From Mactra quadrangularis (Eukaryota > Mollusca > Bivalvia > Venerida > Mactridae), in contig CM046300.1 in assembly GCA_025267735.1 (NCBI GenBank), positions 30,823,322-30,887,321 of the forward strand: DNA of 64,000 nt, given 5' to 3'. This document shows, in pieces, positions 1 through 64,000 of this stretch (position 1 is the first letter of the stretch; every line of letters starts with the position of its first letter). The translations under genes and the position numbers were made by a program. The notes beneath the pieces are model-generated. The model was given only the letters and a program-made list of their open reading frames with translations. It had not been told where the DNA came from and searched no databases.

Positions 1-59
1 GACACATTTTTTCATCCCGCGTCGCTGGGAAAGAATTATTTCTTGTTTAAATATCAAAT

Positions 60-312
60 CGTGACGTGAAACGTGGTCATTTGTCTCAAATCGTAGGTCA
101 AATCGCAGTAGATCGCAACAAAGCGGCTTTGTCGTGGGAGATCTTAACAGGACGTAACGGAACGTGGTGGAGCGTGGAAGCCAATCGTGTTGATCGCAAC
201 AAAGCGTAACAGAACGTGATGCAAATCGTGGGCTCGATCGTGGCAAAGCGCAGTAGAGCGCAACAAAACGTGCTGATTTCGTAAGAAAGCGTAACAGAAC
301 GTGGAGTATACC
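60..312. repeat. Degenerate short-unit tandem repeat
   Basis: Words such as GATCGCAACAAAGCG, GTAACAGAACGTG and ATCGTGG recur in imperfect order through this stretch, which is richer in G and C than its surroundings. No reading frame is supported. It looks like a decayed minisatellite; family unknown. Confidence 0.5.
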
Positions 313-320
313 ATTTAATC

Positions 321-2077
321 GTAGAGCTCCCCGATTTTTTAGCCTCTGGCTAATCGGGGAGATCGTGGCCAGATGTAAACCTAGCATTAAGTCGAGTAGC
401 GCTCAGTTTAGGGCCCGGCTAGGGGCTTTGATAGATACGTCCAAAGAGGTTTCTCTTTATGACTTTGATAGATAGTCAGGAAAAATGTTGAGCCGTATAC
501 GGCTGTACGAGTGTGTGTGGCTTATAGATATTTGGTGCTTTTCACAAAAATTGTTACGAAAAAAATCTTCGTAAGTCAGTTTCGTATAATAAGCACATCA
601 CAGTTAAAAAGATAATAAGCATAACTATGATATGATATTCAAAACGTAAACACAATTCTACACAATTTGTTTACTAATTAGAATTGATAAGCCAAAAAAT
701 GAGCGTATTATTAATGTTTCTTGCTTTTTACTTACTAAGATTTTTTTCGTAAGATTTTTTTGTGAAAAGCACCTCTTGCATTTAACATATTTACACATGT
801 ACGAGTATATGCTTGTTGTCAGAAAAAATAATTATTTGCCAACTGACAGTGTTGTGTGTTGAAACCTCGGTATTTTTTATAATGAGACAATTATTGTGCA
901 AGAACCTGGCACTGCCAAAGCGTCTTGAACATTACAACCGAATCATATCGCATTTGGGAAGTTTTACGAAACCTGGCCGTAGATAACTAGTATGGTCATA
1001 GTGACTATTGTCCTTTAAGTGTTGTTTTTGTAAGTATTCTCATTTCATCTAAGTTTACAATAGTATTCATTCCATGACATTTTAACTGTTCCGCTCACCT
1101 AAATAGTTACCCATTACCAAAACCATCAACGTTTCAAACATTTTAAATGTAAACACCCCAATTTGTCTAAATTGATTTTGGCATCTTTGCTAATACAAAC
1201 ACCAGTACTAATGAAACCTAAAGTGCTAATGTTGTCCAACATGTACAAACAGTTAAGGTTTGGTTTTAGAAAGAGTACATTCTACCTTCCTGTGTCATAA
1301 AATCATTTTTATTTTACATTCGTTTACATCATTCACCATATGATGTATACCTTAGAGTAAGTTTTCATTCATTCACATTTGTACAACGCCTTAAGGATTG
1401 GATTATTTCGATTATATGCTCTCACGGGAGTAGTTTGTTTTGTAATGACATTTGTTTTGTGAATAGAATGTCAGGTACAGCTTTTATTGAGAATTTTATA
1501 TGTCAAAAAATGGCCACATTGTCAAATGCAGATAAAATATGGGCCACATCTCCTGGACACATCACATGTGTTGTCTTTGACCTATGAATATGGTAGTTTT
1601 GTGCATTGTTAAAACTTGTGACTATTTATAGAGCATTAACACACAGTGGTAGGAAGGATTTTAGCCGTAGAATTTTTTTCTCAACTTACCTCCACGAAAG
1701 GTATGTTTGTCATATGCAGTAGTCAAACGCAACACATAGAGTTTGCAGACAGACAAACATCTACTTAGCTTACTTGAGACGTTCGCGGCATTGAATATAT
1801 TATTTGTATAATAATGTAGCAAACACAATAATATTCTAGACGCATTAGGATACATTACATTGTTTTTTCTTAGAAAAACAAGCGAAATGATATTGTTTGT
1901 TAAACATTGACAATTGTATAATCTCAGGAGGGTATATATAAAGTGTTGTTTAGCTAAGAAAATGTGCGAAGAATCTCGGAAGAGAGCATAGAAAGTTTTG
2001 GTGACCGTTCAGTAAACATTTATACGTCGAAATATGGTTTACTCATTTTTGGAAGTTTTTTCTTGGGGGGGGGGGGG
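321..2077. other. AT-rich DNA with no supported gene
   Basis: Both strands show only short frames with no recognisable domain. Around 1640-1720 a fragment resembles the internal part of the SINE at 2078-2330 (shared words GTGGTAGGA, CCGTAGAA and CTCCACGAAAG), so this is at least partly repeat debris. Confidence 0.5.
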
Positions 2078-2330
2078 GTTAACGCCTAGCAACATATTGT
2101 ATAGGTTATATCACGGCGATAAGTCCACCAACTCACTGTTGCTGAAAAGGCTAAATTTCTGGATTTAGCTGTTAACCAACTACTAGGCGCAAGTCAGTGA
2201 CTGACTACTGCCCCACATGATTTAGAATCAGTGGTAGGAGGGAGATTGACCGTAGAAATTACTTCATGACCAAGCTCCACGAAAGTGCGCCCCGGGAATC
2301 GAACCTACGACCCCTCGATCAGTAGAATAA
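2078..2330 (-). repeat. tRNA-derived SINE, copy of the GTTAAACCC-ended family
   Basis: Read on the minus strand, the element starts with a tRNA-like head whose B box lies near 2297-2312 (GGTTCGATTCCCGGGG) and ends with the GGCGTTAA tail shared with the copy at 54711-55017. The internal body (CCAACTACTAGGCGC, GTCAGTGACTGAC) matches that copy. The tail runs into a G/C homopolymer at 2064-2078 rather than poly-A. Confidence 0.6.
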
Positions 2331-2912
2331 TGTGAATGTAAAATGAAATATGAAACACAGTTGACTACATGAATGATAACGAGATAACCATAGATATCGA
2401 AATAGTAACTTTGAACTCTTAAAAGCGTTCAAAAATTCCTTCCAACAGTACTTTCAGTACTATGATTATTGGATTTAATGCTGCGTAAACGCTAGTAGAC
2501 CGAAAACTTCTCTATATACTTTATTAATTCAGGAACATCGACAATAATAAACTATCACCAACCCGGGCGAGGCTCAAACCTGCCACCCCTTCTTCTGAAA
2601 CAAAAGATTTAAAATCCTGTGTATGACCTTCTGCGCAATTGACATTAACTTAATTCAAAAGTCAATTCAGCGGTCCGAAAAAGAGCAAGGTCTACCGGCA
2701 TTGAAAATGGACATTGTATCAAATTTACTTACTACAATGTACAATACATAATGTTCTGTCTCGGAACTGAGTCGACCATCTAGGCTTGAAAACGCAATAT
2801 ACATTATGATTACGAAAACCATATTTCATAGTAATTATATATGATATTATAATAAACAGACTATATGTTGTTTATAAGAGACCTTATGACTTATCTTGTT
2901 TATAACAGTATT
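2331..2912. other. AT-rich DNA with no supported gene
   Basis: No reading frame with a recognisable domain. A tRNA-like or SINE remnant may lie near 2555-2610 (CACCAACCCGGGCGAGGCTC), too short to assign. Confidence 0.4.
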
Positions 2913-3227
2913 CATGGGTGGATCCAGGTTTTTTTCTAGGGATGGTCCGAACTTTTCTAGGGGTGGTCTGAACTTTTCTAGGGGGGGGGGGGGGTCCGAA
3001 CCTCGAACCACAACCACATTATACACATTTTGCAGAAAAATGCAACATATTGATAATAAAAACTACATAACCATTAAATCTTTGTTAAGCACCGAGAAAA
3101 ATTGCTTCATGCTACTTAAAAATGTCTTAGAGGCAAGAAATACACTACTGGACAGGTACATTTTCCAAATTCTAGGGGGGAGGATCCGAACCTCCCTGAC
3201 CCCCCTCCCCCGCTGGATCCACCCATG
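2913..3227 (+). mobile_element. hAT-like MITE, copy 1
   Basis: The ends are near-perfect inverted repeats (CATGGGTGGATCCAG and CTGGATCCACCCATG). The GGATCCAGG-type terminus is common in hAT-derived MITEs. Inside are G-homopolymer blocks each followed by GGTCCGAAC. Two diverged copies lie at 5821-6076 (same orientation) and 9647-9930 (inverted). No transposase frame is present; the open frame across it is simply the translated repeat. Confidence 0.65.
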
Positions 3228-3905
3228 AGTGTTGTTAGTGCCTGCATGAACAACATACTTGCTAAACATGATGTGTGTGTTGCGCGCCGATTTGGTAAAA
3301 GTTTGGCGTCTTTGGCCATACTCCTAAGGTATATAATCCCTAACTAAAAACTCTGCTTTATGGCAATAAATAGTTTTATTTGTTTGAACATCGTATTTCT
3401 TAACTTTTTACCGTGTTAGATGTTTTAATAATGTCAACATAGACTTTTTATGGACATATCTAAAAGTATTCTATTTTCATGTGCAAGGGAGGTAATTACT
3501 AAGTCCTGTCAAAGTTTGTGTCAAATATTTTTGAAATCTAATCCATGCCAAATGATTAACACAATGTGATGAATGAAAGAATGGAAAATATCATGTTTTG
3601 TTAGTTTTTATCATACTTTCACAAAATATTTTTTAACTATGGGTGGCGTTAGGGATTGTATACCTACCTAAACAGTGCTTACGGAACGCTTAGCTACTTT
3701 CATTCGATAAGGGAAATAACTGCTGCAGGTAGTTTGGTCCTAGTTCATCTGCGTAGAAGATCGCCGAGGAAGTTCCGAATGGTCTTAGGCATCAGAATTT
3801 TATTTGCTGTATGTTCATGTCTTGAAACTGTGTTACCCCTGATAGTAAACATTGCTGGGATTATTATACTAACCTTGACTTTATTGGTCGCGTGACAGCA
3901 AATGT
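3228..3905. repeat. Old dispersed duplication, partner of 6540-6880
   Basis: Words such as GTTAGTGCCTGCATGAACAA, TTTGGTAAAA and TTGGTCGCGTGACA recur in the same order in 6540-6880. Both copies lie directly beside a MITE copy, so the MITE and its flank may have been duplicated together. A 79-codon frame at 3656-3895 is not preserved in the partner, so I do not call it a gene. Confidence 0.45.
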
Positions 3906-5041
3906 GTTGTTATACATCTTTAATGATTATTAAAATTAGTAATAATTGATTCTAACGTAGTTATTATGACATTGATAAAAGACATCTATACTCTATTATG
4001 ATGCGTGGGCGAAGGCTTTAATCTCAATATGTGTTATAATCTATAGATTAACACCATTCCGATCACCTTCCTAGACGATATCTGTATCACCATTAACAGA
4101 ATCACGGAATCACCCGAACGGTAACTCGGAACACAAAAGTCCGAATCTAGATATTTTTGTCTTCGGACAAAAAAAGGCTAGAGGTTTTGTGTAAAAATGA
4201 ATTTACAAGCCAAAATCAGAAAATACCTTATTAATACATGGATTCAAATGAGTGACCATATATTGATAAATACGACTTTAGCATTGCAATGTTGTCCGAA
4301 AATTATACTGGTTGACCAATTAAATCAACGGTATGGAACTAGGTTGTTTAAACCTATCCTCATGAAAAGTTGAAACTTAGTATGATTTACCCATTTTTAT
4401 AAGTTATAGAAATTAATCAACACTTTTAATATATGGTCAAATTACATGTCATAAGATATAGATTCATGCAGTTTAATATACTAGGTCTACATGAATATTA
4501 TTTTTTTCTGTTCTGAATCACTTTTTACTAGTTTGTCCAAAGTATAGAAATTTAAGAATAAATTGTTTACCACATTATTATTGTTCCTGGCAGACTATTA
4601 ACAAATTCATTTTTCTAATGAAAACTTCTTACTCCAAAACTATAAAATCACTCGAAAATTTTATTCACTTGGCTAATTTACAAAGAGAAAAATAAAAGTA
4701 TTATTAACCTGTTAACTTTTATCCATGTAAATCACTTTTCTCCTTTATTTAACATATTTATGTTCTTTTCCCATTTCTTCTCCTTTTCTCTTTTTTCATA
4801 TTTTTATGTATGTATTTTTTTTTTAAACTGTACATATTGTATTGGCAAAAAACTATTATGTTTGTGCTAAATAAGATATTGAACTTGAACTTGTACGATC
4901 AAACCTTAAACTTGAGGTGTGATTTACAATGTAATTAAAAGCATATTACAAAATGCTCCACTATTTTACGCTACAGCTGATTCGATGATTTTCGTTTTCC
5001 AATGTTCTTGTACACTCAGGTCATATTAAGTGAACATTACA
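3906..5041. other. AT-rich DNA with no supported gene
   Basis: Only short frames and homopolymer runs are seen. No RNA gene, repeat family or domain could be recognised. Confidence 0.5.
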
Positions 5042-5376
5042 TGTACCAATTAAGCATGATGGGTGGGAGATGGTGGATATTGTTACTTATTGTTATTTTC
5101 GGAATTAAATAATGGTTGTTATTTCATAATAAGATTATATTATATCATCGTCTATACAGTGTTTTATTTCAAAAGTAACAGTAATAGACAGGTTGATTTT
5201 TTTTGTTAAGTGAATAGTACCAATAAAGCATGATGGGTGGGCGATGGTGGATATTGTTACTAATCGGTATTACGTTGAATTACTTAATGGTTAATATTTC
5301 ATAATAAGTTAAAATATTACCGTCTTTACTATGTTTTATTTCACCAGTAATAGATAGATAGGTTGATTTAGAGAGA
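5042..5376. repeat. Two-copy tandem duplication, about 175 bp per unit
   Basis: The unit beginning GTACCAATTAAGCATGATGG at about 5041 recurs as GTACCAATAAAGCATGATGG at about 5218. The words GGTGGATATTGTTACT, ATTTCATAATAAG and CAGGTTGATTT/TAGGTTGATTT keep the same order. The divergence indicates an old event. Confidence 0.6.
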
Positions 5377-5820
5377 CATAATATAAATAAAGAGTCTACT
5401 GTCATCATAACCAGACTCAAGCAAGCAATGTTAAGAAAGGCGAAGATGATCACCAGCTGCAGTATCATCCTTGTACAGAGAGCCTTCCTCACCAGAATGT
5501 CAACTTCTAGACGCATTACGTTTGTTTAGTCCCAGCTGATGACTGCACATTGTGTTTTTATCTAAACACTCCCATAAGAGGTGTCAGATAATTCAACATC
5601 ATTTGCCACATGATTGCTCATAAACTTGCAATCATGAATAGCCCAACATGATAAATCTTTCAGTGCATTTCCTTGGTTTTTTATGATGATAAATGTAATT
5701 GATGACCAAACATTCGCCCCCGTAACGTAAAAAAGTACAATATCGTTATTTAATCATATATATCAAGTTGGTACCTTTTCTTTGAGGGGACGCATTGTAC
5801 ATACTTATTCTAGACATTAG
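5377..5820. other. No supported gene
   Basis: A 78-codon minus frame (5280-5516) is rich in hydrophobic residues but overlaps the tandem duplication and shows no domain. Nothing else is recognisable. Confidence 0.4.
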
Positions 5821-6076
5821 CAGGGCCGGATCCAGGTGTTTTTCTAGGGGGGGGGGGTGTCCAAACTTTCGAACCACAATAACATTATACACTGTTTGCA
5901 GAATTACGCAACATATTGATAAAAACAACATAACCATTAGATCTATACATGTATTAAGAAAGAGAAAGACTACTTCATGCTACTTAAAAATGGCTCACAG
6001 TTTAAAAAAGCACTCATGTACGGAAATTCCAAGGGGGGGTCCGGGCCCCCCTGAATCCTCTCCTAGATCCGCCCAT
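5821..6076 (+). mobile_element. hAT-like MITE, copy 2
   Basis: It starts CAGGGCCGGATCCAGG and ends TAGATCCGCCCATG, with the same internal order as 2913-3227: a G-run, ACCACAATAACATTATACAC, GCAACATATTGATAAAAAC and TTCATGCTACTTAAAAATG. It is non-coding and non-autonomous. The flanks share ATTAG, but a full 8-bp target duplication is not clear. Confidence 0.6.
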
Positions 6077-6185
6077 GATTAGACACACAAATCAATTTAG
6101 ATTCGTAATCCTTTCTTCAACTAAAACCTTGACACAACTTTCTTCATAAGTCAAAAATGTTCATACTTATATAATCATATATATA

Positions 6186-6190
6186 TACAA

Positions 6191-6260
<70 letters not shown>

Positions 6261-6290
6261 CATATATATACAAATGTATATCAAATACAC
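6186..6290. repeat. (TA)n microsatellite
   Basis: Almost pure TA dinucleotides run from about 6195 to 6257, flanked by two ATACAAATGTATAT words. No gene. Confidence 0.9.
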
Positions 6291-6398
6291 TCACGGTTTA
6301 AAACATGTGAGCTACTATTGTAACATTAAATAAAAAACATTACAAAATTTTAATCTATTTGAAGATGATAATAATTATCTCTTTTTCATTTTCAACAG

Positions 6399-6526
6399 AC
6401 AAGGAAATCGATGCGATTTCTAAATGTCTTGAAACAATACAAATGCCATTGGAAATGCTAGACAAATCTGACTTTACAGCAGGTGATATCAATGAATTTC
6501 AAGGTCGAAACTTTGTTATGCAATAA
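6399..6526 (+). CDS. Candidate host exon (weak)
   Basis: A pyrimidine tract ending TTTCAACAG precedes position 6399. The frame that follows is open for about 41 codons to TAA at 6524-6526 and has a normal-looking composition (…DAISKCLETIQMPLEMLDKS…, then an FTAGDINEF stretch). It could be a terminal exon, or an internal exon using the poor donor CAAG|GTCGAA. No partner exon was recognised in the window and no family is identified. A chance frame remains possible. Confidence 0.25.
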
Positions 6527-6539
6527 TGGACATTATGAC

Positions 6540-6880
6540 TATCTTATTGTTGGTGCCTTCATGAACCAAATACTTGCTTGCTATACATGCTGAAATGTGA
6601 GTGTAAAGTTAATTGTGTCTTGAATTATTTGGTAAAAATTGGGCCTTTTAGTACACATCCCTCATAGAACTTAAGTTACGCATTACTACTTTTCATTCAG
6701 TAACAAGAAATAGCGGCTACGTGGAGAATAGTCTTTTGGTGTTAAAATGATTTTTCTTCATTTGATGTCCTGAAACGTAATGACCTCTGCGCAGTCAGTG
6801 GATTGTTAGTTAACGTGTCTGTGCTCATTGTTCCGGCCTTGACGTTAGATCTTGCGTGACAAAATGGTCTTGTATTTTTA
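6540..6880. repeat. Second copy of the 3228-3905 duplication
   Basis: It shares ordered words with 3228-3905 (GTTGGTGCCTTCATGAAC, TTTGGTAAAAATTGG, CTTGCGTGACA). No open frame survives in both copies. Confidence 0.45.
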
Positions 6881-7108
6881 TAAACAGTGGAATATACTGG
6901 TTAACCAATTAACGCACATGTAGGCCACTGCAACACTTGTAAAACACCACACGCGTTAAGTGGGGAAATGTTGTGATTTACCCATTTATATATTAAATAT
7001 ATATAACTATTATATCATAAAACAGCCAGTGTACACGAAGAGAAATACAAAATTAATCAAATCTGAAGGCATTAACCTATGGACATTTTATTTCAAAAAT
7101 AGTTAGTA

Positions 7109-8617
7109 CAGTCCAACTTGAGCTAACGGACACCTCTTGACAACGGACACCTGTGGACAACGGACACATCAATTTTTCCCCATCAAAAATGCTCTTTAAA
7201 TTACTTCTGGACAGCGGACACCTGTCGTCTGCGGACAGCGGACACCTGTATTGTCTCCCAAATCAATAATATTACCCCAAACAACGGACACGCGGAAGTT
7301 ACCAATTAACAAGTGACACTTTGTATAAGAGGCGTCATGTATATAAAACAGCGGTAACCCGTTGGCGAACACGTGACTTAATCATGATAAAGGTTTATAC
7401 AACGAGGTGATAATCCTATGATTTAATGACTAAAATGTTTTTATAGCACTTTAATTGCGTGTTAATTTGTTAAAACTGTCTGCAAAAAGTATTTTGCTCG
7501 TCTTAGTTCTCGTAATTGGCGTGAAATTTATAGACATTTTGAGCAAGCAAATATACGGACATTGCAGGATATTTTACCTGTCAAATTACGATCAAAAGTC
7601 AGTATACACAGTCATATCCCTTGTTGTATAAGCTTTCATTTGATGTATAAATTAAAACATTACCAAAAAAAGTCTGACTTGCAAGTAAAGTTATTGAGTC
7701 GTAGGTCTCAAAATTTCAAACCAAAAAAAGCCGCCATTACGCAATTCATTGTTTACCTTTCAGTAACATCGTCATTTATCCATTAATATACATTCAAGTA
7801 AATGCAATAACAGGGCGCTTTTGGGTTTAAAAATTATTTAAAAACATTGGTTTAACTTATTTTACTCAATTTTAAATTGCATATCTATCAAAGATTTCTA
7901 AAATGTTGGTCTAAAAACTTACCTCATAGTACGAATATCGGCGATTTTCGTTAATACACAATTGAGACATTTTTTGTTTTTATTTTTTTCCAGGATTACT
8001 TTAAATGATATTCATCGGACTAATGATGTAAGAATGAAGCAATTTAATTTTCAAAGTTATAATAGTCAAGCACAATCATTAATTCATTTATTTTTGTCGT
8101 CTCACTTTACAAAACTGAACAGATTTTCGGACATGCAAAATTTCGGATACGTGATTTTTTTTAGTTCATGGATAGAATACAACCCTTTTATTTAATGTAA
8201 TTTCACTTGTCTACACTTCTTCAGACTTAGCTCTATTATGAGCTCTTAAAGATTTGACTTCCCCTTGAAATTTTGGTCAAACTAGAGCCCAGATATTCAC
8301 TTTACAGTCTTAATGAGTTTGCCAAAAGAGCGCACTTATTTGACATCATAACAAAGGGTTGATTATTTAGGTTAGATTAGTTGAATGGGTACAAATGTGA
8401 GACTTTTGCATTAGTTCTGTTCTGTTGTGCTCTGCAAAGCTAAATAATAACTAAGTACAGTTGTTTATATGTTTGGAGTAAGTACTGGCTTATGCCCGGG
8501 AAGCAATTTCTACATTATATGAGGCATGTCCATCAGAACCTGTCCATAGAGGACACCTGTCCACAAAGGACACTTTTGGATTTTCCCGTGACTGTCCTTT
8601 GTTCACAGGTTAGACTG
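7109..8617. mobile_element. Non-autonomous pogo/Tigger-like DNA transposon
   Basis: The left end reads TA|CAGTCCAACTTGAGC and the right end, on the other strand, TA|CAGTCTAACCTGTG. This gives inverted CAGTCYAAC termini with TA on both sides (7107-7108 and 8618-8619), as in the pogo/Tc1 superfamily. Inside the left end GGACAACGGACACCTG-like words repeat at least five times (7120-7300), with related words near the right end (8530-8585). No DDE transposase frame could be found; two short frames (7562-7786, 7962-8195) show no motif. Confidence 0.5.
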
Positions 8618-8619
8618 TA

Positions 8620-9646
8620 TTTGTGAACAATGTGTTTATATCACGAAGTAATGTTCCATTAAATAAGTGCATTTTTTACTTGGTGCATTTATCTAAGAAA
8701 AGAGTATATAGTCTAAATGTCAAAAATGGGGATGAATGAATATATACAGAAATTTTTCCTTTACATGTATTACATTGCATATTTGTTAAATCAACACCCT
8801 TATCTACTGAGCCACACGTACTGAGCAGTTTATTTTGTTTTCATAAAAATGAATACTTTGAAACTGCATTTACAATATTGCGGACTCATGTGTTTTTTCA
8901 AGGAGCGAATGCGTCCAAAATTGAAAGTACAATGAAAGACCATGTTTACAAAATTGATCTATACCGATATAACGAAAACATGAAGTTTAGTTTATACATA
9001 AATAAATTACCTTGAGACAGAAAAGGTCATATTTAAAGTACACACATATATATGACCTTCTTAATAAACTGTGCATTAGGAATAGTTTAAATATTACAAC
9101 AGAAATAACCACCGTGTTTTGCCGTGAAACCATAATATAGTTTTGATCACTTGGTTTTAATATTGCTTGTAGAAGCACTGTGCGTGGAAATAATTAAGAA
9201 TTTTAATTCCTTTCTGAAAATGAATTCATAAAATGCATATTCAAATAAAGAAAGAGCTGACACTTTCCTACTCCGAATTTATTTCAATACAGAGATGGCA
9301 TTATCATCACGTTTTAAACATGTGAAAAGAATACAATATATCATGCTTTGGAAGCGTGTTCACGTACATGTCCACATGGTCGTGCATGCATACGATACAG
9401 TAGGGCTTTAATAAAGTCAGAATCTGCAAAAAATATTTGTTTCCTCCTAGCGTAAAAATCACCAGGAAGCGAATCAACTATCATTTCTAAAGCAATTTTC
9501 GCAATGCCTATGGATAATACACATGTTCTGTCACGTTTATAAAACCAAGCGCATATGCATTATATGTATATGCATTATTTAATGTTAACTTCATTTGACT
9601 ATTTTGTGATTCAAGTTCTGAAGCCGTTGTTGTAAACGTTTAAACC
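8620..9646. other. AT-rich DNA with no supported gene
   Basis: No domain, RNA gene or recognisable repeat beyond short homopolymers. Confidence 0.5.
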
Positions 9647-9930
9647 ATAGGCGGGTCTAGCGGGGAATCAGGAGGGTCCGGACCCCCCTAGAATTTCCAA
9701 AATGTACCTGTCCATAAGTGTTTTTCTTTACTGTAAGTCATTTTTAAGCAGCATGAAGCACTTTTTCTCGGTGCTTAACATGGGTTTTATAGTTATGTAT
9801 GGTTTTTTATTATTAATATTTTGCATTATTCTGCAAAATGTGTATACGTAATGTGGTTGTGGTTCAAAAGTTTGGACCCCCCTAGAAAAAGTTCGGACCC
9901 CCCTAGAAAAAAATCCTGGATCCGTCCACT
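9647..9930 (-). mobile_element. hAT-like MITE, copy 3 (inverted)
   Basis: Relative to 2913-3227 this copy is reversed: it ends TCCTGGATCCGTCCACT and carries C-runs (GGACCCCCCTAGAAAAA twice) where copy 1 carries G-runs. Internal words (TGTACCTGTCCA, AGCAGCATGAAGCA, CTCGGTGCTTAACA) match on the opposite strand. Confidence 0.65.
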
Positions 9931-11050
9931 TAAACTATACAATACGTCCAGCAGCATTACTTAACAATTAGATTTGTCCTTAAGCGTCGAACATCATTCT
10001 ATTAATAGACGGTGACCTCTATATTAAGATACACAACTCATCGCAATATTTGGCGATTTGGTACGCAGCAGAATATAGTGCGGCATATGAAGACAAAATA
10101 AATGTTTTTTATCTGTTTTTAATATAATTATTTTTAATTATAAGGTAAATGATGGCTAATAACTACAGGAATATCATTCCATAGATACAAAGTACTTTAA
10201 ACCTCGACGGGTATAGATGCGTAGCAACATCGTGTATTTTACTTTCGTTTTCAATGGTCTGAGTAAAGAATGTCAGATGTAAGCACGTTAAGATGAAGGT
10301 TAAATTAACGCTTTAAGAGTTTTAATTAATGTGAACAATTTGTTCGATAGTTATATTTTATGAAGAAGCCACAAAAAGGACAAACGTACTCAACTTCTTC
10401 AGTACAGTTAAACGGGGAAATTATTCAGAATGTAAACATTGCCACGTGTTTTCAAGTAAATAAACATTTTTTATCTATGATGCTTACTGTTTAGCGTCTT
10501 CGTACAAAAATCAGTAAGTTCGTTTGTGTACGAAACAAAAGAGCGATCAGTAAATCCTGCCCAACCAACTGTCCCAAGACCAAAATCATAATTATTGGAG
10601 CTGGCAGTGGTCTGTAGTCGGCGCTATCCGTGTACAAGAAGCGATTTAAACGAAGTTAGGTTGCATGCGCATGCGCATGACATTTGTGATTATACTTTCC
10701 TTAGCACCAAACTACTACCGTTACGTAATGGACAGTAAATTTGCTCTTGAATATAGATTAGAAAGATTACTAATGCAATTTAAAAACATATCTACATCGC
10801 GTGCACGAGTAGATCAAATTACATATTATACAACTCTTTAACCATAGCTAGGAAACTTGTTTATCAAAGATGTCGTCCTTTCCTTTAACTTGTTCAAAAT
10901 TGTGCTGTTTCGTTAAACAATGTATACAGCAGTTTTTGTTGTTTGTTTTGTAAGTATGACCTAGTGATTTCTTAAAATGCAGATTTGTTTTGTCTCGTGT
11001 CTTTTATCTGGTATTGCATTTCATGTTTCGCTCTACTAGTAGCACAGATC
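9931..11050. other. AT-rich DNA with no supported gene
   Basis: Nothing recognisable apart from a local GCATGCGCATGCGCATG alternating run near 10663-10679. Confidence 0.5.
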
Positions 11051-11150
11051 ACAAGCTGTCGGCATCCCAACATTTTTTTTAAAACACATATCTATACTAT
11101 AGTATATATATGTGTTTAAAAAATTTTGTGGGGACGCCGACAGCCTGTGG
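11051..11150. repeat. 100-bp palindrome (fold-back MITE)
   Basis: The left arm CAAGCTGTCGGCATCCCAAC and the right arm GGGGACGCCGACAGCCTGTG pair across a centre at TATACTATAGTATA, with CACATAT/ATATGTG and T-run/A-run segments pairing between. Probably a small fold-back element; no coding capacity. Confidence 0.65.
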
Positions 11151-11719
11151 AACAGCTCGGATTTGTATACAGTGTATGTTTAAGTCTATTTGTTTTTACC
11201 GACTTGAAATAAAAAATCACAAAAAATTGTTTTAATACTTAAATTAAGAAACCGGCGTAAAAATTACTTTTGTCCAAACAACAAAACGTTTCGAATCAAC
11301 GTGATTTTTTTCAAGGACTTTTGTAGTGCATTGTATGTTCACATTGGCCAATCACATGACCGGCAAATGTCAGACCAATAATGGCACATGCCATTCAATC
11401 AGCCTATTTGAGATTAGAATACTCACTGAAGTCAAGCGCGCTGTCCTTGGAAGTCTATCTTTGATATAAAGACTCTCTATATTCAATTACTAAATTGCAT
11501 GACTAAGGATATGACCTTGTAACGCTGTGACGTCACTTGCGTGATATCATGTGGTTTGTCCAGCATTTCAAAGAATTGTTTACCAGACATTAGGAAATCA
11601 CATTTAAATCCTGTTGTCTGCAAACAATGAAGATCAGATTAAAAAATATCAAAGTAATTTAAAGTCCCTATACCAAGACTGGTGCCGTCCTTGGGCTATG
11701 AAATAAAATTAAGCATTTA
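11151..11719. other. No supported gene
   Basis: Both strands show only short frames. No motif was recognised. Confidence 0.45.
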
Positions 11720-11928
11720 GGCCACAACAAGATGATCATGTGTTCTACGGATTTTTCTGGAAAAAATGGGGCGAGCGAGCGAAGAAAAAAATCTTCATGC
11801 AGTTGCTTTATATAGCGGTTTGACCAAATTTCTATGAGTGAGCGAGGAAATAAACATATTTTTTGTGCAAACCGTCAAAATTAAGGTGCGAGCGAATCCA
11901 TAGAACATATGATCAACGTTTTGTGGCC
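11720..11928. mobile_element. PIF/Harbinger-like MITE with TTA target duplication
   Basis: The termini GGCCACAACAAGATGATCAT and, inverted, GGCCACAAAACGTTGATCAT bound a 209-bp non-coding element. TTA lies on both sides (11717-11719 and 11929-11931), the 3-bp target typical of PIF/Harbinger. Two GCGAGCGAG-like words repeat inside. The larger element at 17823-19675 shares the termini. Confidence 0.6.
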
Positions 11929-12139
11929 TTAGCTGGAGAAAATTTTATATGTTTTAAATGAGCTTAAAAGACTTGTTACCGAAAGAGAAAATGTAATTTT
12001 ACTCCGTTTAAACCATGTATTTGAAAGTAAAAGTAGACCAAAACAGAAAGTGGAAACTGTGGAAATAGAATGCCAATACTTAGAATCAAAGCACTGAAAG
12101 TACTGGGGTATTCATTGTGTTTAAATTTATTCAATTTTT

Positions 12140-12270
12140 GTTTGGTTTTATGCTGTAGAAACACCTTATAAAGGTTATATCACAGCGGTCAGTCCACCTA
12201 CTCACTGTTCCTGAAGAGGCTTTATCTCTGGATTTAGCTGTTAACAAACTACTAGGTGCACTATGACTAC
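12140..12270 (-). repeat. Truncated tRNA-derived SINE
   Basis: Words TATATCACAGCGGTCAGTCC, CTACTCACTG and GGATTTAGCTGTTAAC match the body of the SINE at 54711-55017. The tRNA-like head is missing. Confidence 0.55.
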
Positions 12271-12889
12271 TGTTGTAATTAGTCAAAGCTATAACTGTTA
12301 CAATATGACTATCACATTGTTTAATTAGTCTGTGTGTCAAAAAATCTCTGGTGTTTAATGACAAAGGTTAAAATTTACAGGTATAATTAAGAATTAATTG
12401 TTTGATAAATTATATTTCTTTTTTTCATTCGATTACCTGATTTAACAAAGAGGTTAATGTAGTCAATTGAATGGGATTATTTTTTGGAAAATAGTTGAAA
12501 GTGTTTTATATGCACAAATTATCTATATCTTGTAAGAAAATAAACAAATGTTAAGATTCAAAGTGTTATACTAAGATTTAATACCCGAGTTCATTATTAC
12601 ACACAAACTAGTTATTTTGAAGAAAAAGTGATATATGTTCCAAACATTAATTATGTTGATGACTTCAACAAGTACAAATAATATATTCAATACATTAATT
12701 GATAGTATAATAATTATCTTTCATATTATTAATATATTTAAGTTCAATGCAGTTATTGTATTTTTAAATGAGTATGTTTTATTAACATTTTTTATTCAGG
12801 AATTTTTCCTTAATCTCTCCAGATCTTGTCAGATTACACTTTGGTGAAATGAAACTTTTCCATCATAAGCCTTTATTCTTTATTGAATA
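12271..12889. other. AT-rich DNA with no supported gene
   Basis: No domain or repeat family recognised. A 70-codon hydrophobic frame at 12635-12847 is dominated by AT-rich codons and looks like chance. Confidence 0.5.
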
Positions 12890-13542
12890 GAAGTAGGATA
12901 AAAATAATCAAGATAGCCTCAATTTATTAAGGCTAATGAGGATAATGAGTTAAAATCAATAATCTAGGTCCCTTAAGGGTCTTTTGTTTTCAGTAATCAA
13001 TATTTTGAGTCCCTGAAGGGTCTGTTCAATAATTAATATCATACAGTTTCATATGAGGCTAAGTTATGATCAATATTTTTAGGTATGGTTCAATAGTTTC
13101 ATAAAATTCTGATTTAAAGATTTAAGTTGAAAATCAAGTGATTGATTTTTTCTTACGTCGACGTCAGTTAGAAATGTTATAATTTACAATGTCTAACAGC
13201 GTAATCATTATGGTAAAGCATTGTTTTGGAATACATCTACTGATGTAATGATGACACTAAGACACACATATCATGGTACTGGACTAATATTATAAATTTT
13301 GAAATATATATTTTGTATTTCAATAATTCAAATAAAGATACATGATTGTGTTATTGTATAAGTCTAATACATGTACAGCTTAAAGAAACTATAATAAAAC
13401 GTAAACACAACACTAGTCGTTTTAAAATATTCATAAGATTATATATCTCAATATGTCAATGTTACCTCTTAATATGTAAATATGTATAATATAAAATATA
13501 GAAATATAATAAAAAATAAAATATAAAAATAAAAATTTATGC

Positions 13543-13636
13543 CTTTGCTAGGTTTCGAACCAGCGACCTCTTGAACTTTTCATTTCAATGAATATTTCCG
13601 TTCCTTCCCTTTAGCCGACTGAGCTATTCGGGTCCT
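13543..13636 (-). repeat. tRNA-like sequence (SINE head or tRNA pseudogene)
   Basis: On the minus strand an A-box-like AATAGCTCAGTCGGCTAAAG is followed about 60 nt later by the B box GGTTCGAAACC inside a possible T-arm. The spacing is longer than in a simple tRNA and the acceptor stem does not close well. I favour a SINE-derived or decayed tRNA over a working gene. Confidence 0.4.
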
Positions 13637-13969
13637 AAAGGGCAGAGCATGTAACAATAGTTAAATACAGTAAAAAGGACATTAAATATGGGGAAGATAA
13701 TTTTGGAAGATGAATCCTAAATTTTGTGAGTTGTTATCAAATACAAATAAACTGCACTATCAAATTAAAAAAGCAATTAAATTCTGATTTGTAATTAAAC
13801 GTATTAATGATAGTTATGAAATTTCAAGTAAAATAATCCCATGTACGATTTATTTGACATACTAATAAATTATGTACAGCGGTATGATTTAACTAAAAAC
13901 CTTGTAATTAATATATTGTATATAGATCTATAGACGTTCTTGTAACAAACAGACAAGCTGCGTCTGTTC

Positions 13970-14215
13970 ACTTTGTCAAGCGTTTGCCTTTTTCTGACGA
14001 AGCATTTTACTGGCTCTGGTCGTTCCCAAATACCAAGTCATTCCTTTTTCTTAGAGAAGGGAAATATGGCATGGTTACCAGAGCTGTTGATGTTTTGCTA
14101 GGACTTGGCCAAACGCTTTGTTTCTGCGTTCGTCATCGTGAGATGACGAAACAACCTGCATGAGTCGTGCATGTGGTCGCACGATCATGGCGCTCTATCC
14201 TGTCTCGCCTCCCTA
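13970..14215. repeat. Dispersed repeat, third copy of the 41.8-kb fold-back arm
   Basis: Words AGCGTTTGCC, GAAGCATTTTA, GGTTACCAGAGCTGT, TGTTTTGCTAGGA, CCTGCATGAGTCGTGCAT and GGTCGCACGATCATG match the arms at 41829-42065 and, inverted, 42430-42645. Only one arm is present here. Confidence 0.6.
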
Positions 14216-15522
14216 TATTTAATTAAATAACTATATTGAAAATGATTTAATATTTCTTTCATCTTGAGAGAAATTTGAAAAAAATATTAATGAATACACT
14301 GTACACTTTAAAATGGATTAAGTGGTAAATTTGCTATGTCCATTTCATACATTTCTGTACTTACTACCCCTTCGTTAAATTCATATTGTTTTAAATCCAA
14401 CCTCCTATAATCGAAGACAGGAAGAGTGCCATGGTCAAAATGCAGTACATGTATTATGATAAACTAAAATATATTTAAAAAAAAACATAAAATGAATTTC
14501 TACGCACCCGGGTCACGTCAGTTTAATGCATTGCCTCTCATATTCAAAAATATGCAAACAATATGAAACCATTAAAATAGTTTTGTCGGAAAAATATTGG
14601 CATTTTGAGAGAGGTCGATCGAGGAATGTATAACTTTACCACCGGACTTACCTCGGCGATCTTCTATGCAGATAAATCTCGGATATCATGATAGTTACGT
14701 ATTAAGAGGTAACATTGACATATTGAGATATATGCTGAGAGGAAAAAGTTTAGTCAGTAAGAATGTTTCATTTAATATTTTATAATAAACCCCATTCTAT
14801 TGACAAAAAATTGATTTGTAACAAAATTTAATCAATCGACAGAATATTGAACATTTTTACAAAAAAGTTTGATGAGATTATTGAGAATTCCAGTCATGAT
14901 AACAGCATAAGGGTCAGAATAAAAAATCACAAACTAATCAGTATCTGGTATGTCCATCTCTAGCTTGAATGACGTCAATAGCGTACGTGATTTGGGGCGT
15001 GCATTGCACGAGGAATGGGCACAGACACCTGCTCACTTCACCCGGCGACTCATAATTTCATTGAGACGACGTTGTTTGGCTGTCATTCAATCTAGAGGTG
15101 GACATACCAGATACTGATTAGTTTGTGATTTTTTATTCTGACCCTTATGCTGTTATCATGGCTGGAATTCTCAATAATCTCATCAAACGTTTTTGTAAAA
15201 ATGTTCAATATTCTGTATTAGTCCAGTACCATGATATGTGTGTCTTAGTGTCATCATTACATCAGATGTATTCCAAAACAATGCTTTACCATAATGATTA
15301 CGCTGTTAGATTTTGTAAATTATAACATTTCAAACTGACGTCGACGTAAGAAAAAATCAATTACCTGATTTTCAACTTAAAATTTCGACAATTAGTTTAC
15401 GATCGACCCCCTGATTTTTTTCATATAAACATTGATATAGTCCAACAGAATTAACCTGAGCTTGACCTTTATGCAAGAAATAATACCTAGATTATTGATT
15501 TTAGCTTATTTTCCTCATTATA

Positions 15523-15560
15523 ATCAAGATAGCCTCAATTTATTGAGGCTATCTTGATTA
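15523..15560. repeat. Perfect 17-bp-stem hairpin
   Basis: AATCAAGATAGCCTCAA and TTGAGGCTATCTTGATT are exact reverse complements separated by TTTA, at the outer end of the right arm of the 12890-15572 element. The left outer arm carries only a degenerate version. It may be a terminal recognition structure of the element. Confidence 0.7.
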
Positions 15561-15572
15561 TTTTATTCTACT

Positions 15573-16604
15573 TATATATATACATATATTATATATTACA
15601 AAAATTAAGCAAATGTGACTTCACATGCCAATTAATTTTATTTTCTTTACTAATTCAAACATATTTAGCCATACGGTTCATTGGTCATAACTTGTCTATT
15701 AAAGATAATGTTGTTTTAGATTTTATATACAATACCCACCAAAAGTGCGGAGACATTTTCACTTTGCAGGCCTACTAAATAGCTTTTGTCCAAAATTTTG
15801 AAAACTGCTTACTTAAAAAAGTTTATCACTTCACTTATAACTGAGTCTACAAAAATACCAAACAAAATACATTATATAAAATGATTAATAAATAGGCTTA
15901 AGCTAGGGTGTCAGATGCTGAATATTATTCATGTGCCGCATTATTGAAATTTGTTTTCATTTTATCACAACCATATTTAAATATAAAAAACTAGTAATTC
16001 TACAAAAAAAATCATCAAAATTAATGAGTTGTAGTTTTTTTGTGGGTACTGTGTTAATATATCATTGGAAATATATATTATAACAGGTACCAAAGATGGT
16101 GGCAGGAAAAATTTTTTTTTTTTTATATCAAAGAATTTTTCTGAAAAGTGGGACGCAAACTTGTGTGTTACTTGTTCCACATAAAATATCCACGCATATA
16201 TGCATAAAATATACTAAATGTACCCTTTATTTGGTACAGTAAATTGTCTCTATGATTTATGTATGGTAAAAAAATATGAAAGATCTCGTGTATCAACAGA
16301 AATAATTGTTTCCCCCACCCGCTTTTTCAATGATGTGCTGTTTGACATCATCTTGGATTTTATAGCGAGCGCTCGACATTCTGTACACAAACGGTCTGAC
16401 TGACCGATATCTTCACCTATTTATGGAATGAGCGCAGTCGTTCAATAGCCTAACAATTCGCGAGGCGGGCGCTCGCTCGAGCGCTCGCATTGTTGAACAC
16501 ACCTCGGGTTTAATTGCATACGACCCGAACAGTTACAGTCCGGAAATAATTATCTTTAAAACAAACCCAATACGCGGGAATCAGCACTTAAAGTAACGTA
16601 TACA
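15573..16604. other. AT-rich DNA with no supported gene
   Basis: Only short frames. Around 16435-16500 lies a GC-richer stretch with repeated GCGCTCGC words (GGCGGGCGCTCGCTCGAGCG), not assigned. Confidence 0.45.
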
Positions 16605-16875
16605 GTACAAGTATTAGCATTCCAAAAATGCTTGAATCGTCGATTAGCCATGTATGACATCTCCTTTAGTAAAGCATTCAAGCAATATATGTGTCAGAGT
16701 TTAACTATTTCGTCATGTTCCGACCGAGCACATACAAACTCATTTTTATGGTATACTTTATAATTCACCTGTCCATTTGGCAAGAAATTATATTTATTGA
16801 TAACCAATCCAGATTATTCGATTCAAGAACATGTTCTGTCCCATATTTCGACGGCTAATCGAACGAAGATTATAT
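16605..16875. repeat. Dispersed repeat, partner of 45772-46075
   Basis: ACAAGTATTAGCATT, CCAAAAATGCTTGAA, TAGCC.TGTATGACATC, CATTCAAGCAATAT, GTTCCGACCGAGCACAT and GAACATGTTCTG keep their order in 45772-46075. No open frame in common. Confidence 0.6.
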
Positions 16876-17819
16876 TTCTTTACAAGAAAATATTAAGGCA
16901 AAGCATCAAAGGTCCCCAAACAATTAATAGCACGAAAGTACTGCTTACGTCTGTGATCTCTATAAGTGAGGCATTAAAATTCTTTAAAAAATGTTTATTA
17001 ACCGTTAATTAAACCAACCATGTTTGATAATTTAATATATAAATGTACAATATATAAAACGATCATTATCAGTGATGGTCTGATAATTCTTCTCTGTTTA
17101 TGGTGTCAGCCACAGTGTCTTCGTCAGTGGTTTAGACTGTGACTTTCTATAAATAGACCGCGAAGGCCGTCGAGTGTACATCTATCTAATAGTACTGCCA
17201 CACACCTCTCACGAGTATTATGGACAGTCTTATCTCTGTTACAAGTTAATCGCTTCAAGTATATTCTGTAACGTCATATTGAGCGTCTGGTCATTTTCTC
17301 GCGCAGAAATACATAAGGTACCAGTTTCAGTATGAACTATTTTATTGTAGCGGAATTATCCGGATATGGATGCTGTTAGGTCTCGTTGATTAAATATAGG
17401 ACTCCGATCGGAATACCACTATTAATCTATTGGTAACAGAGTATTCATTGTTAACACAATGAATACAAAAATGGTTTTGATCAGTTTAAGTCTTAAGATA
17501 AATGGAACTACTCCAACATTATGTAATTAAGGTCTTGGATTATAAACTGTACACGTATAAAAGGATCCCTCTTTTTAAAAAGTGGGCTCGTTGACTAATT
17601 TCAATTTAGCAAGCAATATGGGTTGACATGTTTATGTTTGTTGGTTTGTTTTGGTTTTACGGCGCACCAACACAGAAAGGTCATATCGCACCGAAAACAA
17701 TTAATGATACTATTAATTTAATCGATATTAATGATCTTAAGCCCTATATTTTATCATATACATTTATTTCCTTCAAAAAGTTAAGTATCGCATGTGATGG
17801 TACAGACTCAATAAGTTCT
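16876..17819. other. No supported gene
   Basis: Short frames only. The 120-codon frame beginning 17628 runs into simple A-rich sequence of the next element and is not convincing. Confidence 0.45.
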
Positions 17820-17822
17820 TTA

Positions 17823-19675
17823 GGCCACAACAAATTGATCATATGTTCTATGGATTTTGTCCGAAAAAAATTGGAGCGAGCGAGCGAAAAAAAAAAAAAA
17901 TATTTTTTTCCCACATTTTGCATTTTGAGGAGCGAGCGAAAAGCGAAAAATAAAAAAAAGTTCTATTTTTATGAATATTCATTTACTTAAAGTCAAAATG
18001 CACTTAAAATATGGACTTTTTGCAGAAAAAACTTTAATAAGTAGCATTCTGTATTATTTCAAAGTGCATATAAGCCACAATAATCTCTTAAATTATAGTT
18101 GTGGATATAGACATGCTTAATTAAATATAAAACATGGATTGATGCTGTACTACTATGGATTTATTCTATTTTTCTTACATGATACAATTTTAAAAGCACT
18201 GCATGTATTTAATATTTTTCCCTTCATTATAGTTTCATATTTAGTCTTTTTTCCTTGGGTTTTATTATCTTGACCTTGAATTACAAGGAAATGTCAGTTT
18301 AGCTCTGATTATCTTGTAGTTTTTTGTAAGAAAGATTACTTGTTGTTAATATTCATAAAATTAATGCTTTTAATATGATACATACAAAATAAATGCCTGT
18401 ATTTTGTTCTATTTGCATTTAGATGAACTGTACTATATTATCATACTGTAAAATATACTGATTTCATTCAATATTTAACTTCAAAACTTCCTAAATCATT
18501 GTAGAAACTTAGAACCAGCACTGCTAAAATTATAAAGGACCAAACCTGGTGACTTTATATGTAAAATAGATCCCTATATTAACCAAATAAATAAGAGATG
18601 GAATCAACTACAAACAGCTACTCAGCAAATTTAAATCCTCTTGAATGAAAATTTTAGGCCCTGCACCCCTATAAAATGATGGACCAAACCTGTTGACTTT
18701 TGGTGTATAAATAAAGTATTAATATTATTCCAGTAAATAAAGGATGGGCTCAAAAACATAAAAATTATACATAATTATATTCATATATTCCTGAATGAGA
18801 ATTTTAGAATCAGCACCCCTATAAAATGATAATGAACAAAACCTGTTAACTTTTAAGTGCATAAATACAGTCTTATTAATTAGGAAGAATAAGAAGATTA
18901 TTAATTAACCAAATTATGCTACAGACTAAACAACACAACTGCTAAGTATACCTAAGTAATCCTGAAGGAAAAATAGAATCAGCACCCCTATAAAATTAAA
19001 TGGACTAAACGTTTTGGTGTCGAAAGTATAGCCTTTTGGTAAATAATACAAAATACAACTTCATTTAAAATCAGTCTGTTCGAATATCTCCCCAGCATGA
19101 ACATAATTAGAAAAGGAAATCTTCTATCCTGTTCTACCTCAATTCATAAGACATGAGTCGACCTCTATTGTAAATCATTTTTACACAGAAGGTGAACATA
19201 TGACGTCACACATCCAGATCATATTTGTAGGGTTGATGGAGCCGCTCTGTCTACGTCACTGTTCAACTTCTGTGTGTATCAAGAGGTAAAGTTTATGGAA
19301 GTTAAGTATTGCATTTATTACGTATAAATTTAGTATACGTGTGTTAAAACGTGTACTAAATATAATTTAGGATTAAGAAAAACAAAGGAACAAAGGATCG
19401 ACACGATCATCATAGTGACGTATGTAAACGTGAATACTTTACTGTTTTGTTACAAATATAGCAATGTCATGGTGATAAGCTTTGATATTTAGACCAAAAA
19501 TTATTGATTTTCTCCGTAAAACTTCTTGGTTGAGTGCCAAAAAAATTGACTTCAAAAAATCTTGATGCGGTAAAAATTTTGAAGTGCGGGAGCAAAAAAA
19601 AAAAATATTTTTTTTCCATTTTCGGATTTTTAGGTGCGGGAAATCCGACGAACAAAAGATCAATTTGTTGTGGCC
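17823..19675. mobile_element. PIF/Harbinger-like non-autonomous element, 1.85 kb
   Basis: The left terminus GGCCACAACAAATTGATCAT and the right terminus, inverted GGCCACAACAAATTGATC, are followed by similar A/T-tract and GGAGCGAGCG-like or GTGCGGGA-like sub-terminal words. TTA flanks both sides (17820-17822 and 19676-19678). The 11720-11928 MITE is a short relative. No transposase frame is visible; the interior carries a four-unit tandem repeat. The right end sits directly against the LINE fragment that the Polinton entered. Confidence 0.55.
18511..19080. repeat. Four-unit tandem repeat, about 145-170 bp per unit
   Basis: Units start near 18511, 18656, 18806 and 18975. Each carries an AGAATCAGCACCCCTATAAA-like word followed by a GGACCAAACCTGTTGACTTT-like word. 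Divergence between units is moderate. No coding signal. Confidence 0.7.
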
Positions 19676-19825
19676 TTAAGTGAGTTAACCTTAAAATGTT
19701 TGTCGCGGATGTATTTAAGATCCTGACAGTCAAGGAGAACGTGTTTGACATTGAAATGCTCGTCACAGGGTATACACTTAGGTGCTTCCTCTCTTTTGAG
19801 AAGGTATGAATGTGTTAATCTGGTA
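19676..19825 (-). pseudogene. LINE remnant, region after the RNase H domain (left of the Polinton)
   Basis: On the minus strand this encodes an LTHSYLLKREEAP segment followed by CIPC…H…C (Cys-x2-Cys…His…Cys), the C-terminal zinc-binding tail common in RNase H-bearing non-LTR retrotransposons. It is cut at 19825 by the Polinton and at 19676 by the PIF/Harbinger-like element. The upstream half of the same LINE lies at 37402-37845, in the same phase. Confidence 0.8.
19820..19825. repeat. Target-site duplication CTGGTA, left copy
   Basis: CTGGTA here equals CTGGTA at 37402-37407, directly outside the other TIR. Six base pairs is the duplication length established for Polintons. Confidence 0.93.
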
Positions 19826-19846
19826 AGTAGTGTAGGGTGGCAGGTG

Positions 19847-19976
19847 GGTACCAATTTTTTGGGGAAAAAAAATTTATGGTACCGCGATTTTTGAAAAAAA
19901 ATATTTATGGTACCCGAAAATAGAGAAAAAAAAAATTATGGTACCTGAAAATAAAGAAAAAAGGATTTATGGTACC
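19847..19976. promoter_or_regulatory. Five GGTACC iterons, exact 31-bp period (left TIR)
   Basis: GGTACC starts at 19847, 19878, 19909, 19940 and 19971, always 31 bp apart. The inner four are preceded by TTAT (usually TTTAT), with A-tracts between. A sixth GGTACC is at 20034. The period is close to three helical turns. Inferred role: sites for the terminal protein, polymerase, integrase or an origin-binding factor. Confidence 0.8.
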
Positions 19977-20149
19977 AAAACGAAAAAAACGAATTTTGGG
20001 AGAGAAAACGATCAAAATTTGGGAGAGAGAAGAGGTACCCACCAAAAAGTAAAACTTTTTTTTGTGCCGCCCTGTGTGTGTTTGTGTGTGTTTGTGTAAG
20101 ACTAGATTTTTTGACATATTGAGAATTCATTCTTCCGGCATAGATGGTT

Positions 20150-20165
20150 GGCCCTGAAAAGGGCC
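20150..20165 (-). terminator. Histone-type 3' stem-loop (SL1) with downstream purine box
   Basis: On the minus strand GGCCCTTTTCAGGGCC forms a 6-bp stem with a TTTC loop, 21 nt after the stop of the 20187-20648 gene. AACCA follows and GGAAGAAT lies about 13 nt further on (20129-20136). Stem length, loop sequence, ACC flank and spacing match the histone mRNA stem-loop and downstream element. Confidence 0.75.
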
Positions 20166-20186
20166 GTTGTCTGTATCTTGAGTTAT

Positions 20187-20648
20187 TTAATGTTTTCGTT
20201 TAGTAACTGTATCATCCTTCTTCTTTTTCTTCAGTGCAGGTTCCTCTGGCATTTTCTTACTGTGCTTGCCTTGTCCATGATGATGTTCATGACGGCTCTC
20301 CGTTGAAAAGCGTACAGGTATTTTCAATTCTTGAGGTATGAATTGTACAGCACAGCTCTGTCTCTTCTCGATCATTTCACGTACATCTTTCAGCGGGTAC
20401 AGCAGCGTTTTAATTTCTCTCAATTCTTTCAAAATGGCAAGCGAAATTTGACGATCTTGACTAAAACTGCACCCACCTGTCTGCTGTTGAGTTGTTGGTT
20501 GAATCATTGTTTGTTGAGTTGGTTGAATTGTTTGTTGTGGTTGCATCATTTGTTGTTGAGGTTGTTGATAGACAGGTTGGTACATGGTAGTATAGTCCAT
20601 CAACTCTGCAGTCTGCATAACTTCTCTTAATAAATCTTGATCCGACAT
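20187..20648 (-). CDS. Q-rich, Lys-tailed Polinton terminal protein
   Basis: A 153-aa protein of no recognised family. Residues about 20-58 are Gln/Pro/Thr-rich (repeated QQP, PTQQT). The middle (about 68-105) is predicted helical with LKELREIKTLL, and the C-terminus is His/Lys-rich with MPEEPALKKKKK, a likely nuclear localisation signal. The MPEE word recurs three times (once as MPEK) in the zinc-knuckle protein at 22317-22688. The ATG at 20646-20648 follows a TATTTATA-like box. The stop codon lies inside the TIR, and the gene ends -KH-stop, as the outermost right-hand gene does. It is first in from the left end and transcribed outward. Function unknown; a DNA- or RNA-binding accessory factor is possible. 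Confidence 0.75.
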   Translation of the reverse strand: MSDQDLLREVMQTAELMDYTTMYQPVYQQPQQQMMQPQQTIQPTQQTMIQPTTQQQTGGCSFSQDRQISLAILKELREIKTLLYPLKDVREMIEKRQSCAVQFIPQELKIPVRFSTESRHEHHHGQGKHSKKMPEEPALKKKKKDDTVTKRKH

Positions 20649-20682
20649 CGTTGCTGGTTAAACAAGAAATGAACGTTCTCGA

Positions 20683-20705
20683 AGCGCGGTGCTATAAATA
20701 GCGCA
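20683..20705 (-). promoter_or_regulatory. Putative TATA region for the 20187-20648 gene
   Basis: GCTATTTATAGC on the minus strand lies about 45 nt upstream of the ATG. It is nearly palindromic, so it also reads TATAAATA on the plus strand. Suggestive only. Confidence 0.4.
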
Positions 20706-21255
20706 CTTCCAAGAATTTTAAGTCTGATGACGTCACGTCATCCATATGGCATGTTTAATATTTATGAATTTACGCTCAGTTGTGTTTCTTTTAAAATTTA
20801 AAATGCCTGTTATTTAAAAACGCTTTATGTAAGACTTTTTTCAATGATTGATCCTTATTCTATCCGTAACATAGATTAATATCATGTCAGTTTCGGAGCA
20901 ATCCTATTTGTAGATTTTATTCAATGAACGATTTTAGACGATTTTCAACCTGTGTTTCTTTCCATACTTCAATTAAAAACGCATTTATTGATTATAATAT
21001 AGGCAGGAATACGTGCATCTTTCCATACTTCAATTAAAAACGCATTTATTGATTATAATATAGGCAGGAATACGTGCATAAATAATAATAATAACGTTAT
21101 AGATGCATACAAATTAAAATAATTGTTATACATATATCATACTAGATTTTTTAAACAAAATAGGGGTTAGATCTAAAAACACGGATTAAATCGAAAATGT
21201 ACTGAGTGATCAATTGTGACAAGTTCAGAATAGATTCTTTCGAAATGAAATGGTT
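20706..21255. other. Polinton non-coding interval with an exact 61-bp tandem duplication
   Basis: No supported gene lies between the leftmost gene and the hairpin at 21256. Positions 20958-21018 and 21019-21079 are identical 61-bp copies starting CTTTCCATACTTCAATTAAA. The rest is AT-rich. It may be promoter-distal regulatory DNA. Confidence 0.6.
20958..21079. repeat. Two identical 61-bp direct repeats
   Basis: Copy 1 is 20958-21018 and copy 2 is 21019-21079, with no mismatch seen. The identity indicates a very recent slippage or recombination event within the Polinton. Confidence 0.9.
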
Positions 21256-21271
21256 GGCCCTGAGAAGGGCC
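21256..21271 (-). terminator. Histone-type 3' stem-loop (SL2) with GAAAGAAT box
   Basis: On the minus strand GGCCCTTCTCAGGGCC (stem GGCCCT/AGGGCC, loop TCTC) lies 16 nt after the 21288 stop. AACCAT follows and GAAAGAAT starts at 21241, about 14 nt past the stem. The loop differs from SL1 by one base while the stem is unchanged. Confidence 0.72.
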
Positions 21272-21287
21272 GTTGTTTTGGTTGCAT

Positions 21288-21608
21288 TTAACGACAACCA
21301 CACTTCCCCATGCACACCACGCACCATTTAGCCCAAGCCTTCTTGGTGGTACCTGTGGCTAAAGAGAACGTCTCTGTTTTGCCTCCACTCCAATTGTTCA
21401 TGAGATCTAATTCGTGATCCCATTCACGTTTTGGAGCCATGCATGGTACTACCATCAGCTCCTTATGCCAGTCCTCTGGAGGTGGAGGCGGTAATGTGAC
21501 ATTATCACCCCAGTCTTCCACTTCTGGGGGTGGCAGTCTCTTCCTTATCTCTGCAAAGCAGATCTTCCTCGGAGGGGGTAAGTTCTTTCTTATGTCTGAG
21601 AAGTTCAT
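21288..21608 (-). CDS. Pro-rich small Polinton protein with Cys-rich tail
   Basis: 106 aa starting at the ATG at 21606-21608. The frame is open further upstream but has no earlier ATG, and the TATA box at 21651-21657 fits this start. The N-terminal half repeats IRKNLPPP, IRKRLPPPE and TLPPPPPEDW, giving proline stretches that could bind SH3- or WW-type domains. The C-terminus is CVVCMGKCGC, a compact Cys cluster that could bind a metal. No family is recognised. It is transcribed outward, divergently from the YPDL-repeat gene, and both share the promoter interval 21640-21775. A histone-type hairpin follows the stop. Confidence 0.7.
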   Translation of the reverse strand: MNFSDIRKNLPPPRKICFAEIRKRLPPPEVEDWGDNVTLPPPPPEDWHKELMVVPCMAPKREWDHELDLMNNWSGGKTETFSLATGTTKKAWAKWCVVCMGKCGCR

Positions 21609-21639
21609 TGTTGGATAAAAACAATACACAGGTCAACGA

Positions 21640-21775
21640 CTTCCCACCGCTTTTATACTCTGGATTGACCTACATTAAAAACGGATTGACCTACAGGAAT
21701 AGGATTGACCTACATCCTGAAAGTACGAGTTTTGATTGGTTCTTCAAGTACGAGTTTTGATTGGTTCTTAGTTTT
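21640..21775. promoter_or_regulatory. Divergent promoter: TATA, three AGGTCA sites, 25-bp CCAAT-type repeat
   Basis: A minus-strand TATA (GAGTATAAAAGCG, 21648-21660) serves the 21288-21608 gene. Three TGACCTACA words at 21666, 21687 and 21706 are inverted copies of the AATGTAGGTCA motif upstream of the right-end genes. Two 25-bp tandem units (21721-21745, 21746-21770) each carry GATTGG, an inverted CCAAT box. The arrangement suggests shared control of both neighbours. Confidence 0.6.
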
Positions 21776-21827
21776 TGTTATCTTGCATTGTGTGGTGTCC
21801 CAGTTCATTCGTGCTCTAGCTTTCAAG

Positions 21828-22145
21828 ATGGGTAACTGCTTAAAACCTTCTCTGTGTGATGATACACCCTCTTACATCAGAATGGGTAATTTGTACCCTG
21901 ATTTGTCAGAGTTCTATACTCAGTCAGATGAATCCAACATCAAAATGGGTAATCTGTACCCTGATTTATCAGAGTTTCAGACAGATGAATCCAACATCAA
22001 AATGGGAAATCTGTACCCAGATTTATCTGAATTTTATGATGATGAGCTGTACAAAAACTACTGGTACTATATCTACTTGGCAGAATGTCAATCAAAGGAT
22101 CCTGTCCTAAGATGGAAGGCCTTCATTACTGCCGCTAAGATCTAA
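21828..22145 (+). CDS. Small protein with three YPDL (late-domain-type) repeats
   Basis: 105 aa from the ATG at 21828 (AAGATGG context); the frame is open further upstream but begins without an ATG. Residues 19-69 hold three near-identical units, each opening MGNLYPDLSEF and spaced by 19-21 residues with DESNIK linkers. YPDL fits the YPxL motif by which retroviral Gag and other proteins recruit ALIX and the ESCRT machinery. The C-terminal 35 residues are aromatic and helical (YWYYIYLAE), unassigned. The N-terminus MGNC resembles a myristoylation signal but has Lys at position 6, which disfavours it. Inferred role: virion egress or endosomal sorting. A histone-type hairpin follows 14 nt after the stop. 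Confidence 0.8.
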   Translation: MGNCLKPSLCDDTPSYIRMGNLYPDLSEFYTQSDESNIKMGNLYPDLSEFQTDESNIKMGNLYPDLSEFYDDELYKNYWYYIYLAECQSKDPVLRWKAFITAAKI

Positions 22146-22159
22146 TAACTAAAACCAAC

Positions 22160-22175
22160 GGCCCTTTTCAGGGCC
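22160..22175 (+). terminator. Histone-type 3' stem-loop (SL3) with GAAGAAT box
   Basis: GGCCCTTTTCAGGGCC starts 14 nt after the stop at 22145, then ACACCA, then GAAGAAT at 22191-22197, about 15 nt past the stem. Confidence 0.72.
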
Positions 22176-22222
22176 ACACCATTTACTTACGAAGAATAAC
22201 AAACAACATTTATGTCAATATA

Positions 22223-22228
22223 TTTATT
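22223..22228 (-). terminator. Polyadenylation signal AATAAA for the zinc-knuckle gene
   Basis: On the minus strand AATAAA lies about 90 nt after the stop at 22317. Unlike its neighbours, this gene has no GGCCCTTTTCAGGGCC hairpin. Confidence 0.5.
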
Positions 22229-22316
22229 TTTAAAATATTACAAATCATTTCACTCACTGTGTTCTGTCACTGTGTACACTCACTACGTTCAGTCACTATG
22301 TTCACATAAGTCACAT

Positions 22317-22688
22317 TTAGTCCATGTTCTTTGCCCGTTTACGTTTCTTTTCTTTCTTTTTTTCCTCCGGCATCTCAGTGTTGATTTTCTCCGGCATTTC
22401 TATATCGATCCTGTTTTCCTCCGGCATGTCGATCACCAACTTATTCTCATTCACATCTTCTTCTCTTTTTTTCAATGGACAGTTGTTTATATAATGTCCT
22501 TTGTCATGACAGTAATAACATCCATCTGTGTACCTTGGTTGATTCATACAACTATTTGCATAATGTCCTTTTTCATGACAACGATAACATTCAATATGAC
22601 TTAAATCCTCAGTATCCAACTTAACAACAATGGCATGCACTTCAGCAAGTTTTTTCTTTAACTCGTAGATCAATGTACTCTGAGCCAT
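22317..22688 (-). CDS. Two-zinc-knuckle (CCHC) nucleocapsid-like protein
   Basis: 123 aa. Residues 34-47 and 57-70 are two perfect Cys-x2-Cys-x4-His-x4-Cys knuckles (CYRCHEKGHYANSC, CYYCHDKGHYINNC), the fold of retroviral nucleocapsid and of CNBP-type nucleic-acid-binding proteins. A short amphipathic helix precedes them. The tail carries MPEE/MPEK repeats and a basic KKKEKKRKRAK signal likely to direct it to the nucleus. The gene is divergent from the DNA polymerase and shares a compact two-TATA promoter. Inferred role: single-stranded nucleic-acid binding in replication, or RNA handling. CCHC proteins are not part of the Polinton core set. Confidence 0.85.
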   Translation of the reverse strand: MAQSTLIYELKKKLAEVHAIVVKLDTEDLSHIECYRCHEKGHYANSCMNQPRYTDGCYYCHDKGHYINNCPLKKREEDVNENKLVIDMPEENRIDIEMPEKINTEMPEEKKKEKKRKRAKNMD

Positions 22689-22742
22689 AATTGTTCACAG
22701 TTCGAAGACGTGTTTCGAAATGATCTGAGAGCTGAACATCTC

Positions 22743-22804
22743 TCCCTTTTATACACAACTGCTCGCCGTTGGGTATAAAAACGATCGTTGTTTCTACATT
22801 CAGT
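22743..22804. promoter_or_regulatory. Divergent TATA promoter (zinc-knuckle gene / DNA polymerase)
   Basis: On the minus strand TATAAAAGGG begins at 22753, with TCAG words about 25-30 nt downstream. On the plus strand GGTATAAAAACG (TATA at 22774-22780) is followed 28 nt later by a TCAGT initiator at 22800-22804. The two TATA boxes are only about 20 bp apart, facing away from each other. Confidence 0.75.
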
Positions 22805-22814
22805 CATCATAACC

Positions 22815-25800
22815 ATGTCTCACGAAGACGAGCAACCACCTCCTACCAAGAGATTAAAAACAGACAATGTACGTCAGTTCTATAATATACAACGGAGGTC
22901 GGAAAGAAAATCAAGAAAGTTTAGAACCAAGGCTCAAGTCTACGATGTCACACTACAACAGTATGATCAATCATATGAATTTACCAGTCGTTTATTCAAC
23001 GATATGATTGAACAACTCTATGACACATGTCAAGTGAAATCAACCGATCAAGTTCGATTCTCCATTCAACATCCAGAGCTAGATTTTGGTATTCATATAC
23101 CATTTAATCAAGCATCCAGCGTCATGGGAGAATCCTTATTAGAAGAAATCGAGAAAGTGGCACAGAGTAATCAAGCATTTAGAATTCATGATGGAGAAAC
23201 CCAGCTAGAAATAACACATATTGAGATGCCCCAAGGTTCTGGGAAGAGTGTACCATTTAAATCAGTAAATGTTAGTCATCTTATTCAAACCAAAAGAAGT
23301 ATTGTACGTATTGACAACAGCTCAGATGCTATGTGTTTGGCCAGATCTATTGTGGTCGGTCGATGTAAAGCGAACCAGACTTCAGCACCTGAATGGAAAA
23401 AACGATGGAATCTTCTTCGTCAATCCAAGAAAAATCTACAAACATTAGAAGCAAAAGCGTTATTGGATCAAGTTGGTATAGGAGTCCATCAACCCTGTGG
23501 TATAGAAGAATACAAGAAACTACAAGATCATTTGTACCCAGAGTATGTCATTAAAATACGTACACAACATGGAAGGGATCTATTATTCACACCTCCAGAA
23601 GTGACTAAAAAAAGCCGAGTGATACACATTTATCATCATGATAATCATTATGACTGTATTGTATCTATCACGGGATTCCTAGCAAAAAGTTATTTCTGTG
23701 AATATTGTGATGTAGGATATAGTAATCGTGAAGGTCATAAATGTGTACATATTTGTGCATGTTATTCACCCACTCCATGTAAAATAGGTAAACCTTATTA
23801 TTGTTCTGTCTGTCGTCGAATGTTCAACAGTAAACAATGTTTTGAGAATCATAAATCTACGCAAGGAAAACAAAAAAAGACCATATGTCAGTCTGTGTGT
23901 AAATGTAAAACATGTGGCCAGATTATTGTTGAAACAAAACGCAATCATCAATGTACAGGTACGAAAAAGTGTCGTTATTGTAAAACAACCGTTGGACCAG
24001 GTCATGAGTGTTTTATTCCAACGTATGAATCACCAGACAAGAAGCCAGCAAAAGTACCCTTTATCTTTTTTGATTTTGAATGTCGCTTTGATTCGGGTGA
24101 ACATATTCCAAATTTCTGTGTAGCTCAAAGAGCGTGTGGGAATTGTATGTGTCAGTCTGTTCAAGAACCCTGTGAAACATGTGATGGTGTCGAAGGAGCT
24201 CGTGAAATGGTGTTTCGCGGAGAAGATACTTTAAAACAGTTCTTTACATGGCTATTTCAATCAACCCACCGTGGATCAACAGTGATTGCTCATAATGCTG
24301 GTGGATATGATGTGCAGTTTATTCTACGACATGCTATTACACATGGAAGTGCCAAACCCGAGTTAATCATGAATGGGTCTAAAATTATTATGATGAAAAT
24401 ACATGGAGTGCGTTTGATTGACTCACTCAGTTTTCTGAGCATGCCCCTCTCTGCATTTCCAAAAACATTTGGATTGGATGAATTAGCTAAAGGATGGTTT
24501 CCATTCTATGCCAACAAGTTGGAGTTTCAAGATTATGTAGGACCCTATTTATCTTTGTACTACTATAGACCTAATAGTATGAAACCAGCTCAACGTGAAC
24601 AATTTCTGGCTTGGTACAATGAACAAAAAGACAAAGTGTTTGACTTTCAATTGGAAATGGAGAAATATTGTAGATCAGATGTTGACATTTTACGACGAGG
24701 GTGCGGAGAATTTCGTAAACAGTTATTAGAGAGTGATCAAATAGATCCATTCTTGGAAGCCACAACATTAGCACAAGTTTGTAATAAAGCATGGAGAAAA
24801 AACTCGATGCCAGAACTGAGTTTAGGTATTATTTCTGATGCTGGATATCCCAACAAAACGAAATATTCTATGAAAGGCGTGCGTTGGCTACAAATGATGG
24901 CTTTGACAGAAGGTATTCATATTCAACATGCCTTGAACCATCATGGTGAAGTCAAGATTGGGCCATATTATGTAGATGGATTTTGTAAAGATACGAATAC
25001 CGTGTATGAATTTATGGGATGTTGGTATCATGGATGCCCCGAGTGTTTTCCCAATAGAGATCTGATCAATCCGTATTCCTTGAAAACCATGGGTGAGTTG
25101 TATGCCCACACACAATTTCGTCTCAAAGAATTGAAAGATCAAGGCTACACATTAGAAGTGATGTGGGAATGTGAATTTGAGAAAAAATGTAAAGCAGACA
25201 AGGCCTATAAAACCAGAGTAGAACGATTTTATTTTGGTCAAGATCCTATCATCCCCCGTGAAGCTTTATTTGGAGGTCGCACCAATGCTGTCAAATTGTT
25301 TCATGAATGTGAAGAAGGTCAAGAAATAAAATATGTAGACATTTGCTCCTTGTATCCCTTTGTGAACAAGTATAGAGCTTATCCTATTGGTCATCCTACT
25401 ATATTAAGTCAAGAACAGATTGATCTCACTCAACTAGATCTCTACAAAGGACTGATTAAATGTTGTGTTTTACCCCCTCAAGATTTATGGATGCCAGTAC
25501 TTCCCATGCATTGTAATAAAAAGATGGTGTTTACATTATGTCGCACATGTGCTCAAGAGGTACAAGTGGGAAAGCCATGCACTCATACGATAAGGGAACG
25601 TAGTTTGTTTGGCACATGGACTCATGTTGAACTGGCTAAAGCTATAGAGTTGGGTTATCGTGTATTGAATGTGTATCATGTATGGCATTGGGAGGATTGG
25701 AGTTCAGATGTGTACCGTCGATACATAGACAAATACTTGAAAATAAAACAAGAAGCTAGTGGTTATCCAAGTGGTGTGACAACAGAAGCAGAACAAAACC

Positions 25801-26603
25801 AGTTTAAAGAAGACTACTATAAAGCAGAAGGTATTGTGTTAGAGCATGTAGAGAAAAACCCTGGAAAAAGAGCATTTGCTAAAACTATGCTCAATTGTTT
25901 ATGGGGTAAAAATGCCCAGAACAATATTCTACCTAAAACAGAGTATGTACACAAATTAGATCGGTTATATGAGATTTTGTCTGATCCTAGAAAGTCTGTT
26001 AAATATACAGAAACCTTTGATCATGATGAATTCATGTTAGTGAATTATACAGATGAAAACGATAAAGTAGAACCCCATTCTTCATCCAATCCTGTAGTGG
26101 CCTCGTATGTTACAGCCTATGCAAGATTAGAACTTTACAAAGTGCTTGAACCTTTAGGAAAAAGAGTCCTTTATTTTGACACGGACTCTTGCATGTTTAT
26201 TTATGATCCCAACGGGTACAATGTTCCTATCCACTCCAGTCGTTTAGGAATGTGGACCGATGAAGTGCCTCAAGGTCGTATTGTAAAATATGTAGCTTTA
26301 GGTCCAAAGAATTATGGTTATGAATATATAGAAAACGGAGAAGTGCATCAGACTTGCAAAGTCAAAGGTATCACTTTAGATTTCAATGCTTCACAGAAAG
26401 TCAATTTTAATTCCATGGTGGAATGTGTCAAAAATCGTGATCAGTATTCTACAGTCGTAGAGTATGAATCTAGAATAAAACGACATCGGGATCGTAAAGT
26501 CACCAGTGAGAAACAAACCAAGACATTTCGTTCGGTGTATACAAAACGTATCATCATTGACAATTACATGACGGTACCCTTTGGTTACAATTCATTGACA
26601 TGA
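22815..26603 (+). CDS. PolB: Protein-primed family B DNA polymerase (pPolB) with OTU-like and Cys-rich N-terminus
   Basis: 1,262 aa from the ATG at 22815 (AACCATG, just after the TCAGT initiator). It replicates the element, presumably from a protein primer at the TIRs. Exonuclease motifs: D420/E422 in FFDFEC, HNAGGYD at 493-499, YCRSD at 618-622. Polymerase motifs: DICSLYP at 842, KTMLNCLWGK at 1023 and DTDS at 1122-1125. All catalytic residues are present. The N-terminal 170 residues carry an NLS-like TKRLK. Residues 171-280 contain D-x-x-C (D171, C174) and DNHYD (H278), as in OTU cysteine proteases; this is an inference. Residues about 297-400 hold many Cys-x2-Cys/His pairs, likely zinc fingers. 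Its stop overlaps the next start in ATGATG. Confidence 0.97.
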   Translation: MSHEDEQPPPTKRLKTDNVRQFYNIQRRSERKSRKFRTKAQVYDVTLQQYDQSYEFTSRLFNDMIEQLYDTCQVKSTDQVRFSIQHPELDFGIHIPFNQASSVMGESLLEEIEKVAQSNQAFRIHDGETQLEITHIEMPQGSGKSVPFKSVNVSHLIQTKRSIVRIDNSSDAMCLARSIVVGRCKANQTSAPEWKKRWNLLRQSKKNLQTLEAKALLDQVGIGVHQPCGIEEYKKLQDHLYPEYVIKIRTQHGRDLLFTPPEVTKKSRVIHIYHHDNHYDCIVSITGFLAKSYFCEYCDVGYSNREGHKCVHICACYSPTPCKIGKPYYCSVCRRMFNSKQCFENHKSTQGKQKKTICQSVCKCKTCGQIIVETKRNHQCTGTKKCRYCKTTVGPGHECFIPTYESPDKKPAKVPFIFFDFECRFDSGEHIPNFCVAQRACGNCMCQSVQEPCETCDGVEGAREMVFRGEDTLKQFFTWLFQSTHRGSTVIAHNAGGYDVQFILRHAITHGSAKPELIMNGSKIIMMKIHGVRLIDSLSFLSMPLSAFPKTFGLDELAKGWFPFYANKLEFQDYVGPYLSLYYYRPNSMKPAQREQFLAWYNEQKDKVFDFQLEMEKYCRSDVDILRRGCGEFRKQLLESDQIDPFLEATTLAQVCNKAWRKNSMPELSLGIISDAGYPNKTKYSMKGVRWLQMMALTEGIHIQHALNHHGEVKIGPYYVDGFCKDTNTVYEFMGCWYHGCPECFPNRDLINPYSLKTMGELYAHTQFRLKELKDQGYTLEVMWECEFEKKCKADKAYKTRVERFYFGQDPIIPREALFGGRTNAVKLFHECEEGQEIKYVDICSLYPFVNKYRAYPIGHPTILSQEQIDLTQLDLYKGLIKCCVLPPQDLWMPVLPMHCNKKMVFTLCRTCAQEVQVGKPCTHTIRERSLFGTWTHVELAKAIELGYRVLNVYHVWHWEDWSSDVYRRYIDKYLKIKQEASGYPSGVTTEAEQNQFKEDYYKAEGIVLEHVEKNPGKRAFAKTMLNCLWGKNAQNNILPKTEYVHKLDRLYEILSDPRKSVKYTETFDHDEFMLVNYTDENDKVEPHSSSNPVVASYVTAYARLELYKVLEPLGKRVLYFDTDSCMFIYDPNGYNVPIHSSRLGMWTDEVPQGRIVKYVALGPKNYGYEYIENGEVHQTCKVKGITLDFNASQKVNFNSMVECVKNRDQYSTVVEYESRIKRHRDRKVTSEKQTKTFRSVYTKRIIIDNYMTVPFGYNSLT

Positions 26604-27205
26604 TGGACTTGATACCGTACTTACCGATTGAATTGAGAGAGAAAATTTATCGTTATGTGGTATGGGCCAATGCAAAACACTGGAAAACGGAATTGGTAAT
26701 AGCCTGGGCAAGTCACAATGCTTTGCATAGTTTACAAAATAAGGACTTTCGATTAGAATCTATGGTGTTGGATGTTTTGGGAAGAGATGATTTGACGATT
26801 CATCAAAGACAACCCGTGTTAAGAAAATTTAACATGGTGCAGCAAAAAGTGTATCATATGGTATCACGAATATGGGGTTTTAGTTTCACGGATGCGGCAA
26901 TGAAAGAAACTGAACTTTTAGCACATCGGTTTCATCAAAGTTGTGTTTTTGTGTGGTACTACTATCTGGACACAATTTATGGGATAAATATACATGGGTT
27001 CATGCTATTTCCATACGACGTTACGTTTGAACACGTATTTCTTATTCTTGGAGATCGAGCTCACATATATAAACAGGATTCTTTTGAATTGAGACAGTAC
27101 AGAGAAAATGTCGAGTGGGACACTTCTGATGTAGAATACACTGGTTTAGCGAGAGTCAACTCTTTTGCAGCAGGGAATTTGACTTTGTGGGAAAATGCGC
27201 AATAG
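26600..27205 (+). CDS. F-box-like accessory protein
   Basis: 201 aa, sharing ATGA with the polymerase stop. The N-terminus (LIPYLPIELREKIYRYVV, residues 4-21) resembles the first helices of an F-box, LPxELxxkI, and a second helix with NALHSL follows. F-box proteins bridge SKP1 to targets for ubiquitination, and several large DNA viruses encode them. The remaining 150 residues are helical and aromatic with no recognised substrate domain. Alternatively this may be a Polinton-specific protein with only a chance F-box likeness. It lies in an accessory block between replication and structural genes. Confidence 0.65.
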   Translation: MMDLIPYLPIELREKIYRYVVWANAKHWKTELVIAWASHNALHSLQNKDFRLESMVLDVLGRDDLTIHQRQPVLRKFNMVQQKVYHMVSRIWGFSFTDAAMKETELLAHRFHQSCVFVWYYYLDTIYGINIHGFMLFPYDVTFEHVFLILGDRAHIYKQDSFELRQYRENVEWDTSDVEYTGLARVNSFAAGNLTLWENAQ

Positions 27206-27443
27206 AATCATTACCAAAGCATTATTGCTAGCATGTCGTTTGAAAATACCAAAAGGTGTATATAATAGGGACTGGATTCAGCAGTTTATGAATTCTCCTT
27301 TGATGTTGGAAGAATTGGACATGGCACTTTTTGTGGTGAATCATATACATCATACTCATGTGTACGGAGTGAATTGGAAAGATATTGTTAATTTAGATTG
27401 TGTTTTAAATGCTCTTGAACAAAAATATTGTGTTCATTGTTGA
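27195..27443 (+). CDS. 82-aa accessory protein, unrecognised
   Basis: It overlaps the end of the preceding gene by 11 bp in another frame. The sequence is helical and moderately basic at the N-terminus, with HIHHTH in the middle and the C-terminus ALEQKYCVHC. The same last codons reappear as an orphan LELKYCVHC-stop frame after the CARD gene (about 27740-27772), so the 3' end of this gene was duplicated around the CARD gene. Function unknown. Confidence 0.55.
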   Translation: MRNRIITKALLLACRLKIPKGVYNRDWIQQFMNSPLMLEELDMALFVVNHIHHTHVYGVNWKDIVNLDCVLNALEQKYCVHC

Positions 27444-27772
27444 CATTTTAATTATGGATGAGATACATAAAAGAGCCATTAGAAAAAGTTGGACGTCTCT
27501 GATTCGTTCGCTAACATCAGAGCAAACTTTAAATATCATGGACTACCTCATGGAAAACAGTATTTTAACTATTGGTATGCGGGAAGAAATAGAGTGTGAA
27601 CGATCAAACTTCAGCAGAAACAGGAAATTATTTTACATTTTACAGAGGCGAGGACCTCGTGCTTTCGGAATATTCATAGAGGCTCTCCTACAAAACAAAC
27701 TAAACCATATCGCTGACATTCTTATGTCAAATATTAAATACTCTTGAACTCAAGTATTGTGTTCATTGTTGA
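27406..27772 (+). repeat. Direct repeats of 38 bp flanking the CARD gene
   Basis: 27406-27443 and 27735-27772 match at 34 of 38 positions; both end TATTGTGTTCATTGTTGA. They bracket the CARD open frame exactly. This pattern is expected if the gene arrived as a cassette, or if a local tandem duplication was replaced by foreign coding sequence. Confidence 0.75.
27454..27747 (+). CDS. CARD-only protein (death-fold)
   Basis: 97 aa from the ATG at 27454 (TTATGG), about the length of a single CARD. The second half carries the caspase-recruitment signature: SILTIGMREEIE (36-47), then KLFYILQRRGPRAF (58-71) and FIEALLQ. Established knowledge: CARD-only proteins compete for CARDs of caspases, adaptors and RIG-I-like or BIRC-type receptors, and so dampen apoptosis or inflammation. 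No enzyme or second domain is attached. It lies in the accessory block and is flanked by direct repeats. Inferred role: suppression of host cell death during element or virion replication. Family assignment rests on pattern recognition of the CARD core. Confidence 0.75.
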   Translation: MDEIHKRAIRKSWTSLIRSLTSEQTLNIMDYLMENSILTIGMREEIECERSNFSRNRKLFYILQRRGPRAFGIFIEALLQNKLNHIADILMSNIKYS

Positions 27773-27793
27773 AACAATTTCTAATGTGTAAAC

Positions 27794-27925
27794 ATGTTTG
27801 CTTTAATATTCACATTGTTATCGTGTGTGAACGATTTAGAGTTCTGGATAAACACTTATCAAATAAGACGGGAAGCTCGCGAAGTGATGGAACAATTGAA
27901 ACATGACTATGAATTGTTAGATTAA
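27794..27925 (+). CDS. 43-aa small ORF, unrecognised
   Basis: ATG at 27794 to TAA at 27923. It has a short hydrophobic N-terminus (FALIFTLLSCV), then a charged helix (RREAREVMEQLKHDY). The sequence has ordinary amino-acid composition and follows the CARD cassette before the AATAAA at 28025. It may be a genuine small membrane-associated or secreted peptide, or the tail of a degraded gene. Confidence 0.4.
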   Translation: MFALIFTLLSCVNDLEFWINTYQIRREAREVMEQLKHDYELLD

Positions 27926-28024
27926 ACTTTGTCATCGGTGTTTGTTATTTTATAAAAACTATTTATCACTGATGTTTATCATTGATGTTTTGTCATGTTG
28001 AAAACATGTTTTGAAAAATGTTTA

Positions 28025-28030
28025 AATAAA
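28025..28030 (+). terminator. Polyadenylation signal AATAAA ending the polymerase/accessory unit
   Basis: AATAAA lies 100 nt after the 43-aa ORF and 42 nt before the ATPase start, so transcription units may overlap slightly. The gap 27926-28071 holds no gene and no TATA box. Confidence 0.45.
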
Positions 28031-28071
28031 AATGTTTCTTTGACTCATGTGTTAGTTGTTCATGTACAGTC

Positions 28072-28719
28072 ATGGAAGAGAGTTTACTTTTTAAACATCC
28101 ATGCAATATTTTTATTTCGGGTCCTAGTGGCTCAGGAAAAACACAGTTTGTAAAAAAACTGTTGGAATACAAAACCGATTTATTTCATATAGTGCCAGAA
28201 CGTATTGTTTGGTGCTACAAAGAATGGCAGTCAGCTTATGCGCAGTTAAAAGAGCAAGAAACCCAGATTCAATTTATACAGGGTATTCCTGAGAATGATG
28301 AAGACATTGTGGATGATATAACCATCCCTCATTTGATTGTGTTTGATGACATGTTGGGAGAAAAAGATGAAGAAAAAATCAAATTATGGTTTACACGTAA
28401 AGGTCATCATCGCAATGCAAGTGTTATTTACATTACACAAAATTTATTTCAATCATCCAAAGCAAGTCGCACTTTGAGTTTAAATGCACATTACATGATC
28501 TTGTTTCAAAACACGAGAGATAAAGGTCAAATTAAAGTGTTAGCAAATCAGATTCAACTTCCTCATCTGATAGCAGCTTATCAAGATGCTGTATCAACAC
28601 CTCATGGATATTTACTGATTGATTTTCATCCTCATACCCCAGACACGTATCGGTTAAGAACTGATATATTTCATCATTGGTTAACAGGAGAAGATCGAGC
28701 TTCAGTTGTGTATATATAG
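28072..28719 (+). CDS. Genome-packaging ATPase (FtsK/HerA, A32-like)
   Basis: 215 aa. The P-loop GPSGSGKT is at residues 17-24 and Walker B LIVFDD at 88-93, with the sensor-like stretch YITQNLF after it. This is the order and length of the A32-type packaging ATPases of Polintons and nucleocytoplasmic large DNA viruses. It drives DNA into the capsid using ATP. First gene of the structural block; it contains no stop or frameshift. The next ATG is 34 nt after its stop. Confidence 0.95.
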   Translation: MEESLLFKHPCNIFISGPSGSGKTQFVKKLLEYKTDLFHIVPERIVWCYKEWQSAYAQLKEQETQIQFIQGIPENDEDIVDDITIPHLIVFDDMLGEKDEEKIKLWFTRKGHHRNASVIYITQNLFQSSKASRTLSLNAHYMILFQNTRDKGQIKVLANQIQLPHLIAAYQDAVSTPHGYLLIDFHPHTPDTYRLRTDIFHHWLTGEDRASVVYI

Positions 28720-28752
28720 GCTCACTTGAGGATCATTGACTCATTATCCATC

Positions 28753-29697
28753 ATGGAAGCTATAGCTCAGTCTCTTGTTCATTTGAGTCGGGAAAAGAAT
28801 CCTGACACCCGTGAACAATTATTACGTTCGGGGTTAAAGGAAATGGTAAAATGGTTTACACTTGCTGCACAAATTATTTTACAAAAGAAAGTACAACTTC
28901 CTAAACAAACTCTTAATTTCATGGAAAAACATCGTCATGAATTAGAGCAGTTACAAGATGATACCATTGATTTAGACACAAAACGTCAATTGATTTTAAA
29001 ACCAGGCGGGAGTGGATTTCTGGGTGGAGTGATGATACGCAGTTTATTACGATGGAATGGTCAAAAGACGATACGTAAATTTGGTCCTAAGAAAACAGCT
29101 AAAAGGACAACTGCGAAAAAGATCACTGCCAAGAAAACTACTAAAAAGACCACTGCCAAGAAAACTACTAAAAAGAAACCTGTGAAAAAGAAAATGACAC
29201 CGAAAACAACGGGATATATTGCTCATAAAACACCACCCTCAACCAGTAGTTCATCAAGACATACGCCAACAAGAAGTTTCAGTTCAACAAGAAGTTCAGT
29301 AAGTCATACGCCAACAAGAAGTTTCAGTTCATCAAGAAGTTCAGTAAGTCATACACCAACAAGAAACAGTTTTAATTCTACACCATCAAGAAGTTTTAGT
29401 TCAAGAAACAGTTCAAGAAACAGTTCGAGAAATAGTTCGAGAAATAGTTCAAGAAGTGAACCATCTACTTTGATAGCACGATTTTCACCTTTAACCCAAA
29501 CCATTGATACAGATATGGTGAAACAAGAATTAATGAGACAAGGATTAAGAAGAATGATGCCTACATCTGCTACACCTGTAGATGGCATGCAAGATTTAAT
29601 GCGAAGAGGAATACAACGTTTATTATCTCAGTCTCCTCCCAAAGATCCATCCACAGCAGAGGCTTTAAAAGCTTTAGAAATGTTATATAAGTCATGA
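28753..29697 (+). CDS. Basic Lys/Ser-rich virion core protein
   Basis: 314 aa from the ATG at 28753. Residues 1-90 are helical. FLGGVMIRSLLRW follows near 90-105. Then comes a histone H1-like tail of AKKTTKK-type repeats (about 108-150), and then Ser/Arg repeats (TPTRSFSSTRSS and SSRNSSRN, about 165-235). The C-terminus has two LMRxGIxRxL repeats. It probably neutralises and condenses packaged DNA, as basic core proteins of adenovirus-like virions do. The coding repeats are short-period and could expand. The stop shares ATGA with the next gene. Confidence 0.75.
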   Translation: MEAIAQSLVHLSREKNPDTREQLLRSGLKEMVKWFTLAAQIILQKKVQLPKQTLNFMEKHRHELEQLQDDTIDLDTKRQLILKPGGSGFLGGVMIRSLLRWNGQKTIRKFGPKKTAKRTTAKKITAKKTTKKTTAKKTTKKKPVKKKMTPKTTGYIAHKTPPSTSSSSRHTPTRSFSSTRSSVSHTPTRSFSSSRSSVSHTPTRNSFNSTPSRSFSSRNSSRNSSRNSSRNSSRSEPSTLIARFSPLTQTIDTDMVKQELMRQGLRRMMPTSATPVDGMQDLMRRGIQRLLSQSPPKDPSTAEALKALEMLYKS

Positions 29698-30098
29698 ACA
29701 ATACAGCACTTGATTTAGTTATCATCATGACACGAAAGCAACCACTTGTGAAAAAGTATGGGCATGTGATGCTAGGTTTAGCTCAAGCTCCAGAAGCCTA
29801 TCGAAAACAGATGATTCACCATGCACCTTCAGAACTGATCAATTGTATCTCAGAATGCTGTAGTAACATTTTAAAAGGGAATGTGACATTGACTCCAGCT
29901 CAAAAACGCAAGTTGAGGCCAAAGTGTCAACATCTCCGATTATTAGCAGACAAGAAAACATCTATTCAAAAGAAGAAACGTGTACTGAATCAAAAGGGAG
30001 GTATATTACCCTTGTTAGCATTAGCTCCTGTCATTGCAAAAGCAGTTGCTGCCGGTGCATTAAGTGGTGGAGTTGCTCAATTAGTCAAGAAATTATGA
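29694..30098 (+). CDS. Conserved Polinton virion protein with adenain-type QKGG site
   Basis: 134 aa, starting in ATGA of the previous stop. Positions about 45-95 form the helix-rich segment (ISECCSNILKGN, LTPAQKRKL, LLADKKTSIQ) commonly seen in animal Polintons. Then LNQKGG|I at 99-104 fits the xxGG|x cleavage consensus of adenovirus-type protease. It would release a 31-residue Ala/Leu/Val-rich amphipathic C-terminus (LALAPVIAKAVAAGALSGG) of the kind that disrupts membranes in adenovirus-like particles. Cleavage is inferred. The protease lies 5 kb downstream in the same cluster. Confidence 0.75.
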   Translation: MNNTALDLVIIMTRKQPLVKKYGHVMLGLAQAPEAYRKQMIHHAPSELINCISECCSNILKGNVTLTPAQKRKLRPKCQHLRLLADKKTSIQKKKRVLNQKGGILPLLALAPVIAKAVAAGALSGGVAQLVKKL

Positions 30099-30772
30099 AG
30101 AAAATGGCTATTGTTCCGTTCAAAGTGTTGGAAGAGATGCAACGATGGAAAACACAACAACGACCTCGTTTACCACCTTCTCCTCAAGTCACCCAAACAG
30201 CTCAATTAGAAAATGAAATGAATCATGTGTTAAATGAAGATGCTTTATCACCCTCAGAAAAAGCTAGACAATATGGTGAAGTGTTACATAAATTTCAACA
30301 GTCGCATGAAAGAGCTCGTACACCAAAAGCAACGGTAATGCCTCCAGCAGCACCAACAACACCGCCACCAACAACAACGACATTGAAAGATCAAATTGTA
30401 GAAAGTGTACCACGCACTATGCGGCGTAAAGCTGAACTTTTAATCAACATGTTAAAACAACATCCTCATATGTCATGGAATGAACAAGGTGTTTTAGAAT
30501 ATGATGGAAAACCTGTAGCAGGATCCAATATTATTGATTTAGTCAATGATGTATTACGCCAAAGAAAAAGCTCCAACCCTCGTGGTTGGGAACAGTTTTC
30601 ACGTGGATTAAGAGATGTGAACGTGCCTCAAGAAGTGGTAGGAAATAAAAGACGTTGGAATTGGATTCAACAGTTAGATGACAACGTGGAAGACGAGGAC
30701 GAAGAAGATCAATTTTATGAAAGTTTTTCCAGTCCTACAGATCTCAAGACTGAAAAATGGGATCCTTATTAA
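30095..30772 (+). CDS. Conserved Polinton protein upstream of integrase
   Basis: 225 aa from the ATG at 30095, again in an ATGA overlap; the frame is open upstream without need. An N-terminal helix (MKKMAIVPFKVLEEMQRW) is followed by a Pro/Thr linker (about 90-105) and a compact domain (about 108-190: LLINMLKQHP, SWNEQGVLEYDGKPVAGSNI, DLVNDVLRQRK). The tail is acidic (DEDEEDQ). Proteins with this compact domain recur beside the integrase in invertebrate Polintons, but I know no assigned function. Its last 16 bp overlap the integrase start. Confidence 0.65.
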   Translation: MKKMAIVPFKVLEEMQRWKTQQRPRLPPSPQVTQTAQLENEMNHVLNEDALSPSEKARQYGEVLHKFQQSHERARTPKATVMPPAAPTTPPPTTTTLKDQIVESVPRTMRRKAELLINMLKQHPHMSWNEQGVLEYDGKPVAGSNIIDLVNDVLRQRKSSNPRGWEQFSRGLRDVNVPQEVVGNKRRWNWIQQLDDNVEDEDEEDQFYESFSSPTDLKTEKWDPY

Positions 30773-31830
30773 AGAAAGTGTTACGTTCCATCTATTACAA
30801 TCCTGCAAATCCAGCAGCATTTGGTGGAATACAAGCTCTGTACAAAGCTGCAAGACGCCAATTAAAATCTATCACTTTGAATCAAGTGAAATCCTGGTTA
30901 AAAGGAGAGAACACCTACACTCTGCATAAACCTATACGACGTAAATTTTCCAGAAGAGCAACCGTAGTAGCAGGGATTGATCATCAATGGCAAGCTGATT
31001 TAGCTGATATGCAATCATTGGCACAATTTAATAAACCTTATCGTTATTTACTTTGTGTTATTGATGTTTTTTCAAAATATGCTTGGGTCATTCCTATTGA
31101 AAATAAAACAGGCAATACACTTATTCAAGCATTTAGTTCTATTCCAAGAAAACCTAAAGCTCTGCAAACCGATAAAGGAACTGAATTTAAAAATCATGCA
31201 TTTCAACAGTTTCTTAAAAAATCGGGTATTCATTTTTTCACCACTGAAAATCCAGAAACCAAAGCAAGTGTTGTTGAACGGTTTCAACGTACATTGAAAA
31301 CACGTATGTGGAAATATTTCACTCATGAAAATACACGGCGCTATGTAGACATATTGCCTAAACTGGTTCATAGTTATAATCATCGGTTTCATCGTAGCAT
31401 TCAAAGAACACCAGCTTCTGTCAATGCACAAAATGAAGCCCAAGTCTCTAACGCATTGTACGGTAAGAAAAAACAAGGTTCATCCCACACCATTCAGGTG
31501 GGAGATCGAGTACGTTTGAATAAAACAAAACGTACATTTGACAAAGGTTATTTACCCAATTGGACCACTGAAATATTTAAAGTAGTACGTGTGTCCAAAA
31601 CCCAACCTTCCACTTTTAAATTAGAAGATTTAGAGGGTGAGAAAATATTAGGCTCTTTTTATGTTTCGGAAATTCAACCTATATTTGATAGTGACATTTA
31701 CGAAATTGAATCAGTTCTTGATCGGCGTCAGAGGAGTGTAGGTGGAAAAAAGATACGGGAAATAAAAGTACATTGGAAAGGCTACCCTTCTAAATTTGAT
31801 AGTTGGATACCAGAATCTTATCTTGTATAA
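30757..31830 (+). CDS. INT: Retroviral-type (rve) integrase with C-terminal chromodomain
   Basis: 357 aa. The catalytic triad is D81 (QADLADM), D139 (QTDKGTEF) and E174 (SVVERFQ), with 34 residues between the second Asp and Glu. The region after the core (about 245-300) resembles the beta-barrel DNA-binding part. Residues about 313-357 form a chromodomain (YEIESVLDRR, VHWKGYPSKFDSWIPE) that may steer insertion to modified histones. It joins element ends to target DNA and makes the 6-bp duplication seen here. All catalytic residues are intact. Confidence 0.96.
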   Translation: MGSLLKKVLRSIYYNPANPAAFGGIQALYKAARRQLKSITLNQVKSWLKGENTYTLHKPIRRKFSRRATVVAGIDHQWQADLADMQSLAQFNKPYRYLLCVIDVFSKYAWVIPIENKTGNTLIQAFSSIPRKPKALQTDKGTEFKNHAFQQFLKKSGIHFFTTENPETKASVVERFQRTLKTRMWKYFTHENTRRYVDILPKLVHSYNHRFHRSIQRTPASVNAQNEAQVSNALYGKKKQGSSHTIQVGDRVRLNKTKRTFDKGYLPNWTTEIFKVVRVSKTQPSTFKLEDLEGEKILGSFYVSEIQPIFDSDIYEIESVLDRRQRSVGGKKIREIKVHWKGYPSKFDSWIPESYLV

Positions 31831-31837
31831 ATACATC

Positions 31838-32080
31838 ATGTCTCAGACAGATAGTGCCAGTATTCAAGTGGACCCCACCGTCATTAAACCTTGTGAACCC
31901 AAAAACAAAGTTACGTTTATCTCACAAATTGTGGTGGTATTTATTATTATCTCTGTGTCTTTATTTAATTTATGTTTTCAACGTCCTGATCGTGAATTGT
32001 GGCTTTTATTATTAAGTAGCTCTTTGGGTTATATTTTACCAAATCCTTCTTTGAAATTTAATAAACCTAAATCAACATGA
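31838..32080 (+). CDS. Two-helix membrane protein
   Basis: 80 aa from the ATG at 31838, 7 nt after the integrase stop. It has two predicted membrane segments, about 26-47 (FISQIVVVFIIISVSLFNL) and 53-68 (ELWLLLLSSSLGYILP), separated by a short QRPDR turn. Small membrane proteins with the LSSSLGYxLPNP-like end occur in other Polintons at this place. Possible roles: virion membrane, egress or membrane penetration. The stop overlaps the next start in ATGA. Confidence 0.7.
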   Translation: MSQTDSASIQVDPTVIKPCEPKNKVTFISQIVVVFIIISVSLFNLCFQRPDRELWLLLLSSSLGYILPNPSLKFNKPKST

Positions 32081-32901
32081 GTTCTTTTTACATTACATTA
32101 ATGAGTGATAGTTCTACAGATTTGTTTCCTGATAATATACAATGTTGTTTTCGTACAAAATTGATCAAACCTGTACATTTAAATAAACAAGATTGGGAAA
32201 TTGCTCTAGTCGAATTAATTGTACCAAGTCAAGTCATAAATATTACACAAGAGGAAGGAACATTTTACATTGTCAGTCAAGATGAAAATGTTCGCAGAGC
32301 ATTGAGTGGTCTTCCTGAACATTGTGCTCAAGGTTTATGTTTATCTATTCCGCCTGCAACTTATGTAACACCACAACATCTCATTCAAACGATCGATGAA
32401 ACGATTAAAAATTATATTGGAGGTATTTTAAAAAAATACAATCTTACATTGGTGATGAGTTTTTCTAATATTAGTAAAACAGTGAAAATGGCTAGTTCGG
32501 ATGAATTGGGTATTCAATTTCATCCTGATCTGTTCATAAAACTAGGGGGAGATCCAAATGATTCTACTACTGTGTATTTGAAAGACAATAAAAATCCATT
32601 TCCTTATGGTGTAGATGTGCATATGGGACATAATCATTTATTTGTGTATTCTGATCTTGCCTCTTACACTTTGTTAGGAAATATAGAAGCCCCCATTCTG
32701 CGTGTGGTTCCATTTGAATCGGTGACTAAAGCAGGGAGTAATCCCCATATTCATTTCGAATTTTTAAATTTACACTATGTTCCTCTTGCCAAAGCCGATT
32801 TTGACACCATTCATATAAATATAAGGGGAGACACAGGCAAACATATTCATTTTGTGCACGGGAAGTCGATGGTAAAAGTTCATATTCGACAGAAACAATG
32901 A
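32077..32901 (+). CDS. Minor capsid (penton-like) protein
   Basis: 274 aa, located between the membrane protein and the pVI-like protein, upstream of the major capsid gene, as in other Polintons. The start MSSFYITLMSDSSTDLFPDN and the C-terminal pattern FDTIHINIRGDTGKHIHFV, ending MVKVHIR, are typical of the single-jelly-roll penton proteins of this group. It should occupy the five-fold vertices of the icosahedral capsid. Joined to both neighbours by ATGA overlaps. Confidence 0.88.
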   Translation: MSSFYITLMSDSSTDLFPDNIQCCFRTKLIKPVHLNKQDWEIALVELIVPSQVINITQEEGTFYIVSQDENVRRALSGLPEHCAQGLCLSIPPATYVTPQHLIQTIDETIKNYIGGILKKYNLTLVMSFSNISKTVKMASSDELGIQFHPDLFIKLGGDPNDSTTVYLKDNKNPFPYGVDVHMGHNHLFVYSDLASYTLLGNIEAPILRVVPFESVTKAGSNPHIHFEFLNLHYVPLAKADFDTIHINIRGDTGKHIHFVHGKSMVKVHIRQKQ

Positions 32902-33266
32902 TACCCATTTACAAAGGTCAAGCTCGTCAATATGGACATGGTTTAGGATCCGTGTTTAAAAAAGCTATGAAAAATGTCATGCCTCTACTACAACCCTTGT
33001 TCAAAACTGGAATGAAAACCTTAAAACATGAAGCGGTTCGTCAAGGAAAAGGGGCTGTGCAAGATTTAATGATAGGCTCCAAGCCTAAAGAAGTGGTGAG
33101 AAAACGTGGGGCTAACATGCTTAAAAACATGGGTGAACAATTACTCAAAGCTGTTGTTCCTGCCAAACGTACAAAACCCACACACCCAAAGAAAAGAGTT
33201 CATTCTAAACCTAGACGTTCAAGTGTCAAGAAGTCAAGACCTCACGACATATTTGATCAAAAATGA
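32898..33266 (+). CDS. Basic adenovirus pVI/pX-like virion protein
   Basis: 122 aa, overlapping ATGA at both ends. The N-terminus GHGLGSVFKKAMKNVMPLLQ is glycine-started and amphipathic. The rest is strongly basic (KRTKPTHPKKR, SKPRRSSVKKSRP). Position and character fit the small lytic/core proteins of adenovirus-like and Polinton virions. They help release DNA or disrupt the endosome and are usually matured by the viral protease. A processing site near YGHGLG is possible but does not fit the consensus well. Confidence 0.72.
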   Translation: MIPIYKGQARQYGHGLGSVFKKAMKNVMPLLQPLFKTGMKTLKHEAVRQGKGAVQDLMIGSKPKEVVRKRGANMLKNMGEQLLKAVVPAKRTKPTHPKKRVHSKPRRSSVKKSRPHDIFDQK

Positions 33267-34561
33267 TGCAACACGGTTCATGCGAATGCAGTAAGACAGA
33301 ATTGGATGTAGGATTTGTTCCACCTACCATGACAGCCATGCAAGAGGGTCAATGGACTGAACATTACCCTATATCTACTTTGGATAACAATGCACCTATT
33401 GAATTTGTGATTCCTGCACAGACAGAAAAGTGGACAGATTTAAATCAATCGTACTTGTATTTAAAAGTCAAAGTGGTACAAGAAAATGGAGATAATTTAG
33501 CCAATGATGCAGAAGTGGCTCCTGTCAACAATTTCTTTCACAGTTTATTCAGCAGTATTGATGTCTACTTGAACAATAAACTGATTACCAGTAATGCCGA
33601 TACGTATGCGTATCGCGCGTACATTGAAAACTTACTTTCCTACACCAAAGGATGTAAACAAACTCAATTACAAGGATTGGAGCTATGGGTTGAAGATACG
33701 GCAGGCCAGATGAATACCCGAGTACATGATGGAGATAACAAAGGTTATGTTCACCGAAGACTACAGATACATCAAAGTCGTACGTTAGAACTCTGTGGAC
33801 GACTTCATTTAGATTTGGTCATGCAAGAAAAATATATTCCCAATGGTGTTGAAATACGTTTACGCTTAAACAGAGCTTCAGCCAACTTTTGTTTGATTGG
33901 CACATCTGCTGGCAAAGTTCAGTTTACACAAGCTGGATTCAATGTGCGAACCGTGGATTTACTACCCATCGTAGCTACACAGCTCAATCAGCAGATTGCT
34001 CAACATAATATGAAAATTCCGATCAAACGAGCTGAAGTCAAAACATTCACGATTCCTGGAGGTCAACGATCCAAGATTGAAGATCATCTTTTTCAAGGAC
34101 AACTGCCAAAACGATTGATCATTGGTATGGTGAGCAATGGAGATATGAATGGAAATCCTGAAAGCAACCCTTTCAATTTCCAACATTTTAATTTGAATCA
34201 GCTGGAAGTCAGTATTGATGGTAAAAGTATACACAACAAACCCTTTCAACCCAACTTTGCGAGCGGAGAATGTTTACGTTCCTACATGTCCTTGTATCAA
34301 GCCACGGGCTCCCTTGGAGTCAATAGATCCATGGGTATTAGTTTGAACGATTACAGAAACGGCTATACACTGTGGGGTATAGATTTGACGGCAGATCAAG
34401 GTGCAGAAGAAGGACAGCTTCATCCTATAAAGACAGGAAATCTACGTTTAGAGTTTCATTTCTCTCGAGCCCTTGATGCAGCTATCAACGTTATTGTGTA
34501 TGCTGAGTACGACAATCAGATTGAAATCAATTCGTACAGAGAAGTAATACTAGACTATTGA
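33263..34561 (+). CDS. MCP: Major capsid protein (double jelly-roll)
   Basis: 432 aa, first ATG in the ATGATG overlap. The segment EFVIPAQTEKWTDLNQSYLY followed by LKVKVV, then NNFFHSLFSSIDVYLNN and AYIENLLSYTKGCKQTQL, is the hallmark N-terminal half of Polinton double-jelly-roll capsid proteins. The C-terminal half ends in LRLEFHFSRALDAAINVIVY, followed by AEYDN, also typical. The protein forms pseudo-hexameric trimers of the icosahedral shell. The frame is uninterrupted. Confidence 0.95.
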   Translation: MMQHGSCECSKTELDVGFVPPTMTAMQEGQWTEHYPISTLDNNAPIEFVIPAQTEKWTDLNQSYLYLKVKVVQENGDNLANDAEVAPVNNFFHSLFSSIDVYLNNKLITSNADTYAYRAYIENLLSYTKGCKQTQLQGLELWVEDTAGQMNTRVHDGDNKGYVHRRLQIHQSRTLELCGRLHLDLVMQEKYIPNGVEIRLRLNRASANFCLIGTSAGKVQFTQAGFNVRTVDLLPIVATQLNQQIAQHNMKIPIKRAEVKTFTIPGGQRSKIEDHLFQGQLPKRLIIGMVSNGDMNGNPESNPFNFQHFNLNQLEVSIDGKSIHNKPFQPNFASGECLRSYMSLYQATGSLGVNRSMGISLNDYRNGYTLWGIDLTADQGAEEGQLHPIKTGNLRLEFHFSRALDAAINVIVYAEYDNQIEINSYREVILDY

Positions 34562-34563
34562 AG

Positions 34564-35040
34564 ATGAGTGAAGACATGATGTGTGATGAAATTGAAATCA
34601 GTGAAGGACAACATTTTGAAATAGAACTGTTTACTTTTCCGTGTTGTGAAAGCTCACGGACTGAGTTTTTAAAGGACAATTTAAATCATCATGTCGTAGA
34701 AGAATTACAATCATTGATATATCAAAAAGTGAAAGAGGATTGCTACGGGTGCATTGTAGATCACCCAAGTCAGATTAACCATCCGTTATGTTTGTATTCT
34801 ACAACAGATGAATGGACAGATCTGTATATTGAAAAAGCTCTACTTGAATTAAACATTTACAGAGTGTTAGAAAAATGGTATCCTCATCTTCATTCTTTAT
34901 CCAAAGAAGAAAAGGGAGATGCCCGACGTTTGTGGGTTCAGTTTGTATCTGAATTTGAAAGCCATCGGTCAGAATTACCTTGTGACTGGGTGACTTTATG
35001 GTCAGAACGTGTGAAGAAAGTGTGGCATTATGGAGACTAA
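34564..35040 (+). CDS. Conserved Polinton protein between capsid and protease genes
   Basis: 158 aa from the ATG at 34564, 2 nt after the capsid stop. A Cys/His-bearing middle (DCYGCIVDHPSQINHPLCLY, about 58-77) could bind a metal, and helices rich in Trp and Glu follow. Similar proteins occur in many animal Polintons but have no assigned role that I know. It overlaps the protease start by 11 bp, so it is probably translated from the same transcript. Confidence 0.7.
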   Translation: MSEDMMCDEIEISEGQHFEIELFTFPCCESSRTEFLKDNLNHHVVEELQSLIYQKVKEDCYGCIVDHPSQINHPLCLYSTTDEWTDLYIEKALLELNIYRVLEKWYPHLHSLSKEEKGDARRLWVQFVSEFESHRSELPCDWVTLWSERVKKVWHYGD

Positions 35041-35608
35041 TGAACTTCAATATGTGTTGGACCATTCACCCTTATTAAAAACATTACATGGACGTGTATG
35101 TGCTAAAGATGAATTATCTCTAGAGAATGGTGTGAGAGCTTTCATCGTGAATACACATAATTCAGATCAACCTGGTGAACATTGGGTTGCTATCTACTTG
35201 AAAGGATCTACAGCTATTTACTTTGATTCGTACGGACTTCCGCCGTTGGAAGATATTCTATGTTTCTTAAAGAGACATTTCAAAATTTACTATTGGAATA
35301 AAGTTAGACTACAAGGTGTTTTTAAACCCGTGTGTGGATTATATTGTATTTTTGCTTTAGACTTTTTATCTCGTGGTTGTGATTTAAATGAAGTGATTCA
35401 AACACGATTTGACATGAGATTTGATAAAAACGATGTGTATGTTCGCGATTGGTTTGCTCAACATTACTGGAGCTATTATAATCAAGCCTATCAATTGAAT
35501 AAAACAGGACAAATATGTTGTTGTGAAGTAGGCAGTTACGATAAAGACTGGTTTCATGAGATAATGCGATGTAGAAACAGAGTTCATTTTGGTTGGTATT
35601 ATGGATAG
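35030..35608 (+). CDS. PRO: Adenain-like cysteine protease (C5/Ulp1 fold)
   Basis: 192 aa. The catalytic set is visible: H51 in GEHWVAIYL, D66 in YFDSYG, Q95 in RLQG (oxyanion hole) and C102 in PVCGLYC. Order and spacing match adenovirus endopeptidase and other Ulp1-fold proteases. It matures virion precursors; candidate substrates here are the QKGG-bearing and pVI-like proteins. It carries a C-terminal extension (about 145-192) with CCCEVGSYD, unassigned. Last gene of the structural block, followed by tandem AATAAA signals. Confidence 0.93.
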   Translation: METNELQYVLDHSPLLKTLHGRVCAKDELSLENGVRAFIVNTHNSDQPGEHWVAIYLKGSTAIYFDSYGLPPLEDILCFLKRHFKIYYWNKVRLQGVFKPVCGLYCIFALDFLSRGCDLNEVIQTRFDMRFDKNDVYVRDWFAQHYWSYYNQAYQLNKTGQICCCEVGSYDKDWFHEIMRCRNRVHFGWYYG

Positions 35609-35868
35609 TTGTATGTAAATAATATGTTGTTGTTGTGTTTTATCTCTGTTTTTTGCTTTATTTCCTGTTCTATGTATCTGTTACATGTGTTCTTTCTTAT
35701 TTGATGTTATAAAATAAAAATAATAAACCTAAAGATGTGTTGTTGTGATTTTGAGTTGATTTGTATGTATACTTAAGTGGCAATCAGTCCATAAAGACCT
35801 ACCAACAAACACAAATTAATCACTCGACCGAACGTCCAAAGACGTGCTCTCTCTCACGTTCGCGCTGA
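35609..35868 (+). terminator. 3' end of the structural unit with tandem AATAAA
   Basis: AATAAA at 35713-35718 and 35722-35727 lies about 105 nt after the protease stop, preceded by T-rich sequence. No histone-type hairpin is present here. 35730-35868 has no gene and leads into the next promoter. Confidence 0.65.
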
Positions 35869-35869
35869 C

Positions 35870-35935
35870 GCTATATAACGTCGCGCTCTGAGTAGGTCAC
35901 TTCACACCACTTTTCGACACCGAACAGTGATCATC
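35870..35935 (+). promoter_or_regulatory. TATA promoter of the 35936 gene
   Basis: CTATATAACG (TATA at 35872-35878) is followed by GTAGGTCACTTCACACCAC and CGAACAGT before the ATG. The words CACTTCAC…CACTTTTC and GAACAGT recur before the 36815 gene, so the two right-end genes share leader and core promoter sequence. One AGGTCA half-site (35893-35898) is included. Confidence 0.65.
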
Positions 35936-36400
35936 ATGGACAGCCTTGTGAACCAACTTAGAAAAATTAGAATGTTGAGAGCTAAAGAAGCTAGAACTTG
36001 GTATAGTGTCCGCCGTTGGGTGGATCAACAAACCTGTGAAAAAGAAAAGCGTGAACAGAATGTGGCTCTAGCCGTAATGGAATTAGAAAGCATGAGACAG
36101 GAGGAAGAGAGAGCTAGTCGTCTTGTAGAAAGACAACAAGATCTAGACTTTCAATGGTGGATGCAGCGTGTGCAAAATAATGAATGTGGCTGTGAATATT
36201 GTCTTGGACAATTTAAAAAACAACGCCAGCAGGCTAGACAACAACAGCAGCAGCAGGCTAGACAAGAACAACTACAGCAGCAGGCTAGACAACTAGAAGA
36301 ACTACAGCAACGGGCTAGACAACAATTCAATGAACCTGCAACAGTCAGCATGCCGAATGAAAGACCAGACATCAAACCCGAAAGCACCAGCGATGTCTAA
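35936..36400 (+). CDS. Gln-rich coiled-coil right-end protein
   Basis: 154 aa from the ATG at 35936 (ATCATGG). The N-terminal 30 residues resemble those of the neighbouring 75-aa protein (KIRMLRAKEARTWYSVRRWV against KKLRFLEFTCWLGVRRCV). A long charged coiled coil follows (about 30-75). CGCEYC at about 83-88 could bind a metal. The Gln/Arg repeat QQARQ (about 95-135) comes from imperfect CAG-CAG-GCT-AGA-like tandem repeats at 36225-36330. No family recognised. Ends in a histone-type hairpin. Confidence 0.72.
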   Translation: MDSLVNQLRKIRMLRAKEARTWYSVRRWVDQQTCEKEKREQNVALAVMELESMRQEEERASRLVERQQDLDFQWWMQRVQNNECGCEYCLGQFKKQRQQARQQQQQQARQEQLQQQARQLEELQQRARQQFNEPATVSMPNERPDIKPESTSDV

Positions 36401-36424
36401 ATAACTCTGAAGTTATAAACCAAC

Positions 36425-36440
36425 GGCCCTTTTCAGGGCC
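36425..36440 (+). terminator. Histone-type 3' stem-loop (SL4) with ACCCA flank and GAAAGAA box
   Basis: GGCCCTTTTCAGGGCC begins 24 nt after the stop. It is followed directly by ACCCA, the canonical histone 3' flank. CGAAAGAATAT begins at 36453, 13-14 nt past the stem, like the histone downstream element that pairs with U7 snRNA. The best of the five matches. Confidence 0.8.
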
Positions 36441-36537
36441 ACCCATCTTTTTCGAAAGAATATAATCTCATCATGTCAATAAAAGTCACAAAAACATATC
36501 ATATAATTCAGTCTTATAAAAACAAAGTCCATACACA

Positions 36538-36803
36538 AACCAACACGAACAAACTCAAAATATGTAAACTGACTTTCCATTGGATATACGTTTTAATGTA
36601 GGTCAATCCGTTTTAATGTAGGTCAATCCGTTTTAATGTAGGTCAATCCTATTTTTCTGATCACTTCACTTTTCACCACAAACCAACACTAACAAACTCA
36701 AAATATGTAAACTAGCTTTCCATTGGATATACGTTTTAATGTAGGTCAATCCGTTTTAATGTAGGTCAATCCTATTTTTCTGATCACTTCATTTTTCACT
36801 ATA
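36538..36803 (+). promoter_or_regulatory. Duplicated promoter block with five AATGTAGGTCA sites
   Basis: Block 1 (36538-36680) and block 2 (36681-36803) share AACCAACAC.AACAAACTCA, AAATATGTAAACT, CTTTCCATTGGATATACG, AGGTCAATCCTATTTTTCTG and GATCACTTCA. AATGTAGGTCA occurs at 36595, 36615 and 36635 in block 1 and at 36738 and 36758 in block 2, each 20 bp apart. It fits the ROR/REV-ERB nuclear-receptor consensus WAWNTRGGTCA. Only block 2 leads into a gene. Confidence 0.72.
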
Positions 36804-36814
36804 GAACAGTTAAG

Positions 36815-37042
36815 ATGGACTTAGATCAGCTTATCGCTCACAATAAAAAACTAAGATTTCTAGAATTTACATGCTGGTTAGGTGTTCGCCGTTGTGTAGA
36901 AAAATTAAATCGTATTAAAGAAGAACGAGAATTGATAGATTCAGTTATAGAACAACTTTCTCAACAAACACCATGCGTATTGAAAGATTTATCAGCGATA
37001 CAGAATGATCTGTATGAAAGAAGAAAGAAAAATAAACATTAA
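36815..37042 (+). CDS. 75-aa outermost right-end protein, paralogue of the 35936 gene
   Basis: The ATG at 36815 follows the AATGTAGGTCA promoter and a GAACAGT leader shared with the 35936 gene. It is predicted entirely helical, with charged coiled coil (LNRIKEERELIDSVIEQL). Its N-terminal VRRCVEKL aligns with VRRWVDQQ of the neighbour, so the pair probably arose by duplication of gene and promoter. The stop lies in the right TIR and the gene ends -KH-stop like the leftmost gene. No known family. Confidence 0.7.
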   Translation: MDLDQLIAHNKKLRFLEFTCWLGVRRCVEKLNRIKEERELIDSVIEQLSQQTPCVLKDLSAIQNDLYERRKKNKH

Positions 37043-37063
37043 ATAACTCAAGATACAGACAAC

Positions 37064-37079
37064 GGCCCTTTTCAGGGCC
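37064..37079 (+). terminator. Histone-type 3' stem-loop (SL5) with GGAAGAAT box
   Basis: GGCCCTTTTCAGGGCC begins 21 nt after the stop, then AACCA, and GGAAGAAT at 37093-37100. It is the TIR mirror of SL1, so this pair is not independent evidence; SL2, SL3 and SL4 are. Confidence 0.75.
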
Positions 37080-37250
37080 AACCATCTATGCCGGAAGAAT
37101 GAATTCTCAATTGTCAAAAAATCTAGTCTTACACAAACACACACAAACACACACAGGGCGGCACAAAAAAAAGTTTTACTTTTTGGTGGGTACCTCTTCT
37201 CTCTCCCAAATTTTGATCGTTTTCTCTCCCAAAATTCGTTTTTTCGTTTT

Positions 37251-37380
37251 GGTACCATAAATCCTTTTTTCTTTATTTTCAGGTACCATAATTTTTTTTT
37301 TCTCTATTTTCGGGTACCATAAATATTTTTTTTCAAAAATCGCGGTACCATAAATTTTTTTTCCCCCAAAAATTGGTACC
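37251..37380. promoter_or_regulatory. Five GGTACC iterons, exact 31-bp period (right TIR)
   Basis: GGTACC starts at 37251, 37282, 37313, 37344 and 37375, always 31 bp apart, mirroring the left TIR. Homopolymer lengths between sites differ slightly from the left TIR, yet the 31-bp spacing is kept. Confidence 0.8.
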
Positions 37381-37401
37381 CACCTGCCACCCTACACTAC
37401 T

Positions 37402-37407
37402 CTGGTA
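37402..37407. repeat. Target-site duplication CTGGTA, right copy
   Basis: Identical to 19820-19825. Confidence 0.93.
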
Positions 37408-37845
37408 TGACCGATTTTACATCGCGTAACTATTTGATCTCGGCGATAAGAAAATGTTATTGATGAAGATGAATCAAGGGTTGGCTTTATGTCATGTAAC
37501 TTATTAAATATAGCATTGTTCCACATTGTTTGCCATTTGGACTTAATTAACGAATTGATCGAACACTTGAAGTCACTGCTTGGTAATTTGAAATCTACTG
37601 GTTGAAGGTTTAAAGATTCTTTAGCTAAAATGTCTACTTTTTCATTTCCATGTATACCAATATGACTTGGTATCCAGCAGAGGTGTACTATTTTAGATTT
37701 TAAAATATCATGTAATTTTAACTCGATACTTTTAATAAGCATATTGTCTGAACTGCGATTTTTTATGGCCAGTAATACAGATAGAGAATCTGAAAAAATA
37801 ATAAACTTGATTGTTGTGTATCTAATGCTTGTTTTATTTTAAGAC
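37402..37845 (-). pseudogene. LINE remnant with RNase H domain (right of the Polinton)
   Basis: On the minus strand the frame shows KFIIFSDSLSVLLAI, then WIPSHIGIHGNEKVDILAKE, both RNase H motifs of non-LTR retrotransposons, and ends CKIGHTR at the Polinton junction. The continuation (LTHSYLL) is at 19676-19825 in the same phase. The upstream part is missing beyond about 37845. This LINE differs from the one at 59.6-63.3 kb, which lacks RNase H. Confidence 0.85.
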
Positions 37846-38685
37846 TTCACAGTTTTAAACCAGTTCTCATATCAGGTGTAAATGGCTGTATCTTCATATA
37901 GACGCTTTAAAGGTACTCATTCAGAGATTTCAACTTAAATACCAACTTTTTTTAAACTATCAAACATGTATGGAAACGTTTTTGGAAGCAGGAAAGTAGT
38001 GTAATGACAAGTTAAGTGAAAATTGGCATACAAGTACAAATAATGACGTTTCATGAATTAAAAATCTACCACGTATAGACAATTTTAGTGCACTTGTGTG
38101 ACTTTTATTGTATATTTCTTACAACCTATTGGTCAGTTTGTCTTAAAATATTAAGAATTAATGTTTCGACATTTATAATTACAGACACTGAATAATATTC
38201 TGAAATTACAGAAAAAATAACCAATTCTGTGAACTAGTCTAGTACCTTTAAATTCCAATGTATCTTTTTATTGTTACAATGCCATATCACATTTTTTGAA
38301 CCGTGATTGTCTTTTATCGCATTATATTATAAATCTTCTTTATTTCTTTCTTTTTATTGATTATGTATGAATCGTGTTGTTTGGTCGTTCGCAGATGACA
38401 TTAAGTTGTGAAAAATATTTTCAAATAAATCTGTCACTTGATATAGTATACACATATACTATGTAAAATATACATTTACTATAAATGGAATCAAATTGAG
38501 CAACGTGATTAACTATTTTGATGAATTTATAGGTAAAAAAAACCTAATTGCTCTTTATATAGACTATGTCTCTGTGAATTTATAGACATAATTGTTCGTA
38601 GTTATATAATAAAATATTGGCTAACAGAATTTTAGCCATTTATGAATGGCTAGAAATGTGGTGCACGTTTTAATTCTTAATTTAT
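37846..38685. other. AT-rich DNA with no supported gene
   Basis: No domain or family recognised on either strand. Confidence 0.5.
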
Positions 38686-38947
38686 ACTGGGTTTAACGCC
38701 GTATCAACACAAATCATAGGTTATTTTAGGGCGTCCAGTGCGCATAACCTAGCTTTCCTGAAGCCTTGTCTATAACCAGTACTCACATACCCTTCCACAA
38801 GGCCATAAACTTCTCCATATACCCTTTTAATGGAGGAAAATTGACATTATTGTCAAATTTTCCTTGAAGGGGTATAACCTCCCCGGTGGGATTCAAACCC
38901 GAACCCCCTTCGGAAACACTAGAGACTGCAATACCGACCCTGGTTGG
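38686..38947 (-). repeat. tRNA-derived SINE, second family
   Basis: The minus strand ends in GGCGTTAAACCCAGTATAAA and carries a B-box-like GGGTTTGAATCCCACC near 38884-38899. Body words (CCTTGTCTATAACCAGTACT, CCTTCCACAAGG) match 43432-43670. Confidence 0.6.
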
Positions 38948-41828
38948 TGCACGTTTTCAATGTTCGTTAAACTTTTCGAATTAGTTGGAATACATGGCGT
39001 GTGTTTGTCTGCAATCTGTCATTTTAAATGAGTTACTTCAATAATGTATCTATAATATAAATAACAGTTTCGAATAATATATCCTGGAATGATACAAATT
39101 AGTTTCTTTGAGATTCTTACAAGTCTACATTGTTCTACATCTCGAAAATAATGATATAAATATTTGATTTAAAATAATTCCTGTACTTATACAAAATAAA
39201 ACGCTTATACCGAGGCTTATCTTTCATCTGAGGAGAAAAACTGACACATCAAAGAATAAAATTTGTATATAATTAAATATTGAATAAAAATGTAAGTACT
39301 TCCTGCATTGTATTTCCTTTCCTTTCTAATGCGAAATAAACCCTAAGAAAAATAATTCACATCGCATTAACGCAAGCTTGTTTACTTCTTTGTAAACGAA
39401 ATTCATTATGTAACAATATTTTTTCATTGGTTAACTTTCTTATCTAATAAAATTTCAGGTCTTGCGACTTCCGTCATAAGTTGGTAATGCCATGAATTCA
39501 ATAATGGGTTCACTATTCTAGGCATTATTTAATAATGTCAGAATCTGACCTGAGGTTTCCGTCTTTGTATGCATTTATCACTTATTTCAAGCTTGCAAGG
39601 ACACAATCTGATTAAAATCCGAGCTAAAATTTTCCGCTCACCAACTCGCTAATTTAGATGTGGCCGTTTTCTTACGAGGGTCACGTCCGGGTGACATTTT
39701 CTCTTTATAATATTCATAACGAAATCGTTATGTTTAGTAACTTGTTTACATTGTATACGTCACGCAATTTGAAATGAACCGTCCAATTGCAGACAGTAAT
39801 TAATACCACTGTCAAATTAGCTCGCAAACCTCGGTCTTAAAATAGAAATTAAGATCAAAATGCTATTAATAGTGTTTCGTCTAGATGAAAGCTACGCAAT
39901 GATTAGTAGACATAAAGGTCATCTCGACGTGACCCCCATGCAAACCTTAGAGTTCATGTACGACAACGCTCTACAGGATATCTGTTTACGGAGATTGGCA
40001 AGGACACTGCTTACTTCTATTATCATGACTTATCATGTCAGTGAAGTCAAGGTATATAGTCACGTGATCTTCAGATAAAAACTTTGAAAGCTCTAAGTCA
40101 TCGTCGTTGTCTGCTTAAAGCGGATAAGATGTCTTCCAAAGGAACATATAGCCAAATGATAAGGACATTATATCTGAAAAGTTTACGCATTTTGCGTAAA
40201 TTAGACTATGGAAGCATTTCAGTTTTTATATGGGACATGAAAATCTATGTTTGGGTAGGGAACACAAATTGCATTACCTGTGGCCGATTTCTTTCTAGGT
40301 AATATATGTATATGTATGTTGTTATATTATTAAAAAAGTGATGATAATTGTATTGTATTGTAAAATGTTTAATGATAATTGTATATGTAAGTTGTTGTAT
40401 GGTTTAATCTGTATATGTATGTCATTGCTTTGTATTGTAAAAACTGTATGTTGTATAGCCATGTATGTCACATATTTATATGATGTATGTTATTCATGGG
40501 CCAAATGGCCTTTAGAATATGAAATAAAGTTACGTACTATGTTTAGTTCTAGTATTTAAATATAATCACATATTACCAAATAACCTGTGCAAAAAAACCC
40601 AAAAGACATAATATCATATGTTCTGTTTAATTTATCAGTTGGCAATGTTTACTTCATAATCTGCTGGCTGCATCATTCAGCTTTGAAATAAGAATGTGGG
40701 TCAGTTACACCATTCACTAGTGACCTTTATGATTATGACATGTATGTCAATCACACTGGAACTTCTATTTAGCAACATACACATGCATTTGACAACGGTT
40801 ATTACTAGGATGAATGAACTGTACAAAAATGAACTATTCTTAGAAGTCACGTTGGAGAAAAGTGTGAACGGCAGAGTTTTTACTGGTAATTGGGTCATCA
40901 AAAAGGTTAGTTTCCAGGGAAAGTTGAACCTTAATGATCAGTGCTTGAGTCGGTGAATGCCTCATAAACTTGTAAAAATGCTGAAAGCAATCTATGTTTA
41001 AAACTATAAAATCTTAATTTAATTTATAAACGAATCATTGAACTTTACAATTATATCTCTGTACTTTAAACGCTTGTATTACCGTCGTTTTGTTTCTCCT
41101 AGTTTTAGAAAATGTCAATAAAGTATTTGACTCGACTTTTGAAATTATGATATGACAACATAGCTTTGTATATTGGCGAAACATTCTATACTGTGGACAG
41201 CCATAGGTCCCAAAGGTATTTTAGAGCATTGGAACGTTTTGCATTATACAACCTGTCTGCATTTTCTGTCTGCACTTCCGAAAATACACCATGCCAAACT
41301 TTGGGTTGTACGCCGAATAGCGAACTTCAGTTGACCCTTAACAAAATTCCAATTTGGCATTGCCTTATTATATACATGGTAACCTCATTCAAATGCCACG
41401 GGATGCAACCGTGGTGTTTTGTATCCTGGACTAGATTGTCTCCCTTGCATATATATTTATGCGAGTAGATACTCTTTTGTATATATTTCAATTGAATGCC
41501 CTAAGGGCATAAATAAAACATCGTTTAAATATACTGCATGAAATATAAGAGGGAAAATGGAAATAATTTTGAAGCGTATATTAATTTTGAAATATTGATC
41601 TAATGGGTTATATAAGTCCTTAATTGACATAAAAATTGTGTGACTTGTAAAAATATTAACACTGGACATACCATCTTAAAATTGCTTGTAATCAAGTCAA
41701 ATTGAATTCAATAGACATGGTAATCTAAAAAGTTCGTAAACCGTTGAATAGTTTTTTTATCTGTAATACAAAAGATGACACTACGCTATGAAGGATTGTA
41801 CTTTTGACGTTCAGTCATACACACTACC
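38948..41828. other. No supported gene in 2.9 kb
   Basis: Several 70-100-codon frames (39860-40078, 40696-40956, 41166-41468) lack motifs and splice-like context strong enough to call. A word near 41330-41370 (CTTAACAAAATTCCAATTTGG) recurs at 42750-42770, marking a repeat around the following fold-back. The 40310-40450 stretch is TGTATATGT-rich. Confidence 0.45.
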
Positions 41829-42645
41829 AAGCGTTTGCCATCTTTTGGAGAAGCATTTTATGGCTCAGGTCGTTCCAAAACACCACGCCAATCCTTTCTC
41901 ATATATAGAAGGGAAATAAGGCATGGTTACCAGAGCTGTCGATGTTTTGCTTGGAGTTGTGCTTACGCTGTTGTTTTTCGTTTGTCCTCGTGAGAAGACG
42001 ACCAACCTGCATGAGTCGTGCATAAGGTCGCACGATCATGTCGCGCTACACCTTGTTCCCTTCTATATATCTAAGTATAAACATTTATTAAAATTAAACA
42101 CCACTATAGGCAACTTGATTTTAGGCAACACCACATTTAAATTAACTTTGGCTTTATATCAAATATTCATTTTGTCTTGTTTCACTCAAAGAATCATTTT
42201 GGTTGAAAAGTAACTTTATCTACTAACTTTTTAGGAAACTTATAATGTCCAAATTTATATATATATAAAATGAAAATAGATATGAAATAATTACGACTAA
42301 AACGTTTGTAGATAAAGTTACTTTATAACCAAAATGACTCTGAGTGAAACAAGGCAAATGAATTTTTAATATAGAGCCAAAGTAAATTTAAAAAGTGGTG
42401 TTAAATTTACTAAATGTTTATACTATGAGAGGGTAAACAGGACCATGCGCCATGATCGTGCGACCTTATGTACGACTCGTGCAGGTTGTTCGTCTTCTCA
42501 CAAAGACAAACGAAAACAACAGCGTAATCCCAACCCCCAGCAAAACATAAACAGCTCTTGTAACCATACATTATTTCCCTTCTCTGTATGAAAAAGGATT
42601 GGTGTGGTGTTTTGGAACGACCAGAGTCATGAACGCTTTCTGAGA
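41829..42645. mobile_element. 0.8-kb fold-back element
   Basis: The left arm (41829-42215) and right arm (about 42298-42645) are inverted copies: AGCGTTTGCC, GGTTACCAGAGCTGT, GTTTGTCCTCGTGAGAAGAC, CCTGCATGAGTCGTGCATAA and AAAGTAACTTTATCTAC all reappear reversed. The centre is AT-rich (TATATATATA near 42256). A one-armed copy sits at 13970-14215. No transposase. Confidence 0.7.
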
Positions 42646-43431
42646 ATCGAAAGTGAAAGTGAATATTTAATATGTAAAATATTTGTGTTTCTGTTTTCGA
42701 TTTGTGTGTTTTTGTGAATAGGTACCTAGGTTTGTCAAACTTTAGTTGACGCTTAACAGAATTCCAATTTGGCATGGCCTTATCGGTTGTTTCATTCTTA
42801 GAGCCTTCTCGTTCATAACCATTACTTCATTCATGGTTATACATTGTACTTCAGTATTTTCTGTTGTGTATAAATGAAACATCGTCTAACAAATATTATT
42901 CATTGAGAACATAGCCTACTCACGCGTTTAGTTCATTTCGTTTCATAATAACACTCCTAAGTCTCACAATACGCGAGATCTCTCATGTTAACTATTTTGA
43001 TCGCGCTGCAATTCTCGTCAAGTCCGAGATCAGCCGCTTATTCATGTTGGTAATAGACTAGTCATAGATTTGGTGGGATTATTTTGGAATAATCAATTAT
43101 TGTAATGAGGGTTTGATGTTTACAATGTATCAATGTCATAAGCATAGTTCAAGCACTTGTTGTTTGTACGATATGATGTTTGCATTATGTTTTGAATGAC
43201 ATTCATTACAGCATAAAGAAGAATCGTTCCCTCTATTTTACTGTTACTTTTGTACGTAAAAGTTGCATACGTACAGAATTTGTTTTGCATTTTAGCATGT
43301 TTATCACTTTAATGGACTTCTCCATGACTCTGCCTTTAAGAATTTTTACCAAAGGTTTATTTTTACTTTTTGTCCCACAAACAAGCTGTTTGTTATGGTT
43401 ATGTTTATGGCCAAATGTTTTTTAATTTTGT
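42646..43431. other. No supported gene
   Basis: Nothing recognisable beyond the short repeat word noted near 42750. Confidence 0.45.
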
Positions 43432-43670
43432 TTACTGGGTTTTACGCCATGTCAACATATTTTGGTTATTTTACGACGCCCTAACCTAGCTTTCTTAGAC
43501 CCTTGTCTATAACCAGTACTCATCTACCTTTCCACAAGGTCGGAAACTTCTCGATATACCTTATAAATTAAAGAAAATTGACCTTCCCGGGTTGGATTCG
43601 AACCCGTACCCCCTTCGAGGCGCTAAATTCCAAATACCAGCGCGCTATCAACTGCGGTACCAATCCAGGT
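43432..43670 (-). repeat. tRNA-derived SINE, second family
   Basis: On the minus strand a B box GGGTTCGAATCCAACC (about 43592-43607) and an A-box-like GTTGATAGCGCGC are followed by the body shared with 38686-38947, ending GGCGTAAAACCCAGTAAA. The insert contains no gene. Confidence 0.65.
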
Positions 43671-45771
43671 TCATTGCCAAATGTTTTGTCATTCAAATTA
43701 AGTAGGGGTTGGTCAATTCAAACCTAAGCCTGACGATTTAGCACTTGACAATGTATACATAATTATAATGATACAATCTTTATATTTCATAAATCCTGTC
43801 ACAAATATTCATGAACTTTAACTTAATTTCACAAACATATTAAACAAGTTAGATTTGATGTTAAGATATTGTAGAAAATACAAACGTGCCCAAGCAATAA
43901 TTTTATTGCATACACTACCACATTCTACGAAATTAGTGGGTGTCCGGTTGTCCGGGACAACCACATTTTAGTTTGGGCAACCAATAATTTCATTTGGGGA
44001 GCCAACATTCTGCAAATGAGATATAGTGCTTGCTCATCTGTTAGGACAACCATTTCCATATCCTAATTTCGTAGACTGCTTCTATTCTCCTTAAACTACG
44101 AACATTGTCCAAGATGGCAGACAAACATAGAATCCAAAACATAACCATCAACATAAACCCTACTTGAAATGCTTTTAAGCAGCCAAGGGAACCACGGTCG
44201 ACATGGGTCGTAAATATCTCATGTGTAGAATTTTATTTTAAAGCCACTAAATGAAGATATATTCATCAACAGCAGACTTGAAAACTGTTTTACAGACATG
44301 AAGTTATCAGAATACAAAATGCATATAGATACAATAAACTGTACACAGAAATGGACATCCATTTCTTAAAATAGTTGGGTAATTTTTATAGGAGCACATT
44401 ATATTCATTTATACGCTAATGTTCAAAATCCCTGATCCAAAAAAAAGTTTTAGAGCTTAATTATGTAATTTGGAGCAGTTTTTTTATCTATAAAAAGACT
44501 TCGTATTAAACATACTGTGATCAAAACTATTATTTCAATTATTGACAATTAAATTATATTTCGGTTTCGAATTATTTTCATTTTTAAAATGCAAAAAGTA
44601 ACATAAAATCATTCATGCTATAATTGCATTTATTTAGAAAACCTTGTTCATTAAGGTGTTTGAAATAGATAAATGTCTATTTTCCTTCGAGTCAAAACAG
44701 TGTTACTTTTATTAATCGGACTTCAATATCATATTCAACCTTGTGAAATACAAATATACATTGCAACGATAAATCAAATATACGAAAAATCTTTATGCTG
44801 TGGTCATAAAAATGTTTGACTTATACGTTTTAGTCATTCATTTTCTACTTCAAATGAAATGGTCAGCCAATTACAATTCGTGCATTTATACAAGTTGTAT
44901 CATTGTAAGATTGAAGAATTAGTAACAGTAGAACTATAAAGCTACAGTCCAATAAACATAAAAAAGCCGTGAGGGCACCGTACGGGCGCCGTGCGATCAA
45001 ACTCCGCAAGGACCCGTACGAACTGTATCGTACCCGTACGGACTGTAAGGTTTTTACCAGGGTCCGTGAGATGAGCCCATGATACACGTATCAGTTTAAG
45101 AGTCAAATCGTGAACAAAATAGTGGCTAAGTATTGATTAAACATGTATATCTTCCAGCTATGGCTCTGTACGGGTGTGTTGTTTTGTACCATGTGTGTGC
45201 CGTCACCTTGAAACGCAAGGCTTCCTACGGCCAACGAATGTCTGCACGTACGGGTCCACAACAAGCCACGATTTTATAGGACGGAGGCATTAATCAAATA
45301 CATTCGTAGGCGAGACTATAATTGTTTTTGATATAAACAAACATAACATTCATTGACAAGTGAACAAATTGCACCAATGTCCGACCCTAAAAATATTGAT
45401 ATTCATTATAACATTGATATAAAGAATCACACATCATGCAGTACAGAAAATCAAATCACAAATTGAAATGCCAATCATAAACATCATAGTCAAGTTTTAA
45501 GAAAATGGAAAAATACGCAAAACTGAATTACGAGTAGAACTTTTGTCATTCGATCTCTACAAATTTAATTTGGATATAAATGTGTAGGCTCAGACATAGA
45601 ACTCCCATCTTATTCGGAAAGTATAACATGTCAAACCGAAAAATAGTTATTTTTGGCTAAGCACAAATGTGTAAAGGGTTAGTTATTGAACTACTATTAT
45701 TACATGTCAGTCTTGGTTCCCGCATACTATAATGCGTACACCAATTCCACTCTGTCCACTGACTTTATTTG
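43671..45771. other. No supported gene; GC-richer CCGTACGG patch
   Basis: AT-rich except 44955-45080 and 45165-45280, where CGTACGG, CCCGTACG and GGGTCC words recur on both strands (for example GACCCGTACGAACTG and GTACCCGTACGGACTG). These may be the ends of an unassigned short element. Confidence 0.4.
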
Positions 45772-46075
45772 ATAAACAAGTATTAGCATTTCCAAAAATG
45801 CTTGAAATCGCCGTTTAGCCGTGTATGACATCGCCTTTAGTAAAACATTCAAGCAATATGTGTCAGCGTTTCAGACCGTCGCATGTCTATTTATAGAATG
45901 CCGTGAATTTAGCCATCGAATGAACAGGCGCTGTCCGAGACATGTTCCGACTGCGCACATTAAACAGCAGTATTATGGTAGACTTTAAAATTATTCCTGT
46001 CACATTTAATTTATTTGCAAACCGAAATATTCGAGAACATGTTTTGCCCTAATTCCGGCAGCTAATAACGTTTAC
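45772..46075. repeat. Dispersed repeat, partner of 16605-16875
   Basis: Ordered shared words as listed for 16605-16875; this copy has extra sequence in the middle (about 45885-45940). Confidence 0.6.
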
Positions 46076-48069
46076 CGATACACGTATGTATTAATAGACT
46101 CATTTTTATTTACACATACGGTCTTACTTACTGATATTCTTACCTTCTATATATAGAATGTTAGTAGACTCGCTCGAAAGTAGGGAAGATAAGTATGCAT
46201 TTTTTCAACAAATGCGAGTTTTAAAAAAAATAAAACATGTTACAACTAGTTTCGCATTTTTCTTGGTCTTATATTGCAACTTTCTATAAACTGACACTCG
46301 TTCATATATTGATAATGGTATTTTCTGGTAATACAAACAGGTAACCCGACAAAACATGGCGTCGACGAGTCCATTCACACATCCCTAATTAGACTATTCG
46401 ACGTCAATTTTTTCATCATGTGACCTCAAATACATCGTTTTGATTGGCTTAAGACAACCAGTGTTGACTACAAAATGCTCTAATGTTGATAACTGAGTAT
46501 ATCGCCGATCAAGACCGGTGTTAATAATATATTTAAGTTCTCAGACATACTTCTAACAAGAGCCACTGGGCCTAATACAACAACTGGCTTAATATTCTAG
46601 GCAATTAAACGTCTGCCAATTTAGCATGGCTTTCTCTCGCATCACTCAGCATTACACGTAGAGAAAAATGTACGAATGCTTAAATACATCTTTTAATTGT
46701 TCCCCTGGGGGATTGTTTTAATACCAAGTTCCTCTTCGTCCATCATGGTAATAAGCCTGTTAAATTATCTTTCCTCAATTCACTTTCGTATTCAAATTAT
46801 GTCAGCTTGAGAATGTCATGTAGTTATTTATAATTACTCTCAGAACACAGTGTGCCAACGAAAGAAGTAAATAGTATTTTAAGTAATAGTCTGGTTTAAT
46901 GCGGCTTATATGTAGCTAACACTTAATGAAGCGAGAGGGAAAGTGGCTAAATTAATTAAATGTAAGTTAGAACTATTAAAAAGTAGAATTATCTAGACAA
47001 ATCAACTGCATTTTTAAGTAAAAATAAATATATAGCTTATAAATTATTTATGATGCACGCGCAATAGTGTCTTGTAGACCACTAGGATTCCTACTTTTAT
47101 GTTTCAAATTTGAATGACTGTGCTCATTTAAAGTACGTTTTAGTACTGCTGTGATTTTTATTAAATAATCCTAAGCCATAACTTTGCGTTTAAGAAATCC
47201 GATGAAATGAAAAATGATTCAATTACAAGAGTTATGTACCAAAGCATAACAAAGCGATAATACAACCGCAAGCTAAAGTTTATCAACGGTTTTTGTTTTG
47301 AAACTACATGTGTTTTAAAAGACCTTCCTAGAAGATGAGTGCCAAGTGCAGACGGATTGAACTTGGCCAAGTGATTACTAGTCATATTGGGTTTCCTTCT
47401 AATCAAGACAAACTCTATGTCAAGTTTAAGACAACAAAACGGTTGGTGCAGTTATCAGACAGAGGGGATTTCTATAATAAAGGTATTAGGAACCTTTATT
47501 TATTGATCCATTGACCCAAACATCGAATTAGGTGTCTTCATCTAATCAAGAGAAACACTCACGTAAGTCTGAAGCTTAAACGGAAATAAGTTATTCAAGG
47601 GAACTGGAGCATGAAATACCACGTCTATGAATTTGGATCATCATTACTTACGGTGGCAATACCACGTGGCTATGGCATCACAAAATCTACGTTTTCAAGT
47701 TAAAACAGCACACATCCGCCTCGACTCAAAGACAGAGTTTTTAAGAGCTGCACGTATTATAATTCTTGTAAGATTTACACGAGACTAACTCGAGACTAAG
47801 CACAAACTAAACACCTGATATAACTTGTACATTTCATTACATGTACTTTACAACAAAAATAAATGACGTGATTTAGTGTACATGCTTGTTAATTTTGATT
47901 ACTGTTCATGTAAACGATTTGTACCATACATATTGCCAATTACGCTGATAGAGAACGTGCCATTTAGCCTTACAATATTGTTATCTTAAACTAAATACGT
48001 AATTATTCTACAATACATTTTCTAAAAATTCTATTGCCAGTTTTTAGTTAACAGAGTCGAAGTCCTTTT
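46076..48069. other. AT-rich DNA with no supported gene
   Basis: Short frames only (for example minus 47161-47406), without motifs. Confidence 0.5.
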
Positions 48070-48599
48070 AAATAGGATTTTTGACTTCATAATCATGAAC
48101 TATTTGTAATAAAATTGAAACAATTATATCCAAATTAGACGTAGTAATATCTGAATTAGGATCGTAAATGGTTAATATCGCAATACCAATTCTGACCGCT
48201 TTAATCGGTTCTTTTTTCCTGAATCGGATTTTGTGGTTATGAGTCATATTGATTGATTTAACCAGAATCTGAAATTTAAATGTTAGAATTAATGTTAGCA
48301 TTGTTGAAAGCTTAAAATAATCATATTATGCTTTAATAGGTTAAACATCTAGTCAAATGAGATAAAAGTTTTTCTCGTAAGTCCGTTTCAAATATGCATT
48401 TCTTTCATGTAGTTCAATTTACACAAATCATTCAAAAATTGTGTGAGAGTTTATTTAAAATACATGTTAGTGTGTAATATTGAGCAAACGAAGACGGTAC
48501 ATGTGCATTAATTCATGTTTTGCATGTCAATGCAAAAAGCAATACGTATTGCAATATATTACTATACGGGTTTTGCTTATTGCAATATATTGCAATGCC

Positions 48600-49173
48600 A
48601 TTTTTTGACATGGATTGCGTAAGCAATTAAGGTCTTTGTAAGTGACATATTTTGAAACGCATAAAAAATGACGCGGACGTAGACATTCGACGGTCATGCG
48701 CAGTTAGATTCAGCACAGCGGTATGTTGTTAGGTTGAATTAATACCAGCCCGTGAATAAATAGTCCCCTTGATAACAATATCTGACAGTATCAAGCAGTC
48801 TTGTTGTTTACTCACAATACATAAAAATATCCTTGTAAATTTTATTTAAACAGTTTCTATAAGGAACTGACATTCTTCCACTAAAATATTGATAACAAGT
48901 TATGTAACTTCTAACCCGTTTCTGTTCTTGTCAACTGTAACACCAATGCGCTAAAAATAGACACGCCTACAAATTTCCAGTGTCTAAAAATAGATCATAT
49001 ACTTGTGTACTGATTTCTTTTGTGGACAGTATCAATGTAGCTTCACTGATCCTTCGTAATGCAGTTTGTTTGTAAATTTTAGAAAAAAAGATCATTCGTC
49101 CAATCTCTCTATATGTATTTGGATAAATATTGCCTTGTTTAATCCATGCCCGGACAGCGCCTTCGGCGCTCTG
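48600..49173. repeat. Insertion present only in copy A
   Basis: Copy B passes directly from ATTGCAATACCG to TATCGTCTTGTTACAC; copy A has about 570 bp between the matching words. The piece carries a 79-codon minus frame (48967-49206) without a recognised domain. Probably a small mobile element. Confidence 0.4.
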
Positions 49174-52055
49174 ATATCGTATTGTTACACTCCTAGTAAT
49201 TTGCATTCCATCGCCAATTATTTTCTTAAGCTATATCAATTACCAGTATTTTAATGAAAATGTGCTCGGTCGCAGACAATTTTCCGCTCATAATACTTTC
49301 AATGTTTACTAAAATTGCTTCCAATAATAAGTAAAGTACATTATTGATAAAGATATATTTTCTATCGCGTAGTAATCTGATCGGCTTACAGTAATAGAAC
49401 TTGGGATACTTAGTTGTATTGTTTGCAGGTTTACCAATTACATCAAAGTGCTTTTGGAAAGTAATTACCATGGTAATAGTCATAATGACATTGAAAGAAG
49501 TACGCATTTGCTAAATGTTGTTGTCCTCGTTTGACAAATAAGAATAACTTCCTGATTAAAAGATATTTTCGTGGTGAAATAAAATACTAATTATAGTGTC
49601 AAAAATGTTGCCGAATTTATAACAGAAAAGCTTCTTAGTGGACTTTCTTATTTTTCTTACTATCATTGTTACACAGTCTTTTATGTGTATAGTCATATTT
49701 GATAACTTTAATCCCGTTTTTCGGTTTTTCTATATTACCTAATTTATTCATTCTTGTTAAATGCCATAGTTAAATACTAAGAAGTAGGATAATGAAAGTC
49801 GGTCAAACTTCCAAAGCTTTCAAATTTAGCTACACATTAGGCATAAATAAACACCGACAAAACGACAATTCCATTAGGAGATATTTGCCATAGAAATAAA
49901 GGCTTCAGTTAACTTATGTGGAAATATCAATGAACATGTTTATATTCATAATATTTGCATTAATTTCTCTCTGCACCAATACAATTACTTTGACCCGAAC
50001 TAAATAGTATAACATAACATTACTTTTTGCATTGAATGAAAATACATTCATTGCAGTGCAATTGAACACAATATCAATACAAACACACATTTGGTATAAA
50101 TAAAATGAAGAACATTTAGTTAACAAAAAAACACATGCAAATACAAGGACTGAGTAAAAATTGAGATGAAGACGAATTACGTGGAATATTTGTTTTTGAC
50201 AAATAAGTACATAATTGAAACTAAATTGATACCGACATACATAAGTCAGTTTACAAAAGCAAAACGCATTATACTAATTCATAACGCCATTCAAATTGAA
50301 CCTCAATCATGTATATATAGTTACATTACCTCATTTATTCCGCAACCACAACTAGTGTGACAGACTTGAATTATTTTACATGTCTCACAGCACTATCAAG
50401 CATTTTGTGGTAAATCTATTTCCTTTCATTTGTCAATTGCTGTAACAAAAGTAGGTCAAATCCTTAGTTAGCTCGTACAAATAAATAAACGGTTCTTCTG
50501 ATCTCATTTCTACCAAATAAAGCAAGTTACACTGCCAAATAGTCTGACAAAGTCATCGATTGATTATACTGATTGATTTATCCATCGTCTTTCCACCTTT
50601 GATATTAGCTGGAGGTCATTTAACGTTCTGACAATGTCTGCACTATAACGTATGGTACAGTTCGGCAGATATTATATTTGTGAAGGAACCTTGGATGAAT
50701 ACAAAATAAGCGATCAGATGTCTTTAATATTTATTTTCAAATGAAACTCGTTTTGAGAATGTGTCTCAACCTTTCAAACAAACCTTTGAAACAAAAGACA
50801 ATAGATGTATAGTAAAACTCTTAGCACCACAACACGGTATATAATTATGGTTTGCTTGAAGGTATGTCAAAGAATTCCCTAAGGCTAAATATAAGTACAT
50901 AATATCTCACCTGACTAACATGTTGCGTAAGCATCAAACTGTAGGAATGGTTTCGATGGCAAGTATTTATAGAGCATAATGAATTCGGATATCTGTTATC
51001 CTGATTGACATAACAATATAAATATACACAGATACGGTTTTGAAAATAATCCCAGTTGGTAAAAATATAAACATAGAAAGTTGAACAACATAGGTAAAAA
51101 ATTTATAGCAACCGAGTATAATTGACAAATTACTACTTAGAACAACATTGCAACTGAATTGACATCCTCATTGACAAATTATCATGAGAATGCAAACATG
51201 ATATGATAACGTCAGTTAAATTGTACATTAAATATTTTATACTAAGTTTGCAAAACCTCATTTTTCTCTCACAAATCATTAGTCAAATAGACTTGAAAAT
51301 GTTTATATTTCCCACCGCATCATTAATAATTTTTGTGGTAAATCTATTTCCTTTTATATATCAATTGTTTATCAAAAGTAGGTCAACTCTTTAGTAAGCT
51401 CGTACTAATACATGTAAATAAACATTGACTAAAACTGTTCTTCTGACCTTATTTCTACCACAAAATCAGGTTACTCAACCAAAATAGCCTGACAAAGTAA
51501 TTGATTCATTATACCGTTTTATCCATTGTATTTCTATGTCTGTCATTTACAGGGATATCACTAAATGATCTGACAATTTCTGACGTAAGTTTTGACGTAT
51601 GATACAGAGATTCAACAGAATTTCTACTTGTAAAGGAAATTGGGAATGGAACAAAACTTAGCGACCGGGAGTAGACAATATTGATTTTAAAATGAAACTT
51701 GTACCAGGAAAGTAGAAAGGTTTTCTTAAGTATTCAACCAATTATTAAAACAAAACAAAAATTGACAAAAACTAAAGTGCTTAATATCACAGCAAGCTGA
51801 ACAAATAAGATTTGATAAAATTTGGCGAAATAATTCCTGATAAATAGATCTTAGCCTATCAATGTTCACAAGCCTAACATTTGGTTTTAACATTATACTG
51901 CAGAATTGAATTCAATAGCAAATACTTAAAGACTGTAACGAAATCTAATATATCTTCTTTTGATTGACATAACTACATAAATATACAAGGGGAGAGCCGT
52001 AACTAAGTTATAGAACTTGTGACCCCACCCGATTGCCGTATATACATATAGTTAT

Positions 52056-52523
52056 TTGTTATTATTATCTTTGTTGTACTTCTGTACTTGTAAAAATGTA
52101 ATACGGGCAAATGAATATACACTAGTTCATTTTACAAAATATTATCAATCAAAAAGGTATGTTTTTTCGAATCCGGAGGACAAGAGCATGTTAGATTTTT
52201 GGTCGGGTGCATATACATTTCAAAGGTTTGATCATAATAAACTTTTTACGGCCATTCTCACTGATAGTGCTGTCAGTTACTTACCAATTTATGCGTTAAG
52301 TAGTAGTTTAACGTTTGGGTATGAAGATCTTAAACAGATTTACAAGGACACTATTATAAGATCGGCTCACTGCTGCAATATAACGGACAAAAATATAGTA
52401 CTGTTACTTCGTGAAACATTTCACATTTTATATTTGCAACCGGTATTAGATTCTTTTCATGTTAACGATAATTCTTTCCTTTACTTTATTTTTACTTTCT
52501 CATTAATGAAAACATCAACATGA
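52056..52523 (+). CDS. Unrecognised ORF, possibly a gene fragment
   Basis: The frame is open for 155 codons; the first ATG (MLDFWSGAY) is at codon 44, so the true extent is unclear. Composition is protein-like rather than repeat-like (SGAYTFQRFDHNKLFTAI, DSAVSYLPIYALSS, TDKNIVLLLRETFHILY). It lies in copy A of the duplication, in a part with no visible counterpart in copy B. No family is recognised. It may be a host exon or part of a decayed mobile element. Confidence 0.3.
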   Translation: MLLLSLLYFCTCKNVIRANEYTLVHFTKYYQSKRYVFSNPEDKSMLDFWSGAYTFQRFDHNKLFTAILTDSAVSYLPIYALSSSLTFGYEDLKQIYKDTIIRSAHCCNITDKNIVLLLRETFHILYLQPVLDSFHVNDNSFLYFIFTFSLMKTST

Positions 52524-53815
52524 AGGCATTGTAATCGTGCTGTTTATAAAGATATTACGTTTTCTTACAAGCATCCCAACCTAGCCCGCTTTTAGCGTTG
52601 TGATAACACTTATACCTTTTGCAGTAGAGTCCTTGACCGCAGTCGATACTGTATGGTTTAATGCAACAAGCAAAACGGTTCTTACTCCAGGCTCTGAAAA
52701 AAACGTTTAACTGAACGTCCTAACCTAAAACATATTGTATATCAAATCGTCATAAATCCGTTTATACACGCTGCTTCCTATGAATATCTCCTCTGTTATA
52801 ATCTGGATCAGCAATATAATGTGTAAAATTACCCGTAATGATCTGATCTTTCCCGTCGATATCATTCATTTGATTGCGTTCAAGCAAATCCTTTTTTATT
52901 CTGATTGAATCTTCTGAATACTGCAACATCTATCTGATCAAGTACAGACGATTCTGACATAGAAAACCATGTATAAAACATTATGTAGTACATGACTAAA
53001 CCAACGTCCGTGATAGAAATCCATCAACTTAACATCTGATCAATGATACAGTCAGTCACATAAAAAGATCACATTGATACGTGTATTAGACTGGTGTCAC
53101 ATTAATTGAATTACCTAATCCGATAACTTTCACACATTACACACAATATTTAAATTATTCCTTAATGACCCAATTCACATTTGTTTCTTTCTACAAAATG
53201 GGAATTTCTCCACGAGGCATGTTAAACAGACGATACGTGAATTGATTTTATACCAGGACTAGGATGTGATAAAAATGTATCAACGACGACTTTGAATCTT
53301 GCAAACAAATCTCCATGACTATTTGCGACTCGTCATATAAAGAGCAATTGCATACATAAGAGAGGGTTCCTACGCAGTCTAAGACGCAATTCTATAACAT
53401 TGTTTGCATTTTCATTGTTTTGTGGCAAAGTTTACCAATGAAATAATGTGTCAGGTCGTATCCTAGTTTGGAAAATTTAACAATATTATTCATAATTCTT
53501 CATATTAAGCGCAATTTTCGGCTCCAATGTTGAATGGTAAGCAAGCGCAAATGAAGAATATCTTAATTGTGGGTAAGACAAAGCGGTGGCTATTAAAAAC
53601 TTTATTACAATTGTTGTGAAACGGAGTTGATTACAAATAAAACAAACAATCTGAATATCAAGGTTTTACTATATCGATATCAATGATGCGATACGATGAA
53701 GTGTCTATTCAATCCTTCAGGAATCTAATAGATTATCATTATACAAATGTGGGAGTATTATTTAAAGAGTTATTGCTAATATTACTGAGAGTTTCTACGC
53801 AGTCTGGGACACAAT

Positions 53816-54710
53816 GCTATAATTTTGTTTGCCGTTAGCTTTTCAATGTTTTTTTTTAGCAAATGTTATCTATGTGACAATTTCATTCATTAAATAAAGA
53901 CACGGTAAAGAGTAAGGACCATTATTTTTGACATCTTTTCAGCCTGAGTATATAAGGACACTTGTATGAATATAGATATTTTGTCAGTATCTAGATACAG
54001 TAATTTTCGTTTCCATTGGTCAAATTCGTAGTCATTTCTTACAGAAGTGTTCACATACTAAAACCGAAAAACAAAATGTAAATACATGTTTTATTTTATA
54101 TATCCAATGTGAAGTTCATCGATATTTATTTTGAGATGAGTCTGGTTGAAATAAATCCGAACAGTGATGTTAACAAAATATTTCTGGCCATCAGTGAAGA
54201 AATTGTCAACTACTTCATTAGCATAGCGACTATTTTAATAATACATTATTCATTTGCTGAATATAATGTAGTGCAAGAAGTATTTGTCCTCTGTAGTAAT
54301 TCGTATATTCTCCTTTTTCTTATACATTAAGTATGTTGGTTGAAACAGATCATGGACTAAGTGAACTAGTAAGCAATGTAACTAAATGCCAAATCCTTCA
54401 TGTCAACAAAGAGCTTACTGTATAAGATGTACTTCCTCAATCCAACAATAATGATAAACGGTCAATTTGATGACTACAATCTCTCTGTGTATGGTATGAA
54501 CTACTAGCTTCTTTCCATGGTAAAAATATGTCAGAGACATTGTTTGTGATTTCTTGATATCCAATTGGATAGGGAAGAAATAAACTCTTGATAAATGTGT
54601 CAGATGACTGCAACAGTTCAGTAATGTTAGTTTAGAATCAGTCAGATGTGTTTATCTGATGATTCATTATGTATTGTTACATGTATATATTTTACAGTAA
54701 TCGTGAACTT
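53816..54710. other. AT-rich DNA with no supported gene
   Basis: The frame at 54109-54330 is AT-codon rich and lacks motifs. Confidence 0.5.
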
Positions 54711-55017
54711 CTTTTTTGTTGGGTTTAACGCCGTAGCAACACATTGCATAGGTCATATAACGGCGGTCAGTCAACCTATTCACTCCTGCTGGAAAAACTA
54801 AATCTTTGGAGTTAGCTGTTAACCAACGACTAAGCGCATACTTTCGTCAGTGACAGACAACTGCCCGTCATACATAATTAAAATCATTGGTAGGGAAGAG
54901 AATGGCGTAGAAATAATTTCATGACCAAGTTCCATGAGAGTATGCCTCTCCCGGAAATTGAACCCACGACTCCTTGATCAGTAGACTTGCGTGCTACCAA
55001 CTGAGCTAGCCGGCCGG
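54711..55017 (-). repeat. Full-length tRNA-derived SINE
   Basis: On the minus strand it opens with a tRNA-like head, GGCTAGCTCAGTTGGTAGC (A box) and GTGGGTTCAATTTCCGG (B box), continues with a roughly 200-bp body and ends GGCGTTAAACCCAACAAAAAA. It is the most complete of the family that also occurs at 2078-2330 and 12140-12270. The polymerase III promoter boxes look intact. Confidence 0.75.
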
Positions 55018-56269
55018 CTTAGTCACGGACTCATATAATGCAGATATGAAAAGGATAGAAAGTTACTGCTGATCCTTTGGTAGTTAAGATATGTTTGATA
55101 AATTGTTACAGTAGTATAGCATTATATCTGACACATGCTTATAATTTCATGTGGCTTGACCAATATGAAGCGTCAGTAAGTTTAGGGAGTATAAAAAATA
55201 TTTTTGCAACAATGTCTAAAAAGCAAAGTACAACGCAGAAATTATAGACTGGGTGCTGCAAATGAAAGGTATCTAATTTATTAACAGAGTATCGATATCA
55301 AATTGTTGTTTGAGGGCTTGCTTTTATGGTCATTTATCTTTGTTATTTTGGCGACTGGTAGACCTATATAGAACTCTTACAAATGCTAGTTAATGCTTCC
55401 ACAATGTTCTGACAAACTGTTTCTAGAACTTGTGTCTCTATTAGGCCATTTGATCACAGAATAATATCTTGCTTTATATTGTCGTTGATTGTCAATATAT
55501 TTCTGTTAGTGGTACATTGTATAAAATACACAAAAAATCCCTAGACATAGCAAGTGATTACTTGATACGTAATTGGCTATAACATGACGGAACGGAACTC
55601 TTAATGCATCGATCAATCACATTGTTTGAAACAAGTGAATGATGTGATTTCAGAATTAGCACGGCAAATCTAACTGACGGTTTATTCTGTACTGTTAGAA
55701 CTTTTAACAGTTATCGCGAGGGCGTATAAAACGAATGCATTAAATGGATAGAAAAATGCAGCTGATGAAATTAGACTCTTTGATCGAAGAGAGATATTAA
55801 TTTAGATGGATAATTATCTGTTTGACTATTTTATTTTGCGTGGTTGAATAAATATGATGCGCCAAAAAGGTTATTTTTTCGCAAAATTGCCTTAATATTG
55901 CGCTTTCAAGGGAATTGTAAAATCGAAACTATAGCATATCAAATACAAACTATTACGTGAACCAATATTTGACCTACATGTATTTCAAACTCACCATTTG
56001 TTTCTTTGTTATTTGCTTAATCGACAATTATATTTGTTAATTAAGGCAACACGCATAAACCTGCCGTAATGTTAAACGATGTCGATGGGATTATTAAACT
56101 ATTTTCCTAATTATGCTTAAGATATTAACGGAAATTTACTGAAATTTGCAGAGACATGTAGATATTGCTAAAGAGTTATAACATACATAATATTATCCAC
56201 ATTGCATTTAACTTCGTATGTGAAATTTGTATTTTACAGAGTGTATAGTTTTTTTTTGCGTGTCAGTAA
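55018..56269. other. AT-rich DNA with no supported gene
   Basis: No domain or repeat family recognised. Confidence 0.5.
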
Positions 56270-58095
56270 AAGATTCGTGAGTTCATAATTATAAACAATG
56301 TGTTACAAAATTAAAACTCTCGTTTTCATAATAGACGTAGTAATATATGAACAAAGATCGTAGGTTAGTTACGGTTAACCGATATACCTATTAATATTGC
56401 AATACCGATTCTGACGGTTTTTAACCGGTTCATATTTTCCTGAATCGGTTTTTGTTGTAACATGTTATGTGCCATGTCAATTGTTTGCATTAGAATCTGA
56501 AATTTAAATGTTAGAAATAATGTTAGATCTGTTGAAAACTTGAAACAGTCTTATTAAGCTTTAATAGGGTAAACAGTCAAATGAGAGAATTTTTTCTTCT
56601 CGTACTTGCGTTTCTAATATGCATTTTTCTAACATATAGTCCATTTTACACAAATTATTCAAACATTTCAAATGTCATTTGTATAAGAGATTATTTTAAA
56701 ATACTTGTATGTGTGTAATGTTGAACAAATTAGGATGTATGTGTATTAGTTTATGTTTTGCATCTCTATACAAAAAGCAGTACGTATTGCAATATATTGC
56801 CATACGGGTTTTGCTTATTGAAATATATTGCAATACCGTTATATCGTCTTGTTACACCCCTAGAAACCAGTGTTTCATGGACTTTTATATTATTAAGCTA
56901 CAAAAAGAGAAAATGTGATTGGTTGCTAACAATTTTCCGCTTATAATACTTTAAATGGCTACAAGAATGATTCCAATGATAAGCAAATTACGTTTTTGTT
57001 AAATATCTATTTTCTTTTGCGTAGTAAGCTGATATGCTTAAAGTAATAGAACTTGGGATAATTAGTTTTATTGTTTGCAGGTTTACCAATGACACAAAAT
57101 TGTTTTGAAAATGTAATTACCATGTCTATTGCCATAACGACATTGAAAGTATGACGCATTTACTAAATGTTGTTATCCTCGTTTGACAAATGAGAACCGT
57201 GAACCTTATTTTAATTCCTGATTAAAAAAATATTTACATGGCGAAATAATACACTAATTGTTATGTCAATGGTGTTGCTAAATTTATAATAGAAAAGCTT
57301 CTTAGCGGACTTTCTAATTTTACTAACTATCACTGTTACACAGTCTTTAATATGTATAGTCCTTATTGATAATTTCAATCCTGCTTTTCTATTTTATTTT
57401 TATTTATTAATTTATTTACAAAATATAAATTCAAACATACATTATATAAAAGAAATGAAGAACATCTAGTTAACAGAGACACGTATAAGTACAGTACAAG
57501 AAACAAATTATGCAAAGCATCAAAGAGCGCAAAAAAATAATAAGAAAAGGGTAACGTTTAAACTTATGATTCTCTATTAGTGAGAGGTGATTTGAGACAA
57601 GCGAACCTCTAACCAATAAATGACCCAATTGTTTTAGGGGGTTATACACATGACTACAAGAAAAGATTGATGCAAAGCATCAATTACCACCAAATAGTTG
57701 TAGCATTATAATTATGTACAAGAAAAGATCAATGCAACGCATTAAATACCGCCGGATAGTGGTTACATTATGTGTACATACATCAAAAGAGAAAACAAAG
57801 ATATATGCGGCAAAAAGAGTACAAAATTATGTATTCTGAGGTATAATGCAGAACACGTAAAGTGTTCCATGATTAAATGGCACAGTTTATAGATCTTCAA
57901 TATCAATATATTATTTCTTTTTATAATATTTCCTTTTATAAACTTACATAAAACATTGCTTATTGACCACTAATTACAGCAATATATTTATGTTTGTTAA
58001 AATATAAGCATCTATTATAATTATTATTAAATTATATTAGACCGAAGGCTTTATCTTAGCATATTAACTTTCACAAAGTGGCATTAACATAATAC

Positions 58096-58314
58096 TATTT
58101 TTTACGTCGTATTCAACACATATATAGGTCATATATACGACGGTCAGCTCTTCCTACTATAGGTTTTCTGGACACTTTTCTACACCAGTACTAACTTACC
58201 ATACCACGAGGCCGACAACTCATGTATAGGGTATGACCTGCCTCAACCGGGTTTCGAAACCGCGATCTCCGGATTCGAAGTCAGACATGCTAACCACTAC
58301 GCCACGGCCGCGGC
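58096..58314 (-). repeat. tRNA-derived SINE, third variant
   Basis: The minus strand begins GGCCGTGGCGTAGTGGTTAG (A box) with B box GGTTTCGAAACC about 45 nt later, then the body shared in part with the second SINE family, ending in ACGTAAAAAA. Confidence 0.65.
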
Positions 58315-59624
58315 TACATTATACTGTAGAATTGATTTTGATCGCAAGTATTTATAGAGCGTAACGAATTCTTTTTCTCTTTTCCTGATTTACAAAAACT
58401 ATATAAATATACAGGTTATGTTTTGAAAATAATCCTAGTTGCTAAAATATAAACATAGAAAAAATGTTAAAAAACATAGGTGAAAATTATATTTATTTTT
58501 AAAACAACCATATACATGTTCAAACTTGACAAATTACTGCTTAAAACAACATCGCAACTGAATCGATATCCACATAGAAAAATTATCATGCTAACGCATA
58601 CACAATTTCATAACGTCATTTAAATTGTACATTAATTTTTTTTATATTTAGTTTGCAAAACCACATTTTTCTCATACAAATCATTAGTCATTTTGTTATA
58701 TTTCCCACAGTATCATTTATCATTTTGTGGAAACAAATCTATTTCCTTTCACATATCAATTGTTTTATCAAAAGTAGGTCAAAACCTTAGTTAGCTCCTA
58801 CTAATACATAATAAATAGACGTTGACAAAAATAGTTCTACTGACCTAATTGCTACTAAATAAATCAGCTTACGCCACCAAATAGTCTGACAAAGAAATTG
58901 ATTTATTCTACTGTTTATCCATTGTCTTTCTATGTTTGTTATTTACTGGCAGATGTTTAGACGTTCTGACCATTTCTAAATTATAACGTATTGTACTGTT
59001 CAGCTAATTCTTCATTTGTAGAGACATTTGTGTGAAGAAACTGAGATGAAAGCAAAGTAAGTGCTTAGGAGTATATAATAAAACATCTAAATGAAACTCG
59101 CTGTTAGAAAGTTGAGTATGTGTCACCAACATTCAAAGACACCTTTGAAATTAACAAGTAAACAAATAGTAAAATACCAAGCACCACAGCACGCTTAATA
59201 ATTTAGGTTTGCTTGGAGGTTTGCGAAAGAATTCTCGAAGGCTAGATCTTAGCATACTAACTTTCACAAAAGCAAAATACTGTAAAAGTGGTTTAGATGG
59301 CAAGTATTTATAGAGCATAACTTTTACTGATATCAATTATTCTGATTGACATTGATATATAATCAAAAACATTTAAAGAAAATTTATATTTCCCACAGTA
59401 TCATTAATAATGTTATGTAAAATCTATTTTCTTTCATATTTATATGTTATATCAAGTAGGCCAAATCCTAAGTAAGCTCGTACTAATACATGTAAATAGC
59501 CGTTGACTAAAATAGTTCTCATGACCAAATTTCCATCACATAAATCGGCTTACACCACCAAATAGTCTGACAAAGTCATTAATTTATTCTACTGTTTTAT
59601 CCATTGTCTTTCCATGTTTGTTAT

Positions 59625-62600
59625 TTAGGTTAATACATTATTTCGAATTATTAGAGCTTCTTCTATATATTTCGCAAGAGAAATTAATTCTGATTTATTA
59701 CTACTGTTTAAAAGATTAATGAATTTGAACATACTCGGTTTAGTTCTATAAAACTTCTTTATGTAATCTTTTCGAATATGGTCATACATAGGACACTTAA
59801 AAATAAAATGAAACTCGTCTTCGACGTCTATTGAATTACAAATTTGGCAAAATCGCTGATTTCGTTCGACTCTGGTGTTTGAGTAACGACCTGTCTGAAT
59901 TCTTAAATTAAGGCCAGATATACGTAGTTTTGTGAGATATGTTCTATATTTTCGAGATATAATTGTATTCAAGTATGTTTCCAAACAAAAAGAGTCTTTA
60001 ATAGAATTGTAGAGTTTTAGAGAACTACTGGATTCTTTTTTACTGTACCATGATTGTAAAAACTCGTCAAAAAGCCTCTGTTTAAATATGGGTATAAACT
60101 GTTTGATATTTATAGAATATGGATTATGCCAAATATGTAGAAATCCATATTTTTCTAATAATTTTTTTACATTGCTAAACCAATTAACATGGCCTTTATT
60201 TACGTCATCAAGCGATGATTCAACAATAGATTTAATAATAATGTTATCACTATAACATAATTTATACCAATATTTTAAAATTCGGACGAATCGGTTTATA
60301 TGTAGTGGGAAACGACCTAGTTCGCCATAGACACTTACATTACAACTCGTTTGTTTAACGCCTAGTATTGTTTTACAAAATTTCAAATGTAATGTCTCGA
60401 GTTGCTTAGACTTAGTAAAACCCCATATTTCGCAACCGAACGTTATGACGGAAGAAACAAAAGCATCAAATAATTGTAAAGCCACCTTTGGCTTGGTCTC
60501 ATACCGTTTGAGGTTTGATATCAAAACATTCATGGCTTTTAAACCCTTCCCGTACAATGTTTGAGTATTTAGATCGAAACTTCCCTTGTAATTAAGTGTT
60601 ACCCCCAGATAATTAAAATTGTCGACAATTTCAATATTTTCATTTCCATAGCTCCATCGTTCATGTAAATTTACACTACCTCGTTTTCGAAAAACAACTA
60701 TTTTGGTTTTTTGTACGTTAACTTCTAACCCCCATGTAGAGCAATACTCGTGTAATTTATCTAATGATAGTTGTAAATCTTCGGGGGTCAGACCGAGAAT
60801 GACCATGTCATCTGCGAACATAAGTAATATAATACAAATATCATTTAAAGTTAAGCCACTCTCTAATCTATCTTGTAAAAACAATTCTAAATCTTCGACA
60901 AAGAGAGAAAATAATATGGGTGATAAAATTTCACCCTGGCGAAGACCGACGGAAATATCAAAATAATCTGAGTAGTTATCACAATATTTAACGCATGATT
61001 TGACAGACTGGTACATATTTCGAATAATCCGCAAAATTTTCCCATTTAAACCATATTTATGTAGTTTCCACCATAAAGCATGTCGATAAATTGAATCAAA
61101 ACAACGTTTAAGATCAATAAAACTACAGTATAGTCTTTTGTTTTCTCCTATTAGTTTTTGTATTAACGACTGTAAGATAAAAACAGCATCTATGGTGGAT
61201 CTACCAGGCCTGAAACCAAACTGTGCGTCTGATATAGCCACGTTTTGTTCCGCCCAGTCAGATATGCGTTTATTTAATATACATGAAAATAATTTACCAA
61301 AATTACTCAGAAGAGTTATCCCCCTGTACCCAGACACATCGTAGTAGTTACCTCCCTTCTTAAATAATGGTATAATAACACCGCGGGTCCAAGCCTCTGG
61401 ATATACGCCTTGGTCGAGAATCTTATTGAAAATTTCCGTTAAATGACCGGCTAAAATGTCACTAGCTTCTATAAAATACTCATTCAATAACTTATCTTCT
61501 CCGGGTGATTTATTAGTTTTCATTTTTTGTATGGCCTTACGGACTTCCTCATACGTTATCGGTACGTTTAGGTTCTCGTATAACGATTCGTTGTTATCAA
61601 AGTCATGCGAATTGTTGAAATGCTCGGAATTTTCGTAATAAGTGCGATTCACATCCGCAAACATTGACTCGAAATAGTTTTTAAATTCATCAAGAGGTAC
61701 GTTTGTCGCGCTGGTATGTTGTTGTGTTTTAAAATACCTCCAAAAGTCGCGAGGTCTTGATTTCTTTAACGATTCAAAATTTTTACATCGATTAAAGCGA
61801 TAGATTCTTTGTTTCTTTTTAATTAAATTTTTGTAGGCGGTTTTCAATCGACAAAGTTCAGTTCTATTTACTTCTGAGCGAGAATTATTGAATATACGCA
61901 ATGCATTTTTGTACAATAGTTTTGCGTTACGGCATTCATTGTCGAACCATTTAGTATCATCACTTTTGTTATTGGATTGAAACCTCGGGTATTTAGTCAC
62001 GTGTTTAACAAACAGAGGGTCGAAAACTTCTCGGATGATTTTTGTGAACGATTCTACTAGCTCATTGATATTATCTCCTGTCATTAATTCATTTATTTGT
62101 GGTAGTTTCTCGATTAAACCAGCTCTATAACACTCTCGCTCTTCAGATTTCCAACTAATACGCTCGGTCTCTGTCCCTGTATTAAAATTGGTAACAGTAT
62201 TCATGCGTGACAAGCCTAATATTAAAGGTGCATGGTCGCTATATTCATTAAACGGAAGAACTTCAAAGTTGCTTACGCGGCAAAAATTTGAGTCTTTCAT
62301 TAGTACATAATCAATTACGCTCGACCCTTTATTATTATAACATGTGTATGAACCAATCCCAAAATCAGAACCTACTCTACCGGGCATGATACGAAGTGAT
62401 GTAGACTTACATAGATCTAATAATTTAGTACCCTGAGAGTTACTCCCCTTGTCCATAGAAATTCGTGGTAATATAGTATCGGTTATATAACAATCATCAT
62501 CAATGTCCGGTATATATCTATCACACAAAATATAATCCTGTTTACACGAAGTTCTAGCATTAAAATCACCTGATACTAATACCATACCCTTGGATTCAAA

Positions 62601-63035
62601 ATAATTAATATCATTTCGGAGACAATCATACAAGTCTACATCTATTACATTTGACATAGGAGAATTATCACTCCACATATACACAGCAGCAAAATATATA
62701 TCAGATTCAAATCCAAAGTAAGAGCTGACCAATTTTAACCATAATATTGTATCATGAACATTTTTTACAACTGATACACCATTTTTAAGATAGTTTTTTA
62801 CGTATATTACAATACCGCCACTGTCACGTTTAGCTTTACGGTGTCTATACTTTCGAAAATAATTATAACAAAAATATCCATCTAAATCAATTTTGCTATT
62901 TTTGTTTGTCCATGCTTCAGTAAGGATTATAATATCATACTTAGTTAAAAATGATGAAAAGTTAGTATCTTCCCTTTTTTTAGTACTAAGTCCATTACAA
63001 TTCCATATTAAACAGTTAAGTTCACCCCCGACTTC
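59625..63035 (-). CDS. LINE ORF2: endonuclease and reverse transcriptase
   Basis: The frame is open for 1,137 codons including the stop. The first ATG is at 62730-62732, but the endonuclease domain starts well upstream (LNCLIWNCNGLSTKK, then LTEAW), so translation must begin before it. Endonuclease motifs GDFNAR and YSDHAPL are present. Reverse-transcriptase motifs include KMKTNKSPGEDKL, FGFRPGRSTIDAVF, FIDLKRCFDSIY, GLRQGEILSPILFSLF and FADDMVIL. The C-terminus has a C-x2-C…H…C knuckle (CQICNSIDVEDEFHFIFKC). No RNase H. It copies its RNA into a nicked target. The ORF stop is close to the point where host duplication sequence begins, so the 3' UTR is very short or lost. Confidence 0.92.
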   Translation of the reverse strand, partial: EVGGELNCLIWNCNGLSTKKREDTNFSSFLTKYDIIILTEAWTNKNSKIDLDGYFCYNYFRKYRHRKAKRDSGGIVIYVKNYLKNGVSVVKNVHDTILWLKLVSSYFGFESDIYFAAVYMWSDNSPMSNVIDVDLYDCLRNDINYFESKGMVLVSGDFNARTSCKQDYILCDRYIPDIDDDCYITDTILPRISMDKGSNSQGTKLLDLCKSTSLRIMPGRVGSDFGIGSYTCYNNKGSSVIDYVLMKDSNFCRVSNFEVLPFNEYSDHAPLILGLSRMNTVTNFNTGTETERISWKSEERECYRAGLIEKLPQINELMTGDNINELVESFTKIIREVFDPLFVKHVTKYPRFQSNNKSDDTKWFDNECRNAKLLYKNALRIFNNSRSEVNRTELCRLKTAYKNLIKKKQRIYRFNRCKNFESLKKSRPRDFWRYFKTQQHTSATNVPLDEFKNYFESMFADVNRTYYENSEHFNNSHDFDNNESLYENLNVPITYEEVRKAIQKMKTNKSPGEDKLLNEYFIEASDILAGHLTEIFNKILDQGVYPEAWTRGVIIPLFKKGGNYYDVSGYRGITLLSNFGKLFSCILNKRISDWAEQNVAISDAQFGFRPGRSTIDAVFILQSLIQKLIGENKRLYCSFIDLKRCFDSIYRHALWWKLHKYGLNGKILRIIRNMYQSVKSCVKYCDNYSDYFDISVGLRQGEILSPILFSLFVEDLELFLQDRLESGLTLNDICIILLMFADDMVILGLTPEDLQLSLDKLHEYCSTWGLEVNVQKTKIVVFRKRGSVNLHERWSYGNENIEIVDNFNYLGVTLNYKGSFDLNTQTLYGKGLKAMNVLISNLKRYETKPKVALQLFDAFVSSVITFGCEIWGFTKSKQLETLHLKFCKTILGVKQTSCNVSVYGELGRFPLHINRFVRILKYWYKLCYSDNIIIKSIVESSLDDVNKGHVNWFSNVKKLLEKYGFLHIWHNPYSINIKQFIPIFKQRLFDEFLQSWYSKKESSSSLKLYNSIKDSFCLETYLNTIISRKYRTYLTKLRISGLNLRIQTGRYSNTRVERNQRFCQICNSIDVEDEFHFIFKCPMYDHIRKDYIKKFYRTKPSMFKFINLLNSSNKSELISLAKYIEEALIIRNNVLT

Positions 63036-63269
63036 CTATTCTTTAACAGCTTTACCATTGACGTATAATGTATCATACGATACCCATGCTTGGTGTCCTT
63101 TATTCCTTTCCTCTTTCATTCTTTGTAATAGGATTCTTCTTTTAGCGGCGATTTCCGGTGGAAATTGTTCAGACACGTAAAAATTCGTACCATGTAGGTA
63201 TTTACTTTGTCCACGTACCATTTCTCTATCTCTATGAAAACTAAACTTCATCATCAAAGGCATTAACAT
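63036..63269 (-). pseudogene. LINE ORF1, C-terminal remnant
   Basis: 77 aa ending in TAG at 63036-63038. Motifs such as FHRDREMVRGQSKYLHGT, then FYVSEQFPPEI and VSYDTLYVNGKAV, are those of ORF1 C-terminal domains in invertebrate LINEs. A stop lies directly before the first ATG, so the element is 5'-truncated near 63270. ORF2 continues in the same frame right after the TAG. Confidence 0.75.
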
Positions 63270-63849
63270 TTATTAATCAGTGATAAGAGGTCATTATTTC
63301 AGTTTTTAACAGGCCCCCTAATGTTTTATGATCTATATTGTTCTCACAGCTGCAACAATAAACATGTGTTAATTGATCTTATCTTTTATTTTGGAATGTC
63401 AAACTGCTAGTGACACAATAAACACCAATTAACAATGATTATCATCTGCTCTTTTGAAAGATATTGATCTTAATCATTTCTTACTAATTTAAATGATGTA
63501 TATTTATGTTGTATTTGATATCGATTTATTTTTTCACATATTTTTAGTTTTGTATAATATTTCAACTGTCATAACTGTTTTACTAATTGTTGAAATATAT
63601 AATTCACACCATTAGATAGCAAATTTAATACTCTAAAATATTTGTTCTAACTTAAATTTGATTAAATCAATATTTATTATAGTAATTGCTTGTTAAAATA
63701 CATAGGTGTCAAAACAGTAGCCATCATTTAAACTTTCTATGAAGATAAGGTACATTTTATCTCTGACTTGTATGAGAATCTGATAAGGATCTGGTAGACT
63801 GCTCTATTAGGCAAGGGTTAAACGGTGTTTACTACAAATAAAAAATTAT
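63270..63849. other. AT-rich DNA with no supported gene
   Basis: Between the truncated LINE and the resumption of duplication sequence. No motif recognised. Confidence 0.45.
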
Positions 63850-64000
63850 ATGAATATCCAGGTTTTACTATATCGATATCAATGTTGCGATACAATAAAG
63901 TGTCTATTCAATCCTCCAGGAATCCAATATATTATCATTATACAAATGTGGGAGTATCATTTAAAGAGTTATTGCTAAAATGATTGAGTGTTCTTACGCT

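Follow-up and report, generated by a model that had tools for sequence, protein, structure and literature searches.

Metazoan replication-dependent histone mRNAs (Rfam family RF00032, processed through SLBP and U7) carry near the stop codon a 6-bp stem with a 4-nt loop, followed by an ACC-like 3′ flank and a purine box. This layout is shared by five genes of the element described here, in which the box begins 13-15 nt past the stem, although these are non-histone genes of a mobile, virus-like and genome-dispersed element. The hairpin ending is otherwise known from histone messages, so that a virus-like element with several such genes would be an exception. In the bivalve Lucina pectinata, according to PMC6210712, the replication-dependent histone genes also present a stem-loop near the stop codon and, in some of them, a purine-rich element, but these are cellular histones. 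Likewise, H2AFX (PMC7807067) lies outside the histone clusters and bears both kinds of 3′ signal, as found for one gene of the element (SL gene 4 below), but it is a cellular histone variant with no mobile element involved.

Polinton/Maverick elements and adintoviruses share with the present element the TIRs, a 6-bp target site duplication (TSD), PolB, a retroviral-type integrase with a chromodomain, an A32-like ATPase, and putative capsid and protease genes. Unlike the divergent Polintons examined, this one has histone-type 3′ ends on its terminal genes, and no earlier report of such ends in Polintons was found among the literature matches listed.

The element and its gene ends

The window, that is, the whole 64-kb stretch of Mactra quadrangularis DNA that was analysed, contains a Polinton bracketed by the 6-bp TSD CTGGTA (19820-19825 and 37402-37407). 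Its inverted arms (19826-19999/37228-37401) match at 97%, further arm pairs are also present, and the inner TIR arms (20118-20195/37034-37111, 78 nt) are 100% complementary. Pfam matches to DNA_pol_B_2, rve plus Chromo and Pox_A32 were found, and the element thus combines the TIRs, 6-bp TSD, PolB, rve integrase and A32-like ATPase that identify a Polinton/Maverick. The gene at 33263-34561, which we take to be the capsid gene from the Polinton gene order and from its relatives, had no match in Pfam, PHROG or PDB sequences; the adenovirus-type protease family PF00770 matched the protease-like gene at E 0.021, below the cut-off. The features are as follows, where SL denotes stem-loop.

19826..37401, no strand: Polinton/Maverick element, both ends present (TIRs, TSD, Pfam domains)
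20113..20149, minus: downstream flank of SL gene 1, with AACCA, purine box GGAAGAAT (20129-20136), TCTCA and ATGTC
20150..20165, minus: histone-type stem-loop of SL gene 1, within the TIR (RF00032 33.4 bits; host-histone model 34.8 bits)
20187..20648, minus: SL gene 1 (ORF), 153 aa, Q-rich, basic C-terminus
21218..21255, minus: downstream flank of SL gene 2, with AACCA, box CGAAAGAAT (21234-21242) and TTGTC, without TCTCA
21256..21271, minus: histone-type stem-loop of SL gene 2, loop TTCT (RF00032 32.7 bits; host-histone model 43.2 bits)
21288..21608, minus: SL gene 2 (ORF), 106 aa, proline-rich
21828..22145, plus: SL gene 3 (ORF), 105 aa, MGNC start, internal MGNLYPDLSEF repeats
22160..22175, plus: histone-type stem-loop of SL gene 3 (RF00032 35.8 bits; host-histone model 42.5 bits)
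22176..22216, plus: downstream flank of SL gene 3, with ACACCA, box CGAAGAAT (22190-22197) and ATGTC, without TCTCA
22317..22688, minus: zinc-knuckle gene, for contrast (Pfam), AATAAA 89 nt past the stop
22815..35608, plus: central run, a tightly spaced series of genes that starts with PolB and ends with the protease-like gene, for contrast (ORFs, Pfam), no stem-loop
35936..36400, plus: SL gene 4 (ORF), 154 aa, Q-rich
36425..36440, plus: histone-type stem-loop of SL gene 4 (RF00032 40.3 bits; host-histone model 45.8 bits)
36441..36477, plus: downstream flank of SL gene 4, with ACCCA, box CGAAAGAAT (36453-36461), TCTCA and ATGTC; AATAAA from 36478
36815..37042, plus: SL gene 5 (ORF), 75 aa, missing from some copies
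37064..37079, plus: histone-type stem-loop of SL gene 5, the TIR copy of that of SL gene 1 (RF00032 33.4 bits; host-histone model 34.4 bits)
37080..37115, plus: downstream flank of SL gene 5, with AACCA, box GGAAGAAT (37093-37100), TCTCA and TTGTC

A preliminary description of this DNA had placed five hairpins 14-24 nt past stop codons, and all of them were recovered at the same coordinates and strands, the stop-to-stem distances for SL genes 1-5 being 21, 16, 14, 24 and 21 nt, respectively. The single hairpin sequence that it gave for the five genes, GGCCCTTTTCAGGGCC, is exact at four sites, and the one at 21256-21271 departs from it by its TTCT loop. All five lie on the sense strand of their gene, shortly 3′ of the stop, and are confined to the outer 2.4 kb (left) or 1 kb (right) of the element. 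Since the hairpins starting at 20150 and 37064 both fall in the inner TIR, the five sites represent four independent cases.

The two other evident gene ends of the Polinton, those of the zinc-knuckle gene and the central run, carry AATAAA and lack a hairpin on the sense strand; the sole such hairpin downstream of the zinc-knuckle gene is that of SL gene 3, in antisense. AATAAA is found 105 and 114 nt downstream of the last stop of the central run, which the gap at 27748-28071 may split in two, and the CARD gene of this run is followed by ATTAAA at +174 and AATAAA at +278. Among the stem-loop genes, AATAAA is also present 78 nt past the stop of SL gene 4 and at +238 and +299 of SL gene 2, and the other three have neither AATAAA nor ATTAAA within 330 nt of the stop.

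Comparison with host histone genes

The Rfam Histone3 model (RF00032) recovered the five sites with E values from 2e-8 to 1.4e-5 and nothing further in the window at E≤1. Its gathering cut-off of 34 bits was exceeded by two of the five, the other three falling just below, and in the host histone repeat (L043) two of five genes were above it (range 31.1-35.6). A covariance model trained solely on the 3′ ends of host H1, H2A, H2B, H3 and H4, built after the observation yet cleaner than the motif test, scored the five window sites at 34.4-45.8 bits, with no other at E≤1. Allowing up to three mismatches, the hairpin matched 5 times in the window; 100 shuffles averaged 0.07 matches and never gave more than 2. 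The ACC-like flank and purine box described 3′ of the hairpin were present at every site, the pattern GAA+GAAT occurring at +9..+32 of the hairpin in 5/5 cases versus 211 of 35032 element positions (0.6%). The motif [AT]TGTC, a post hoc one whose patterns were picked once the alignment had been seen, was found at +30..+37 in 5/5 Polinton sites and 4/5 histone genes versus 7-8% of background positions, and TCTCA in just three of the five Polinton sites. Against simple shuffles, the 40 nt 3′ of the Polinton stem resembled those of host H2A with z of 2.3-4.6 and those of the four other host histone genes with z of 1.4-4.8; between the non-TIR sites, the flanks were mostly at about shuffle level, with the module of hairpin and box retained.

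The identical GGCCCT/AGGGCC stem occurs in four of the five genes of the host histone repeat, and the CGAAGAAT box of SL gene 3 recurs in host H2A. The C-G stem pair had been regarded as a peculiarity of the Polinton, that is, a compensatory change of its own, and this idea is ruled out because the host histones share the pair. Moreover, both window 16-mers appear in the stem-loop list used for human histone transcripts in PMC7807067.

The host SLBP gene was located through two RNA-binding-domain exons (G000:C6:33628954-33630058) scoring 56.7 and 34.3 bits (cut-off 27). Regarding U7 snRNA, the Rfam U7 model gave nothing above its cut-off in the host, and a U7-like pattern occurred 40 times versus 37 in the control, about the control rate; ten candidates were read individually. 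The most U7-like candidate, L084, presented a hairpin after an Sm-like site, but it is not taken as U7, its pairing with the host histone boxes equalling that of shuffles (fraction 0.28-0.40); with the Polinton boxes it paired slightly better (0.03-0.05).

Dispersed repeats without a long ORF in the host genome bear the same hairpin without the box. Some of them reach 32-40 bits by the host-histone model, two scoring above both TIR sites, and therefore the hairpin by itself is no proof of function.

Copies and relatives of the element

The putative capsid gene of this family has 46 near-identical genomic copies. The hairpin of SL gene 4 was exact, at its window offset from the capsid gene, in all 22 copies examined, and the exact right-end hairpin, that of SL gene 5, was at its place in six and missing there in 16. 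Reading by eye, neither SL gene 5 nor its hairpin was seen in copy L065, and no second hairpin was seen in the four other right ends read. In 20 comparisons between element copies and the window, which are not independent since the copies are related, mismatches amounted to 1/320 in the stem-loop and 3/320 in the box zone (+9..+24), versus 131/1609 at +41..+124 and 86/1865 upstream, which corresponds to about ten times fewer differences in stem-loop and box than in the sequence beyond. The zone +25..+40, including TCTCA and TGTC, had 16/320 mismatches plus 7 gap columns, a conservation not above that of the flanks.

As for the genes themselves, SL genes 1 and 3 were each found in the three other left ends fetched, and SL gene 1 has four homologues, 54-60% identical, in Mactra antiquata. 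SL gene 2 differed from three copies mostly by synonymous codon changes (10:2, 12:5 and 10:1). SL gene 4 (g35936) is an intact ORF ahead of the stem-loop in L006-L012 and L065, and its synonymous to nonsynonymous changes (9:2, 3:3, 9:3, 5:4 and 6:6) give no clear synonymous excess in three of five copies. Codon counts for SL gene 1 (g20187) were left out owing to indel distortion. The same module is also found in this genome on an SGNH-hydrolase gene family, which is multi-copy and dispersed, and on an unrelated gene pair.

The presence of the hairpin in related Polintons had been set as a test of the proposal. The outcome goes in part against the proposal: the copies of this family keep the hairpin, but a divergent Polinton elsewhere in the genome does not have it, and the exact hairpin was absent within 25 kb of all 19 divergent loci checked. 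On these grounds the trait seems confined to this family, and the claim holds for it and not for Polintons generally. In the viral contig collection, capsid and PolB queries gave no relative and the patterns tried gave no stem-loop; the phage collection gave no match. The genome contig collection gave four distant loci (L001-L004), all from bacterial assemblies, whose best segments showed 27-41% identity; Escarpia and Bathymodiolus are named in two of the record titles. These loci had no Histone3 match and no inverted repeats of at least 40 nt, and without such repeats they say nothing on terminal genes.

Interpretation of the 3′ ends

The sequence evidence supports histone-type SLBP/U7 3′ processing as the best fit, as the preliminary description had proposed. 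This reading results from the Histone3 and host-trained models, the shared box and downstream motif, the sense placement past stops, the AATAAA at other ends, the low stem-loop and box divergence among copies and the host SLBP gene. Under such processing, host RNA polymerase II would transcribe the five terminal genes, and the histone machinery would cleave their pre-mRNAs, with SLBP on the stem-loop, the U7 snRNP base-paired to the purine element further downstream, and CPSF73 cutting a few bases past the stem, leaving mRNAs that would end in the stem-loop and have no poly(A) tail. Ordinary poly(A) signals would be used by the genes of the central run and by the zinc-knuckle gene, so that the Polinton genes would fall into two classes by 3′ end, the stem-loop class being made, translated and kept mainly at high SLBP, in S phase. 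We infer polymerase II transcription, cleavage, the missing poly(A) and S-phase timing for these genes, and we consider this joint explanation of both classes of gene end highly probable.

Dual 3′ ends are a lesser possibility, in which stem-loop and box are functional but downstream poly(A) signals are used too, as in H2AX, giving expression in and outside S phase. The AATAAA of SL genes 2 and 4 would suit it, and both mRNA forms are described from H2AFX in PMC7807067, whereas three of the five genes lack a nearby signal. In addition, C. elegans histone genes (PMC1924863) retain AATAAA past the hairpin and yet end at the hairpin, which indicates that a nearby AATAAA is not necessarily used. 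It is improbable that host histone 3′ pieces merely hitch-hike, idle, in the element or its TIRs: two of the five hairpins are duplicates within the terminal repeats and the hairpin also occurs in the ORF-less repeats, but all window copies are stop-linked, sense and box-bearing, the module is kept where flanks are mostly at shuffle level, few mismatches affect stem-loop and box among element copies, and three genes have no nearby AATAAA.

In Mimivirus and virophages, the latter related to Polintons, a palindrome lies past the stop of most transcription units, and these hairpins are not known to have a fixed histone-like sequence, nor a histone-like flank or a purine box. A generic terminator of this type, recognised by a system of the element or of a helper virus and not by SLBP/U7, is very improbable here, since the five sites are near-fixed and histone-like beyond pairing, the box stands on one side only, the central run and the zinc-knuckle gene end without a sense hairpin, and the divergent Polinton of the same genome has none. 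Scarcely credible, finally, is a DNA-level signal such as a cruciform or a TIR replication or packaging site; the two TIR copies and the restriction to the outer parts of the element would agree with it, but loop, flanks and box are directional and always on the coding strand past a stop, 16 of 22 copies lack the exact right-end hairpin at its place, and no second hairpin was seen in the other right ends read.

Returning to SLBP/U7 processing, there is perhaps an even chance that virus-like elements capture the histone 3′ end as a portable module to put chosen genes under SLBP/U7 control, this family running stem-loop-ended mRNAs at its termini and polyadenylated ones in its core, with part of its programme only in replicating cells. 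The module may have been captured more than once, given that the SGNH-hydrolase family and the unrelated gene pair also bear it. To our knowledge, little is known about the timing of Polinton gene expression, on which the processing proposed here, if true, would give a direct handle. It would also provide natural non-histone substrates for testing what the stem-loop and the downstream element do by themselves, and poly(A)-selected RNA-seq may miss the stem-loop-ended Polinton transcripts.

The 3′ ends of the terminal Polinton genes

The preliminary description had placed a hairpin 14-24 nt downstream of the stop codons of five genes near the ends of a Polinton, on the coding strand, and this arrangement was borne out at all five of the terminal genes listed below.

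19826-37401, Polinton with inverted terminal repeats and a 6-bp target duplication (CTGGTA)
20187-20648 (-), terminal gene 1; stem-loop 20150-20165 (-), inside the left terminal repeat
21288-21608 (-), terminal gene 2; stem-loop 21256-21271 (-)
21828-22145 (+), terminal gene 3; stem-loop 22160-22175 (+)
22317-22688 (-), zinc-knuckle gene
22815-35608 (+), central gene run
27409-27747, gene of a CARD-domain protein (PF00619, E 1.6e-16)
33263-34561, putative capsid gene
35936-36400 (+), terminal gene 4; stem-loop 36425-36440 (+)
36815-37042 (+), terminal gene 5; stem-loop 37064-37079 (+), inside the right terminal repeat

Four of the hairpins were exactly GGCCCTTTTCAGGGCC and one carried the loop TTCT, the chance expectation in the window being 0.07 against five observed. 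At E<=1 the Rfam model Histone3 (RF00032) recognized these five sites and no other in the window; its gathering score was passed by two of them, and the other three fell short by 0.6-1.3 bits. The purine box also proposed 3′ of the hairpins was found at every site, starting 13-15 nt after the stem, with a background for GAA+GAAT in the box zone of 0.6% of element positions. Two of the five hairpins are mutual copies via the terminal repeat, and thus there are four independent cases. Between hairpin copies outside the terminal repeats, the sequences at -60..-6 and +33..+90 were mostly at shuffle level, with a few pairs higher, and stem, flank and box were all retained.

The remaining genes carry other signals at their ends. 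The central run stops at 35608, with AATAAA 105 and 114 nt beyond, and the zinc-knuckle gene has AATAAA 89 nt beyond its end. Scanning of the downstream sequence revealed no sense histone-type hairpin after either, the sole such hairpin downstream of the zinc-knuckle gene being that of terminal gene 3, on the wrong strand. Terminal genes 1, 3 and 5 showed no AATAAA or ATTAAA within 330 nt, and such signals occurred at +78 for gene 4 and at +238 and +299 for gene 2. Since TATA-like boxes lie upstream of some genes in both classes, stem-loop and AATAAA, what sets the classes apart is the 3′ end, with no obvious difference in type of promoter. The gap 27748-28071 in the central run contains ATTAAA and AATAAA, and may be an additional ordinary gene end.

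Pfam matches show that the Polinton encodes a DNA polymerase B of viral type, an integrase carrying a chromodomain, an A32-like ATPase and the CARD-domain protein, which is possibly directed at host death or immune signalling; the adenovirus-protease match was weak (E 0.021). The gene at 33263-34561, which we take to be the capsid gene from Polinton gene order and its relatives, was without match in Pfam, PHROG and PDB sequences. It has 774 database relatives, and among the best 120 of these the organism-named ones were from bivalves, the closest from Mercenaria mercenaria (71 and 69%), with one exception, which comes from a bacterial assembly (Candidatus Thiodiazotropha). Terminal gene 1 had four relatives at E<=0.001, all in Mactra antiquata. 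The host is probably a bivalve. The product of terminal gene 3 begins with MGNC (21828-21840), a possible lipid-attachment signal, followed by repeats whose number depends on the copy. The repeats GTAGGTCAATCC / GGATTGACCTAC at 21650-21720 and 36590-36780, upstream of terminal genes 2, 3 and 5, are a possible shared control element of these genes; they are kept in the host locus L065, where terminal gene 5 was not seen.

Copies of the family and divergent Polintons

In the 979-Mb host assembly, at least 46 full-length capsid genes were 97-100% identical to that of the window, and at least 34 divergent ones showed 27-31% identity. A recent burst of this Polinton family is suggested by 16 capsid copies, the window's own included, which tie for the highest score and are 100% identical in amino acids.

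The exact hairpin occurred 255 times in the genome, and a reversed-pattern control 0 times. Hairpin positions per copy were taken from the first 100 of the 255 places, which fully cover contigs 1-9 and 22 of the 46 capsid copies. Among these 22, one of which lies at a contig start, the exact hairpin was present at terminal gene 4 in all, at terminal gene 3 in 16, in the left terminal repeat in 17 and in the right one in 6, and the misses may include loop variants, such as the TTCT loop observed at terminal gene 3 in the contig-13 copy (L067). The three other left ends read (L066-L068) carried stem-loop and box at all three terminal genes. No second hairpin was seen at the four other right ends read, nor was terminal gene 5 itself in L065, and this right-end gene would seem to have been gained or lost. 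Only a subset of copies seems to have terminal gene 5, together with the long terminal repeat from which its hairpin comes.

Mismatches of family copies to the window sequence (20 comparisons; the counts are not independent, because the copies have common ancestry)
5′ side, -100..-6: 86/1865
5′ side, -5..-1: 4/100
Stem-loop: 1/320, a T to C loop change
3′ side, +1..+8: 3/160
3′ side, +9..+24 (box): 3/320
3′ side, +25..+40: 16/320
3′ side, +41..+124: 131/1609

Among the copies, the stem-loop and the box are conspicuous, and the TCTCA/TGTC zone further 3′ is not.

The hairpin had also been expected in related Polintons, which held for copies of the window's family and failed in the divergent loci examined. 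The exact TTTC-loop form was found within 25 kb of none of the 19 divergent capsid loci, out of the 34, that fall in the range of the 100 hairpin places above. Two were read at greater length, a divergent element with inverted ends (L070/L072/L073, its capsid gene outside the part read) and a partial one (L071/L074/L075); Histone3 matched neither at E<=3, and several of their genes are followed by AATAAA. Four distant loci in bacterial assemblies were likewise without a Histone3 hairpin, and also without terminal repeats. The histone-type 3′ end appears to be a trait of a single Polinton family.

Host histone genes and other carriers of the hairpin

The histone genes of the host itself offer the most suitable comparison for the Polinton sites. 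They lie on contig 11 in tandem arrays with a period of ~5.7 kb, which came to light when the genome was searched by exact pattern. In one repeat unit, L043, the genes of H1, H3, H4, H2B and H2A all have a Histone3 hairpin behind them, at 31.1-35.6 bits. Since the stem was GGCCCT/AGGGCC in four of these five genes (GGTCCT/AGGACC in H1), the Polinton merely has the histone stem usual in this genome. The box of H2A, CGAAGAAT, is identical to that of terminal gene 3, and those of the other histone genes are looser (CGAAGTG, CGAAAAG, CGAACAA and AAGAAGAG). Two further patterns, picked after inspecting the sequences, recurred 3′ of the stem: [AT]TGTC at ~30-37 nt in 5/5 Polinton sites and 4/5 histone genes (background 7-8%), and TCTCA in 3/5 and 4/5, respectively (background about 2%). 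Trained on nothing but the 3′ ends of the five host histone genes, a covariance model scored the five Polinton sites at 34.4-45.8 bits and found nothing else in the window at E<=1.

The same hairpin was also observed in dispersed repeats (L045-L048, L050, L051, L053, L055-L058 and the end of L044), often as several hairpins in series, many with an ACTCA flank and without purine box. No ORF >37 aa ended just upstream, and at one site per locus in 11 loci the box was present in none and TGTC in one; in L046, a second hairpin is followed by CGAA. By the host model, some of these ORF-less repeats equal the Polinton sites (L048, 40.3 bits; L044 near 8133, 39.0 bits). In sequence terms, it is the combination of stop codon, stem, flank and box that singles out the genes.

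A dispersed SGNH/GDSL hydrolase family (Pfam PF13472, 50 matches) also carries histone-type stem-loops a short way downstream of the gene, at the following sites of the host assembly (G000; C, contig).

L054:244-777 (G000:C5:31773834), hydrolase and stem-loop, read
L049:950-1492 (G000:C3:7690955), hydrolase and stem-loop, read; three tandem stem-loops precede the box
G000:C3:9660758, C11:78123 and C1:44154741, hydrolase and stem-loop, coordinates only

These hydrolases are a second non-histone gene family with predicted histone-type ends. Moreover, a divergent gene pair at G000:C9:57.48 Mb (L005:1571-1927, -, and L044:335-787, +; 118 and 150 aa) carries a stem-loop and a GAAGAAT box after each gene (46.1 and 43.5 bits by the host histone model), and no element was recognised around it.

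Host machinery and predicted processing

Among the matches listed in a full-text literature search, which covered few subscription papers and preprints, none described histone-type 3′ ends on Polinton or DNA-virus genes, as judged by title or abstract start; priority is not proven. According to PMC7026596 and PMC7807067, the stem-loop is bound by SLBP, the downstream element is paired with the U7 snRNP, and CPSF73 cuts between them; after cleavage, translation and stability require SLBP, which is S-phase specific. The host possesses SLBP, with two exons spanning the RNA-binding domain, and neither the Rfam U7 model nor a U7-like pattern search located a U7 snRNA in its genome. The stem-loop and purine box of the Polinton genes, matching the host's own, give confidence in processing by this pathway, and it is highly probable that the five terminal genes are processed by the SLBP/U7 histone pathway. 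Because, as H2AX shows, poly(A) signals can serve stem-loop genes outside the clusters as well, a real S-phase gating of the terminal genes is rated below their processing, and would be a reasonably probable consequence for this Polinton family.
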